This document shows, piece by piece, positions 1 through 64,000 of a stretch of 64,000 nucleotides of DNA (within the stretch, counting starts at the first letter, position 1; every line of letters begins with the position of its first letter). The notes below the pieces were generated by a model. The model was not told the origin of the DNA, ran no database searches, and saw only the letters and a list, made by a program, of their open reading frames with translations. Position numbers and translations under genes: made by a program. The DNA is from Mytilus galloprovincialis (taxonomy: Eukaryota; Mollusca; Bivalvia; Mytilida; Mytilidae), in NCBI RefSeq assembly GCF_965363235.1, contig NC_134845.1:67113261-67177260 (forward strand), given 5' to 3'.

Positions 1-585
1 TAACCTCAATGTAAAAAATAATTGTGATATTCAAGTTTGCATTTTTACTTGTACCTATATATAGATTTGCAAAATTTAAAATCAACTTAAGTGAATTAAG
101 CTATTATTAAAAGAGGTTTGATAATTATTTTAATTTACTGATCTACTCTGAGATAGTTGCAATCTATGTAAAACATACCTTTGACCTAAATAGAATTCCA
201 TCTCTCTCTAACTTCTATTTGCCTTAATCAAATGGAATGACACATATTACCACAACACATTGGATGGCAATTTTGAATTAGGGTGGATTGACTTTTTTGG
301 TTCTAGAGTTATGTCCCTTTTTAACTTAATATGCCAGCATGCTATATGCATGGATACATTCTCAATTTATTAAATAACACAACTCATTCAGCTAATCCAT
401 ATTTTCAATTGTGTAAGTGTTTCTGTTCAATTTTTGATAAATTTAGCAGCTTGTTATAATCAGACTATCTATTTTATTAGGATTACTAATAATAACAGTT
501 AATATTATACAGTTGAAATCGATAGGCAACACAGAACAAAATGGTACCCTTATAATTGCTGAAGGTTAAAATAATTAACACTTAC
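1..585. other. AT-rich non-coding flank
   Basis: No exon-like reading frame, RNA gene or repeat was recognised. It lies 3' of the minus-strand homeodomain/HMG exons and may hold an intron or later exons of that gene. Confidence 0.4.
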
Positions 586-2272
586 AGCCTGGCCAATAAT
601 GTTAAGCTGTGCTGATATCACAGCCTCCCTAGGCTTTCCTTTATAGGGATCAATCCTAATCTGCTGTGCATCTTCCCTGAAGACCTCCTTTTCTCTCTCG
701 TCTAATTTTCCCCACTCATTTGCAATATGTTTGCAATATGTGGGACCATCCATTGTTCCTGAAATAAATAAACAAGTCCTTTCAGTTCAGAATTAAGATG
801 TCAAATTATTAGATACATAATTATGTGCAGACAAGTTTTGTTTTTAGCCATTAATAAATGCAATTTGTCTGTTATTTTTATGTTCCGTTAAATATGTTTA
901 GTAAATTTATAAGTGTAAAAGTTGGTTCTACTGGGGAAAAAATGTGTTTCTTGCAATGCTGCTAAAATTATATATATGGTTTAACAAAAAATGTAAACGT
1001 CTAAAATAATCAACTTCAAACTGCATGGCATTATTATGTTCAAAGCCAAAAAACAATATAAAAAACAAAGAAACTAAAAACAAACCCCTTTTAACTGTTT
1101 TAGCAAACAAGGCATAGGAATTGGTCCCTGTTGTTATTGCTGCCTTTCTTTTCATAGGTTTACCCTCTCCATTTTCTCGTCTTTCTTTGGCATTTCTATT
1201 GCCAATCCATTCCTTAAATATTTTTAAACTGAATTCACATTGACAGGAAGTAATAAGGTAGATACAGTATATAATTAATAAACTAAGTATAAAGAAACTA
1301 ATTTTGAAAGATGAATCTTATGACAATTGAATAAGAATGGAAACGGGGAATAAGCAAATACATGTAACGGATAAGATACTCATATATATGTTATTTTTTT
1401 ACATGAAATATTATACAATGTGAACAAATAAAGTTTTCACTTTAAGTTAGTGAAATGTGAATAACTCTTAAATAGTGAAAAACATATACTTAATTATTTT
1501 ACAAATTACAGGCTGTCACAAAAAACTTTTTTTTGGGTAAATTTAAAATTGATGATTAGTTAAATACTGCCATTAATAGTTGTTATTCTTTGACCAATAA
1601 GCGCATTTAAAAATAAGCTGTATTAAAATTGATTGACTATTCATGAGAGAGAAATATGATTGTCTGTTCAGTATAATCCAAACAAATGGCTAACCATTGT
1701 TGTCATTTGTGTTTTTACTAACTAACCTTTATTTTAAATATAAAGTCAATATATAAATCATGAAAAAAATGAAACAAAAAATAGTCTTAAAAAACTGAAA
1801 AGCTAAATTATCTGGAAAAAAAGGAAATTGCACTTTTGTAATTTGCTACATACTTATCTTGAACAAACAGGTTTTAAAGTACATTAAAGCATACAATTAC
1901 ACACTACTTTGTGAACAAATGATATTTTAAAAATAAAATGATTGGTAGATTTCATTTTGTTTGATCAGATGTAACTTTTATTTTCTGAAGATTTTCTCTC
2001 TTACTATTTTCAAAATGCCTCAAAAGGCAAATTGTGTTAAAAATAATCTAAATTAGCATATCTAATTGATGCATTAATCATAAAAGACTGCCTGAAAGAA
2101 TTATGTATAAAATTCTAGTATTTACCTTGACCCTCTCTGTTGAAATTGCCAAAGAATTGGCAACTTCCTCTATCTCATCCTTACATCTTTTTCCGGCATA
2201 CTTCATTCCCCCTTTCCAGGCTTCCTCCAACTTCACATTCATATTATGTGAATAATCTTCTCTTGATCTCTT
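586..2272 (-). CDS. homeodomain-like plus HMG-box protein, internal exons
   Basis: Three minus-strand exons fit with consistent phase: 2126-2272 (49 codons, acceptor TTTTAG, donor GTAAAT), 1086-1212 (acceptor TTTAAG, donor GTTTGT, weak) and 586-758 (acceptor TTTCAG, donor GTAAGT). Joined they read about 149 codons without a stop. The first two exons make a homeodomain-like third helix across the splice junction (STERVK then EWIGNRNAKERR, compare the WFxNRRxK signature). The second and third make an HMG-box-like stretch (NSYALFAKTV, then GPTYCKHIANEWGKLDEREK and EVFREDAQQ). Such proteins would be nuclear DNA-binding factors. First and last exons were not found. The GTTTGT donor is the weakest part of the model. 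No symbol is offered because the family was not identified beyond its domains. Confidence 0.6.
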
Positions 2273-2439
2273 CTAAAATAGATGCATTTACTAAGTAAAA
2301 CTTTATGATATTAAATAAAAGATGTTTGGAGTTTGCGTTTATTAAAATACTTGACTTAGTAAGAGTAAAAAGAGCTGCATCACAAAATGTTCTGTCTAAT
2401 GTAAACTTTAATTATTGCATAAAGTCACAAAAAGAATAC

Positions 2440-2625
2440 AACACAATGGGTGCCACATGTGCCACATGTAGAGCAAGAATTATGCTTACCCTTCTGGAGC
2501 ACCATCTGAGGTCCCCCAGTTTTTGGTGGGGGTTTGTGTTTCTCAGTCTTTAGTTTTTCTATGTTGTGTTTCGTGAAGTATTGTTTGTCTGTCTCTTTTT
2601 AAACCATGGCATTGTTGTACAAAAA
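2440..2625 (-). repeat. dispersed mussel repeat, 'gggacattcaaactc' family
   Basis: The segment contains 'gtgccacatgtagagcaag', 'gcttacccttctggagcac' and 'tttggtgggggtttgtg'. I recall these, in this order and opposite orientation, as the distal part of a very common mytilid repeat whose proximal part occurs at 16604, 43248, 52722 and 59035. Class unknown. Family recognition is from memory. Confidence 0.45.
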
Positions 2626-2629
2626 TGTG

Positions 2630-3235
2630 ATTCACATGGAAGGTTAATGAGCTGTAAAGCTGAGGTTTTACCCACCATTTTTCTCATGCAGATAATGCTA
2701 ACCCAAGTCATTAATAATTGTTTCACAATTTATATTTTTCACAGATTTTATTTCCAGTTTCAACTTTTGATCTGTTCTTTGTATGAATATGAATCTGACA
2801 AGACACTGACCCTGAAGCAAACATCATTCCATCCTTTAGATTTTGATGTTTTTGTTTTTAACCTTGTTATAAGATTTGATGCACTTTTTGCAATATAGGA
2901 TCAGATTAATAAAAATGTACTGTCACGGTGTCACCTTGCAATAGTGAACAAGAATGTTCAAAAAAAGTCTCTGCATCTTGGTCTTAAGTGCAAAGCAGGG
3001 CCAATATTCGTTAGATTTTGATGTTTTTGTTAACTCCAAATATTTCATCAATATTGATCCAGTTGTTAAGGAGGAGTTGTGCTTAAGAGACTTGATGCCA
3101 CATATTGCTATATTTAAATTAAGTACCAGTTCAATTATCTCTTTGAAAAAATTCTGACAAGAATTATTCTCAAACCAGTTTAATATAACTGATTCATATA
3201 ATTATTCCACTGTAGGCTTGACCTTCAACCAGTTA
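2630..3235. other. no recognised feature
   Basis: AT-rich sequence with short open frames lacking exon signals or recognisable protein character. The phrase 'ttagattttgatgtttttgtt' recurs in part at 2839 and 3011, so part of this may be old tandem-duplicated material leading into the array at 3240. Confidence 0.35.
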
Positions 3236-3239
3236 AATA

Positions 3240-3725
3240 TATATACAAAGTGGTGGTGTGATCTTCATTTCCTGTGAAACTGGTGCTAGGGTGCATCATA
3301 TGATTGCAGTTTAATTTTTGCACTACATTGATGGCCTTAATATGAATAACTTTGAGATGAAGAACAGCAATAAAAACAGTTCTCTTTTGCTTTTTGGGGT
3401 TAAAGTAACAATCTTGACTGGCTGGTAAGTCCTCGCACTGTCAGCTTTGTGAGCATTTAAATATTTACATTGATGGTGTGATCTTCATTTCCTGTCAAAC
3501 TGGTGCTTGGGTCCATAAGATTGCAGTTTAATTCTTGCTCTTCATTGATGGCCTTACAATGAATGACTTTGAGATGAAGAACAGCAATAAAAACAGTTCT
3601 CTTTTGCTTTTTGTGATTTGTCCAGTGTATTGCAGATTAATTTTTGCTCTATCTGATGGCCTCAATATGAGTGATTTTGAGATGAAGAACAGCAATAAAA
3701 ACATTCTCCTTTACTTTTGTGATTT
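3240..3725 (+). repeat. imperfect tandem repeat, about three units
   Basis: A unit holding 'gatcttcatttcctgt', 'aaactggtgct', 'gattgcagtttaat' and 'tttgagatgaagaacagcaa' occurs at about 3247-3402 and 3475-3622, with a shorter third unit at 3639-3710. Open frames across it simply read the repeat. Confidence 0.7.
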
Positions 3726-3769
3726 GTCCTGTGTATTTTTTATGTATGGATTGTGTATTATCAACTGAT

Positions 3770-4515
3770 ATTATACCCATGGACAATAACCTTTCTTTTC
3801 AATTATATTGACTATTTCATCAAGAACAGTGATCTGTTTTTTTTTGAAAAAAAAACAAAGTTTCAAGGATTAAGTTTTTATTTCTAAAAGAAATATCATA
3901 TTATTTATGTCATGTATATACAGTTGTACAAAGAGTTACATGTATACATTTTTATATCAAATTATTTCTTTGACCCTGGTAAGGGAAACAACTCCACAAA
4001 TGTATTTCCATTGTTAAAATTTTAAATTAAAAATAAAGTCAGAAATAGCCAGAGTGTCAGACTGATGGATGAACAGACAAAGTGAAATTCTACAGTCCCA
4101 TATAACTTCACCTGTAGGGGACTAAATCTGTGTCAATATCACACTGAGTATACCACTCACTTTCCATATTCAGTGGACCAAAAAATTAGTGTAAAAATAC
4201 TATCAATTTTGTACTTGAATTACATTTTTAAAAATTATAAACATGCATGCTAACTTTTTAAGTTGTTTGGACTTTGAATATAAAGTTATTCAAAAGAACT
4301 TAAATCTGAAACTAGAGAGATAGTTAAAAAAAACAGACAGACAAGTTATTCTATAGCAAAGTTCTGTATTTCATTTAAGTTTAAATTGTTCACATATTCT
4401 TTTTCCATTCAATGCCACTTTTAGTCATTTCAAAAAGGGCAAGTGATTCTACATGTATAAATGTATAAAGAGTGAACAAGGAAGTTGATGAGAGATGAGG
4501 GAAAATGCTATATAT
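3770..4515. other. no recognised feature
   Basis: AT-rich sequence with A and T runs. No gene, RNA or clear repeat was found. Confidence 0.35.
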
Positions 4516-4518
4516 ATA

Positions 4519-5381
4519 TATATATGTTCCGGACCATATGAGTATCTGGACCATATGAGTATACTTGTTTGGTTATGAACGGGTCGGACCATATGAGTAT
4601 TTGGACCATATAGGTACTTTCGATTATAAATGAAAAAAGTTTTACTACATCGAGGCATGATTCTAACAAAATGAATAAAATAAAAATTGCTATTATGAAT
4701 TATGAAGTATTAATTAAGACAATTAAACATATTATGAAAATTGAAAATGAAAAAGTCATCAATGGAATTTAGGCATGTACGTTTAAGGTGATATTTACTT
4801 CCACACGGAACCATTGTTTTCCTGCATTTTTTTTCTTCTTTTTTGCGGCTGCATGAAACGGTACATGATACAAATTGAAAGCTTCTGAATCTGGGCGTTT
4901 CTGTTTTATTTCCTTTGTTATTGTTGAATAAAAATGACTTTATCCTGCTGACTTTACATCTGTGAGCAGAACAGTTGATTTTAGCTAAGAATTTGGTGAA
5001 ATTTTATTCCCAAGTCGCCATAGTGTACGACAAATTGATAATGACCATGTTTAATTGTGGTCAATATAATTTGTTTGTGAGTAAAATTCACTTGGTCATT
5101 CGTCTTCACTTTATTTTATTAATTAATTAATCGTGTAACAATTACGACCATTTTACTCAAAAACTAAAAGAAATCATTATCAAAATCTCATTTTTTTTTA
5201 AATCGAAGGGTCATACCTAAAAAAAATATTATTATAGATTTCTATATTCATCGTTTTGGTAAACCGGACCATACGCGTACGGCCATGACCATACCCGTAT
5301 GGTCGGACCATATGAGCATATGCATATGGTCATGACCATACGCGTATGGTCCAGATACTCATATGGTCCGGAACATATATA
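4519..5381. mobile_element. non-autonomous element with GGACCATATGAGTAT inverted arrays
   Basis: The left end (4519-4555) and right end (5345-5381) are reverse complements over about 37 bases, centred on GTTCCGGACCATATGAGTAT. Inside each end the motif GGACCATATGAGTAT or a variant (ACGCG or ACCCG in place of ATGAG) repeats: left near 4531, 4549, 4587 and 4604; right near 5267, 5289, 5305, 5334 and 5357. The centre is AT-rich and non-coding. The flanks are (TA)n on both sides, so a target duplication cannot be defined, though 7 of 8 flanking bases agree (ATATATAT and ATATATAC). It looks like a MITE with subterminal repeats; superfamily unknown. Confidence 0.7.
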
Positions 5382-5489
5382 CACATGTACATGTATCTTA
5401 GTCATTTGAATATTCCCAACAAATTTGAATGAAGCTTTGATTTCAAGTTGAAGATAAATTAAGCTATCATCACATTCATTTTTAATTAT

Positions 5490-5513
5490 TATATATATAT
5501 ATATATATATATA
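5490..5513. repeat. (AT)n microsatellite
   Basis: Uninterrupted AT dinucleotides over about 24 bases. Confidence 0.9.
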
Positions 5514-5859
5514 AATACAATTACACAAATGTACGTAGTTGTATTAATCTTTGTACTGATTAAGGTATTCAGGCCTGTGCATTCAAAAAAATTTAAAGTG
5601 CGATAATATGTACAGTTCAGTGTTCATATACATGTAGCTTAAAGTACTGAACATTTATAACACATTCATTGCTGTTAGCGCTAACAAAAGACAGAATACC
5701 ATATCCGGAGATGAAACCCTCCGTCTACCGGGTCAAAACTTACGCACACACGTGGTTCAACGCCCGTGGTTTAACGTTGGAAGCCCTGAACCGCCATTTT
5801 CAGCCGCCGTTTCAACTTTTTACACGCTATCTACTACTTTCACTACTACTTCTTCTAAG

Positions 5860-8800
5860 ATGGTTGTGATTCGGAAAAGAAAAGCGTTCTTGTCTGCAAG
5901 ATTTTATTCTGGGAAAAGTTCAAAAAAGGTCGTTTTCTCTAAACACTTTCGTGGTGTGAAAGCTGATGAGGGAGAAGTTTCTGACCTACAGCATCATGCA
6001 AAGTCATTTGGTGAAACTTCCACATCTTTATCATCTGTACTCTCTGTATCCATGCCAGGTTCTTCAGCAATAGAAGAAATGATGAATGAAATTCAACCTG
6101 ATGCTGAAACAGGTATGTAAAAAGGATTCGTAATCATGATTTAATTGCGGAGATTTGACCCCTTTTTTCTTTTTTGGTTTGATAATTAAATGCTTTAAAT
6201 TATTTGTAGTGAGATATTTGGTAAAGGGAAGATTTTTACTTGTTTTAATCTTTAGCACTGTCCCTAGGTGTCTCCCCTAGCAGGGAAATCAATCAATAAA
6301 ACCAACATTTTGTACCCCCCCCCCCCTTTTTTTCACTTCCCCTGAGTATCGTGCTGCACAAAACCCGCTTATTTTAAAGGTGTCTGTTTAATTTTGATAT
6401 ATATATGCTAGTATGATTCACTGTTTTTTTCATCAAATTGTATTGTTTGTGAAATATTGTTAAATGACTTAATTATGATTGTATCATTGTCATTGTCCCC
6501 TGTGGAATAGAAGATAAGTTGTATTGTTACTGTATTGGCTTCGCTGTATTGTACTGTATGGTTAGAATTGCATCTTTTTTTATTTATTAATGAACTTGAT
6601 GTGTTTGACCCCCCTCATCCTTTCTGTTCCACTGATTATGCTGAAATTATGCCATTAAAAATTAAAATGCTTTTAATCTGAAAATTTGGTGAAAATACTG
6701 TTTTTCATTTACTTTTATAAGTGCTTTTAGATATTGAGCTGAATTTTGGTATTGTGAGTTGTCTACAAGGAGTTATGTTATTTAAGAATTGAATGCTTCA
6801 TTTTGTAAATTTATTGGGGTTTAAAAGCGTTGACTGAACTACATTTTGTATGAAGCGTGGAATAACGGGACTATTCAAATCCATAACATTGAGTTATGTA
6901 CATAATTAACCAGTCTAACATAAACAAAACAACGACATATATCAAGAACGACGTTTTCACACTATTTACAAACATTATTCTCTAGTGTAAAAACATGGTG
7001 GAATGAAATAATGCTTGCAGTACAAATTTAAGTTTATATTCCTTTCTGCTAGCTTTGTTGATTTGATTTTTGAAAATTATGGCTTTGTAGTATTTGTGTA
7101 GATAAAGGCCATTGAACCACCTACTTGTATGTGTAAAATGTATCGTATGCATTACCAATGGTATTAACACTTGGTTCTGGTGTTTATATGTTTATTTTTT
7201 TCTACAGGGAAGCGTACATATTTATCTCTAAAGGAACAACGCTTGCATGATTGGAGTACCATTAGGGATGATATGTATGAGGCCTTTATCAGTACAGAAG
7301 CACCATCAACTGTTTCCTGCCATGAGTGCAACAAAGAGGCCCAACTTTTCAAGTGCATTGATTGCACACCATGGGAAATGGTCTGTGAAGACTGCTTATA
7401 CAGGAGACACCAGTATCCACATTTGCATATGTTTGAAGCATGGAGGGTAAGCAATACTTACTGTTTGAATTTTTTTTTATGAAATCATGTTTGCACAATT
7501 CAAAGAAATATGGAACATATTGTTCTATTGGACATGAAGATGTCCCCATTTTTATTTATTATTCTTAAACTTGAAATGAGTGTATTATTGTCATGGTCAT
7601 GTAACATTGCCAAATGTAAAAACATTGATTAACATATTTATTCTTATTATTGGTGAATGGATCCACTAGCCTGATTTTTTGTTGGTCTGGTGAATATTTT
7701 AGTATTGTCAGTTAAGAAAAGAGCACATTTGATTATATATAAACACATAATCTAATTGACTGTTTTTCATATTTAAAATTATAGTATCAAAAAAGGTTAG
7801 TTTTTATATATATGAAGATTCTACCCTTCATGCACTTAAGCAGCATTTATAGCTTAACTTTTTGAAAAAAAAAACATTTTTTTAATTTTTAATATTTTCT
7901 TGTTTTCATGTATTTTTTTGAATACATTGTTTTTTTATGATTATTACAGAATGAAGCATTTGTTGGGGCTGTCTTAAAAACACCTTCATGGATCTTGTCA
8001 TCACACAGTGATTGTGATTCCAATTATTTTAAGAGTATTGTAATTATTGATGTGAAAGGTATGTTAAATTAATGTATTGCTTATCAAGTTACAGTATAGT
8101 ACACATGTATGTGTAAAAAAGAAGATGTGGCGTGATTGCCAATGAGACAACTCTCCACAGGAGACCAAATTACACAGAAATTAACAAATATAGGTCACCA
8201 TAAAGCCTTCAACAATGAGCAAAGCCCATACCACATTGTCAGCTATAAAAGGCCCCAAAATGACAAATGTAAAACAACTCAAACGAGAAAACTAACAGCC
8301 TAATAAATGTACAAAACAATGAAGGAAAAACAAATATGTAACACAGCAACAAACGACAACCACTGACTAGGGACCGGCACATATTGAATAATAATGGAAA
8401 TACATATCAAAGGTGCCAGGCTTACAATTTATATTACAACAGACATGATGATGATGATGATTTGTCTATAAAAGACTTATCAGTGACATTTGAATCAAAA
8501 TAATTGAAAGGCCAAATAACAAAGTTTATGAGCATTGAGGAAACTTGGAATATGTCAAAGGTACAACAAAATGTATATACAACTTAAGGCCACCAATGGG
8601 TCTTCAACATGTGGGAAATCACACACCCAGAGGAGGTCTTGAGCAGGCCCCAAGATCCTAATGTATACTAGTTAAAAAAAAAAGGAAATCACTCTTCACT
8701 TTGAAACAAAGAAAAACCTAAAGTATAATGTTTTCTAATAAAAACATTTTTATTGTTCTGAACACGACTTTACATTGAAAAAGATAGTGTGACTTAGTAC

Positions 8801-10592
8801 TGTATTTAACGGTTAAATGTTCATAGTTCCTTTACATAAACAATATAAAATAGTGTTCACATGAAGAACAAATGATGAATGGGTTCCAGAATATGTACTG
8901 GGGACACATTGTCTTGGTTAATATGTATATTTATATAAAATGATTTAGCAGCAGCAAAATTTAGCATTTATACTAGTTTTATCAACTTATTTATGTTTTT
9001 GAAATAGTGAAAAATATTTGTTTACCTTTTTAGGAAGACAGCATAAACGCAACATCCAGTTTTGCAAATGTGAACCAGAAGCTGTTACATTGGTGAAATA
9101 CAGACTGTGGCCTTCAACCACTAAGTTTCCTAAACTAGCATTTGACATGGAACTACTCAAGTGGTTATATGGACTACTCATAGAGTGTCATGTCTCCTGC
9201 AAAGGATTTTGTGAGGCGTTGAAATTTAGAAGTTCTAAATACCAGAGAAATTATGTCAACTTTCAGGTTTGTTTATGAACATATTCACATTGTTTGTTAC
9301 TCTATGATACTGTGAATGAACTGATTCTAAACAATGTTCTATTTCCTGACAAATAGATTTTTTTCTGTACAGTTTTGAATACCATGTGATTTGGTGCCAT
9401 TTATATATATTGAACAATTATGGATTAAAATTTAGATTATAAAAACCAATAATTATCAATATACATATATGCTATTGCAAGAATAAAGGGTACAACACCA
9501 AAAGAAAGCCATGAATAAATATTTAAGATAAAATTTATCCTTGGTAAGTATGATGTCAAATGATCCTTGTCTTAATATGTCAGAAGTTAAAAGTAAAAAA
9601 ACACAAATCTTGTATGTTAATCAAATTAATAAAAACAGGCTTGTTTAGTTTATATGAACTTTTTTTAATATTGACGATTGCGAGAAGAAGATAAGAACTT
9701 TAATCTGGTGTAATTTTTAGGTGTTAGACATCTACAAGTCTCTTATGACCGAGACTTTTGCAGAATTCAGGAACTTCTTCCAAAGAACTGAATTTCCAGA
9801 CAAGTTAGATAATGGAACTGAATGTCCAGCTTGTTTTTCAGTAAGTTTCTTTTAATTTTTATTTCACTACATTATTTAAATTTATGATTTATTATATATG
9901 ATTAAATGATTTTACTTGTCTTTTGCATCCTTGTAGAAAAAAAAGAAAGGTATATGTATAAAGAAAGACTAATTTTCAGTGCTGAACAAAAACATTCTAT
10001 ATATTTTTTGGATTAACCAAAAAGCAACAAAAACAATATAGTTTGTGTTTGAAATATTCGAACTGGAGTTGAAAATCAATTATCGCAATGGAATATAATA
10101 CAATCAGAAGATCAAGCCAATTTTCCAAATCATACACAATGTGCTTTGGTGAACCAGTGGTGACCAGTTCTCTTTTAAGACTGAAATTCCCACACAATGG
10201 CTAGGGACTTGGTACATCTTATACTTTATCATTTACAAGTGTCAGCAACTAAGTAATATCCATAATATAGGAATAATAGTATGAAAACACCTGGGAAAAT
10301 ATCAGATTTTTATTTAAAAATAGGTTAACCTTGTTTGTTTAATGAATGTTTTTTTTTGTGCATATATGTATTGATGAATTCAAATTCAGCTAAACATTAT
10401 GATGATGAATTGAATATATTTCAGACATTGCCAAAGATATACAGTTTTGATGCTGATTTCCAGCTAGTTAGGAAGGCATCATCTGGCAAGCAGTGGGCAG
10501 AACCAAAACACAGCAATAAATTTTTCTTGGACCAGGCTTCAGTAGATGCCTTTATGGGCAATTATTACGAAGACAGGGGAAAGCCTGATGTG
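5860..10592 (+). CDS. KDZ-type (Kyakuja-Dileera-Zisupton) transposase-like gene, N-terminal part
   Basis: Six plus-strand exons fit perfectly in phase: 5860-6112, 7208-7446, 7950-8058, 9034-9266, 9721-9840 and 10425-10592, giving 374 open codons. The start ATG at 5860 opens a basic N-terminus (MVVIRKRKAF). Exon 2 holds a cysteine cluster (CHECNKEAQLFKCIDC, then CEDCLYRRHQYPHLH) like the CxC2 domain that precedes KDZ transposases. Exon 5 ends ECPACF, and exon 6 reads YSFDADFQLVRK, like the start of the KDZ core. These are DNA-transposon transposases, some with introns or domesticated. The usual core downstream of this point was not found before a minus-strand gene begins at 11223, so this copy is truncated or continues in unrecognised exons. 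The clean splicing could mean a host-captured gene or an intron-bearing transposon. Confidence is high for the exons and moderate for the family. Confidence 0.7.
6113..7207 (+). other. first intron of the KDZ-type gene
   Basis: Bounded by donor GTATGT and acceptor TCTACAG. It holds a 12-base C run at 6315-6326 and otherwise plain AT-rich sequence. Confidence 0.6.
8119..8455 (+). repeat. dispersed mussel repeat, 'attgccaatgagacaac' family
   Basis: It contains 'gatgtggcgtgattgccaat', 'gagacaactctccacagga', 'taggtcaccat' and 'gactagggaccggcacat', which I recall as one of the commonest dispersed sequences in Mytilus. It sits in intron 3 of the KDZ-type gene and ends at an ATG microsatellite near 8447. 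A shorter copy lies at 26103. Mobile class unknown. Confidence 0.55.
8575..8685 (+). repeat. second dispersed repeat fragment
   Basis: The phrases 'ggccaccaatgggtcttcaa' and 'gaggaggtcttgagcaggcc' match, from memory, a common mytilid dispersed repeat. It is in the same intron as the preceding repeat. Further on, near 8898, 'tactggggacacatt' recurs at about 33199 in the pearl-like repeat. Confidence 0.4.
9267..10424 (+). other. introns 4 and 5 of the KDZ-type gene
   Basis: Plain AT-rich intron sequence on either side of the exon at 9721-9840. No repeat or RNA was recognised. Confidence 0.5.
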
Positions 10593-10921
10593 GTAAATAG
10601 TTTTCTCTAATTCTTCGGCAATTTATCCCTTTCTCAACCCATTGATTATCAAAATTTAATCAACGTGTGGTTCATTTGATCTCAATACTTCATTGGTCGA
10701 ATTTCCATTATGACGTCACATTTTCTTGCTTTCTCTAGAATTTTTCTATTGTGAAAATCATTATCGTTTGTCAGCCGGGGTGTGTAAAACTGTGGAAGAT
10801 AAACCTGGTAACTGACACGCACACACGTGCACCATGTGTACGTTGATTGGGAATTGCCGCTGCGAAAGATCACTATCATTGACCAGAATTCATAAATTAT
10901 ACAAAATAAATACATACTAAC

Positions 10922-11223
10922 CCAGCTTTACAAGTGCAGTAAGATTCAGTAAGTTTCTGTTGCCCGATTTCAATGTGAAGACTGTGTGGCGAATCATTTT
11001 TCCTCATAGACCGCCAACATCTTGCATCTACACGTACGGCACCATTTACTTCAGATATTCTCAAATCATGGATATATCCTTGGGTAAAATAATTGAGACC
11101 TTTTGCTAATGCCTTCTTGGATACGGATTCACTCTCTGGCAGGTAAGAAATAGCGATGGTTTCGGGAATTTTTTCAAGAGAATCGTTGGTGATGTTGGTA
11201 GGATTACGATGCTGAGCCTCCAT
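10922..11223 (-). CDS. SWIM zinc-finger protein, 5' exon
   Basis: The minus-strand frame opens with ATG in a good context (AAAATGG) at 11223 and reads about 100 codons to a donor GTTAGT at 10920. The C-terminal part (KKALAKGLNYFTQGYIHDL, then HIEIGQQKLTESYCTCKAG) matches the first half of a SWIM domain, whose CxC is normally followed by CxH from the next exon. SWIM proteins bind nucleic acid or protein, and many invertebrate copies are tied to YqaJ-type nuclease proteins. The next exon was not found. An alternative is that the AG in ATGGAGGCTCAG at 11212 is an acceptor joining this exon in phase to the minus-strand exon ending at 12000. Confidence 0.6.
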
Positions 11224-11417
11224 TTTGAAAGAAGCTTTGGGTTCTTAGAAACAATTGCTAGGGGGGCGTGGCTTAATCTCTTATCTCGGAACCATGAATT
11301 CAAAAGGAACATTGATATTTGATGCTCATACTAACAGCAAGACAAGAATTATTGTCATTACAATTTTTTTCATTGTCAAATTTTAGTTTAAAAAAAAGAC
11401 ATTTAATCTGCTTAAGG

Positions 11418-11885
11418 TGGCTCGTGGGTACAAAAATTTCAGCAAAAAATTAAACCTTTATTTTTTCATTACAAATTTTATTTATTACGCTATAAGTTAT
11501 TACTTTATTATATGGTACAAAAATCAACCAAAAAAACGATTCGGTTTGGCCCCAGATGACTTTTAAAATGTTTATATCATTGAAAAAGCTCCAAATTATC
11601 TCCCTTTGGTGCAAAAATGCCATTTTTGGCATTAAATTTGAAATACCTTTTTTAACTCTTCGGTGACCTATATTTTTTATTATTGTTTTCAAATTAGCTG
11701 TACATAAACTAAATAATTGTAAAATTTAAGCGATTTCTGTAATTAGGTTATTTTTTTATTTTGATATTACCTCTATTTCTCCTATTACAATGTATTAGCT
11801 CAACAGAAAAAAAGGAAATTAACAAAAATGTATGCTTCTTCTGTAGGAGGCAGATTGTGAGTTAAATGGACGGTGACCCCATTTT
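11418..11885. repeat. possible dispersed element ('aaggtggctcgtgggtac')
   Basis: The segment opens 'aaggtggctcgtgggtac' and continues with 'gattcggtttggccccagat' and 'gaggcagattgtgag'. I recall similar opening sequence as repetitive in bivalves. No terminal repeats or target duplication were established, so this rests on memory. Confidence 0.25.
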
Positions 11886-11999
11886 TTTATTTCATTTTTC
11901 TTTTAAGTATATGTTAAATTTCATTTATAAAAAAATAGAGCGAAATCCTATATTAGAAAAAAAATTTGATTGATTCCCAGGAGCCCCCTTAAAACTTAC

Positions 12000-14359
12000 A
12001 TTTTCATTTTCTTCAAATCTCTCCAATGTCTCACTAGTATTCATATCTAAATCTGTTAGTTTACTGCTACCGCTGTTACCATGGTTATTACTGGTCAAAT
12101 CTTCATTTTTGTTGATGTCAGATGGCGCTTTTAACTCATGGTAGGTTAATGGTACATTCTTTAATAAATCAAAAATTAAATACCAGTTAAATGTATGTAT
12201 ATTATTACTTATTACCATGAAGATATGTTTTGGTGTGTTACAATTTTTGTGTATTTTGAATTGCAATTAAATAAGTGTGTTACTTAACTTTCTTATTTCA
12301 TGTTGTTTTTTTTCCCAAAATATACATTTTTCGCATGTATTTATTTTTCACCTCCTGTGAAACTTTGAAAAAAAGTACCGACTTGTTAATTACATATTAT
12401 TCCAATTGAAAAAAATACAGTAAATTCCATAAGACGGTTAAACTTCATTTTCTTTCAAGATATACCAGACATCAAAACATGATTTAACAAAGTAGGCTCA
12501 AATTAATTATGCCAAAAATGAAAGTTTTTCAATAGGATCGTTTTCCCTGTTGTAGTGGTACCCTGAATAAAAATTAGAAGTCAGAAAAATAAATATCTCA
12601 CAGTGAGACTCAACTAAAAGACCAAAAATGTAGACCATTTTATTATATGGTCATTTAAAAGTTTGTGTTGACCATTTCTACATCATACACCTTTAAAAAA
12701 ATATGTCAGCTACAAAAAGCTGAAATATATTCAAGACTGTGACATCTCAGTGTCCACTATATGCTGACACTAACAATTTCATAATATAATATAAAAAAAA
12801 TAATTGTTACCTCATAACACTGATGACGTTGATGGACTTCTGAGTCAGTAGTACCTTCAAAATGATTGCACAAGCGAGTTATAAACCTTTTAACATCTGG
12901 TTTATTCAATGCCATAAAAAAATCCAACACTTCCTTTGGCGGTACTGAAAAAAAATTCTTATAATTTAGTTCTGAGTTGACATGTTAATAAACTTATAAA
13001 TATTTTCTAGTTGGTTTCCTAATTCATTTCAACAACACCTTTAAATGTCTTTTGATTGTTAATCCTTTCATTTCATATTCAGTGGCGGATCTAGGGGGCA
13101 ACTCTCCCACAGAGAGCCGTGGTGTAATGGTTAGTGTATCGGACTACTAACACAAAGGTTCCTGGTTCAATTCCCGTTCGGGATGAAAATTTCAGGAACT
13201 CAATTTTCGGCTCTCCCTTGACACCATTTGCGAGTATGGTCTTGCGGAAACGATGATAGTCCGTCAGAAGGGGACGATAAATGGTTGACTCGTGTTAAGA
13301 GAGAGACATATCTCTTGCACGTTAAAGACACCCTTGTAGATTTCGAAAAAGAGCAGGCTAAAGTGGAAAGGGATTAATATAAGTTGCAATATATTATTAT
13401 ATTTATATCTTGTTTCCCAATCCACTATGAATGAATTTGTTTAAACTATGTATGTTGCATTGTAAGTCATACACTATCTTGTTTCCCAATCCACTATAAA
13501 TAAATATGTTTAAACTAAAACTCTCCCTTTTTTTAGACGATCAATGCAGTTGTATCTAAACGTGTGCTTGAAACCCCCATATATCCTGGGTTTGGACCCC
13601 CTCTCTTTATGAAAATGGTTGGATCCACCCCTGATATTTTTTTAATTGTTGTAGTATTAGTTTATGAAAAGATGTAAAAAGTTGAGAAAAAAAAACAACA
13701 ATTAACCTGACAACTGTTTAAAATGCCCTTTAAGAATTAATTTATAATGCTACCAAAAATAATATAACTTGTCAAGTCTTATAAAGACCTTAGAGGTGTA
13801 ATTATAGTAAATCTGTTATGTAGTCACAACACAATAACTACCACAATAATTTTACCTGGAATTCTATTTGGTCTTGACATAATGAAGTCCATTTCTACAT
13901 CTTTGTTTTCAATAATGTTAGAAGCTTCCAGAACTTTTTGGCCTGTTGTTGACAAATCAATTTCCGATTCTTCTACTACTGTATCGCGGTCTTCAAATTG
14001 GAAGCCCAGGTCTGATTTATGATATTCCAATATCAAACTGTTTTCGCTCACTTTATTTTTATCAGTTGCATTCGTTTTACCATGTCTTACAGCTTTATTT
14101 ACGTTTTTTTTTCTCCGTTTCTTTTTTCTCTGTTTTTTTCTCCATTTCTTTTTTCTTGGACTTAGATTTTCTGTTTGTTCAAAAGATTCCTTCATTATGG
14201 CAGTAACTTTTCTTTCCCTTTTTGTAGATGCTTTATTTGAATAGTTACTACCATAGTCCAACATACATTGAATAGTTTCTTCATAGCTTTTTTCAGGATT
14301 TTTATTAACAATTTCTTTCACAGCAGCATTACCAAAACCTGTTAGTTGGTCTTTATTGC
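12000..14359 (-). CDS. unrecognised basic protein, three internal exons
   Basis: Three minus-strand exons fit in phase: 13856-14359 (acceptor TTCATAG, donor GTAAAA), 12811-12944 (acceptor TTTCAG, donor GTAACA) and 12000-12158 (acceptor TTAAAG, donor GTAAGT). They read about 265 codons. The first has a highly basic run (KKKWRKKQRKKKRRKK), a likely nuclear or nucleolar signal, followed by acidic sequence. The second is PPKEVLDFFMALNKPDVKRF and onward, helical in character. The third is polar and low-complexity (NNHGNSGSSKLTD). Family not recognised. The model could continue into the SWIM exon at 10922-11211, which would fit in phase, giving one protein with a basic N-terminus and a SWIM finger. 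The intron between the first two exons holds a nested SINE in a MITE. Confidence 0.55.
13080..13633. mobile_element. small hAT-like DNA transposon, split by a SINE
   Basis: The ends are CAGTGGCGGATCTAG (13080) and the reverse complement of CAGGGGTGGATCCAA (ending 13633), a pair I recognise from hAT-type MITEs. ATATT flanks both sides; a full 8-bp duplication is not evident. Without the SINE at 13109-13518 and one copy of its target duplication, the element would be only about 135 bases. Confidence 0.55.
13109..13518 (+). mobile_element. tRNA-headed SINE
   Basis: A tRNA-like head opens the element, with an A box (TGGTGTAATGG, about 13129) and a B box (GGTTCAATTCC, about 13166). Next comes a core 'gggacgataaatggttgac' to 'ttgcacgttaaagacaccc' (about 13270-13336) shared with the SINE at 37146. 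The tail region is duplicated: 'tatcttgtttcccaatccac' occurs at about 13405 and 13471. The target duplication AACTCTCCC flanks it at 13100-13108 and 13519-13527. The head is a SINE promoter, not a functional tRNA gene. Confidence 0.8.
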
Positions 14360-15840
14360 CTATGAAAAAAAAAAAACATATTATTTAAATCTTTATTTAA
14401 AGTTTGAATTCACTCAGACAATCACACCTTTTATAATTGCATGTAATGATGTATTCATGTCAAAATTTTGCAACGTTCATTCTATACATCCCAACAAAAA
14501 ATAATAAAAAAGGGGGTTGAATAACTTTTTCTTTATAAATACTTATAATAAGTAAGTAAATTTGTATTAAGAGTCGGCATATATGATAATACACATATAT
14601 TTATACAGGGACAGTTAATTTGGGACAGTTAAATTGTTTCTGAGTAAGAAAATAAATAAAATAAAATAAATCTATAACGTTGATCATTCTTTAGTCTTAG
14701 ATGCATGATATTTATATAATATATTTAAATTTCAGAAGAATGTAGCTGGCAAAAGGAAAAAAGGAATGGTTGAGGAAAAAGAGAACTGATGATCATGAAA
14801 TAAAATAAATCAATATTTCCCTTAATTATTGTTGCAATCTTTTATTTTGTTGATTGTGTCATCTAAGAAACAATGACATGCTAAACATAATGAAAACTAA
14901 AGATCAAAAGAAGGAACATAAGTTCAGCAATTACAGCCAATTTCAATAAGTATGTAGCTAAAGGTATCATCTTTGGTTAGCTTGCTTGCTAGCTGAACTT
15001 TGAAGTCATTGTAAGGTAAGGTATACCACCCTCCTGCCAAATAAAAATAAAATACTTGTCATTTATTCAAACAAATATTACATTGGGTCATAATATAAAG
15101 CCACTTCTCACTGCTCATGCATTATAAAACAGTACATAACATGTTACCAACATCATTCAACAGAAAAAAACCGGCTAAGGTAATGTCTTCAGATATAACA
15201 AAAAGTCAAAAACAAGTATAAACCTGATAACTAATCATATGAATAAAAGAATTTAAATTTCTATTTAATAAGTGCACAACGTACACTGACAGCTTATTGT
15301 GTTAGTGTTCTGTCACTAATCTTTTTGATATGTTCATGCAACTTCACAACACATTAATATTTATCTAGTTATAAATTTACGTTACTAAACATGTTTTCTT
15401 GATTCTTTTTTAAGTCTTTATAATAATTTTTTTTTCAGTATATGCTCAGCACTATTTAAAATGCAACAGTTCCGTTTTCATAAAGGCGTGGAATGAAAAG
15501 ATGTCAGCAGCCAAGCAGACAATCAAAAAGATCAGTCTATAATTCAAACTGTTATTCCTTAGAGGGGCACTAACTGTCACTCAAATAACCTGTATATTAG
15601 TAGATTTTTGCATATTTTACAATTTAGATCTAATGTGATATTAATATCCAAATTTAAAAGTGAAGGCAGCTAATAATAGAAAATTATAAAATCACATAAT
15701 AAAGAGATGTAGCTACTCAAAATTTATATGCATAATTCATAATTTTGGCGTGACAAATCCTACTGGAGGTAAACTGTTTTACCATTATATTTTGTTTGAA
15801 AATAAGAAAATGTGGTGTTTCAAATTTTTTAATGATTAAT
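14360..15840. other. mostly featureless; one possible plus-strand terminal exon
   Basis: AT-rich. One short candidate stands out: after acceptor TTTCAG at 14733, an open stretch reads KNVAGKRKKGMVEEKEN and stops near 14788. It resembles a basic last exon, but no partner exons were found, so it is not called as a gene. Confidence 0.3.
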
Positions 15841-15844
15841 ACTG

Positions 15845-16310
15845 TACAATTTGTGTGTGATTTGCTTGTGATTTGTTAATGATTTGAAAACCAATTGTTT
15901 GTAATTTCTTAACAATTTGAAAACAATCTGTTTGTGATTTGTTTTAAATAGCAGTGTAATTTGCTTGTGATTTGTTTATGATTTCTTTACAATTTGTTTA
16001 AGATTTCTTTACAATTTGTTTGTGATTTATTCATGATTTGTTGTTCTGTTCATTTGCATATTTATAATTTCTTTGTAATTTGTTTGTGATTTACTCATGA
16101 TTTGAAAGCAATTTGTTTGTGATTTGTTGTTCTGATCATTTGCATATTTATGATTTCTTTGCAATTTGTTTGTAATTTCCTTATGAATTAAAAGCAATTT
16201 GTTTGTGATTTGTTGTTGTGATTTGTTAGCTCATTTCCATGTGAAATTTTATCACTTTCAAATCATAAAGAAATCATGATTTGTTTATAATTTGTTAAAA
16301 TGATTTGTTC
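15845..16310. repeat. minisatellite of 'gatttgtttgtgatttg'-type units
   Basis: A degenerate 10-12 base unit (TTTGTTTGTGAT) repeats for about 460 bases. A higher-order period of about 90 bases is visible: 'ttgttctg', then 'catttgcatatttat', then 'atttcttt' recurs near 16041 and 16131. Near 16256-16280 the motif also appears inverted (CAAATCATAAAGAAATCATG). Confidence 0.8.
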
Positions 16311-16479
16311 CTTAGTTTTTTGTTTTTGTTTGGGTGTCTAGTGCGCTGGACATGTGTATATATACTTCATTAAAGCTCAATTCAATCATACTCTCGGTTC
16401 TTGCAAACATCAGAAATCAAAGTCTCGACATTTTATTACAGATAAAGGTGTAAGACTTTTGACTGAATACCTTCTTATA

Positions 16480-18340
16480 AATTTCAAAGAGATCCATTCA
16501 TGTCAACTAAATTTCTTGTCCGAAACCAATTGTGTCCTCGGACGACGCAGACAAAGACGAAATCATACCATTATACGATCTCAAAAAATGTTTTTGCAGT
16601 CGTATAAAAATGAGTGGCAAAAGATACAAGCATGACCAGAGGGACATTCAAACTCAAAGAAAAAAAGACAAACAAATAAAAATACAGCACAAAACACAGC
16701 ATAGAAAACTAAAAACTACATGGACTTTAAACAATACGAACTCCACCAAACACTTTGGATGATCTCAGATCTTCCATAAAGATAATTATATATACTGAAA
16801 TCTTTCTAGTTTGATTAAAAAAGATTCTATATTTTAAATATATCCAGTTGAAGGAAATAGAGACAGTCGAGGATACAACTGAAGAAAAAGCCATGTCAAT
16901 CGAGGATACAATTGAAGAAAAAGCCATGTCTGTTGAAAATGTCCGTGAAGAACAAGAATATAAAGTGGGACACTATGTTTCTGTCAAACATGGCAAAGAC
17001 ATGTTTCCTGCTGTTGTAAGTAGATGTTGAATGTTATTGAAAACGTATTGAGTAAAATATTTAAAAAAACTGTTATCACAGATATATGTCTCACGTTTTT
17101 GGTAATTTCGATAATGCAATCAATAGAAACACTTTGACATGTAAGATTTGCAAATATTCAAAGTCAATGAACCATGTCTGAAGGTACATTAGTAAACAAT
17201 ATCCATGGAAATTAGATGTGCAAATGCAAATATAATACATACCGAATACCAATGACTTATCATTCGTAATTCCCTTTAAAGAAACCTAAACACAAACCAA
17301 TACATGTAAACTACGCAAAAATTCAAAATCAATAAACCATAGCTGAGGGGACAGTGGCAAATAATCTCCATGGGTAATGAGTTGTGCTAATGCTAATACA
17401 ACTGCATACCAAATATCATTGACCTTCCATTAGTGGTGCTCCATAAGCTGACCTAATCACAAACTAAAACATGAAAATTAAGCAAAAGTTGCAAAGTCAA
17501 TAGACCATGACTGAGGGGGCAGGGCCAATAATCTCCATGGAAATGAGATAAGCCAATGCTTACACACCCGTGTGTGTTAACAATTACAAGTAGGTGTATT
17601 GCATTCAACATGTTATTTCCATTTTATACTGTTCAGAATTTCGTTTTTTTTTTTTATTTCAGATCACACATACGATGAAACCTATTGGGTCCAGTACTTC
17701 AAGAAAAGCACAAAAGAAAAGTGGAGTTTAATGCCGAAAGTTTTTAGTGTGTTACATTCAGAATTTGTTAAATTGTAACAGCCACCAGACTTGATATTTG
17801 AAAGTGCGTCTAGATTTTTTTTTACAAATTTCCTGATTTTTTGGTTTGAAGGTGTTGAAACGTATAATTAATTTGGCTTTAATATCATGAATTTATAAAT
17901 GGTAATCCTGGTAACTAAGTATTTTATGTTTTAGCAAAACTGATGTTTTTTTATAAATCCACAAGACTATCATCAGACTTTTGACATGGAAAATCAATTC
18001 AACATCTAATTTTTATGATCATTATCATGATCATTACTACATTGGTTACTTAGGATTATTGTTATTTAATTAAAGTCCCTGCAATAGTGACATTCCATTT
18101 TAAGTACTGATATGCTTTAATGTGCTTTATCTCACGGTTACATTCAAATAGAATATTCCTTTAGCAAGATTGTTAATATTGTTTTTTTTTTAATTGAATT
18201 GAGACCATGGATCAGATGGATACACACAATTTAATTCAGTTTGTTGTCTATTATTACTTTTACAACTACGGGTAAATATTATTTGTTGTCTCTTTCACGG
18301 TGAAGATCTCCTTTAACAAATATTTTTTTAGGGTAACGGA
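16480..18340 (+). repeat. segmental duplication copy A
   Basis: This segment matches 43105-44870 (copy B) almost throughout, from 'aataccttcttataaa' to 'atctcctttaac'. It includes a fragment of the 'gggacattcaaactc' repeat (16604-16770), two exon-like blocks and their intron. Its first part also matches copy C at 52556-52876. A 39-base tandem duplication inside the first exon is unique to copy A. Confidence 0.85.
16848..17777 (+). pseudogene. beta-barrel-like C-terminal exons, copy A
   Basis: Exon 16848-17015 (acceptor ATCCAG, donor GTAAGT) reads 56 codons. An acidic repeat (TVEDTTEEKAMS, then SIEDTIEEKAMS) leads into VGHYVSVKHGKDMFPAVV. After acceptor TTTCAG at 17662, an open frame reads DHTYDETYWVQYFKKSTKEK then WSLMPKVF and stops at 17778. 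The pattern of a charged strand, a YWVQYF strand and a W-x-x-MP ending suggests a small SH3/Tudor-like barrel. Joining the two exons directly is out of phase by one base for this reading. Either a small exon is missed, the reading is wrong, or the copy is broken. A matching pair lies at 43481-44393. Confidence 0.45.
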
Positions 18341-19020
18341 AATGTATCTTCTGACAGGAGTCATTTAACAAACAACAAACTAAGATGTGTAAACTAATAA
18401 ATAAATTTAAATGTCATATTACTGATCTAAAATTTTAAAATGCAAGTTTTTTTTTAACATTTATATAAAATGTGCACCAAGTCTTTTCAGAAAAAAAAAA
18501 TTATTTTTAAACCTCCCTCAGAAAATATAAAATTGCAATTTCCTCGTTTTATCCCATTTATGATCATAAATACTGAGTGCATCCATGGACCGTGACGACA
18601 GCTGGTCAGGTATTCTAACTTTTCAATATAAACTGATAAAAAAATATATTTATGGACAAATATGTATCAAATGTATGCATTAGTAAGTTCGTTAAGGTTT
18701 ATTTAATTTACTCCCAAGATATTATGATTTATGTATTAAAATTATGATTTTTATTTATTTGTATTCTTAATCTAGTTGATTTTTCACATCGAAGATGGCA
18801 CACATATGGCCCAAGGTGTCTGTGCAATACCTTCCGTTTTGATACAAGATTATCAAAATGGCAATAAACCTTTTGACAATTTACGTTTGTACATTGTTAT
18901 AAAGTGCAAACAATTATACGGAAGTGTCAATTCAATATTTTAGTTATTTTCATGACAATTGTTTGTGGCAAAACATACGCATTAAAAAAAAGTTATACCA
19001 TCGCACAACATCGCCAGTTA
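18341..19020. other. no recognised feature
   Basis: Non-coding AT-rich sequence between duplication copy A and the gene fragment at 19027. Confidence 0.35.
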
Positions 19021-19026
19021 AGAAAA

Positions 19027-19433
19027 ATGTCTTCAAGACTTCAGACTCGAGAAGCAAGTCATTTCCTGGTCGAGTTTGATGATGAAAATGCAAATTTAAG
19101 ATTTTATGTATGTCCAAGATTCAAAATTCTCATAGATGGACGTATTCGCCTTGGTGAGAAATAGCTTGTGCATTGGGGCGACAAAGACGAGCCAACAGTT
19201 TTAGAAAGTGGTGAATGCTTTGACATGAGGAGAAAAGAGCAAGAATGCAAAAAGAAGTAAGCATGGTAAGGGCAAACAACGAACTCGCCAAACGTATCTA
19301 CAGAATCATTTGAGACACCACCTTAAAGTCCAGTCAGTGATGCCACTTTACCAAGTCCCATTGCTTTGGCAAAGCAATTAAAAAGAAAACGAAATACAAA
19401 ACCTAAAGATGTTAAACGGAGTGAAAGTATATT
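19027..19433 (+). pseudogene. SH3/Tudor-like gene fragment
   Basis: From ATG at 19027 the frame reads MSSRLQTREASHFLVEFDDE, then FYVCPRFKILIDGRIRLGEK and a stop at 19162. The same frame continues with matching character (LVHWGDKDEPTVLESGECFD), and the segment later holds a basic run (KQLKRKRNTKPKDVKRSES). The pattern resembles the N-terminal barrel of invertebrate BEN-domain-type proteins, which is inference. The in-frame stop, plus later breaks, marks it as decayed. Confidence 0.4.
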
Positions 19434-19840
19434 TTTAGATATATTTATTTTAAAATCTGTCTCGGTCTATTTTGCATATGATTATTTTTTTCTTCTTCAT
19501 ATTTAATATGTTCAAATGTTATCAGATATAAATAGAAAATAAAACTTTGTGTATGGATACATGTAGTTCGATTTATTAGTTGGTTTAAATAAACTACGTT
19601 CACTTCACACTCTACACTCAGTAATTGACAATTGTTATTCTTTATCAAACCGTTAATATAAACGTATTTAACAGAATCTGAAAAAGTTTTTGTAATATTT
19701 GCCACACGACAGTAACAACATAACGTTCGACACAACACTAGAAGTAGTATTTTTTTAGTTAAACGTCATTCAACTGCATCTGTAAGTTGTCATTTAATGT
19801 AATATATTTATATTTTGATTATTTTTTCAGAAACCAGAAG
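19434..19840. other. no recognised feature
   Basis: AT-rich interval between a gene fragment and a gag fossil. A minus-strand open frame here has no recognisable character. Confidence 0.3.
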
Positions 19841-20735
19841 CATCACTTGTAGATATTGGAGATGGGAATAACGGTGTTGGAATAACTATGGTTCACTTAT
19901 TAAATTTTTTATTGAAAAATTTGATCCTATTCAGGATCCCGGAGTTTATTTAAGTCAATTACATAGTATGACTCATAGTTCATATAAGAGCTTATTGCAG
20001 CTTTCATCTGCTGTATTTAGGTTAGTATGCAAAGCATATCCCAGTATAGACTCGGACTCTAAAGAAAAGATGTCGATTCAGTATTTTATTGATGCTTTGT
20101 CAGACAGTGAGGTACAGAAACAAGTACGTCGTTTAAGTCCTAAGACATTGGCCGAGGCTGTTGACTTAGCTTTACGTGAAGAGTCATATGTAACGTTGGA
20201 AAAGAAACGTCCAAAAACTCAATCACTTAGTGAAGTTGAACGCTCTCATCAATTTTCCGTGTTTAGTAAGCAATTGAAGGAATTGCGTGAGTGTGTGGCA
20301 AAGTTGTCCGTGGTAAAATTCTCCACTGATCGGGTGAAGGAGGCCGCCGTCGCGCCAGCGCCAATTCAGATACCTGCGGGGAATGCCACGAACTTTGGTT
20401 ATAAGGGTGGATATGGTAACAGGTATAGAGGAAGAGGGAGAGGAAATTATGGTAAAGGTGCCCAGAGGGGGGTTATAATTCTCCTGGCCAATTCAATGGT
20501 CAAAACCAAAATGGAGGGTATTTTAATTATCCTGACCAAAATACTGGATTTACAGGTCAGTCCCAGGGAAATGCACCAACCTTTTATGGAGGTAGAGATA
20601 ATTTTTCTCAAGAGGGGGTGTTGGAATTGTGGGGACTTAAACCATTTTAAGAGATTGTCCATATGGGTTTTTTGGAAAAGTTTTAGTTTTACTCTAACCC
20701 ATACAGTTGTTCATTTAGTTCTACACTAGGATAGC
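19840..20735 (+). mobile_element. Ty3/Gypsy-type LTR retrotransposon fossil, gag part only
   Basis: A plus-strand gag-like reading frame is visible: a capsid-like helical region, an RGRGRG basic linker and one zinc-knuckle-like motif (CWNCGDLNHFKR). No protease, reverse transcriptase, integrase or flanking LTRs were recognised nearby. It looks broken, with a few breaks, and old, since only gag survives. Confidence 0.65.
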
Positions 20736-21144
20736 ATGACTGCGGTCAAGGTCAAAGGTTAGGATCGGGTTGGCCCTCAAAGTAGTCTATGCCTTCTTTA
20801 TTTACCATTGGTGATAGAATCCAGAAGTCATACTTACTGATACTTGGAGAGTACTGAACGTCAGACATGTTGTTCCACAACACTTATTTATATAAATTAT
20901 AAACTGGTGGCATAGACCGGTAAAAATTATACCCAATAAAATTCTTAAATATATTCTAGTCGGGCATTACTATAATAGAAGTCCTAGAGCGAAAGCATAG
21001 ACCGAAACCTACCCTCGAGATAGATTTAATGAAAGTTGGGTTGCTGTCTAGTTTATATAAAGTTCGATTAAGGTCGCATAGACAGTACCCAGTTTCGTTT
21101 CTATATGAACCTTTCCGCTGGTTCCGGTTTGTAGAAGTTTGATC
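20736..21144. other. non-coding, with recurring GCATAGAC motif
   Basis: GCATAGAC occurs near 20909, 20995 and 21085. The stretch at 20977, AGAAGTCCTAGAGCGAAAGC, recurs with small changes at 59899 and 62214. It may be 3' debris of the gag fossil or of another element. Confidence 0.35.
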
Positions 21145-21622
21145 GAATAGGACAGAAAGTCACAGGACAAAAAGTCACAGACAAAAAGTCACGGACAAAA
21201 AGTTTACAGGACAAAAAGTCACAATTCATTTTTTCTGAATATTTTCTTTGAATAAAAAACACTTATTTCTACAAAAATATTTTTGTATTTTTTTTAACTA
21301 TTGTATATAAACCAATATTGTAAACAGTTATCCAAAAAATATCAAAGATGATCAAATAATTGTTTAAAAAACAAAATGTCAACGTGGCTTTGCACTTAAA
21401 TGGCTTCATGGTGCCAAGAAATATACCCTTTGCATGATTAAAATTAAATAAATCTTCATTTTTCAAGTATATTGACCCATTTCCTACACTTTAATATGAA
21501 TATATGTATTAAAAAGTAAATATTTCAATACATTTTTCTTATATATTCAAATAATTGTCAACAGATTATTTGTGACTTTATGTCCTGTGACTTTTTGTCC
21601 TGTGACTTTCTGTCCGTTTACC
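21145..21622. mobile_element. MITE with GTCACAGGACAAAAA inverted arrays
   Basis: An 8-bp target duplication GTTTGATC flanks the element (21137-21144 and 21623-21630). The left end reads GAATAGGACAGAAAGTCAC and the right end, inverted, GGTAAACGGACAGAAAGTCA. Behind each end, GTCACAGGACAAAAA-type units repeat: about five on the left, three on the right in inverted orientation. The centre is AT-rich and non-coding. A partial copy lies at 22578. The 8-bp duplication fits hAT, P, MuDR or Merlin; the superfamily is unresolved. Confidence 0.8.
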
Positions 21623-21855
21623 GTTTGATCTTGACGGGCACAATTCACGGCAATTAAGAAGTAAGTATACGCGTGTGGGAAGTGCTATGTTGCAGGGTAC
21701 AGGTTACATGTCACACACATGAATATTATATATGTAAAAAAGTTATATTTGGAGAGTTTAAACATATAAAATCTACCCAATGACTTCTATACTATTTCAT
21801 ATGCTCGGACTGTATAATTAACTCTTCAAACTAGCAAGGAAAAAAATATTTACCA

Positions 21856-22077
21856 TCCAGGTAAAATAATTTTGTCGTTACTAGTATCCATACATCATCA
21901 GTGTATTTACGTCTTTATTTTAAGACAATAACATACTGATTGAATTTATATCAATACATATGTCAATGAAAGAGTTTTAACCATATTGAAAAGCCACTTT
22001 AACATGAAAATTTATGTCCTTGCATAATTGATCTGCAATTGGGTCACACAGGTAAATAATTTTGTCGTTGCTAGTGT
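21856..22077 (+). repeat. copy of a 'ttttgtcgttgctagtg' repeat
   Basis: It starts and ends with direct copies of 'aggtaaataattttgtcg' followed by 'ttgctagt' (the first is ttactagt). The last third ('atttatgt', 'tgcataattg', 'gggtcacaca') parallels the element at 53507-53779. It appears to be a related non-autonomous element lacking the inverted left end seen there. Confidence 0.5.
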
Positions 22078-22138
22078 CAAGAGTTACACTTGCACAATCA
22101 AAATGAACGACAATGGCTGAGGGCACCTATATTTATAA

Positions 22139-22421
22139 GGCAGCAACCATTTGATTTTCTGGGGGGGGCTATGGTTTTTTTTTCTGGACAAATTATTTTT
22201 TTCGCCTGCGGCGAAAAACAATCTATTTTTTTCGCGACAAGTCGAAAACAATTTTTTTCTTTCAATTTTAGCATTACATATAGTAGCAGCTGAGGGTGAA
22301 ACAAACATTTTTTTTTTCTCAGAATCAAAAACAAATTATTTTTTTCTCCAAAAACTGGAAACAAACTTTTTTTTCCAAAAAAAACCATAGCCCCCCCCCA
22401 GAAAATCAAATGGTTGCTGCC
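22139..22421. mobile_element. PIF/Harbinger-like MITE, copy 1
   Basis: Terminal inverted repeats of about 37 bases begin GGCAGCAACCATTTGATTTT and run through a G8 tract to CTATGG. The 3-bp duplication TAA flanks the element (22136-22138 and 22422-22424). The centre has T-rich blocks 'caattttttt', a short inverted phrase 'cgcctgcggcg' and no coding capacity. TWA target duplications and GG-starting ends are typical of PIF/Harbinger. A second copy lies at 25763-26035. Confidence 0.85.
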
Positions 22422-22577
22422 TAACTTACTACAACACTATCAAAATTTAAACGAAAACTAAGAGATAATATCATAAAATACATATTAATCATAACTCTTA
22501 TTAAATTAACACATGGATTCATGACTGAAATGGTCATAAGTATTAACCATTCCAAACATACGGAAGCTGTAAACAGC

Positions 22578-22692
22578 GAATGTAGGACAGAAAGTCACAG
22601 AACAAAAAGTCACAGGACAATTTCATTTTTTCTGATTATTTTCTTTGAAGAAAAACTGCTTATTCTACAAAAATATTTTTGTATTTTTCTTG
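22578..22692 (+). mobile_element. truncated copy of the GTCACAGGACAAAAA MITE
   Basis: It begins GAATGTAGGACAGAAAGTCA and follows the left end and interior of the element at 21145 ('ttttttctgattattttc', 'ctacaaaaatatttttgta'). It then stops matching at about 22692, with no right end. Confidence 0.75.
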
Positions 22693-22699
22693 AACAAGA

Positions 22700-24205
22700 T
22701 TCGTCAATGACAGTTGCATCAGCTCTATCAATATCAGCTCCCCTAAACTTCTTGTAGAACATGGTTTTCTAAATCATACTGGTCTCTTACTATTTCTGTT
22801 ACATACCAGACTGCGGCAGCAATTTGAACAAGCGTTTTAGGATGGTATTAAATACTTCAGACGATAATTATTTCTTACACCTGAATACGGATTGTAGACG
22901 CTACTCGACTTTAATGTCCATCTACATGCGTGTTACTTAATTTCATTTTTCAACGACTGACTTTCACGTAAGTTGAACGTGAAATATTTCTCATGAATTA
23001 CGCGTATAATCTCGAGTAACGTAAAATTCCCGTGAACAAATGCATCTGTGTGCCGCAATTGAACATAATTTCATATAAAACATATACATGTACGGGTATT
23101 CTATATTGTAAACAAAGCAATAAAAAGTCCTGAAAAATTACTGATGAACAGACAGAGAGGTTTGCACCATTCACATAACCAATAAAAGATAGGAGCTAGA
23201 GGTTATATGTTCCATGTTAATTAAGACAGTATAACTTATACAGCCTGTTCCAGCAAATGTTACCCCCTTAAGGTGAAGCTACTGAGGAAAAAATTCGCTG
23301 TCGTTTTATCTAATCAATCAGGTGACGATACTTTGAGTGATGATCTTCGCAATCCAGCCTTGTCCTATTAGAGGCCTTACGCATTTCAATCTACGCAAAG
23401 ACCTTCTATCTCATCACGTTTAGTATATGTCGAGGATGTTAGCTTCACTGGGCGAAGAAAATCGACAAAAAAGGTAAACTAAAGAAACATGAGACAAGAA
23501 AAACAATAAAAAGGGAAATCAACAAGAGAACTGGTCAAGGAAAATGAAGATGAAGAACGAAGTTCTGAAATACTTGGTTAAAACAAACAAATCAAAGTAT
23601 CATGGATATTGTGATTCAGCCAATTTTGTAGCTAGTCGGTCATTTTTTCTGGCCACACTTTCAGTATTTGTTTTGTTATTTTGATTTTCGTAATCTCATT
23701 GTAAAATTCGATAATTATTTTGGTATTCCAATTGATGTAAAAATTCAAATGTAAAATGATATTATGCTATTGACAATTTGAAGAATGTTTTATATATACA
23801 ATTATATTGCTGGGTAATCAAATCATTACAACCGCTATTCAATTTCTTTGGTCAGTACTGTGTGTTAAGGAGATGTTTATATATGGTGAGATACTGGTTA
23901 CTTTTTCAATTGAAGTGCAATCGTCTCTCATTTTGGACTATGTATGATGAACGATATGCATTATTATTATTTTTTTTTGGGGGGGGGGGGGGTGCTGGTC
24001 GTCGCCACTTTATTACATATCATTATGTGTTTCGTGTCTTCTTGCTATTGACAGATTCTTTATTATCTCTACATAATTTTGAGCTTTGCATTGTCGTCTC
24101 TGTTAAAATCTTCATCCGAAAGCTTCCCTATATCTAGATAGTTTGGGAGGTAATCCGATTTTACCGAACTAGTTTGAAAACTAGGAGTTTTAGGCGCCTT
24201 TGGCA
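22700..24205. other. no gene recognised; one poly-G tract
   Basis: AT-rich non-coding sequence. A 14-base G run lies at 23979-23992. Open frames here lack domain-like character. Confidence 0.35.
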
Positions 24206-24209
24206 CAGA

Positions 24210-24640
24210 CTCCGTGCTTTGGCTGTCAGATGAGATGGCTAGCTTCTGCTTCTACAACGTAATTTACCCCCCCCCCCCCCAAGAGTGACTAGGGAAACGA
24301 AATATTGGTGAAAGTTAAATCGATAGGAAAGTCATGTAGAAAATCAATGACCTTTTTCGTTGTACCTATCAGAAAATTGTTACAGTTGACTGTTAGCTGT
24401 TCATGATTAATATCGGAATCACTCCATTTCTTTGACAATTTTTCCTCTAAAAATTACTTGATGTCTGCAAAATGACAGAATGGCATCTTATGGCCTTATC
24501 ATCTTCACAGACCAATTTAACATTACAAAACTTTCCTGCACGGTATGCATCTTGCAGTCTATCGACGAAAGGATAAGAAAAAGTTTTGGACCTACGAGCT
24601 CCACACGTTACGAAAAGGATACAGGAATGATAAAAAAAAA
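24210..24640 (-). pseudogene. BTB/POZ domain pseudogene
   Basis: The minus strand reads YPFVDRLQDAYRAGKFCNVK, LVCEDDKAIRCHSVILQTSS, then after a one-base frame change FLEEKLSKKWSDSDINHEQL, NNFLIGTTKKVIDFLHDFP, and later VVEAEASHLI. This is the standard BTB order: the 'aHk' alpha-helix, the 'S.yF' position, then the closing helices. BTB domains mediate dimerisation, often as CUL3 adaptors, but no Kelch, BACK or MATH part was found. A frameshift near 24447 and a C14 run (24267-24280) mark it as broken. Confidence 0.6.
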
Positions 24641-24659
24641 TGATTTCATACACCACATC

Positions 24660-25520
24660 GTCCTTTTTATCTTGTTATATTGGCCAATGGACGTTGCAAA
24701 CTCTAACCACCAATTTTGTAAATAATCTTGAAATCCATTCATTCAAATTATGACTTATTTACGAGGTAGTTAAAGTCACGTGCAACATGTACATTGCGCT
24801 ACAAAAGTTTCTTGTAATCTACATCCGATATCACCTCGAGATGTGCACGCCAGTTAAAGCTAGTTTGTCTAACGAAATGGTGCGTTTATTTTTTATCGTT
24901 TTGTAAATATTTTAAACATCGTATTACGTACATACTAAATAGTTTTAAAATTACATTGATAGGAACTCTACATTTGTATTTGTGTATCAAATGAATTAAC
25001 CTTTGCACTGATTAATCCACACGCTCACAGTTGTGTATGTCATGTGTTGCTATTTTATATAGGCACGTACATACCACAAAAGTTTTAACCATTAGTAAAC
25101 AACAAATGAACTGTGCATGTTCATGAGGGGGGTGCATGACTTTCCCTAGTATATCCACACATTTAAATACTTCCTTGAGGATAGAAATTTCGTAAGTAAT
25201 AGCAACGTCAAAACAACTTACGTTGGGAGACATATTGTTGTATGTATTTTAACACGAACTGACAAGGAGAATGTGGCGTAAATCAGAATCAGTACATAGA
25301 GGTAAATTAGCGAAATAGATTGCATTATGCATCTATGCAGGTTATTTCTTTTTTGTACCTAAGAAGAGTTGGGTACACGAAATATATATAAAACTTAATT
25401 CTTATTCTTAACTGCTACTTCAGCATCACATGTGTTCACATCTGCTTCTTTACTCTAAAAATTGTGGTTTGTTTAAATAATTTGATGGTTGGCAAAATAT
25501 AAACAAGAGGCTAAAAATCT
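24660..25520. other. no recognised feature
   Basis: Non-coding AT-rich sequence. The 5' part may be the upstream flank of the BTB pseudogene. Confidence 0.3.
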
Positions 25521-25526
25521 TAAGGT

Positions 25527-25676
25527 TTAGCCTCTTGTATACCCAAACTTTTGATAACTATGTCAAAGTATTTGCATAAAGGAAAATACTGCCAAACAGA
25601 TTAGCCTCTTGTATACCTAAACTTTTGATAAATATGTCAAAGTATTTGCATAAAGGAAAATACTGCCAAACAGATT
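25527..25676 (+). repeat. tandem duplication, about 74-base unit
   Basis: The phrase from 'tagcctcttgtatac' to 'actgccaaacagatt' occurs twice in a row with about two differences, the copies starting near 25528 and 25602. Confidence 0.85.
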
Positions 25677-25762
25677 GGGAAACTGCTTTCCTGACTGTTA
25701 AAAACAATAACTTTCAAGGCCAATATCATATGTTTCATAATAAAATTAAAATAAGGAGGTTA

Positions 25763-26035
25763 GGCAGCAACCATTTGATTTTCTGGGGGGGGGGGGGGGG
25801 GGGGGGGGGCTATGGTTTTTTTTTCTGGACAATCTATTTTTTTTGCGACAAGTCGAAAACAATTTTTTTCTTTCAATTTTAGCATTACATAGTGGCAGCT
25901 GAGGGTGAAACAAACAATTTTTTTTTCTCAGAATCCAAAACAAATTATTTTTTTCTCAGAATCCAAAACAAATTATTTTTTTCTCCAAAAAAAACATAGC
26001 CCCCCCCCCCCCCAGAAAATCAAATGGTTGCTGCC
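25763..26035. mobile_element. PIF/Harbinger-like MITE, copy 2
   Basis: It has the same termini as copy 1 (GGCAGCAACCATTTGATTTT and its inverse) with TTA target duplications (25760-25762 and 26036-26038). The G tract in the left repeat is 25 bases here (25785-25809) against 8 in copy 1, and the matching C tract is 14 bases (26000-26013). The phrase 'agaatccaaaacaaattatt' is duplicated near its right end. Confidence 0.87.
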
Positions 26036-26102
26036 TTACTGTTAAGACACACAAGATAATCCAGTTAACCAGGTACATAAAGAACAGTTAATATGAAATT
26101 AA

Positions 26103-26220
26103 GGGGATGCGGTATGATTGCCAATGAGACACCTTTCCACCAAGTAACTTAAAAGAAAATATCTACATGTCACCATAAATTGCCAGGAGTAAAACAATGG
26201 TGAGTGCCCAAACATTTCTC
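26103..26220 (+). repeat. short copy of the 'attgccaatgagacaac' repeat
   Basis: 'gatgcggtatgattgccaat' and 'gagacacctttccacc' match the repeat at 8119. The copy is short. Confidence 0.5.
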
Positions 26221-26356
26221 TGACCAGAGATAGTGATATTACAGCACTATAATATGATTCTGAAAAAGTTATATTTCCATTGCAAAGATCAAATATGTGT
26301 AGAACCTTAACATGTCTTATTATTTATAATTTGACAAAAAATATAAAATAAAAGCT

Positions 26357-26594
26357 ATCTTTGGATATTTTCACTCTGGTTTTATCTAGAGTAGTTCTGA
26401 AGTCTCCATCTTTTTGAGGTTGTTAGTCCCTGCCCTCGTCAATTTGCTAGGTCAGCACGGAAAAACAACAAAGGCATCACCTTTCTGATTACGAAATATC
26501 CAGGGCTGCTTTCTTTTTAAGTCTTTTGCATGATTTTCTATATTGTTTCTCCATCAACTGTAACATCTACACTCTCAATTAACTTCACATTCTT
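26357..26594 (-). pseudogene. BEN-domain exon, broken copy
   Basis: It is the paralogue of the exon at 29927-30161. The donor has changed from GTAGCT to ATAGCT, and an extra T in the run near 26410 shifts the frame. It is the non-functional partner of the duplicated pair. Confidence 0.65.
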
Positions 26595-27235
26595 CTGAAA
26601 TGCAATAGTTCCATATTTGATATATTACAAAGTGAATATGTGATGATAATGATGTCATTACGGGACAACACGCTTATCTTCAAAATTTAATGATATTATA
26701 CTGTCAAGTAAAATATACATATAAATACCAATAAACCTTAAATGTATGAGGAGTTAGTAATTCTACGTTAATACTGTTATAGAGTGTAAACATTTAACAT
26801 GTAGAAGTTAATTTTAATTACTAAACAAAAATAATAAAGAGAAGGATTTCCTTAAAAAATTATGTGTCCTCATCAGGTACTTATTACTTCGTTTAAAAGT
26901 TCTAAATGCACATATTTATTAAATGATATGGAAAAACCCTAATACGGATAAATCAGCATGTGCAATACTGAAAACGTTCCACAAGATTTAATATTGCTAT
27001 TCGAACAGGGCCAATACAGAAAAAGGCGGAAAAAAGCTGTATTGGCCCATGGGTTATACAGGATGTTCACTTTCGGTTTTTATTTGTTTTATGCCATCAC
27101 TAACTATAGAAATATCGTTATGCATAAACAGGTTTGTATTATATTTTTTTAAATTAAAATAATAAGTTATCTTTTTTTCAATCTTATGTTTTTGTAGTCT
27201 CATCAGAAGGAGCAATCTCTTTCATCGATACCACA

Positions 27236-27545
27236 TTACCATTCAAGTAATGTAGAAGTCAGCACCATTTCTACTGGCGCAAATTGCGCCAGTAGAAATG
27301 GTGCAATCTTGTAAATTTCCTCCTTCTCAACCACAAACTTCCCAGTACTTTTATACGCTGGTAGATTATTAATGCCAACACTGAACTTGACGTCGTCAAA
27401 CTTTATTATGCCTCTCTTTGTCCCACTGATTGATGAGCCTCCTCTATACACTCTTTTGTCTTTGCCTATAAATTTTACGTATACTTCGTCGCCTATATTA
27501 TATTCGGATGGTGGATATTTTGCCAAACCTTTTTTATTGACGTGG
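27236..27545 (-). pseudogene. SH3-like exon, copy 1a
   Basis: The minus strand reads YNIGDEVYVKFIGKDKRVYR, then GTKRGIIKFDDVKFSVGINN and TGKFVVEKEEIYKIAPF. The DEVYVKF and GIIKFDD strands suggest a small beta-barrel. A 43-base palindrome at 27262-27304 is inserted within the 3' part and changes the frame's ending (LLAQFAPVEMVLTS). Role unknown; probably part of the same gene family as the BEN exon. Confidence 0.45.
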
Positions 27546-27571
27546 TATGAAAAGTTATCTTTTTTTCAATC

Positions 27572-27794
27572 TTATGTAGTCTCATCAGAAGGAGCAATCT
27601 CTGTCATCGATATCACATTACCATTCAAGTAATGTAGAAATGGTGCTATTTTGTTAATTTCCTCCTTCTTTACCACAAACTTCCCAGTAGTTTTATACGC
27701 TGATAGATTATTGATGCCAACACTGAACTTGACGTCGTCAAACTTTATTATGCCTCTCTTTGTCCCACTGAATAAAAGTTGAGCTGTCATGGTT
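27572..27794 (-). CDS. SH3-like exon, copy 1b
   Basis: After acceptor TTTTTCAG, the exon AACC-ATGACAGCTC opens a 72-codon frame: MTAQLLFSGTKRGIIKFDDV, KFSVGINNLSAYKTTGKFVV, then APFLHYLNGNVISMTEIAPS and a stop. It lacks the palindrome and most likely shows the ancestral exon. It may be a short protein or a terminal exon of a BEN-type gene. Confidence 0.4.
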
Positions 27795-28012
27795 CTGAAA
27801 AAAATATATTTGAATTGAATATTAAATTTTATATCATCTTATACAACAAATCATCAAAAACATATAAACAAATTACAAAATCTAATCCGGTAGATGGTTC
27901 AAAAGTGAAACGTGATCTTTTAACATTCCCTAAAATATGTCACCAGTCACATTATATATCAAGTATTATGAACGATTTACCACAAAGAATTCTGGAACAT
28001 ATACACTACTAA

Positions 28013-29900
28013 CCTTTTGGTCGATTCCATGCAGATTTGGGGTCATATAATTTTCATTGTAAACTGAAACTGCATTAAAGGGAAAATTCGCAAAAAAATT
28101 AAAATTTGATATTATGTTCATCCTAAATAAATAAGTCTAGATAAGTGAGTTATTAGATTTTTAAAATCGACTCTAAATTCTCGGTAAGACGCCATCTTGA
28201 AAACTAATGACCACGGATATCTAATTACCACAAAGTCCTAGTACACGGCATGACATGTCCGTTAATCAGTGTTAATATGACTTGTCAAGCTGATGGATTT
28301 TCTATCCGACCAAGTAATGGAAGCTGAAGAAGTCTACATAGTTTTCAAGATCATCAAATCAAGTAATGCTTCACTAAGATTAATAAGAATAATTTAAAAA
28401 ATACTTTAAAAAACATCTTAATTTTTTAAGAGGGTTAAATATTCAACGTACAATGCTAGGGTCAGGTTAAAAAGCTGTAAATGATATAATATCGGACAAT
28501 GGTTTTAGCTGGTCAATAAATTTACATTTTTGGTACCCAGATAAAGTATCAAGTATTGTATGAATTATGCTATAATAATGTTAAAGTATGAATTATGCTA
28601 TAATAATGTTAAAGTAGTCTCAATAAAGTGAAAAAAAAGTCCGGTGAAACTCGTGGGATTCTTTCTATGTCTGTCTGCTATTGAGGGTTATTGTTGTTGC
28701 ATAATTTTAATTCATATGCATCATTTAAATTAAATAAATGTAGGTTTACCTATAATACCCCTTCAGCCGAAATGGAGTCTTCCATATTATCGTTTCGAGT
28801 TGTCTCCCTTCCGGAAGTATTTCCCGTCAAAATCGAAATACAATACGACTCGTCAAGAAAAATTAACTCGTTAGATGTCGATAAACGTCCTATTAATATA
28901 TTAAGAACGATCTCAATTTAAACAGAGAATTGTGTACGGAAAGGAGTCATTCCCACTGACCCAAAGAAAATTAATATTTAAAGACTTAGAAATGGGGTTC
29001 TTCCTAGAATTAACGGTGATAAGATACGAAGTGAAATACTTTCTAACTCTCAGTGACTGCTGTGGAAAGTAAACCTGGAATTGATAGTACAAAAATAAAA
29101 CAAATAAGTACATTGCTCATACACTTGTATCCGGGATTGGCTATTTTTAAAGTTGAGTTACTATTCAGATACATTTTGCATGTGCAGTCGAATTAGTTTT
29201 GAAAATAATACTATCCAGCTGTACCAGGGCTGCCAAAAATGCGTGAGACTCACGCATGTTCATGCTTTTTTGCGGCAGTATCCTTGGATCTATTTTTTCC
29301 CTCTTTGACCTTTTCAATTTTGACCAAATCTCACTCATTTGCTTAATGAAAAGTTGGCAGAACTGCTATACATGTGTCAATCAAAACTATGGCAATCGTA
29401 TCCCTCAGAGCATTCTGCTCTTTGATTTAGTTTTGTTACTTATTTGAATTCAAATAAAATAATATAGCATCAAATATAATTAAATAATTCCATGGCGATT
29501 AACTTGTATACGTCAACACCTCGAAAATATATTTTAAACTTGTGTATTAAACGCAACCTCCTGTCTTATAATCCACTGATTCAAATAGACAGTCGCACCT
29601 GGCATGGAGTGCCCTAGAGGCCAAGCTAATTACCAATCTGCAAATAACATCTTACCTTCACAAGTATTGTCGGAGAATACTACACACATCGCATCAACCT
29701 AGTAATAACGTAGATAGTAAAAGGTCAATAAGCGTAAACCTATATATTGTCTTAACAGTTTAAAGATATATACTTCAATTTATTCACTTTATCAGTATGA
29801 AAAAGCATATCTGAAAGCAAAACAATTATAATAAAAATTTCTTGTGCTGTCTACAAAAATAAATCGAAATATTTAGGGAAATATAGAAAAATTATCTCAT
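28013..29900. other. no gene recognised
   Basis: AT-rich. A 26-base phrase ('gtatgaattatgctataata') is duplicated in tandem near 28558-28613. A plus-strand open frame at 28691-28921 holds 'gagttgtctcccttccgga', which I recall as a repeated promoter-like phrase in mussels, so it is not called as a gene. Confidence 0.3.
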
Positions 29901-29926
29901 GAATGTGTATATAAAATAAAAGCTAC

Positions 29927-30161
29927 CTTTGGCTATTTTCACTCTGGTTTTATCTAGAGCAGGTCTGAAGACTCCATCTTTTGAGGTTGTTAGTCCCTGC
30001 CCTCGTGAATTTGCTAGGTCAGCACAGGAAAACAACAAAGGCATCACCTTTCTGATTACGAAATATTCAGGGCGGCTTTCTTTTTGAGTCTTTTGCATGA
30101 TTTTCTTTATTGTTTCTTCATCAACTGTAACATCTGCACTCTCAATTAACTTCACATTCGT
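29927..30161 (-). CDS. BEN-domain exon
   Basis: An internal exon with acceptor TTTCAG and donor GTAGCT, 235 bases, open throughout. It reads VKLIESADVTVDEETIKKIM then PEYFVIRKVMPLLFSCADLA and SRGQGLTTSKDGVFRPALDK. The order of a helix with paired hydrophobics, 'LFS..dLa.S.g.G', then 'aLD..rv' is that of a BEN domain, a DNA- and protein-binding module of chromatin factors and some viruses. The rest of the gene was not assembled. The upstream SH3-like exon in this copy (30780-30935) is broken, so the gene may not be functional. Confidence 0.55.
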
Positions 30162-30779
30162 CTGAAATGCAATAGTTCCTTATTTGATAGATTACAAAGT
30201 GAATATGTGATGATAATGATGTCATTACGAGACAACAAACTTATCTTCAAATGATATTATACTTTCAAGTAAAATATACATATATATACCAATAAACCCT
30301 AAATGTATGAGGAATTAGTAATTCTACGTTAATACTATTATAGAGTGTAAACATTAAACATGTAGAAGTTAATTTTAATTACTAAACAAAAAATTATAAA
30401 GAGAAGGATTTCCTTAAAAAATTATGTGTCCTCATCAGGTACTTATTACTTCTTTTAAAAGTTCTAAATGCATATATTTATTAAATGATATGAAAAAAAA
30501 ACCTTATACGGATAAATCAGCATGTGCAATACTGAAAACGTTCCACAAGATTTAATATTGCTCTTCGAACAGGGCCAATACAGAAAAATGGCGGAAAAAG
30601 CTGTATTGGCCCATTACTTAACTATAGAAATATCGTTATGCATAAACAAGTTTATATTATATTTTTTAAATTAAAATAATAAATTGTCTTTTTTCAATCT
30701 TATGTTTTTGTAGTCTCATCAGAAGGAGCAATCTCTGTCATCGATATCACATTACCATTCAAGCAATGAAGAAGTCAGC

Positions 30780-30935
30780 ACCATTTCTACTGTAAAAATG
30801 GTGCTATCTTGTAAAGTTCCTCCTTCTCAACCACAAACTTCCCAGTACTTTTATACGCTGATAGATTAAAACGTCAAACTTTATTATGATTCTCTTTGTC
30901 CCACTGAATGAAAGTTGAGCTGTCATGGTTCTGAA
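30780..30935 (-). pseudogene. SH3-like exon, copy 2, broken
   Basis: It starts like copy 1b (MTAQLSFSGTKR), but sequence loss after KFD removes the DDVKFSVGINN part and shifts the frame. It also carries the precursor of the palindrome seen in copy 1a. Confidence 0.5.
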
Positions 30936-30960
30936 AAAATATATTTGAAATGTATATAAA

Positions 30961-31052
30961 ATATTCAACAAGTGACCGAACAACACATTAATTTACAAAT
31001 GCGCATAGCGCATGAGTCAATTATCAGTGTTGTTCGGTCACCAGTTGAATAT
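30961..31052. repeat. foldback, 26-bp arms
   Basis: ATATTCAACAAGTGACCGAA at 30961 is the near inverse of the arm at 31027-31052 (24 of 26 bases pair), around a 40-base loop that itself contains GCGCATAGCGCAT. It marks the end of the transposase-like frame to its right. Confidence 0.8.
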
Positions 31053-31961
31053 TTTTCGATATAATAATTACATGTATTCATATTATCTTGAAAGAATCTT
31101 TTTAATTGATCTGCCATTCCTAAATCATAAAATTCCAAGGTTTTTGCCCGATTTCTTATACATGCGTTCATGTCAGGGAGTGAATTCTGACAATTTTCAC
31201 AGTAAAAATGATGTTTAGGTTCTTTGTAGTTTAGACACTTCTTTAATGTCTCTTTCAAATTGTAAACTGATTTTGGCAATTTACAATTTGATGGCAGAAG
31301 TGCTGAAAGAAGCTGTAAAAGTTCATCAAAGCCTTCCTTTGATAACGAGTTCTTAGTAACATACAACATAATTAAAACATATGCTTTATATTGCGAAAAC
31401 TTGCATCCATAATACAAAGATTTGTCCATTTTATTTCTTAAAGAATTTTCAACTTCAGATTGTCCACCATCTGAATTAGAATCAGAATTTTCGAACACAT
31501 AATCATCACTTTCAGATGTATTCTGAGAGTCTGAGACATCTGTGGCTGACAATGAACTATATTATTCATCTAATGAAGTTGTTAAACTGCTGAAGTTTAG
31601 TTCACTACTGACTTTAGATCCATAAGTATCTATTTCTGTCAAACTAATGTCATTTTGTAACTGTTGATCATTAGTGTCCATATCTCGGTTATCATTTTCA
31701 TCAGGCGTGGATTCATCGGATAAATTTAAATCGCTGTCCGACGATAAAGTCGAGGTTTCTATTTATGTTTGTGTAAACCATGTATTTCTTACGTGATTCC
31801 TGTTGCCAGTGTTGGGTTTACCAGTCTTATAATTATTTGGTTTGTCTGGTATGATGTTATGATATTTTGCATTCCTTTTTGAAAATCCGTGAAAAAAATA
31901 TAGCTTTTGTAACGTCTCTTTTTAGGAGTTTGAAACTCTTCCTCTGAAGATGAGCTTTCCA
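30990..31961 (-). pseudogene. CACTA/EnSpm-like transposase fragment (N-terminal)
   Basis: Reading minus from about 31961 (MESSSSEEEFQTPKKRR), an acidic Ser/Asp-rich N-terminus leads into FSQYKAYVLIMLYVTKNSLS, GFDELLQLLSALLPSNCKLP, SVYNLKETLKK, then YCENCQNSLPD and LGMADQLKRFFQ. This order is typical of the N-terminal part of animal EnSpm/CACTA 'tnp2' transposases. Stops and frame changes between 31553 and 31950 show it is broken, and the catalytic region is absent. Family assignment is from memory of the motif order. Confidence 0.5.
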
Positions 31962-32484
31962 TTTACAATGTAGCGCTTTTAGTTTGAAAAGAAATGTTTA
32001 CAACCCTATGCAAAACGAAACTATAAAAATAACGAAACGAAATTCATTGTACTAACACTTTCAATGTATTTTCTAATGACATCACCATTTTTACAAATTC
32101 TTATCATGTTTTTTTCAAAATAGATTCATATTACAAAAAGATAAAACATTATCATCAGTGATACTTCTCTTCTTTATCTTCCGATAATTTCTTTTTTCCC
32201 CTTTGGAGGATGTAATTTTAATTTCCCGCGTTAGTTTCGTAATTTCAATCATTCCAAATCATTCAACCACTGGACATCTCTAGATGATTTTTGTTTTATT
32301 TTCAAAAGCGTGAAAATAATGAATAACAATTACGTTGTATTGCATTAGTAGTTTGATTAAAAATATTCGATATTGATATATCAAATACGAAACTTTCTGT
32401 TTACATTGAGAATATGACGGGCCAGTATCAGTATCGGTTTTTTTTTTAACGGCGCAGTTTGACTGACCGTACAAGAAGTAAAAT
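31962..32484. other. no recognised feature
   Basis: Intergenic sequence between the minus-strand transposase fragment and the small plus-strand frame at 32485. It may hold upstream sequence for both; no promoter motif can be named. Confidence 0.3.
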
Positions 32485-32640
32485 ATGGAACCAATAAAGA
32501 AGATATTTGGAATTGTAGATTGGGACGATAACACCACAAATAGTATCACTCGGACAACTATTCGTTATCCAAGGAAGGGGTTAGAAGAATATGTCGTTGA
32601 CGAAAGAGTTGAGGCAAATTGTCTTATTGATAAATCATGA
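32485..32640 (+). CDS. small ORF, possible SH3-like first exon
   Basis: ATG at 32485 opens 51 codons to TGA: MEPIKKIFGIVDWDDNTTNS, then RTTIRYPRKGLEEYVVDERV and EANCLIDKS. The 'GIVDWDD...S...' and 'YVVDERVEA' strands resemble the N-terminal barrel of invertebrate BEN-type proteins and the fragment at 19027. It may be a small gene or a first exon whose donor was missed. Family similarity is inference. Confidence 0.35.
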   Translation: MEPIKKIFGIVDWDDNTTNSITRTTIRYPRKGLEEYVVDERVEANCLIDKS

Positions 32641-32944
32641 TGTTGACCTCAGCTGACCCAATATGTTAGTGGTTGGAAAGTAAAAATATGTTTTCAAATA
32701 TATTGATACCTTAATTAACATGCATATCTCTACTTATATGTGATGAGGAGTGGTAGAAGTGCTACTAAAACATTAAAATCCAATTAAGATGACAGATTAA
32801 CACTTGTTTTATTAAACAAGAAATAGAAAAATCCAATGACAACATAACAGATTTCCATAGTATTATAATTAATAATTATATGAATTGTCCCTGTATCTTT
32901 TCGTTTGGTCATGTAGCCCATTGTGTTCTTATGCCCAACCTACG
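32641..32944. other. no recognised feature
   Basis: AT-rich sequence before the pearl-like repeat. Confidence 0.3.
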
Positions 32945-33225
32945 ATAGTAGAGGGGCATTATGTTTTCTGGTCTGTGGGTCCGTTCGTCCGTCTGTTCGT
33001 TCGTTCGTCTGTCCAGTTTCAGGTTAAAGTTTTTGGTGTAGGTAGTTTTCGATGAAGTTGATTTCCAATCAACCTGAAACTTAGTATATATGTTCCTTAT
33101 GATATGATCTTTCTAATTTTAATGTCAAATTAGAGTTCTGACCCCAATTGCACGGTCCACTGAACATAGAAAATGATAGTGCGAGTGGGGCATCAGTGTA
33201 CTGGGGACACATTCTTGTTCGGTTT
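32945..33225 (+). mobile_element. pearl/MgE-like bivalve repeat
   Basis: It opens 'gtagaggggcattatgtttt', then a GTTC/GTCT-type tetranucleotide stretch ('cgttcgttcgttcgtctgtc'), 'aggttaaagtttttggtgta', and ends 'gtgtactggggacacattct'. I recall this order from bivalve pearl-type (CvE/MgE) or helentron-associated elements. Terminal structure was not established. Confidence 0.5.
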
Positions 33226-33791
33226 GTTTGTAACGGATTGCTGCTTTGAATTCGGCTAGCTTACTGTCATTATGGTCCTTTAGTTCTAATTTTTTGTACA
33301 TAATGGATCTTGCTGTACCTTCACTTTTACTTGTAATTCCAATTTTTTCTTTCGCCCCTCTTCTTATAGTTGTTATTGTCTCCTTTTTTTCTTCCAGGAA
33401 ACCGTCTAATGTTCGGATAATTCTGTCCTTGGAGTATTTCTTGTCTCTTCCGTGATGTTCTTCAGTATATCCGTAAACAAATTGTTCATTTCAACATTTA
33501 ATGGGAGATATTATGGACATAATTGTGCAAATCGTGATACAAGCATGAAATTTGGTATAAAGGTTGACTAAATGATACTAAAAAAAATCCGCTGCTGGCC
33601 ACCACACATTTCGGAAATGGCGTCATTACAAATTTACAATAATTCGTTAATCCTTTAAAAGGTGTGTTATATGTAAAATCCAATGTTAGATTTGATAAAA
33701 AGTAAATGACAATTCCTAAATTACGACTAGACAATACATTAATGAAACTAAAGGTGATTTCCGGTTTCAAGCAACTTCACAAGGGATGTAT
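33226..33791. other. no gene recognised
   Basis: The stretch 33500-33620 ('gggagatattatggacataa') resembles, from memory, repetitive bivalve sequence. It ends at the truncated LINE. Confidence 0.3.
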
Positions 33792-34333
33792 AACACAGCT
33801 GTAGACCTTGAGGCAAAGAATGCCCTGGGTGACCCTCTATCTAACTGTGATATACCATATACTGATTTTAAATCTAATATTAGAGAATATGTTTTTAATA
33901 AATGGAGTAAAAAATATGATTATAAATTGCATGAAATTAAACCTAATTTAGGCAAACCTTTTAATAATAGTATGTGCAGAAAAGATCAGTGTGTAATTAC
34001 TAGATGTATTGGTCATACTAGAATAACACACGAGTATCTTTTAAAAAATGAAGATGAACCACAATGTGTTCCTTGCAACTGCAAGTATACTATTAAACAT
34101 GTTTTAATTAATTGTATTGACTTTGCTGATATTCGTAAGAAGCATTTCAATGTCAATAATATGTATGATTTATTTAATAATGTTTATCACGTTATTTTAC
34201 TCATATTGATTTAGTCTAGAATTTTAAAAATATGCTTTAAATTGTAAAAATATTCGAATAAGCTCTCGCCGCGATATAGCCTTTTTGTGCTAATGCGGCG
34301 TAAAGCAACCAACAATCAATCAATCAATCAATC
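33792..34333 (+). mobile_element. 5'-truncated copy of the I/Nimb-like LINE
   Basis: It matches the C-terminal part of ORF2 and the 3' end of the full element at 46168-52345. It reads NTAVDLEAKNALGDPLSNCD, then ITHEYLLKNEDEPQC and CNCKYTIKHVLINC, and ends with 'gtaaagcaaccaacaatcaa' and CAAT repeats. Unlike the longer copy it lacks the ~26-base insertion at the cysteine motif, so it shows the likely ancestral C-terminus (C-x2-C-x6-H-x4-C). It has internal deletions near 34185-34225. No target duplication was found. Confidence 0.85.
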
Positions 34334-34998
34334 TTTTGATGTGCTCTGGAAAAGAACCTCTTGTAGGCATTGCATCACAATGCCGCTGCTTCCTGGCGAA
34401 CAATTCACATAGTGCCTCGGTTCCATACTTAAGCCTAAAAAAACATCCTTTACATCTGGAAAACCTTCCATTGTTAGCCAAGCTGACCTTTTGCCTTTCT
34501 CGTGACAATTCGACAAAGTGCCACATCCATTAAATGCATGGACGAAAGGAAAAGCAGCTACACAAGGACCAAACGCATTTGATGTCACGTGCAGGAAGCC
34601 ATCAAAAGTCGTTATTCCTTCCATAACCTATCCGCAATTTGTTCTACCTAATTTTGTGATTGCTGCAATTCTTGATACTATTACATCTGTGTCAGTACTA
34701 CCTAAAATTACATTTTACAACACTTTTCATAATGATGCCGAACATGGACAAACATTTGTGTATCTGCTTCTTCATGAATACAAGGGGATAGATAGCAAGT
34801 ATGTTTATTGAAATTGCAAAGAATATTTTCACCATGTGCCATCATCATAGGCCAGTGTATAGGTACATGAAAACGACTGTGAATACGGTGAAGGACTTGA
34901 ACATTTATATATAAGGCCAAGAACAATTGTGTGTTCATGATTTCCTCACCGACCACATAGTATGGGTCCAACCACACTGTTTTGACCTTCAAAAACAT
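34334..34998 (-). pseudogene. fragment of a multi-copy invertebrate protein family (HEEADT / GKGK motifs)
   Basis: The minus strand reads SPCIHEEADTQMFVHVRHHY, then in another frame STDTDVIV, then PFVHAFNGCGTLSNCHEKGK and RSAWLTMEGFPDV. I recall this order (HEEADT, TVDTDVVV, FHALTGCDT, GKGKKxAW) from a large repeat-associated protein family in cnidarians and molluscs whose function I cannot name. Here GCGT replaces GCDT, and frame changes plus a stop near 34623 show decay. The truncated LINE abuts its 3' end. Confidence 0.5.
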
Positions 34999-35604
34999 TT
35001 GTTGTAACCGCTAACTTATTTAATCAAAATTCATGACAGAATTGACCAAAACCACGTTCATTTTGTTCTGACAAATATTGCAAATGGCGAACATTAATAT
35101 AATACTGGAACCAGACTCATTGAATACACCTTTTTTTCCATAGTGGAACAATATTTTTCTGATTTTCCTATTTTAAAGTATATCAAAATTCTGTCTTACA
35201 GACCAAACAAATTTTTTAAAATGCAACAATAACCCTTAATATACATATTTTTATGTCTCGAAAATGATTTTTGTATTTAATTTCTTTTCTAATGTTTTCA
35301 TCCTTAATATCTAATTTTACCAATTAGGTTATAATTTCCAAAAATATGAAGGACCACCAAATTTTTTGGAAGGACAAGCAAAAGTTTTTGACGGTCCTCG
35401 GTCTCGCAAGCTTTGCAAACTCTGAACTTTGTACAATTATATATATTTATTATTTTTGTTACAATCTGGGAAAAAAGAGAATTTTAATGAATCTTGAGTA
35501 CACCAACCTCTTTTTGTATTAGTTTACAGCATTTTCCTATTCTGTTTCTTGTTTTGTTGAGTTTACACCAATATACAGGTATTTATTGATACATTTTTTT
35601 TTAG
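34999..35604. other. no recognised feature
   Basis: AT-rich sequence 5' of the acidic gene. Its earlier exons were not found here. Confidence 0.3.
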
Positions 35605-38591
35605 AAACAGAAGAGACCTATTCACAATAGTGAGTCTAATACATCAGAAGCTGTTGATCCTGATTTACCAGTAATAAAAAAATTAAAGTCAAGGAAAGGA
35701 AGTGCAACACCAAGACCTGTGGTAATAACTTTAGTTTTTTTGTAAAAAAGAATTGCTAGTCTTATTCTTTCCATATGCCTTCTTGCTTTAATGAAACATT
35801 GAGTGATTGATCTATTATTATTATTACATAAATAATTGTGATTAATTGAATTAAGCATAAATGTGAGACTATCATAAACAAATATTCCAAAGACATAAAT
35901 ATAAATGAGGATATTGGAAAAAGAAAAGATGAGACAAACACTGATAAGGTTCCCCCCCCCCCCCCCCCACAAAGTTCAATATTCATTCATTGTTAAACCT
36001 ACCCTACATGTATTATTTTATATCTTTTTAAGAAACAGAAGTCTCCCAGTGACAGTGAGTCAGAAGCAGAGTGCTCAAATGAGGTATATATACATATATA
36101 TAAATAAATATTGACAGGATTTTTTTCTTCTTATGGTGTTTCGAAATTCTTTACAACTTGGTTAATTGTCCATAATTTACGAATAAAGTATAAGTTCTTA
36201 GACCTCTCTAGTAAAGTGTAGGACTGTCTAAATGAACATGTGGGAATCAGAAAGCACTTCAATACAATTATATTCATGGTGGGGTAATTAAAAAGTGCCT
36301 ATGCACACCCCAATGCATTTATTTCTGGAAAAGTCCTTATTCTCTGAGATCAATAATTTTACATATACCCTCTTATGTATATTTATGAATTTTACAGGAT
36401 GGCAGTGATAGTGACTTGGATCCACCAGCATCGACATCAACATCCATATCAAACAAGAAACAAAAAGCTCCTGCTAATGAGGTATACATGCCTGCATTTA
36501 TTCAGTAGAGGATTTTTCTAACCTCACTCCCAGTCCAAGTAAACTACTTTAAAATTGATGTTTGCAGCTCCTCTTCCAAACAGATTACATCAAGGAGTAA
36601 AAGCAAAGACTGGTTGTCTCATAGTCAGAGTAATGTGTCCAGGTACACCGTACAGGGATTTACATGCCTTCCTGTAGAACTGCCTTGTGAACTGGCATGT
36701 TAAAAATCAAGCTTAGCTAGCTAGTACAAAACCGGGTATATTCATGTTCATTGCAAATTATTTGATATTCATTTCATGTCCATTGCCTGATTACAACCTG
36801 TTTGTGCTGCTCTGGCATTAAAAACCAACAATCTGTCACTCAGTGAATCTTAACCTCACATAATAACTTTGAATAGACTTGTCATTACATGAGTACAAGA
36901 TATCCTTTTCACAACCAACTGAGATGTCATTAATCTTGCCAAAAAGTCCCAGAAAGATGGAATGAACAATGCAAACAACAGTATGGTTTGGTTTGATTCG
37001 TGCCTGGATTTCACGTCACATTTTATCTCAAGTGTAGTTAAGTATTCGTGTCTATGGTACCTTTATTTTAATTTCTTTTACTCCTAGGCTGTGTATAAAG
37101 CTGAAATTGTCTTCTATTATAGGGAAAAACTGTTAAGGCAGAAGATTAATTGATTGTTGGTTGTTTAACGTCCAGTGGCAAATATTTCATGCATATTCAG
37201 GAAGAGAACAAGTTAACAATAAATACAATATGTAGGTTGGTTTAATAGAGGTCATCTAGGATGATGGTCGGGGAAATGCCACTGGAAAATGAGGGTATAT
37301 AGGATAGGGACAGAAATTTTGCCCTGCAACAGGTCACCTACGGACCCCTCAAAGAGTTGTTGCAAGGGTTCTTAACGTGCAAAGAGCGTGGCACTCTCTT
37401 TACACGAGGCATCGGATTTAACGTCCCCCTTTTGACCGGACGTGACAGCAAACTTGATACATTCCGCACTGCCAAACGGACGCCCAACTTCGGCAAGCGT
37501 TTTACTGCCGGTCGGGAGAAGACCAAGTGACCATATTTCTATACCCAAGTCACCCTTGGGGTGGTTAAGGCAGAAGAAAACAAGAAAAAAAGACTGATGA
37601 AAAAGGACAGAGATTGTCTTAATCTTGAAACGTCATTAAAAATTATAGAGCCCGACAGCTGTAGCTGCTCATGTGGGGATAACTACAATCAACTTGAGGG
37701 AAAGGTAAGTTTTAATCCCTTTGGTCTTAAGTTTCATCTTTATTCTTAAGTTGAGATGTAACAAGCAGATCTTTTGCAAATATCACTGAGCGCATCTGTT
37801 TTAGCAAATTGTAAAGACAGATTGAAATTCAAACTAGTCACGGTATCAGTTGTCTTACAGGTAAATGTAAAGAATGATGTCAATATCTACACAACACATT
37901 TTCAATTAGCTTATAGTGCAACTATGCCCATTACATGATAGCACCATTTTTATAATCTCGAAAATAATTCGAAATGATGAAACCAAACCTAAAGAAGGAT
38001 GTACTCCTAGATAGATGTTCTGACATTTTATGTTTTAGGGTAATGATCAGGTACATACACATTTATACACAGCTTTTTTTTTTAAATTCATGTCAGTCTT
38101 GATAGTGTTTGTATTATAATTGATTTGTTATATTCCAAGCAAAATCTAACATTGTCTTTGGTACATTTAGAAAAGGCTAATCCAGATCTGAACAGCGTTC
38201 AGTATAAATGCATATTTTTAACAGTTTCATTTAAGGGAATCTTTGAATATCTATTGGAAATTTTTACCTTACAAATAAGATGATTTTTCAGAATTTTTTT
38301 ATGATACTTCTAACTATTGCAAATAAAAACAAAACCATTCCGTCATTTTATCTGTAATATCATGGTTACAGTGAAAAGCGGGAGTGGTCAGCAATACAAC
38401 CATAATAAAGTATATTGCTTTATAGTTTTCTTAAAAGACTATTTTTCAGTTTTGTATATGCATTTTTTATAGGACAGTGACAATGAGGAAAACCTGAACA
38501 GGAACTAATGAAGATTATTGATCAAATTGAGGCAAAGATAAAATTTAAAACATCAAAGAAGGAACAGAATGATCTTATTGCAAAAGTAGAT
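35605..38591 (+). pseudogene. acidic Ser-rich host gene, internal exons, disrupted
   Basis: Five plus-strand exons have good splice sites and symmetric phase 0: 35605-35721 (39 codons), 36033-36083 (17), 36398-36481 (28), 37123-37704 (interrupted by a SINE) and 38473-38591. They read KQKRPIHNSESNTSEAVDPD, KQKSPSDSESEAECSNE and DGSDSDLDPPASTSTS. After the SINE and one target duplication are removed, the fourth exon is exactly 50 codons and holds IIEPDSCSCSCGDNYNQLEG. The last reads DSDNEENL, then with a one-base shift QELMKIIDQIEAKIKFKTSK. The style suits a disordered nuclear regulator with a coiled coil. Family not recognised. The exonic SINE and the missing base near 38500 make this allele or copy non-functional unless the SINE is polymorphic. 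Confidence 0.55.
37146..37563 (-). mobile_element. full-length SINE inserted in an exon
   Basis: A 418-bp element is flanked by the 14-bp target duplication GTTAAGGCAGAAGA (37132-37145 and 37564-37577). In the minus sense the head is 'ccccaagggtgacttgggta', followed by 'cttctcccgaccggcag' and a core 'gggacgttaaatccgatgcc' to 'tgcacgttaagaacccttg'. The tail is CAACCAACAATCAAT. The head is not clearly tRNA- or 5S-like; a weak tRNA-type B box may be present. The 3' end matches the LINE at 46168. Other copies lie at 41578, 42397 and 45677. Confidence 0.88.
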
Positions 38592-38832
38592 GTAAGTAAA
38601 TATATATATGGATATTATTAAGTAGCTTATGTGAACTATTTGATTAAATGTCACTGATGCTCTAGTATTCATTGAAAATGGTTAATTCTAAAAAAAAAAA
38701 TATCATAAATTCCAGAATATGTCTGACTGTTAAATCGTGAATAACAAATCAGAAGTATGGAATTAGGAACATGCTTTTTACCTCCAATATGAGAGACCTT
38801 CGTTGTGGTCAGCATTTTCTTTTTAACTTTTT

Positions 38833-38951
38833 AATACACCTTATCACTAATTGTCCGTCAATACTGGACATCACGCAGGATCCCGCAAACATTTGACGCC
38901 ACAATGGAAAAGAGATTGCTGGGTCAGCCAGGATTAGCGATAAGGTGTATT
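38833..38951. mobile_element. 119-bp inverted-repeat element
   Basis: AATACACCTTATC at 38833-38845 is the perfect inverse of 38939-38951. The interior holds 'cattgtggcgtcaaatg' (reverse) and 'ctgggtcagccagg'. It is small and non-coding, either a MITE or the foldback end of a larger element. Confidence 0.6.
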
Positions 38952-39247
38952 GTGTCACAGTGTAATTTTGCTTCAAAATTCTTATTTTAATTTTTATTAA
39001 GAAAAGCCTTATTTTAATATTTGAATTGTTAAATTGCAATAATTTTATTTTTAATGAAAAACATTTTGAAGTTTTGTTACAAATGGACACTTCATTTATT
39101 CTTTGTCACATTTAGAAATTCTTAAGGATATACGAAACAGGTGTTCAATTAAGAATTAACTTTTCTCTTTGTCAAATTCAAGTGACAGATTTTATTATGT
39201 AAGATCCTCTTACACTCTTTTGTTAAAAGGGGATATAGGGGATAACA
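38952..39247. other. no recognised feature
   Basis: AT-rich sequence between the small inverted-repeat element and the LTR fossil. It carries a purine-rich phrase, 'aaaaggggatatagggg', just before 39248. Confidence 0.3.
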
Positions 39248-42200
39248 TGTGGTAACTTTAATTTTTGTGTTACCATGGATTAATAAGTAGAAACGAATTC
39301 TGATTGGTTAAACCTGCAAAATAGTCCAAATCTGTGAATGGTCTTTATTCACTGAATAGCGTCACTTTTCAAATTGAACCCAGTGAATAAAGACTATTTC
39401 TAAGAAATCAGATTTGACTAGTTTCAGGTAAGTGAAAACTAAGTTTTATTTTAATTTTAAAATCTATTTCTTTTATAGATTCAAAGTGTTTATTTCATTT
39501 TTACAATGTACATTTAAAAGTTCTAAAAGCTTATGTTAATGAGTTAAGCCAATTTATCTTTTTAAGAGAAATTATCATTTTCAGTAGTTAGAGAAAGACA
39601 CCAAACCAGTTGGTCAATTTTAAATATGTATATATCTTTTTCAAGTTAATATTTTTTAAGTATTTATCAATTTCAAACATATTAAGTATTTTTGTAAATG
39701 AACACTAGTTGCCAAAACTAGACTAAAATTAATACGCTTCTTCAGAAGTAATTTTTATATGGGAGACAACTCCAGTTTTACCGCGACAATTTCATGAGCA
39801 AGTAATATGTCCCAATTTACAGTTTACCCATTATTTGTGAACAATGGTAGGTGTAAGAACATTATTATTCAAATCATTTTGCATTAGTTCTCATGGTCGT
39901 TAGGTAACATAAAGCACTTAGAAGCTAGTAAACTGATGTTCTCTATTTATCTCATTACAAAGCCCATTGTTGCACTTGTTTTCTTATTTAATAAGATTCC
40001 CAGTTTGTTTATTGTTTTCTTGTTCAAAGTAACTTAGTTTATTGAACTTCATTTATTGTGTTATATGCTAGGTGTTCTTATTTTTAGTATGTGAGGTAGT
40101 CCCAGTCCAAAGATTTAACTTTCACAGTTATTTTCAGGCCTCAGAAGACTTTTGTCAACAAGATAATTTTATCTTGTCACAGCAGCTAAAAATCAAACAG
40201 TCATAATCATCCTGCATCTGCCTGTCACACTTGCTTCATAAAGCTCTACCACAAATCAAGAACAAACACACACAAAAATTTTAGTTTGACAATTGGCGGA
40301 GGACCCAAAGATCCCAGCAAGAGACAGCAGACCGCAACTTTGAGACCAAGAATTAATTAGTTACTGGTTAAGGTCAGCAGACATGCAGCCCCAGAATGCA
40401 GTCATCATGGACCAACCCTTAATAGAAGAACTACATATACAGAGAATCAACCACCTCCACCAGGACCTGTTCAGAACCAGCCACCACCACCTGCACCTAT
40501 TGAGAATCAGCCACCAGTTTTACAAAACCAACCCCCTTTGGTTCCAGTGCAACAGCAACCAGTTCAGGCTGCAGCTACAGGGCAGGGTAACAATAGACTC
40601 GCGCCCCCAGGTTTTACTAATTCTAAAATAATGGTAAACTTAAAACATTATAATGGCGACACTGATGCGGTTTAATGGTGGGCAAGTTTTCTTGCCTACA
40701 TTACCCTTCAGAGAATGGCAGAATGGGAGGCAATTCTTGTCCTAACCTTTTATTTGTGTGGAATTGCAGAACAATGGTTCGAAATGATCGATACCACTAC
40801 AAAAACTCCTTTGGCAAACATAAAACTATCATTTCTTAATCGCGTTTAACAGCACAAGCAAGAAGACATCGGTCTTACTTATCTTAGACAACAGGAAAAA
40901 CGAACCTGTCGATCAGAATCTACACCGTGCCTTGAACTACAATAAAACAAACAGTGTGTCAGAACAATTTTTAGTAAAACTTGCATACGGAGGTTTAAAA
41001 CCACAGATCCAACAAATAGTTGTACCACAAAATCCGGTGTCAATGTCTGACTTACTCAGCAAGTCGAAATGACCGTTAATATGGTACAACCTCAACAATC
41101 GAGTGTTGAAAGTTCTATTCTTAAAGCTTGTTCATCTATTGAAGACAACATAATGGACAACATTTCTCAAAGAGTAGACTAGAGTAGCGATTACTTCAAA
41201 TTCCAACAAACAACAGTCTGATTATGTGCCTTATAATCCAAGAAATAATCATGCTAATAATTATCAAAATTCACATTATTTTCAGGTGCCTACTTACAAT
41301 GACTGCCAGCGAGTGATGCCAGTTGAAAGACAAAGACCAGTAATGAGTAACGGTCCACCTGGATCCTGTATTGGCTGTGGTAAGTCATGTAAATCAAGGT
41401 CAATCTGGCCCGCTTACAAAAAGTCATGTCATACGTGTGGCAAACAAGGTCATTTCAGCTATGTTTGTTTAAGTAAGGGAAACCAACATGTGTCACAAGG
41501 AAATAGGGCATAGGGATTCGATCCTACCTTTAGGCAGCATCTAGGGGTAGGCACAAGGATGATACAAATCAATATCATTGATTGATTGTTGGTTGCTTAA
41601 CGTCCAGTGGCAAATATTTCATGAATATTCAGGACAAGAACAAGTTCACAATAAATACAATAGGTAGGTCTTGCCACAATAGAGGCCATCTGGGATGATG
41701 GTTCGGGAAAATTTGGACTGCCACTGTAACATGAGGGTATATTGGATAGGGACAGAAATTTTGCCTTCTAACAGGACACCTACGGACCCCTCAAAGAGTT
41801 GGTACAAGGGTTCTTAACGTGCAAAGAGCGTGGCACTCTCCTTACACGAGGCATCGGATTGAACGTCCCTAATCTGACCGGACGTGACTGCGAATTTGAT
41901 ACAGCCAGCACAGCCAAACGGACGCCCAACTTCGGCAAGCGTTTTACTGTCGGTCGGGAGAAGACCAAGCGACCATATTTCTATACCCCAGTCACCCTTG
42001 GGGTCATATTGAATAGAAGAAATTGGTCCAAATTACACATATGGTATTAGGAGAATCTCAGACCACAATAAGCAAGCTTCACTAGTCAATGCTACCAATC
42101 TGCAACCATATATACGACCTGATCCTACTCGGAAGAGACTCTCTCAAGAAGATCAAAATATTCCCCCAGATCCAGACTCAGACCCAGAAGTTGACCAAGA

Positions 42201-42396
42201 TGATGAAGCAACCTCGAATGTAGATGTTGAAGCAACCCAACAACCCCTCAGCAAAATCCAGACAAGGTACCAAATCCAAAAAGTTTTAAGAAGTCGACGA
42301 AAACATGGACGCAGAGAGATGTATATTAAATGGATTGATGGTTCATGCACTTGGGAACCACTAGTACCTCACTAGTTTTGGAGGTAACCTGTGGTG
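39248..42396 (+). mobile_element. Ty3/Gypsy (chromodomain-type) LTR retrotransposon fossil
   Basis: Parts seen in order: an LTR-like 5' region starting TGTGGTAAC (about 39248 to about 40280), a gag-like region with a zinc knuckle (CHTCGKQGHFSYVC, about 41430), a SINE inserted at 41578, and the last part of integrase with a chromodomain-like ending (YIKWIDGSCTWEP) before 42375. A purine-rich stretch and a TGTGGT follow, cut by another SINE at 42397. Protease, reverse transcriptase and most of integrase are missing. It looks broken with many breaks, and old. A foldback (arms 'ggtctttattcactg', about 39339 and 39388) lies in its 5' LTR-like part. Confidence 0.6.
41578..42003 (-). mobile_element. 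SINE copy 2, inside the gypsy fossil
   Basis: It is the same family and orientation as the SINE at 37146, near full length (to 'ccccaagggtgactg'). It ends with CAACCAACAATCAATCAA at 41578. No exact target duplication was found. It lies between the gag and chromodomain parts of the LTR fossil and postdates that element's insertion. Confidence 0.85.
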
Positions 42397-42701
42397 TGAT
42401 TGATTGTTGGTTGCTTAACGTCCAGTGGCAAATATTTCATGCATATTCAGGACGAGAACAAGTTCACAATAAATACAATAGACAGGTCGTGTCATAATAG
42501 AGGCCATTTGGGATGATGGTCGGGAAATTTGGACTGCTACTGGAAATGAGGGTATATTGGATAGGAACAGAAATTGTGCCTTGCAACATGCCAGCTACGG
42601 GCCCTCAAAGAGTTGTTGCAAGGGTTCTTAACGTGCAAAGAGCGTGGCACTCTCTTTACACAAAACATCGGATTTAACGTCCCCACTCTGACCGGACGTT
42701 T
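42397..42701 (-). mobile_element. SINE copy 3, 5'-truncated
   Basis: About 305 bp of the SINE's 3' part, ending at CCGGACGTTT-equivalent sequence (42691-42701). The same truncation point and the same right-hand flank occur at 45677-45981, so this insertion predates the B/C duplication. Confidence 0.85.
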
Positions 42702-42751
42702 AATTTAATGCACTTTAAAATCTTTGAAGTTGTATTTTCTTCATTGTTTAG

Positions 42752-44393
42752 AAATGGAAAAGAGGGTTTTATCATCAGAGTTGGAGAAAGGAGGTGAGAG
42801 ACAGAAAACATATTTCCCCAAGACAAGACCTAGAGTTCACTTTTCAGATTATGTAAGTGAATACATCTATCTTGTAAAAGAATTAGAAGCTTTCCAAATA
42901 AAATCCACATTCTAAAGGACAAAGATTTTATTATTTTTCCTTTCAGTCCTGGTGAACATAAATGTGTTTGATAGTAAAAAAAGATAAATTTCATAGGTGA
43001 GGTGGTCCAAAATAACAGCCTGACACCAACCCTTACTGATAACAATGTAGAAATATATTTATGTTTGATAAAAGATGGTTAACAATCATAGTGTATTTGT
43101 AAAATACCTTCTTATAAAATTTCAAAGAGATCCATTCATGTAAACTAAAGTTCTTGTCCGAAACCAATTGTGTCCTCGGACGACGCAGACAAAGACGAAA
43201 TTATACCATTATACGATCTCAAAAAATGTTTTTGCGGTCGTATAAAAATGAGTGGCAAAAGATACAAGTATGACCAGAGGGACATTCAAACTCGAAAAAG
43301 ACAAACAAATAAAAGTACAGCACAAAACACAACATAGGAAACTAAAGACTACGTGGACTTTAAACAATACGAACTCCACCAAACACTTTGGATGATCTCA
43401 GATCTTCCATAAAGATAACTATATATACTGAAATCTTTCTAGTTTGATTAAAAAAGATTCTATATTCTAAATATATCCAGTTGAAGGAAATAGATACAGT
43501 CGAGGATACAACTAAAGAAAAAGCCATGTCTGTTGAAAATGTCTGTGAAGAAAAAGAATATCTAGTGGGACACCATGTTTCTGTCAAACCTGGCAAAGAC
43601 ATGTTTCCTGCTGCTGTAAGTAGATGTTGAATATTATTGAAAATGTATTGAGTAAAATATTTAAAAAAATGTTATCACAGATATATGTCTCGCGTTTTTG
43701 GTAATTTCGATAATGTAATCAATAGAAACACTTTGACATGTAAGATTTGCAAATATTCAAAGTCAATGAACCATGTCTGACGGTACATTACTAAACAATA
43801 TCCAGGGAAATGAGATGTGCAAATACAATGCATACCAAATACCAATGACTTATCATTCGTAATTCACTTTAAAGAAACCTAAATACAAACCAATACATGT
43901 AAACTATGCAAACATTCAAAATCAATAAACCATAGCTGAGGGGACAGTGTCAAATAATCTCCATGGGTAATGAGTTGTGCTAATGCTAATACAAATGCAT
44001 ACCAAATATCATTGACCTTCCATTAGTGGTGCTCCATAAACTGACCTAACCACAAACTAATACATGAAAATTAAGCAAAAGTTGCAAAGTCATTGACCAT
44101 GACTGAGGGGGCATGGCCAATAATCTCCATGGAAATGAGATAAGCCAATGCTTACACACACGTGTGTGTTAACAATTACAAGTAGGTGTATTGCATTCAA
44201 CATGGCTATCATTGCTGAAGTAAATAATTTCAGATGTTATTTCCATTTTTATACTGTTCAGTATTTCTTTTTTTTTATTTCAGATCACAAATATGATGGA
44301 ACCTATTGGGTTCAGTACTTCAAGGAAAGCACAAAAGAAAAGTGGAGTTTAATGCCGAAAGTTTTTGAGTGTGTTACATTCAGAATTTGTTAA
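42752..44393 (+). CDS. coiled-coil and beta-barrel-like exons, copy B
   Basis: Exon 42752-42852 (acceptor TTTAG, donor GTAAGT) reads EKRVLSSELEKGGERQKTYF then PKTRPRVHFSDY. Exon 43481-43615 (45 codons, phase 0) reads VEDTTKEKAMSVENVCEEKE then LVGHHVSVKPGKDMFPAAV. Exon 44284-44393 reads DHKYDGTYWVQYFKESTKEK then WSLMPKVFECV and stops. The last junction is out of phase by one base, as in copy A, so a small exon may be missed. These could be the 3' exons of the acidic gene at 35605-38591, which would end in a small barrel domain. The link is inferred from order, strand and style only. Confidence 0.4.
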
Positions 44394-44972
44394 ATTGTTA
44401 CAGCCACCAGACTTGATATTTGAAAGTGCGTCTAGATTTTTTTTTACAAAGTTCCTGATTTTTTGGTTTGATGTTGTTGAAACATATATAATTAATTTGG
44501 CTTTAAAATCATGAATGTATAAATGGTAATCCTGGTAACTAAGTATGTAATGTTTTTAGGAAAACTGATGTTTTTTAATAAATTACTTAGGATTATTGTT
44601 ATTTAATTAAAGTCCCTGCAATAAGTGACATTCCATTTAGAGTACTGATATGCTTTAATGTGCTTTATCTCACGGTTACATTCAAATAGAATATTCCTTT
44701 AGTAAGATTGTTAATATTGTTTTTTTTTAATTGAATTGAGACCATGCATCAGATGGATACACAAAATTTAATTCAGTGTGTTGTCTATTGTTACTTTTAC
44801 AACTACGGGTACATTTTAACTGTTGTCTCTTTCTCAGTGAGGATCTCATTTAACCAGTATTTTTTTTCAATAGATGTGTTTATCATGTTATTTTTATAAA
44901 TATATATTGTTAAATTCTTCAACAAGGTTTTTTTACCCATTTGTTTATGTTAATTTGTTTGTTACTTTAAAT

Positions 44973-45080
44973 GTTGGGTTCAGCATTTTATTCAAAACAT
45001 ACTGACAAATTGGGTTCAGCATTTCACTCAAAACATGCTGACAAATTGGGTTCAGCATTTCATTCATAACATTCTGAAAA
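44973..45080 (+). repeat. tandem repeat, three units of about 36 bases
   Basis: 'tgggttcagcattt', then 'attcaaaacat' and 'ctgacaaat' repeat three times with slight differences. Confidence 0.8.
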
Positions 45081-45084
45081 GATG

Positions 45085-45676
45085 CATTTTTACCATACGC
45101 TGTTATATAAAGTTGTAGATATCGTTGTTGACAGTAGGTGTTCAGACTAAATTTATTTTTGTTTTTCTTTTGTAGTTTTTATTGTATTTGGGGAAGGAGA
45201 AATACTGGTGAAGTAATTTGTTTCTGTTTTCAAAATTGTTTGGTCTCCGTTATCAAGGATTGATTTATTATTATAATGAGATTTCATTTCCTTAATGGTG
45301 TTTATTCTAATACATGTAATGACTTTAATCTTCCTCTATAACCAAAATATAAGAAATTTTGCTAAATTCATGGTGTTATTGACTTTGTTTTTATTGTTTA
45401 CCACTTTAGTTGGAAGGGAAAAAAAATTAAAATTCTAAGGTTTAATGGCCTAAAATATTTTCACTACGCAATGACATTACACTTTTTTGATAATTTGTGG
45501 TACTCTATTTACCATTTTAAGAAAATGTATAGAGAAGACAGATTTTATGATTTAAAGACAAATTTAAGAACATATTTAAGAACATTTTATGTTCTTTTTA
45601 TGCAAATATTAACCTACTTCAATTACTTTGTAATTTTTGGCATGTAAATACAGCCATATTTGTCCGTTTGTTATGA
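45085..45676. other. no recognised feature
   Basis: AT-rich, single-copy-looking sequence up to the SINE that bounds duplication copy C. Confidence 0.3.
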
Positions 45677-45981
45677 TGATTGATTGTTGGTTGCTTAACT
45701 TCCAGTGGCAAATATTTCATGCATATTCAGGACGAGAACAAGTTCACAATAAATACAATAGACAGGTCGTGTCATAATAGAGGCCATTTGGGATGATGGT
45801 CGGGAAATTTGGACTGCTACTGGAAATGAGGGTATATTGGATAGGAACAGAAATTGTGCCTTGCAACAGGCCACCTACGGGCCCTCAAAGAGTTGTTGCA
45901 AGGGTTCTTAACGTGCAAAGAGCGTGGCACTCTCTTTACACAAGACATCGGATTTAACGTCCCCACTCTGACCGGACGTTT
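45677..45981 (-). mobile_element. SINE copy 4, 5'-truncated (duplicate of copy 3)
   Basis: Same truncation and right flank as 42397-42701. The left flank differs: 'tgtccgtttgttatga' here, against 'ttggaggtaacctgtg' there. The duplication boundary therefore coincides with the SINE end. Confidence 0.85.
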
Positions 45982-46153
45982 AATTTAATGCACTTTAAAA
46001 TCTTTGAAGTTGTATTTTCTTCATTGTTTCGAAATGGAAAAGAGGGTTTTATCACTAGAGTTGGAGAAAGGAGGTGAGAGACAGAAAACATATTTCCCCA
46101 AGACAAGACCTAGAGTTCACTTTGCAGATTATGTAAGTGAATACATCTATCTT

Positions 46154-46167
46154 GTAAAAGAATTAGA
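46154..46167. repeat. LINE target-site duplication, 3' side
   Basis: GTAAAAGAATTAGA, repeated exactly at 52346-52359. Copy B has it once at 42874-42887, without the LINE. Confidence 0.95.
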
Positions 46168-46530
46168 TTGATTGATTGATTGTTGGTTGCTTTACGCCGC
46201 ATTAGCACAAAAAGGCTATATCGTGGCGAGAGCTAATTCGAATATTTTTACAATTTAAAGCATATTTTTAAAATAAGACAAAAGGTCCTTCAATATACTA
46301 AAATTCTTGTCTAAAGCAAATTGATTATATACAAATAAAAATCAACAGTAAAATAACGTGATAAAAATTAAAACCGATTTAAATATAATAACATTTTTAT
46401 ATTCTATAATAAATTCCAATTTCTTTTAAAAATGCAACAATATTTGTAAATGGAACATTATTGAATAAATCATACATATTATTGACATTGAAATGCTTCT
46501 TACGAATATCAGCAAAGTCAATACAATTAA

Positions 46531-49500
46531 TTAAAACATGTTATAATCCTGGTACCTTTGATAACTATTAATAGTATACTTGCAGTTGCAAGGAACACAT
46601 TGTGGTTCATCTTCATTTTTTAAAAGATACTCATGTGTTATTCTAGTATGACCAATACGACATCTAGTAATAACACACTGATCTTTTCTGTACATAATAT
46701 TATTAAAAGGTTTGCCTAAATTAGGTTTAATTTCATGCAATTTATTATCATCTTTTTTACTCCATTTATTTTTCAATATATAAAAAACATATTCTCTAAT
46801 ATTAGATTTAAAATCAGTATATGGTATATCACAGTTAGATAGAGGGTCACCCAGGGCATTCTTTGCCTCAAGGTCTACAGCTGTGTTTCCAAGGATTCCA
46901 ACATGACTCGGAACCCATAGAAATATTATTTCTTTCAGAAGAATTTTTAAATTCCTCATTACATATAAAATTTTGAGAATTGTTGGGTTTTTAATTTTAG
47001 TATTTCGTATAGCTTGTAAGCATGAAAGTGAATCCGAACATATAATAAATTTGGATTTATCTGAAGAAGCATTAAATTTCAAAGCCAAAATTATTGCTTC
47101 TGCTTCAGCAGTAAAGATGGATGCATCAGATGGCAAACGGAGAGTTGCAGCTCTGTCCCTGAAGACAGCAGCAGATGCAACTCTGTCACCATCTTTTGAT
47201 CCATCAGTATAGACAGTTGAAAAATCTAGATAATCGGCTTTAATTTCAGCATAGTGTTGCTGAATTAAAAGAGGATTTGTTTTATTTTTATTGTGTTCAC
47301 GGAGATCAAATATCATTTTTGGTTTGGGAAGTTCCCATGGAGGACATTTGCAAGTTTTAAATTGAGCAACAGATTTTAAATCAAAAGAAGCTAAATGTGG
47401 TTTTAAACGTATACCTAACGGAGGAATTTTATTTTCATGTTTTGCAAAAATATCTTCATAAATCGGATTAAAAACACAGCTGTAGGCGGGATTATATGAA
47501 TAGGCTTTCAGTTTGACAGCATATTGAAGTCCAAGCTTCAAACGTCTGTCAGAGAGTGAGTGCTCATCAGCCTCTACATACAGACTCTCAACTGGTGAGG
47601 TTTTAAATGCGCCAAGACAGAGACGCAAACCTTGGTGATGCACAGCATCGAGAATCTGTATGTAGGACTTCCTTGCAGAGCCATACACTATAGAGCCATA
47701 ATCTAGTTTAGATCTAACTAGAGATCTATATAAATTAAGTAAAATGTTGCGATCAGCACCCCAGTCAGTGCTGCCGACAACTTTTAAAATATCTAAAGCT
47801 TTTAAACATCTCGATTTTAACATTTTGATATGGAGTAGAAAGGTTAAATTTTTATCGAAAATTAACCCAAGAAATTTGGTTTCATCAACCATTTTAATTG
47901 GGTTGCCGTACAAAGTGAGTTCTGGATCAAGATGCAATTTCCTTTTGTTACAAAAATGCATCCCGACCGTTTTTGACGTGGAAAATTTAAAACCATTTTC
48001 CGAGGCCCATTTTTCAATTCTTCCAAGACATAATTGTAATTGTCTTTCTATGTTATTCATATTTTTGCCTCTGTAACATATTAAAAAATCATCAACGTAC
48101 AATGAACCTTCAATATTACTTTTTAAAACTTCAACAAGGCTGTTGATTTTAAGACTAAATAATGTAACAGATAAAATACTGCCCTGAGGGACACCCATCT
48201 CTTGATCATACAGATCAGACATGGTCGAATTAACTCTAACATTAAATTGTCTGTTTGAGAGAAAATTAGAAATAAAATTAGGCATATTGCCTTTCAACCC
48301 CATATCAAATAAATCTTTTAAAATACCATATTTCCATGCAGTATCATAGGCCTTCTCAAGGTCGAAAAAGACCGACACCACATGTTCATTTTTCGCAAAA
48401 CCATTACGGACAAATGATTCGAATCGAACAAGATGATCAAGAGTACTGCGGCCCTGTCGGAATCCACACTGGATATTGGCTAATAGCCCATTGGATTCCA
48501 AGAACCAAACAAGGCGATCATTGACCATCCGTTCGAGTGTTTTACAGACACAACTGGTAAGAGCAATTGGTCGATAATTAATAGGATCCGTATGATCTTT
48601 ACTTGGTTTTGGAATAGGCACGACGGTTGCAAGCTTCCAGATTGATGGTAAATCACCAGATTCCCAGATGTTATTCATGAGCTGCAAGAGAGCTTCTAGC
48701 GAGGAATCTGGCAAGTGTTTTAAGAGTTGGTAGTGAATATTATCAGGCCCACAAGCTGTATCATGGGCTTTTAATAGAGATGTTTTAAGTTCTTCAAGAG
48801 AAAATAGTTTATTATAATTTTCACCATTTTTTTATTTAAAGTTTAATTTAATTTTTTCTTTTTGTTTTTTAACTTTTTTAAAGTCTTCCCTGTAGTTGTT
48901 ACAAGAAGAAGATTTCGCAAAAGTTTCACCAAGCTTGTTGGCAATATCCTTTGCAGATGTTAATAAATCATTGCCGTCTTTCAAATGTTTTACAGTGGCT
49001 TTAGAATTTTTACCTTTTATTTTGTTTACCATATTCCAAACTTTTGTCATCGGAGTGCGAGATGTAATCCCCGAGACAAATTTTTTCCAGGATGTTCGTC
49101 GGGCTTGCCTACAAGTCCGCCGTGCCTTAGCGCGAAAAATACGGAAATTACTCAAGTTTTCCGTCGTTGGTTGTTGATTGAACCGTCTTTCAGATTTTTT
49201 ACGGTCACCTATGGCTTGATCACAAGCGTCATCAAACCATGGTTTGCTGGGATGTTTCGGATTTGCCGAGGTCTTAGGAATAGTTCTGTCAGCAATTGAC
49301 GTTAAAACTGTATTAAAAGTTAAAATTGGATCTTGTACTGTCTCAAACATCTTTGACTGAAGTTCCGCTTGACAGAGATTCTCAAACAAGGACCAGTCTG
49401 CCTTGTCAAGTTTCCAACGTGGTACTCTCTGTTGGGCAGAAGTAAAAAGATGTTCAAGTGATCACTTCCACATAGATCATCAAGAACACGCCATGAATAA

Positions 49501-50081
49501 TCCAGAAGCAGAGAGGGATCGCAAATAGTGATATCAATAGAAGAATAAGACCCGTTTCCAGGATGAAGATACGTATTAGATCCATCATTAAAAATGCATA
49601 ATCCTTCTTGAGAGACAAAGTCCTCAATGATTTTACCTTTGGCATTATGAGTCTTGCTACCCCATAATGGATTGTGAGCATTGAAGTCGCCCATAAGAAT
49701 AAATGGTGAGGGTAATTGATCAGTGAGGTTTTTGAGTTTTGCTTTATCTATAATTGAATTGGGTGGAATATATATCGAACATAAAGTAATTGTTTTGTCT
49801 AATGATAAACGAATTGCAACTGCTTGCAGATCCATGGTGAGTTGGACTGTGCTATGAATGACGTTGTCCTTCACAAAAATGGATGATCCGCCTGCAGCAC
49901 GTTCATCTACTTTAGAAAATGTGCTATACATGTTGTATCCTTTTAAAAATACATTGTCACTTTCTTTTAGATGAGTTTCTTGAAGACAAAATGCAATAGG
50001 TAAAAATGACTGAACTAGAAGTGTTAACTCGAGAAGATTTATTTTAAGACCTCGGCAATTCCATTGGATGATATTTGTCAT
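46531..50081 (-). pseudogene. LINE ORF2: endonuclease, reverse transcriptase, RNase H
   Basis: It starts with ATG at 50081, overlapping the ORF1 stop by one base. Endonuclease motifs: QWNCRGL, QETHL, MGDFNAHNPLWG, SDHLNI. A frameshift lies between about 49440 and 49390. The linker runs 49389-48833, with an in-frame TAA at 48832 in an A-rich stretch. Reverse transcriptase motifs: NYRPIALTS, FDLEKAYDT, GVPQGSILS, YVDD. RNase H motifs: VYTDGSKDGD, FTAEAEAIILAL, CSDSLS and WVPSHVGILGNTAVD, with D, E, D and D in place. The C-terminal cysteine motif is cut by a ~26-base insertion near 46541-46567 ('ggtacctttgataacta') that is absent from the copy at 33792. The protein nicks target DNA, copies LINE RNA and removes RNA from the hybrid. 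Confidence 0.92.
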
Positions 50082-51598
50082 TATTTAATATTAGAAGGGC
50101 GAATGCTGTCGAGTTTGCCAGCATTCTTATTTCGCTCACCCTGAGATTGTGATCTTTCGAGTGGCGGAACACTTTCGATTTCCATTTCAGTTTCGTCGAC
50201 AAGTGTTGAAAATCTGTTGTGCGAGGAGAGTCGTCGATCTCCAGGACCACACGCAGCTGGTTTTACTCCGCCTCGACCCCTACCCCGCGACCTCGAATCA
50301 GAAGACTTCTGAGAGGATGTATTTACTGGCTTCTTTTGGACATCCTTGTTTTCTGGAGAACGAAGGGGAGATGGGGCTCTAGTAGACTTTGTATTGGACG
50401 AAGAAGTTAACTTCTTAGATGAAGGAAGACTTTTTGAGGTGGAAGAATCATCTATGTCAGTGGGAAGATCCCAGACAGATCCAACGCTCCAATTGTGTAT
50501 TTCTACTGTTTCTTTTTTATTTGATTTCTTTTTCTCATTTTTTTTTTTTGGTGATGATATTGAGCTCTGTAGGGAAGACTGAGTTGACTGAGTACTGGTT
50601 TTGGAAGATTTTGGTTTTCTTGGAATTAATATTTTATCGGTAGGTTCTGTTTCAACAGGCAGCATTGTGAAATTGTCCGCATCAATTGGCCAAGTCATGC
50701 GAGTTTGTGAATTCTCGTGACTGAAAGAGCGGACAACTTTGCTGGCGTACGATGGTCTGTTTGAAACAAGGAGATCACTCGAAACAGAAGCTATCTGTTT
50801 AGCTTCTGGGTAACTGATGTTTCTTTCTGTTTTAATTTTAATAATATTTTTTTCTTTAAGGTAAACAGGGCAGTCCCTAGACGATGAAAAATGGGATTCA
50901 CCACAGTTTACGCATTTAGAAGATTCAGAGTTACAGTTTGTTCCCTCGTGTCCTTCGTCAGAACACTTGAAGCATCTCTGCTTACCACGACATTGTTTGC
51001 TTCCATGCCAAACTTTTGACAAGTAAAGCATCGAATTGGGGTTAGGGATAAACATGTCAACTCTGATTCCGAAGCAACCTAAAGTAATAGATGGAGGAGG
51101 AGTTGGAGTTCTAAAGGTCAAAAGATATGTATTTAATTTGATTATATTGCCATTCTTTTTAATTTGAAATCTAATAACATCAGTTACACCTTGGCTTGAA
51201 AGTTCCTCGCCGATTTCTTCCACGGTAAGGTCACCAAGGTATTGACTTCTGTCTCGAATGATCCCCTTACAGCTGTTCAAACTGTTATGAGGAGAGGCAG
51301 AAACAGGAAAGTTTGTTATTGTAGTCATTGTAAGTAAATTTGTTGATTGACTTTTTTTGGAACATTCAACCAACAAATTGCCAGATCTCATTTTGGAAAC
51401 TTTTTTTACAGTACCAGCAACGCTTTGAATTTGTTTGTGAATTACAAAGGGCGATATTTTTGAAATTGGTTTTTCATCTGTTCCTTTTATTACAATAAAT
51501 CTGGGCCAACTGTCATCTTCCCGACAGGGCTCTGAATCATCACATTTTCTTTTCTTATGTATTAAAGCTGATTTAGAGGGTTTGTTTTGTTGTGCCAT
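50081..51598 (-). CDS. LINE ORF1, CCHC zinc-knuckle RNA-binding protein
   Basis: The frame is intact at 505 codons from ATG at 51598. The frame is open for 12 more codons upstream, but with no ATG. A basic start (HKKRKCDDSE) leads to a folded region (WPRFIVIKGTDEKPI, VTDVIRFQIKKNGNIIKLN). Two zinc knuckles follow at about residues 205-250: CFKCSDEGHEGTNC and CVNCGESHFSSSRDC. The C-terminal half is Ser/Lys-rich, then SRGRGRGGVKPA. In I-type LINEs this protein coats the RNA and brings it to the target. The stop codon overlaps the ORF2 start as TAATGA. Confidence 0.92.
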   Translation of the reverse strand: MAQQNKPSKSALIHKKRKCDDSEPCREDDSWPRFIVIKGTDEKPISKISPFVIHKQIQSVAGTVKKVSKMRSGNLLVECSKKSQSTNLLTMTTITNFPVSASPHNSLNSCKGIIRDRSQYLGDLTVEEIGEELSSQGVTDVIRFQIKKNGNIIKLNTYLLTFRTPTPPPSITLGCFGIRVDMFIPNPNSMLYLSKVWHGSKQCRGKQRCFKCSDEGHEGTNCNSESSKCVNCGESHFSSSRDCPVYLKEKNIIKIKTERNISYPEAKQIASVSSDLLVSNRPSYASKVVRSFSHENSQTRMTWPIDADNFTMLPVETEPTDKILIPRKPKSSKTSTQSTQSSLQSSISSPKKKNEKKKSNKKETVEIHNWSVGSVWDLPTDIDDSSTSKSLPSSKKLTSSSNTKSTRAPSPLRSPENKDVQKKPVNTSSQKSSDSRSRGRGRGGVKPAACGPGDRRLSSHNRFSTLVDETEMEIESVPPLERSQSQGERNKNAGKLDSIRPSNIK

Positions 51599-52345
51599 AT
51601 GAAAGGAGAAAGATTCACCATTCTTGTCATCCACCCACCTCGGAGTGCCTACAAGGGCGATGCTGTGTTTCCGTGGCGAACCGGGATCAAGTGCTAATGC
51701 TGAAAACGAGCTCCAAATATAATGTAGCTGGTCCTCAAAATCAGCACCTAAGATCCACTGCGGAAAGCACCAGATGTTCCAAGAATAGTATACTCAAGCA
51801 GAGCGTATCCATCAAGCGAAAAAGAAAGCGTACCACTTGATTGACCCATGAGCCATCGCCTTCTTCAGTTATCCGAAATATAAATAGCTTAATTTAAAAT
51901 ACATGTGTATATTATGAAAATTGTTACAGGAAAGCTTATTGTTGAGGATTAACTGAAGGGCTCGACATGACCAGCCGATTGATCGAACCGGGTCCATCCG
52001 ACCTCCCGTTTAGATGATATCGAAGCCAAAGCAGCTTATTGAACTATAGTCTCGTCCGTCCGGGTATTTTCTGACCGTAAGGAGTCTGGTTATAGCCCTC
52101 ATCCACAAGGATCTCGTCAACCACCGACACGGGTAGCAACCCACGGCAAACGGGTTGGAGAGCCTATTTTATTTAAAACATCGGGCATCTCACGATGTTC
52201 CGATCACTTTAGTCTGGTCTCTACCCTTCGACCTGTCCAGCATGGGTAACCCTACCAGGAGACAAAGCTCCAGCTGGCATAGCTCTTGGGGTCACTGAGA
52301 CACACAAGCTCCCCGACCACGGCAAGGATAGCGATCCACCGGAGG
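51599..52345 (-). promoter_or_regulatory. LINE 5' untranslated region and likely internal promoter
   Basis: About 747 bases between the element's 5' end and the ORF1 ATG. It is more GC-rich than its surroundings, and LINEs of this type are transcribed from an internal promoter here. No specific promoter motif is claimed. Confidence 0.55.
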
Positions 52346-52880
52346 GTAAAAGAATTAGAAGCTTTCCAAATAAAATCCACATTCTATGGGACAAAGATTT
52401 TATTATTTTTCCTTTCAGTCCTGGTGAACATAAATGTGTTTGATAGTAAGATAAATTTCATAGGTGAGGAGGTCCAAAATAACAGCCTGACCCCAACCCT
52501 TACTGATAACAATGTAGAAATATTTTTATGTTTGATAAAAGATGGTTAACAATCATAGTGTATTTGTAAAATACCTTCTTATAAAATTTCAAAGAGATCC
52601 ATTATGTAAACTAAAGTTCTTGTCCGAAACCAATTGTGTCCTCGGACGACGCAGACAAAGACGAAATTATACCATTATACGATCTCAAAAAATGTTTTTG
52701 CGGTCGTATAAAAATGAGTGGCAAAAGATACAAGCATGACCAGAGGGACATTCAAACTCAAAGAAAAAAGACAAACAAATAAAAGTACAGCACAAAACAC
52801 AACATAGGAAACTAAAGACTACGTGGACTTTAAACAATGCGAACTCCACCAAACACTTTGGATGATCTCAGATCTCATAG
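52346..52880 (+). repeat. segmental duplication copy C, right part
   Basis: It starts with the second target duplication (52346-52359), then matches copy B from 'agctttccaaataaaatcc' (42888) to 'ggatgatctcagatct' (about 43401). It includes the 'gggacattcaaactc' repeat fragment (about 52722-52870). Copy C ends there, before the beta-barrel exons. Confidence 0.88.
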
Positions 52881-53506
52881 GGAAATCTGTTCGTATTTTG
52901 AGTAATTAAAATATAAACCCTTTCGGGTCAGTCTTGAAGATGTGTTACAATTATGACAAACAATCCAAAATTAAGGATGAATATATCAGACTATTACTTA
53001 ATAGCAAGTGTAGAAAAACACTTGCATAAATATCATCTTTTATTAATCAATCATTTGAAATAAGGAAAATATCCTTATAACGAGTATTATGAAAAATTTG
53101 ATATACTTGTATCAGTAACCTATTCTAAATTAACCTATACATATTGTTATTTTTATAACTGCACATTTAAATGTTCGAAATATGCCTATTGATTTTATAT
53201 GTAGTATTGTTTATTTGCTGCATCATTACTAATTGTATACAAGTTGCCAATTATTGTAATTGAGTTTGTGCCAATGAAATATTTGTATTTGAGTTTGTGT
53301 AGGGCAAATTTCTCGGAAACTAAGTAGTAATTGCGTGTGCCAATAAAATATTTCTATATGTGGATGTTTAGGGCAATTTACTCGGTAACTAGGTAGTAAG
53401 TTTACACGAGTCGGCATCAAACTCAAACTTAATGGATAATAGAAGTGTAAATGTAATCCTTTGACTCTCTGCTATGGACGACTTAAATCGTATATATGAC
53501 TCTTTT
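52881..53506. other. no recognised feature
   Basis: AT-rich. Two loosely similar phrases ('gtgccaatgaaatatttgta' and 'gtgccaataaaatatttcta', about 53269 and 53337) suggest an old local duplication. Confidence 0.35.
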
Positions 53507-53779
53507 CTAGCAACGACAAAATTATTTTCAATACAGGTGAAATAATTTTGTCGCTGCTAGTGTATAACATTTATGTCACTCTTTCCAGACAATTTATCCT
53601 TTAAAGTAAATTATCAACAAAGATATCAATTAATAAAGTTATAGAATTTAAAAACATAAATTTGTAGATTATAGAATTTTAAAACATAAATTTATAGAGT
53701 TGTTAACATCATGGATTTATGTTTGCACAATTGTTCGTCGGTCACGCATGACACAGGTAAATAATTTTGTCGTTGCTAG
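53507..53779. mobile_element. MITE-like element, 'ctagcaacgacaaaattatt' ends
   Basis: CTAGCAACGACAAAATTATT at 53507 is the exact inverse of the right end (53759-53779). An extra inward copy of the right-end motif lies at 53539-53560, forming a tight hairpin with the left end. The interior holds a duplicated 'ataaatttgtagattatag' phrase. Its right half matches 21856-22077. No target duplication was confirmed. Confidence 0.6.
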
Positions 53780-53789
53780 TGTAGCAGGA

Positions 53790-54168
53790 ACTATTCTGCT
53801 GGAGATTCGGGGATGCGGACCACAGCTAATTCTAGTTTGTAAACTGATGTGAACGGAAAGGACTGATGCCAAATGTAATGCGCTCTAATACATCTAAGTA
53901 AATGAAAACCAAAAATGAAAATAATATATATTTTAATGAACAAAGTACATCTTTTATTATGTAGAGCCAAAGGTGAAAAGAAATGGAGCATTATATGACT
54001 TCAAATTACCGGTACAAAGGAGGCATGTAGCCACTAACCTAAACGATGGTTGGGAACCTTGGCTTTCCTTGGTTGGACTGAAAGTCAGTCCTCAGAGCAT
54101 GTAGCAAAAGAACTAATATAACAGATAATTGGAAAGCTTGGCTTTGCTTGGTTGGACCATGGAAGTAT
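53790..54168. other. no gene recognised
   Basis: 'ccttggctttccttggttgg' and 'gcttggctttgcttggttgg' form a short local repeat (about 54058 and 54136). Nothing else was seen. Confidence 0.3.
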
Positions 54169-54726
54169 TGTAACGTTTGTGGGTCATCGTAAATTCCCCT
54201 TTTTCTATTTTTAGATACTATATATAACTATAGTTGTCCGGTCACTTTTTCGCGGGGATCGTTTATCTCGTGCTTGAACTCAATGTCCAGACTAGGATAT
54301 TTAAACCTCGTCAGGGCAGTATTTCTTTAGATTGGGGAAAACTTTCGTACTGGTAAGTTGTACTTTAAATTTCAATTTATTTTGTATTTCGATGTTTGAC
54401 TTAAATATTTATTTCTTTACATTTGATATATCTCTTTTCGGTCTCGTAGTCAAACAGTTCTAAAATGTTAAATTTACGTTTCCGTTCCAGAATAAAAAGA
54501 GGGAATTGTACACTAGCTTGATATTTTATGATTTCGGGTTTATAAAGAGATGGGTTTCATTTTGATAGCGATATTTAGACAGAGGGTTAATCCGAGGGAT
54601 ATTTTGGAGTAACGGTCGTCAATCTACGGGATTGTTCGTGCCTAATTACTCTGAAATAGAATTTTGTATTATCGCATGTTTTGGTTTTGGATCTTGAACT
54701 GGTCAATTTTATTGAAAAACGTTTTT
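54169..54726 (+). mobile_element. LTR-like repeat, copy 1 (558 bp)
   Basis: It starts TGTAACGTTTGTGGGTCATC and contains a TATA-like 'atactatatataac'. The same 558-bp sequence recurs at 60815-61372. The TG start, the promoter-like content and the purine-rich tract before copy 2 suggest LTRs. Its end was taken as the end of identity; a CA end is not evident. It is treated as an LTR fossil. No gag or pol was seen between the copies. Confidence 0.5.
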
Positions 54727-56306
54727 AAAGGCAGTGCTTTAAGGCCTGACTTTCAAGTCATGAGGTTCATCTTTTCATACGCAATCTATGCAGGGGGTCT
54801 TTTGGCCAGGGATAGATCCGGAAATGTTCGAATTTCTCCTCTTCTTTTTATGGTATGATATGGTTTTTGTTTCTTTCATTTACATTGGGGACTAAAGAAA
54901 CGATCAGTGTGTATTGTTCGTTTTATAGAACTTGTTATTAATGTGTATTTTGCATGATAAGCAGTCAACCTGACTACAAACTATCATTATTTGTATTCCG
55001 TGTGGAAAGTGGTCGGGTCAATTTCGAGTGATTTCTGACATCTAAAGATTTTTTAATTAGTTCAGACGTTGATATAACAATGAAAAGTCGACTGAACATG
55101 ATTAATATTGCATCTTCTATAATTCAAAGCGGAATTCGGTTTATAAACGAGAAACCGTAAAGCGTTTTCAATTTCTGTATTAGTTGTGTATGTTGTCTAC
55201 GTATTATCCTGGTTCCCGGTACTACGTTCCGGGTATTAGTTATTTGATATATCTGATGTGTAACATTACGATCAGGTACCAGCCAATCTACGTGTGTATG
55301 TGTACATGATTTCCCGCCAAAATGACCGACTTACAGCTATGGAAAAATAGTCCATAAACGTTCCGTATAATGATATGCAAATTCATAATTAATCGTAATT
55401 TTTTTTATCTTTATATAATAAATATAACAAAATGGATTCCACAAAATTGAAAATAGCATTATTTTACGAGGATTTCTAATATTTTTTTCACTTCCGGGCG
55501 CAGTAATACGTATGTTTTGAAGAAGCTCCAAGAAATTGACAAAGTGAATTGAGAAGGAAACGGATAGATATACGTCCTTGCTATCAGGTAAAACAATTTA
55601 AATGTACAGAAAAAACACATTTACTTCACACAAATAGTACAGGCTTAAGCATTTTATTGTCTTATACACGACTGTAGTCTAGTGTTTAAACGACGGCGGT
55701 GACCTACAAGGTACGGGTCATACTGGGTCAAGTCTAAATATGTAAACATATCCACGTGCTATTAGGTAGAAAGCATCGTAATGCAATATCTACAATTTTT
55801 TCCTCCTTTATACATCGTTTAACCAGATATATTTCTCTTTCAAATACACTTAAACACGGGTTGTATGTACGTATCTTTTCTAGTGTTTTCTTGTCCTTAT
55901 TAAAGTTCATTTGTTGATGTTTAAATATTTTTGAACGACTGAACACAGGAGTGAATGAATGCAACAATTATATATACTGAAGACTTGGGCTGTACAATGA
56001 TAGTGTACGTATATCATACTGATAATTATTCTAGCAGTAATAATGTTAATTTAGGATGTAATGACAGGAATTCATGAGCTGTGCCTCAGGCTTTCTGAAA
56101 AAATATCAATGACAATGTAAACAGGAACAAAACATTGACACGAATGATGCTCTCTTCTATGTTATAGTTATTTAGGTATGTGTGTTGCACAAGTTTCAAA
56201 AAAACTTAAGTAATAAAACTTTTTTTCAGGGCACAAACCCACTTTAAAGAGACTTGTCTACTGCCATACCCATCCTATTTTCATGCACCATTTGCAAGCA
56301 AGAGAC
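54727..56306. other. no coding region recognised between LTR-like repeat and next MITE
   Basis: AT-rich. If this is the interior of an LTR element, its genes are gone or unrecognisable. Confidence 0.3.
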
Positions 56307-57002
56307 GAATCCGGGTCGGTTCGCCCTGATTCATGTTCGCCCTAGTACCTGTTCGCCCTGATACCTGTTTGCCCAGGGTCCATTCGCCCTGATTATTATT
56401 TTTTTCTAATTGTTGTCTAGTCGCATTATTTTAAGTATTTAAACAAATTATGTTAAAGTTTGTTGAAAAATTGACAGAATATTTATATTGCCGCAATCAA
56501 TTTAACATTTTCCCTTTCAGTTTGATTTGCAGAGTAGAATACTGGAATACAATGTAGTTATCTTTATTGATATTTGTTAACAAAATAATTGTTAACAGTC
56601 AATCACGAAAGTATGCAGTATAAATAAATGAGCTTGTAAATCGGTTTCATAATTAACATTTCGTACATCATTAGTTTTATTAATTTCATGCTGAATATTT
56701 TATCAAAATAAAACGTTTGTTTTTATTATTAATCCATCAAAAGACAAGTTTTACAATAATCAGTTATCTGAATCATTTTGTAATTGAACAATTAATGATC
56801 AAAAACAAGCCATAAACTTTTAAATATTTCAATGTTTCCATAAATTTCAAGAATATACATGATATATATACCATAGAAATATCTGAATAAGTTTATTCAA
56901 CTTCAATGCCCTGAATATTTAATATTTTTATAGTAGGGCGAACGAACTCAGAGCGAACGGACCTAGGGCGAACACGTTATTAGGGCGAACAGTCCCGATA
57001 CC
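56307..57002. mobile_element. MITE with TTCGCCCT inverted arrays
   Basis: A 9-bp target duplication GCAAGAGAC flanks it (56298-56306 and 57003-57011). The left end reads GAATCCGGGTCGGTTCGCCC; the right end inverted reads GGTATCGGGACTGTTCGCCC. TTCGCCCT or a one-base variant recurs every 17-19 bases: five times at the left end and four times inverted at the right. About 550 bases of AT-rich non-coding sequence lie between. Confidence 0.85.
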
Positions 57003-57011
57003 GCAAGAGAC

Positions 57012-57875
57012 TGAATGGTTTGCAAAATTAAAAATCAGGACGGTGTCCAGTTAAACCAAAAGAACTAAACTGGATGAATATTGTAGGAGAAATCTAGAGG
57101 AAAGTTTTGATTTGTGAAATTGGTTTTCCTGAAAAGTCATTCATCCTAGCCTGCAGAAAGGAACTATAACTGTCCACCACCAACTGACGAGCTAATGTTG
57201 AGCTTCACATATGGAATTACTCAAATACCATCAATGTCTATGTTTTCAGCACAGATTTCACAAGTTATGACACAGCTGTGCTTTTTTTTTTTATACCTGT
57301 TAAAGAGTTGTATACTAAATTTTATTTTTTTATCAATAAATATATCTTGTGTCATTTAAGAACTTGTATTTTGCCAAAAGATGCATACTAGTGAATGAAA
57401 GTAGTGCAGTTCATTTTGCTTTGGTATATAGAATTGAATTACAATTGTTCATGTTATTGGAATGCATATAAAAATAAGGAGATGTGGTACAATGTATATA
57501 CATGATATTTAGTGAGTTTATCAAGCAAAAGTGAATAAGAAATAGGTATAAGCAGTTACAGGTACTACTGTACAATCTCAAACAATGAGAAAAACTCATA
57601 CCGTAAAGAGAATTTCATATTTACAAGTAAGTTTTGTTTTTGCGTTGAATAATTTTCTTCTATTGTTTTAATTGCAAATATGGGAAGTGGTTAAAATGCT
57701 AATGAGACAGCTGTTATGGCCACAGAGCCTTAATTGAAAACTTCTTTTTCATTCATACCAGTAGATTTTGCCTGGAGTTAGAAACATATCTGCCAACTTT
57801 TCAAAATGCACATGGGGGTTTTACGTGAAAGATGGTTCATATAGTCATACAAAACCTTCAAGGGGGCCTTCAAAT
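57012..57875. other. no recognised feature
   Basis: AT-rich sequence between two MITEs. Confidence 0.3.
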
Positions 57876-58663
57876 GGAAGCAGGACAAGTCGCCCCACTG
57901 GCTAATCGCCCACTTTTAAAAAAACCGCCACAAACTGATTTATCAAATCGCCCCACATGTGAAATTGGTTAAATCATGTTAAATATTACTCCTGCCAACC
58001 CGCCCTACTTATAAAAAAACGGTAATATTTAGATTAATATATATATATATATATAATTAAAAATAAAAACTCGCACCACTTTAATGAAAACTAATCTACA
58101 CAGAATACAAACAAACTGAAAATTTATTTAATTACTATTATTGATATACTGAAATTATAATTCTAAAAAAAATGTATTGTTGAAGAATAACTAAGTTTTG
58201 AAGCTTAGTTATTTGCATAACAATTGAAAAGAAACCTGTTAATTGTATCATAATGCAATATAAGGAATTTAACTTATATTCAACGGGATAACATCTTTTT
58301 CCATAAGTGGGGAGAGTTGGCATTACTAAATTCATCCTGGTTAATAATATATTTATCTAGATTTCACCGATTTCCATTAGGTGGGACCAGTTAGCAGGAG
58401 TAATATTAACGGAATTTAACTTATATACAACGGGATAACATCTTTTTACATGAGTGGGGCGAGTTGGCATTAGTAAATTCTTCCTGGTTAATAATATATT
58501 TATCTAGATATTATCGTTTTCTATTAGGTGGGGCAAGTTGGCAGGAGTAATATTAAGGGATATAACACATTTCACAAGTGGGGCGATTCGGTTATCCAGG
58601 TTGGGGCAGTTTTTTTAAAGTGGGGCGAGTTAATGAAAAAGTGGGGCGATTTGTCATGGATTC
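57876..58663. mobile_element. MITE with TCGCCCCACTT inverted arrays
   Basis: A 9-bp target duplication CCTTCAAAT flanks it (57867-57875 and 58664-58672). The left end reads GGAAGCAGGACAAGTCGCCC; the right end inverted reads GAATCCATGACAAATCGCCC. Long inverted repeats (over 100 bases, imperfect) contain TCGCCCCAC-type units, about four to five per side. The interior has a 148-base tandem duplication (about 58263-58410 and 58411-58556, 'caacgggataacatcttttt'), each unit carrying more 'gtggggcgagttggca' motifs. Confidence 0.85.
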
Positions 58664-58672
58664 CCTTCAAAT

Positions 58673-59034
58673 ATATTCTAATGTGGTTTTTGGCTTCTTC
58701 GAGCATAAACAAGCTCATTGCCATTGTTGAACTAATTGTTTTCTTTAAAATAGTCGACAAAATTGCTCTTACAAAATTTCCATTTGGGAGCCTCGAGCTC
58801 GATGGGGGAAATACTCTGCAAATACTGACAGTTGGCAGGTATGGTCATCAAAACAGTTGATGTGTTACTATGTACATTTACCATTATGTTACTTGATGTT
58901 CTTGCTATACACACAGTACAGAGACTAGTCAATCTTTGTGAACTATTTTTTATGGGAGTCATAGAATATGCGTATACAATCAATAATTAAAAATAGTCTA
59001 TTTATATTGAAAAGGAAAAGTTCTTATATGTCTA
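58673..59034. other. no recognised feature
   Basis: AT-rich, non-repetitive in this window. Short open frames lack domain character. Confidence 0.3.
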
Positions 59035-59165
59035 AAGAAGAGGGACGAAAGACACCAAAGGGACAGTCAAACTCATAAATTTAAAGCAAACTGACAAGGC
59101 CATGGCTAAAAATGCATTTCATGGCGAGGCACAGAAAATATACCGTAAACAGTAGACTATAGATA
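59035..59165 (+). repeat. dispersed mussel repeat, 'gggacattcaaactc' family
   Basis: 'agagggacgaaagacaccaa' and 'gggacagtcaaactcataaa' match the family seen at 16604, 43248 and 52722. Confidence 0.55.
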
Positions 59166-59304
59166 TAGGTAAACTAGGTACAAAAGAACTCCAAATCTTA
59201 AATTCTACAAACCACCTCTGTTCTATGGAAGATAATGATATAACTGGACTAGAAATACACACAACCTGTAATTAACTGCCTTTACAGCGCTTTCGCGCTT
59301 TGAT

Positions 59305-60032
59305 TCAAACATTGCTCTGGTTGGATTGAAAACTAAACGGGAAATGCGATGGGTTTTTTTTACTGGATCGATTTTTGTTCCCTAGTCATAGAATAATGAG
59401 GTTCATGTTCTAGTCTAACAAAGTCGGTGGGAACCAGTGGGTATAATTATTTTGTCTCGGAGGGTTGACGTCACAACTTGATTGATTGAATTTAGTTAAA
59501 AACGAATAGTGTACAGCTCTCAATATTTAAAGTAAACGGACACCTCAAAATTCTAGTATCATTTTTATTTTATCCAATTAGATAGCACTAAGGCCAAACG
59601 CTTCTTTGAAATGGTTAACTTGTATGGGTATTTTTCACCGCATTGTTTGTCCAAAAAGGGGAAGTTCGAGAGTGTATTGAAATTCTAAATTGATATTTTT
59701 GCCCTGGAGATACCGCGATATGATTTATGTATTTATGTTGTCTTTGTCTATTAAATATGAAACTGTTTTATGAATTTTTGTCATTTGTTCTATGAGCAAA
59801 TACATTGCTTGGCAAATCGTCATCACTGGTCATTTTTAGGTTTCTTATACCTGTCATTTATTGAATTTACTGTTTCGTTGTATTGTCAGTATGCTGTCAG
59901 AAGTCCTGGAGCGAAAGCACAGGCCGAACCCTCTCTACCAGTAACGTAAATGGCTGAGCTAGCAGGGTTTAACGTCATGAGACAGATTATGAATGAGAAC
60001 ACGTTTACACACGAAAACCCATTTACGTTGCA
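59305..60032 (+). repeat. duplicated block, copy 1
   Basis: From 'tcaaacattgctctgg' to 'catttacgttgca' it matches 61372-62345, apart from a ~245-base segment present only in the second copy. The end of the block encodes MAELAGFNVMRQIMNENTFT in both copies. Confidence 0.88.
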
Positions 60033-60073
60033 TTTAGAGAGGGTTCGGCCTGTGCTTTCGCTCCAGGGCTTCT
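59899..60073. repeat. 38-bp inverted repeat
   Basis: AGAAGTCCTGGAGCGAAAGC and onward (59899-59936) is inverted at 60036-60073 with one mismatch, 99 bases apart. The second arm is absent from the duplicate block at 62212, so it arose here after, or was lost there. Confidence 0.85.
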
Positions 60074-60570
60074 TCTTTCGGATTAAAAAGTGATTGTCAA
60101 AAGTATCTTTCTTATGCAAAGTTTGCTTACAGTACTTCTGAAGTTGGGTTTAGTACACACATCATAAACACTTATTTAACTTCATTGCATTAGATATATT
60201 GAAGATACTGGTTAATTACATAAATATTTTGTTTTTGTAGCACAATCATGTAATCGGTACTGATTTTCTCGAAATTAATAATTGCTTGGCCTTAGTTCAT
60301 TTTAGATTACATGTATCCAAAATTACTTTAATTTCGAATGTCTACCTTCGCCAATCTCCGTGCTCTGCACGTAAAATGTTAATATAATTATGTGGTTGTC
60401 GGTATCTCCAAAAATATAAAGTTTTATTTTTATTTTGATTTGATTCTATTTTTTGTCGGTTATTATTTTTCAGTGTTTGTGTATTGTTGGAGGAAAAGAA
60501 TATTAAAGACATATATGGATCCAATTCTTAATTCGCTTGGACATTGCCTTCATCAATGGAAATGTTTATA
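60074..60570. other. no recognised feature
   Basis: AT-rich sequence up to the minisatellite. Confidence 0.3.
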
Positions 60571-60672
60571 CCTTCGTCACCATTTGGACCTTCATCCCTA
60601 TTTGGACTTTCGTCACTATTTGGACCTTCGTCACCATTTGGACCTTTATCACTGTTTGAACCTTCTTGGACA
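60570..60672 (+). repeat. 18-bp minisatellite
   Basis: 'ccttcgtcaccatttgga' repeats about five to six times with substitutions. One plus frame reads it as a Pro-Ser-Ser-Pro-Phe-Gly-like hexapeptide repeat. It lies 140 bases before the second LTR-like repeat. Confidence 0.75.
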
Positions 60673-60814
60673 TTTATCAACATTTAGACTTTAAAATTTT
60701 AAATTATATACAATGTACATTTTCAATTGTTTAAAGACAACCCTGTCTTGTCCTTTAAATTGTCTTACTATGTTGTCAAATCGCGGACGATTTGTTTTTC
60801 TGGGTAGGGGGTAA

Positions 60815-61372
60815 TGTAACGTTTGTGGGTCATCGTAAATTCCCCTTTTTCTATTTTTAGATACTATATATAACTATAGTTGTCCGGCCACTTTTTCGCG
60901 GGGATCGTTTATCTCGTGCTTGAACTCAATGTCCAGACTAGGATATTTAAACCTCGTCAGGGCAGTATTTCTTTAGATTGGGGAAAACTTTCGTACTGGT
61001 AAGTTGTACTTTAAATTTCAATTTATTTTGTATTTCGATGTTCGACTTAAATATTTATTTCTTTACATTTGATATATTTCTTTTCGGTCTCGTAGTCAAA
61101 CAGTTCTAAAATGTTAAATTTACGTTTCCGTTCCAGAATAAAAAGAGGGAATTGTACACTAGCTTGATATTTTATGATTTCGGGTTTATAAAGAGATGGG
61201 TTTCATTTTGATAGCGATATTTAGACAGAGGGTTAATCCGAGGGATATTTTGGAGTAACGGTCGTCAATCTACGGGATTGTTCGTGCCTAATTACTCTGA
61301 AATAGAATTTTGTATTATCGCATGTTTTGGTTTTGGATCTTGAACTGGTCAATTTTATTGAAAAACGTTTTT
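60815..61372 (+). mobile_element. LTR-like repeat, copy 2 (558 bp)
   Basis: It is nearly identical to 54169-54726 and directly follows a purine-rich 'gggtagggggtaa', as a 3' LTR would. Unlike copy 1, it is joined directly to the duplicated block at 61372. It is an LTR fossil, solo-like or recombined; family not determined. Confidence 0.5.
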
Positions 61373-62345
61373 CAAACATTGCTCTGGATGGATTGAAAAC
61401 TAAACGGGAAATGCGATGGGTTTTTTTTACTGGATCGATTTTTGTTCCCTAGTCATAGAATAATGAGATTCATGTTCTAGTCTAACAAAGTCGGTGGGAA
61501 CCAGTGGGTATAATTATTTTGTCTCGGAGGGTTGACGTCACAACTTGATTGATTGAATTTAGTTAAAAACGAATAGTGTACAGCTCTCAATATTTAAAGT
61601 AAACGGACACCTCAAAATTCTAGTATCATTTTTATTTTATCCAATTAGATAGCACTAAGGCCAAACGCTTCTTTGAAATGGTTAACTTGTATGGGTATTT
61701 TTCACCGCATTGTTTGTCCAAAAAGGGGAAGTTCGAGAGTGTATTGAAATTCTAAATTGATATTTTTGATAAGACGTGGCACGGTACTTGTCTATCCCAA
61801 ATTCATGTATTTGGTTTTCATATTACATTTGTTATTCTCGTGGTGTTTTGTCTGATGATTGGTCTGTTTCTGTGTGTGTTGCGTTTCGATGTTGTGTCGT
61901 TGTTCTCTTATATTTAATGCGTTTCGCTCGGTTTTGGTTTGTTACCCCGATTTTGTTTTTTGTCCATGGATTTATGAGTTTTGAACAGCGGTATACTACT
62001 GTTGCCTTTATTTGCCCTGGAGATACCGCGATATGATTTATGTATTTATGTTGTCTTTGTCTATTAAATATGAAACTGTTTTATGGATTTTTGTCATTTG
62101 TTCTATGAGCAAATACATTGCTTGGCAAATCGTCATCACTGGTCATTTTTAGGTTTCTTATACCTGTCATTTATTGAATTTACTGTTTCGTTGTATTGTC
62201 AGTATGCTGTCAGAAGTCCTGGAGCGAAAGCACAGGCCGAACCCTCTCTACCAGTAACGTAAATGGCTGAGCTAGCAGGGTTTAACGTCATGAGACAGAT
62301 TATGAATGAGAACACGTTTACACACGAAAACCCATTTACGTTGCA
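61372..62345 (+). repeat. duplicated block, copy 2
   Basis: It matches 59305-60032, with about 245 extra bases at 61768-62010. Sequence identity is very high, so the duplication is recent. Confidence 0.88.
61768..62010 (+). repeat. dispersed mussel repeat inside duplicated block
   Basis: 'tctatcccaaattcatgtat', 'gttaccccgattttgttttt' and 'ttgaacagcggtatactact' are familiar, from memory, as the 3' part of a very common mytilid repeat. It is present only in copy 2 of the block. The open frame over it (MARYLSIPNSCIWFSYYICY) simply reads the repeat. Confidence 0.6.
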
Positions 62346-62538
62346 GTATTATATTGACAGGAACTCCAACGAAAAATTAGCACATTCGCACCCCACTGAT
62401 TTCTTTAAGAAAATAAAAGGTTCCGACTCAGTATGTCAAGTATGTGATAACTCCTTTGTGGGGTATCTGCGATGCCGCCCTCGCGTGTGTAGTTTACAGA
62501 AACTGATCTTATCACGTGATCTGTTATCGAGGGTCTAA
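62263..62538 (+). CDS. unrecognised 91-codon ORF
   Basis: ATG at 62263 opens MAELAGFNVMRQIMNENTFT, HENPFTLQYYIDRNSNEKLA, then SVCQVCDNSFVGYLRCRPRV and a stop. The first 28 codons lie in the duplicated block and recur at about 59951, where the frame then runs into the inverted repeat. A CxxC (CQVC) is visible, but no family is recognised. It could be a first exon or an element-encoded leader. No splice donor was convincingly identified. Confidence 0.3.
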   Translation: MAELAGFNVMRQIMNENTFTHENPFTLQYYIDRNSNEKLAHSHPTDFFKKIKGSDSVCQVCDNSFVGYLRCRPRVCSLQKLILSRDLLSRV

Positions 62539-64000
62539 TCTACCTGCCAATGTAAATATACACGGAAACTCCCGTGGCTAATTGCGAATCGCTACATGAA
62601 TAACGACACCTGTTTCTATTCAATAATTAAAGACTACAGCTGAAACAATCTTAAAAATCGGTCCATATTTAACAGAATGACAAAAGAAAAATAACTGTAT
62701 TTGGAAAGAAGGTAAGATTATTTTTAGTTTTGTCTAATATGTTTTTATCACTAGAACTAGGAAATCGGGAAATATCGGATTATGCAGTTTACATGACTCT
62801 GAAGTAGAGTGTTTGCAGAAAATAATTTGATGTCCGTGTAGTGTGCCTGATAACTCAAATTTTAAGTTAAAAATTGTAAATTTTAATCGAGTGTAACACA
62901 AATATTAATAGTTTTCTCGATCGTAAAATGTAACTTAACATATTTATAGAAATTGTTTTAAGCACTAAGAGGTGGATAATTATACGCCCGTGATTGTCTC
63001 TCCATATAGTATGTATCAAGTTAAAACACAGATTACATGTACACCTTCTTTTTTTTTTAAATTCAACCTGGTCCGAGATTGCTCTGGCGTCTGACGGATT
63101 TGTTTTGGGAAATTTATAAAATTTCTTTTTGTTGAAATGAATGAAACATTTGACACCGGACTTTCAGTAAACAATTCAACAAGTGATTTCTATACATTGC
63201 AAACAAGTGTGAAAAATATTACCACTCTGGATTATAAACGTGGCATATATGGCTGATGGATTTTTTTTCACATGGAGAAAAAATTGTTGGATATAGATAT
63301 TTCTTGCAATTTTAATATCAATGATGTGGTTTTTACCAAATATACATTCAAATTCTAATGTTCTATTTATAGCGTACCATACTAACAGGTGATTGTTTGA
63401 AACATAAACATTTTTTATGATCAACATATATTTGACATTCAAATAGTCATTATCTTTTGAAAGTATGCAATCTTGCATTGCATCACAATCATTTTTTTTT
63501 TTTTTTTTTGTTTTAATTATTAAAATAAAAATAATAAATTCTATGTACATATATTTATATTTGAACATTGTACTGTTTTAATTATTAAACAATTGCATTG
63601 TAATGGATTTATATATTGTACTGGCCCTACGATTTAAATGTCTTTTGTGCAGGACCTGTACGTTCTTAATACTCTTCTGTAGGGGTGGTTGCATTTCTCT
63701 TATCAGTTTTATTTCTTGGAGTTTGGTTCGAACCTTGGAAATATTGGCTTATATCTCCTTGTGTTTTCTTTTGATTATTAGTCAGTTTTTTTTTTCTTCT
63801 TTTTTTTCTGCAAACCATCTATTGGAGTGTTGGTGGTTTAAGCTTCCGATCCTGAGTCATGATTGTACATGTACGTATTGTCGTTGTCTGCACTTTTGTT
63901 GGTAGAAGTGTCAGTTTGATCATTACTGAGTGGAGCTATATGTGATTCTGTTTGACTGTCAATGGGAATTGGTTGCAGTATTGATTGTGATATCTGCACA
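62539..64000. other. no recognised feature
   Basis: AT-rich sequence with a long T run (about 63492-63510). No gene, RNA or repeat was recognised to the end of the window. Confidence 0.35.

Follow-up and report, generated by a model that had tools for sequence, protein, structure and literature searches.

The closest described systems include MULE transposons of other animals. Tm1 comprises the Phantom-type Mutator/Foldback elements of root-knot nematodes, which have asymmetric 7-bp terminal motifs followed by GGA and then by inverted arrays of tandem units, each about 14 bp long, together with target site duplications (TSDs) of 8 to 10 bp (mostly 9 bp), a transposase combining FLYWCH and MULE domains, and MITE-like members (PMC3169594). 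Muta1 to Muta14 are MULE families of Aedes aegypti, described as having TSDs of 8 or 9 bp, both of which a single transposase was shown to produce in yeast, subterminal tandem repeats of 9 to 15 bp in 10 of the 12 families with long terminal inverted repeats, FLYWCH domains in 13 of 14 families, and non-autonomous derivatives that mostly have the ends alone in common (PMC5225508). Features of this kind recur in the elements described below.

Inverted motif arrays in the window

The window, that is, the whole 64,000-nucleotide stretch of Mytilus galloprovincialis DNA analyzed here (NC_134845.1, positions 67,113,261 to 67,177,260), carries three elements, El1 to El3, whose features are on the plus strand except for the right arrays, which are on the minus strand. 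El1 (21145 to 21622) is a MITE of family fam1, flanked by the 8-bp TSD GTTTGATC on the left (21137 to 21144) and right (21623 to 21630); its consensus left end is GAATGTAGGACAG, of which the window copy is 2 bases short. Units resembling (A)GGACAAAAAGTCACA make up the left array (21149 to 21223), which is matched by an inverted right array (21571 to 21615), the motif occurring twice on each strand at up to 2 mismatches and in none of 500 dinucleotide shuffles. Another left end of the fam1 type, truncated and carrying two units of the array, lies at 22578 to 22691. The fam1 consensus ends are GAATGTA-GGACA and GGTAAAC-GGACA, and in 18 copies the TSD, at 1 mismatch or fewer, is 8 bp long in 12 and 9 bp long in 4, the other two being one 8-bp duplication with 2 mismatches and one copy without a length call. 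Because fam1 makes both 8- and 9-bp duplications, TSD length cannot divide families and was discarded as a divider; the refuting test based on it that the sequence-only reading had proposed is uninformative.

El3 (57876 to 58663), a MITE of family fam3, has the ends GGAAGCAGGACA and GAATCCATGACA (GGAAGCA-GGACA and GAATCCA-TGACA) and lies between copies of the 9-bp TSD CCTTCAAAT (57867 to 57875 and 58664 to 58672). Its left array of TCGCCCCACTT units spans positions 57890 to 58081, and its inverted right array spans positions 58305 to 58649, with 3 units on the plus strand and 5 on the minus strand (shuffle mean, 0.008); an internal tandem duplication of 150 bp is 90% identical. El3 is hosted by a larger repeat (54730 to 59303, no strand assigned), which is an insertion relative to the copy at 60811 to 61768 and, in the window copy, also contains El2. 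The empty El3 site, with a single CCTTCAAAT, was found at 115 places with up to 3 mismatches, 11 of them exact, and at 0 places with a reversed-pattern control. In all 29 of the other El3 loci fetched, the alignment to the window extends past both El3 ends, indicating that those copies multiplied within the larger repeat; the shared flanks and shared empty site rule out their independent multiplication, and the El3 TSD represents one insertion event.

El2 (56307 to 57002) is a MITE of family fam2, with consensus ends GAATCCGGGTCC and GGTATCGGGACC (GAATCCG-GGTCC and GGTATCG-GGACC), and is flanked by the 9-bp TSD GCAAGAGAC (56298 to 56306 and 57003 to 57011). It has 4 TTCGCCCT units on the plus strand in the left array (56320 to 56390) and 3 on the minus strand in the inverted right array (56935 to 56989), compared with a shuffle mean of 0.01. 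Of 11 copies of the repeat around El2, chosen among the 29 other El3 loci, 8 have the empty El2 site. TSD scoring covered 28 of the 33 fam2 loci, the five left out including L028, which has an exact 9-bp duplication in a separate check; 17 of the 28 have an exact 9-bp TSD, 1 has one mismatch, 2 have two mismatches, and 8 have a poor TSD or none.

These results bear out the sequence-only reading in that El1 to El3 have TSDs of 8, 9, and 9 bp, respectively, carry inverted arrays of private motifs behind their ends in numbers far above those in shuffled sequences, and follow a common plan with related outer ends. The formula GRA-N-GGAC given there describes the outer ends poorly, since the ends of fam1, fam2, and El3 consist of 7 bases and then a GGACA-like block, which differ between the two ends of an element. 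A fourth candidate at 4519 to 5381, to which the same layout had been attributed, was rejected. Its motif clusters are present (4 on the plus strand and 2 on the minus strand; shuffle mean, 0.002), but the element, delimited here as 4526 to 5374, has identical ends (GTTCCGG) and AT-repeat flanks. Whichever outer end was tried, no more than 3 of 7 sister copies have a TSD of 8 or 9 bp, and no more than 2 of 7 have one of 10 bp.

MULE-encoding elements of the same layout

Superfamily transposase searches covered MULE and KDZ. One fam1 copy is 1.8 kb from a MULE domain, whereas 0.04 pairs within 5 kb were expected. Beside this copy lies element K (L069:1615 to 4447, 2,833 bp), with the 8-bp TSD TCAAAGTA and the ends GAATGTAGGAAAAAAAGTCACAGG and GGTCAACGGAAAAAAAGTCACAGG. 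K has an El1-type array at both ends, its termini are nearly identical to those of the fam1 type in the same register, and its open frame encodes a FLYWCH domain (PF04500; E value, 1.7e-11) and a MULE domain (E value, 2.7e-10). Three further elements for which both ends were located, F (2,664 bp), M (2,637 bp; TTTTAAAC), and B (2,738 bp; ATAATAAC; with a stop within the frame), have the layout of K with other motifs; both ends of F are in view in 5 copies, and an 8-bp TSD is exact in 4 of them. One end of M, and likewise of B, has units in both orientations, which form clusters and not clean head-to-tail arrays. The arrays lie beside MULE open reading frames in TSD-bounded elements, and fam1, El1 included, shares its ends with MULE-encoding K and has TSDs within the range of 8 to 10 bp.

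The transposases of K, F, and M are 26 to 28% identical to each other, and that of B is 44% identical to that of M. The MULE DDE domain PF10551 is above the cutoff in all three of K, F, and M; the N-terminal FLYWCH domain is above it in K and M and below it in F (E value, 0.078; 13.6 bits versus 23.6). K and M have identical residues at 21 of 55 positions in the FLYWCH domain and at 30 of 96 in the MULE domain, so that FLYWCH is not the more diverged of the two, contrary to what coevolution with the arrays would predict. Arrays do not accompany every MULE: 7 of the 15 loci opened have none in the stretch fetched, MULEs A and C have none in 2 × 1.6 kb each, and two 401-base stretches at a K-like MULE (C11:60436607) contain no unit of an array.

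Of the autonomous partners looked for, a close but inexact one was found for the fam1 type, in the form of K with one motif base different, but none for fam2. No MULE transposase was found inside fam2 or fam3 elements, and among the matches listed, no fam2-type end is within 5 kb of a MULE place (140 + 95 places; 100 of 172, 100 of 153, 100 of 327, and 98 of 107 end places compared), the nearest pair being 12 kb apart. The long fam2 copies L090, L091, and L092 gave no sign of being autonomous elements; their longest stop-free frames are 95, 128, and 119 codons, and on visual inspection those of L091 and L092 resemble LINE sequence. A pair of fam2-type ends 5 kb apart is present at C8:68310635 to 68315692.

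Terminal register and motif change

Most ends of the MITEs and MULEs fit one ungapped register, in which some 7 variable bases precede a GGACA- or TTC-like block and then a private core. Mean between-family identity in this register is 0.385, compared with 0.248 at random offsets, and 0 of 2,000 trials reach 0.385, with 15 of 36 family pairs matching better at another shift and F versus B being the worst (0.12 in register). TTCGCC occupies the same position, bases 14 to 19 from the end, in fam2 and M. In each of fam1, fam2, El3, K, F, M, and B, the two ends mirror each other with the same unit, and in these seven families, all read at both ends, the outermost unit starts within about 8 to 14 bp of the terminus on either side; unit number and spacing differ among copies. 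A single base of the motif separates K from fam1, being A in all 10 K units counted and C in all 54 fam1 units fitting the pattern, which supports the earlier suggestion that arrays turn over and spread to the two ends of an element. With GGAAA where fam1 has GGACA, K falls short of being its exact partner.

Proposed mechanism and alternative explanations

El1 to El3 are very probably non-autonomous members of several Phantom-type Mutator-like families, whose arrays are likely sites for their own transposases; the Phantom label rests on the pairing of FLYWCH and MULE domains and on PMC3169594. El2 and El3 would belong to the MULEs judging by their ends and TSDs. The duplications of 8 or 9 bp in fam1 and 9 bp in fam2 fit MULEs (PMC5225508, PMC6446971). 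Each cluster of private motifs is most likely a set of binding sites for the transposase of the family, presumably contacted by its FLYWCH domain, and the MITEs would be mobilized in trans. Mirroring of the clusters could bring two transposase assemblies face to face upon pairing of the ends. The cutting position may be set by the outer 7 bp or so together with the GGACA- or TTC-like block, and integration would leave the 8- or 9-bp duplication. Slippage and gene conversion may homogenize the units within an element, and the motif would differ between families because transposase and sites diverged together.

It is unlikely that El2 and El3 instead come from another superfamily with 8- to 9-bp TSDs (hAT, P, KDZ/Zisupton, or Merlin) that converged on the plan. 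The genome has 24 KDZ transposase matches, and Galileo, a Drosophila element of the P superfamily, also has tandem transposase-binding sites in long inverted ends, as far as the source is cited here (PMC3688188). However, a KDZ partner near the listed copies was rejected, since none of the 24 KDZ places is within 20 kb of the fam1, fam2, or fam4 places listed. No Zisupton with subterminal repeats was found in a literature search, and the ends fit the MULE register, with TTCGCC in place in both fam2 and M. Galileo itself is unlike the present elements in its THAP domain and P-type transposase.

Slightly less credit is given to the idea that the arrays are recognized by a sequence-specific protein with an anti-silencing or regulatory role, like VANC in the VANDAL elements of Arabidopsis. 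In the passages of PMC5735166 used here, short tandem VANC motifs change together and differ between related elements, an evolutionary picture that agrees with the motif difference between K and fam1. VANDAL motifs are, however, in non-coding regions and not at the ends, and they are addressed by a separate anti-silencing protein, whereas the fixed distance of the first unit from the terminus is that expected of end-recognition sites, and K, the sole element whose frames were listed, has no non-transposase frame above 205 codons, the longest being antisense to the transposase.

The sequence-only reading had raised the possibility of one transposase moving all families and accepting any clustered inverted motif behind common ends. 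The likeness of the fam1, fam2, and El3 ends (GAAT/GGTA and the GGACA block) and the lack of an El2 partner among the matches listed would agree with this, but it is now improbable: strongly diverged transposases go with different arrays, which argues for many related transposases, each with its own motif, and not for one tolerant enzyme, and a motif base that consistently separates K from fam1 is unexpected if the sequence is irrelevant. That the arrays are functionless products of slippage, as the copy-to-copy variation in units and the internal duplication of El3 might suggest, is scarcely credible given the mirrored units at a fixed end distance.

Beyond the assignment of El1 to El3 to MULE families, one genome may hold at least six related MULE lineages that form a graded series, the end-recognition motif having been replaced stepwise in a fixed register behind a Tm1-like 7-base block, with all units at both ends changing together, a tentative reading to which we give a little less than even chances. 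If true, the series would be a natural record of a specificity switch in a transposase and its clustered sites and of the splitting of MITE families. The assignment to MULE families offers a cause for unrelated-looking MITEs having the same layout. If each array addresses one FLYWCH transposase, the arrays could be used to assign MITEs to the enzymes that move them, and K and fam1, sisters that are one base apart per counted unit, would allow a small direct test of joint change in protein and site.

Comparison with known systems

The suggestion that several private arrays with common outer ends are less usual was too strong, as short subterminal tandem repeats are reported for Aedes aegypti MULEs (PMC5225508) and nematode Tm1 (PMC3169594). 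Going by its published description, Muta1 is set apart by ends that form a 10-bp imperfect palindrome (PMC5225508), whereas the elements here have a shorter variable block and two differing ends. Tm1 differs in its motif CGATTCAGTATCGC, in an additional GA-rich motif, and in being a single family (PMC3169594), while the mussel genome has several families and motifs, one group having TTC in place of GGA. The plan itself is already published for nematode Tm1 and the Aedes Muta families, and El1 to El3 add further examples of it.

Insertion evidence for the four candidate MITEs

The sequence-only reading had placed three window elements on one plan and named a fourth as a candidate; El1, El2, and El3 stand as real insertions on their target site duplications (TSDs), with empty sites in addition for El2 and El3, and the fourth, El4, does not. 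El1 (21145-21622) is flanked by the 8-bp TSD GTTTGATC, and El2 (56307-57002) and El3 (57876-58663) are flanked by the 9-bp TSDs GCAAGAGAC and CCTTCAAAT. The two flanks of El2 are joined, with El2 absent, in 8 of 11 copies of the surrounding repeat compared (picked from 29), and the undisturbed target site of El3 occurs at 115 places with at most three mismatches, 11 of them exact, against 0 in the control. In each of the four elements, El4 included, the array motifs are more frequent than in dinucleotide shuffles. The genome searched with each element comprises 1.38 Gb in 331 contigs, and the copy numbers are lower bounds because each search scores the best 40 candidates.

TSD length had been put forward as a refuting test of the common plan and proved uninformative. 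Among 18 copies of the El1 family (fam1), the TSD is 8 bp in 12 and 9 bp in 4 (at most one mismatch), with one further 8-bp TSD with two mismatches and one copy without an assigned length; one family can therefore make either. The same is reported for Muta1, shown in yeast (PMC5225508). For the El2 family (fam2), 28 of 33 loci were scored, an end not being found at the set limit in the other five, and exact 9-bp TSDs occur in 17, with one mismatch in 1, two mismatches in 2, and poor or no TSDs in 8. L028, one of the five loci left out, has an exact 9-bp TSD in a separate reading.

All 29 other El3 loci fetched align with the window past both El3 ends, mostly for ~2.3 kb, and the El3 copies fetched are passengers of a larger repeat. 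This host repeat (54730-59303), whose window copy also contains El2, looks inserted when the sequence around it is compared with another copy of that sequence (60811-62345). A ~1.5-kb stretch is present twice in the same orientation in 54165-62345 (54165-54729 plus 59304-60032, and 60811-62345), with a spacing of ~780 bp and, by eye, a TGTAACG start and a GTTGCA end, resembling a short LTR pair; the first copy is interrupted by the El3 host repeat and the second by a 242-bp insertion. Between the two stretches, at 60563-60680, units resembling TTCGTCACCATTTGGACC form a tandem array on one side only (by eye). Minus-strand stop-free frames of 766, 209, 254, and 570 codons at 46534-51793 are LINE-like by eye only.

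El4 (4526-5374) has two identical ends, GTTCCGGACC, set in AT repeats, and its ~114-bp end is found again, inverted, at both ends of a sister element of 0.86 to 1.06 kb (seven pairs opened). Of its three full-length relatives, two have both outer flanks in common with the window and the third has one, so all three seem to be copies of some larger repeat.

A probable MULE partner of the fam1 type

Genome profile matches numbered at least 140 for MULE (PF10551; 150 of 324 candidates scored) and 24 for KDZ (PF18758). Start to start, 1.8 kb separates one MULE from one of the 39 fam1 places, where 0.04 such pairs are expected within 5 kb. At locus L069, a fam1 copy (912-1373) is adjoined by a complete element, K (1615-4447). 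K is flanked by the TSD TCAAAGTA and terminates in GAATGTAGGAAAAAAAGTCACAGG and GGTCAACGGAAAAAAAGTCACAGG; it carries inverted arrays, and its 454-codon stop-free frame encodes FLYWCH and MULE domains. K, whose ends are nearly identical to those of fam1 and whose arrays are of the fam1 type, is a candidate for the kind of autonomous partner that the sequence-only reading had envisaged, although it is not the exact partner of fam1 (GGAAA against GGACA). A second K copy (C1:49214823) carries the K array at its right end, the end covered by the stretch fetched.

Among units fitting GGA[x]A.AAAGT[C/T]AC (units deviating elsewhere were left out), x is A in 10/10 K units and in 5/5 units at the right end of the second copy; it is C in 5/5 units of the fam1 copy adjoining K and in 54/54 units of eight fam1 loci, which are not independent because fam1 copies are related. 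A uniform one-base change at both ends is the outcome that repeat expansion with conversion would give. Between K and M, another MULE element, FLYWCH is no more diverged than MULE (identical at 21/55 versus 30/96 positions), and the comparison therefore does not demonstrate that the binding domain evolves rapidly.

Arrays at other MULE loci

Five further MULE loci (F, M, L, A, and C) were opened with 1.6 kb to either side. Private motif clusters stand at each end of F and of M, L shows the left cluster of M's family, and A and C have no array in that span. Over 551 bases at one side, three of seven M relatives (L129, L130, and L131) carry at least two motif units and four carry none. The L131 element, B, has the motif at its other end too and an 8-bp TSD, and one end of B, like one end of M, carries units in both orientations. 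A K-like MULE at C11:60436607 has no array units in two 401-base windows. Arrays with six motifs are thus present in the fetched sequence of 8/15 MULE loci (K, its C1 copy, F, L, M, L129, L130, and L131), which is not an unbiased rate because K was found via fam1 and M relatives were picked by similarity. Ten further F end-window pairs gave both ends with an exact 8-bp TSD in 3, both ends without a TSD in 1, and a missed end in 6; with the first copy, 4/5 F copies with both ends have an exact 8-bp TSD (read by eye). At L129 (~370-475), a B-type right end stops 15 bases short of the next MULE element's left end (GGTGTCTTCAACC), the elements lying close together.

A common terminal register

Written from the terminus as consensus readings, the ends comprise a 7-base block, a 5-base block, and a private core. 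They read GAATGTA-GGACA-GAAAGTCAC and GGTAAAC-GGACA-GAAAGTCAC in fam1, GAATGTA-GGAAA-AAAAGTCAC and GGTCAAC-GGAAA-AAAAGTCAC in K, GAATCCG-GGTCC-GTTCGCCC and GGTATCG-GGACC-GTTCGCCC in fam2, GGAAGCA-GGACA-AGTCGCCC and GAATCCA-TGACA-AATCGCCC in El3, and GGGCATA-GGACA-TTTGAGCG and CGGCAAT-GGACA-TTTGAGCG in F (GCGCAAT for CGGCAAT in the first copy). The others are GGTGTGT-TCCCA-TTTCGCCT and GGCTTAT-TCTCA-TTTCGCCT in M, GGTGTCT-TCCTC-GAATGCCA and GGTTTAT-TCCTT-GAATGCCA in B, and, for left ends only, GGTGTCT-TCAAC-CTATGCCA in L129 and GGTGTCT-TCTGG-CTATTCCT in L130. With the pair fam1/K left out, mean unshifted identity between families is 0.385, versus 0.248 (SD, 0.019) at random offsets, with 0/2,000 as high. 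The best shift is zero in 21/36 family pairs and nonzero in 15/36. F is out of register with the B group, and the GGA and TTC groups may be two lineages.

Partners of fam2 and fam3

Among the loci examined, no MULE with fam2 or fam3 (El3 family) arrays was found, which counts against the MULE reading. Places of fam2-type ends (100 of 172, 100 of 153, 100 of 327, and 98 of 107) were compared by script with two sets of MULE places (140 and 95), and among the matches listed no MULE lies within 5 kb, the nearest being at 12 kb. Three long fam2 copies (2.7 to 3.5 kb) have exact 9-bp TSDs and no frame longer than 128 codons. A possible long fam2 element is marked by facing fam2-type ends 5.06 kb apart at C8:68310635-68315692. 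The fam2-type right end GGTATCGGGATCGTTCGCCCTGATTACATG has 57 exact genome copies; the related MITE carrying it, which measures ~0.8 to 1.3 kb across the five pairs for which both ends are listed, is a young burst. A fam2-type left end with TTCGCGCCC in place of TTCGCCC, another motif variant, occurs at 327 places (at most two mismatches).

Comparison with known systems

Worth keeping are the motif series, graded within a single register, and the fixed base by which the sister families K and fam1 differ; in the open-access literature, surveyed mostly by listing, we found no report of in-register replacement of private motifs among the MULE families of one genome. VANC motifs are tandem repeats described as changing together (PMC5735166), and Galileo is a further comparison system (PMC3688188). 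MULEs are reported across molluscs, the word subterminal being absent from the available part of that text (PMC10294476), and MULEs have TSDs of 8 to 11 bp, with FLYWCH in several groups (PMC6446971). Several private arrays behind common ends had been considered less usual, a judgement that is too strong: Tm1 has asymmetric 7-bp terminal motifs, GGA, tandem 14-bp units, 8- to 10-bp TSDs, and a FLYWCH and MULE transposase (PMC3169594), and in Aedes, with 14 MULE families, 10/12 long-TIR families have subterminal tandem repeats of 9 to 15 bp (PMC5225508). For Phantom-type MULEs, a name given here on the pairing of FLYWCH and MULE domains and on PMC3169594, such a common architecture is ordinary.
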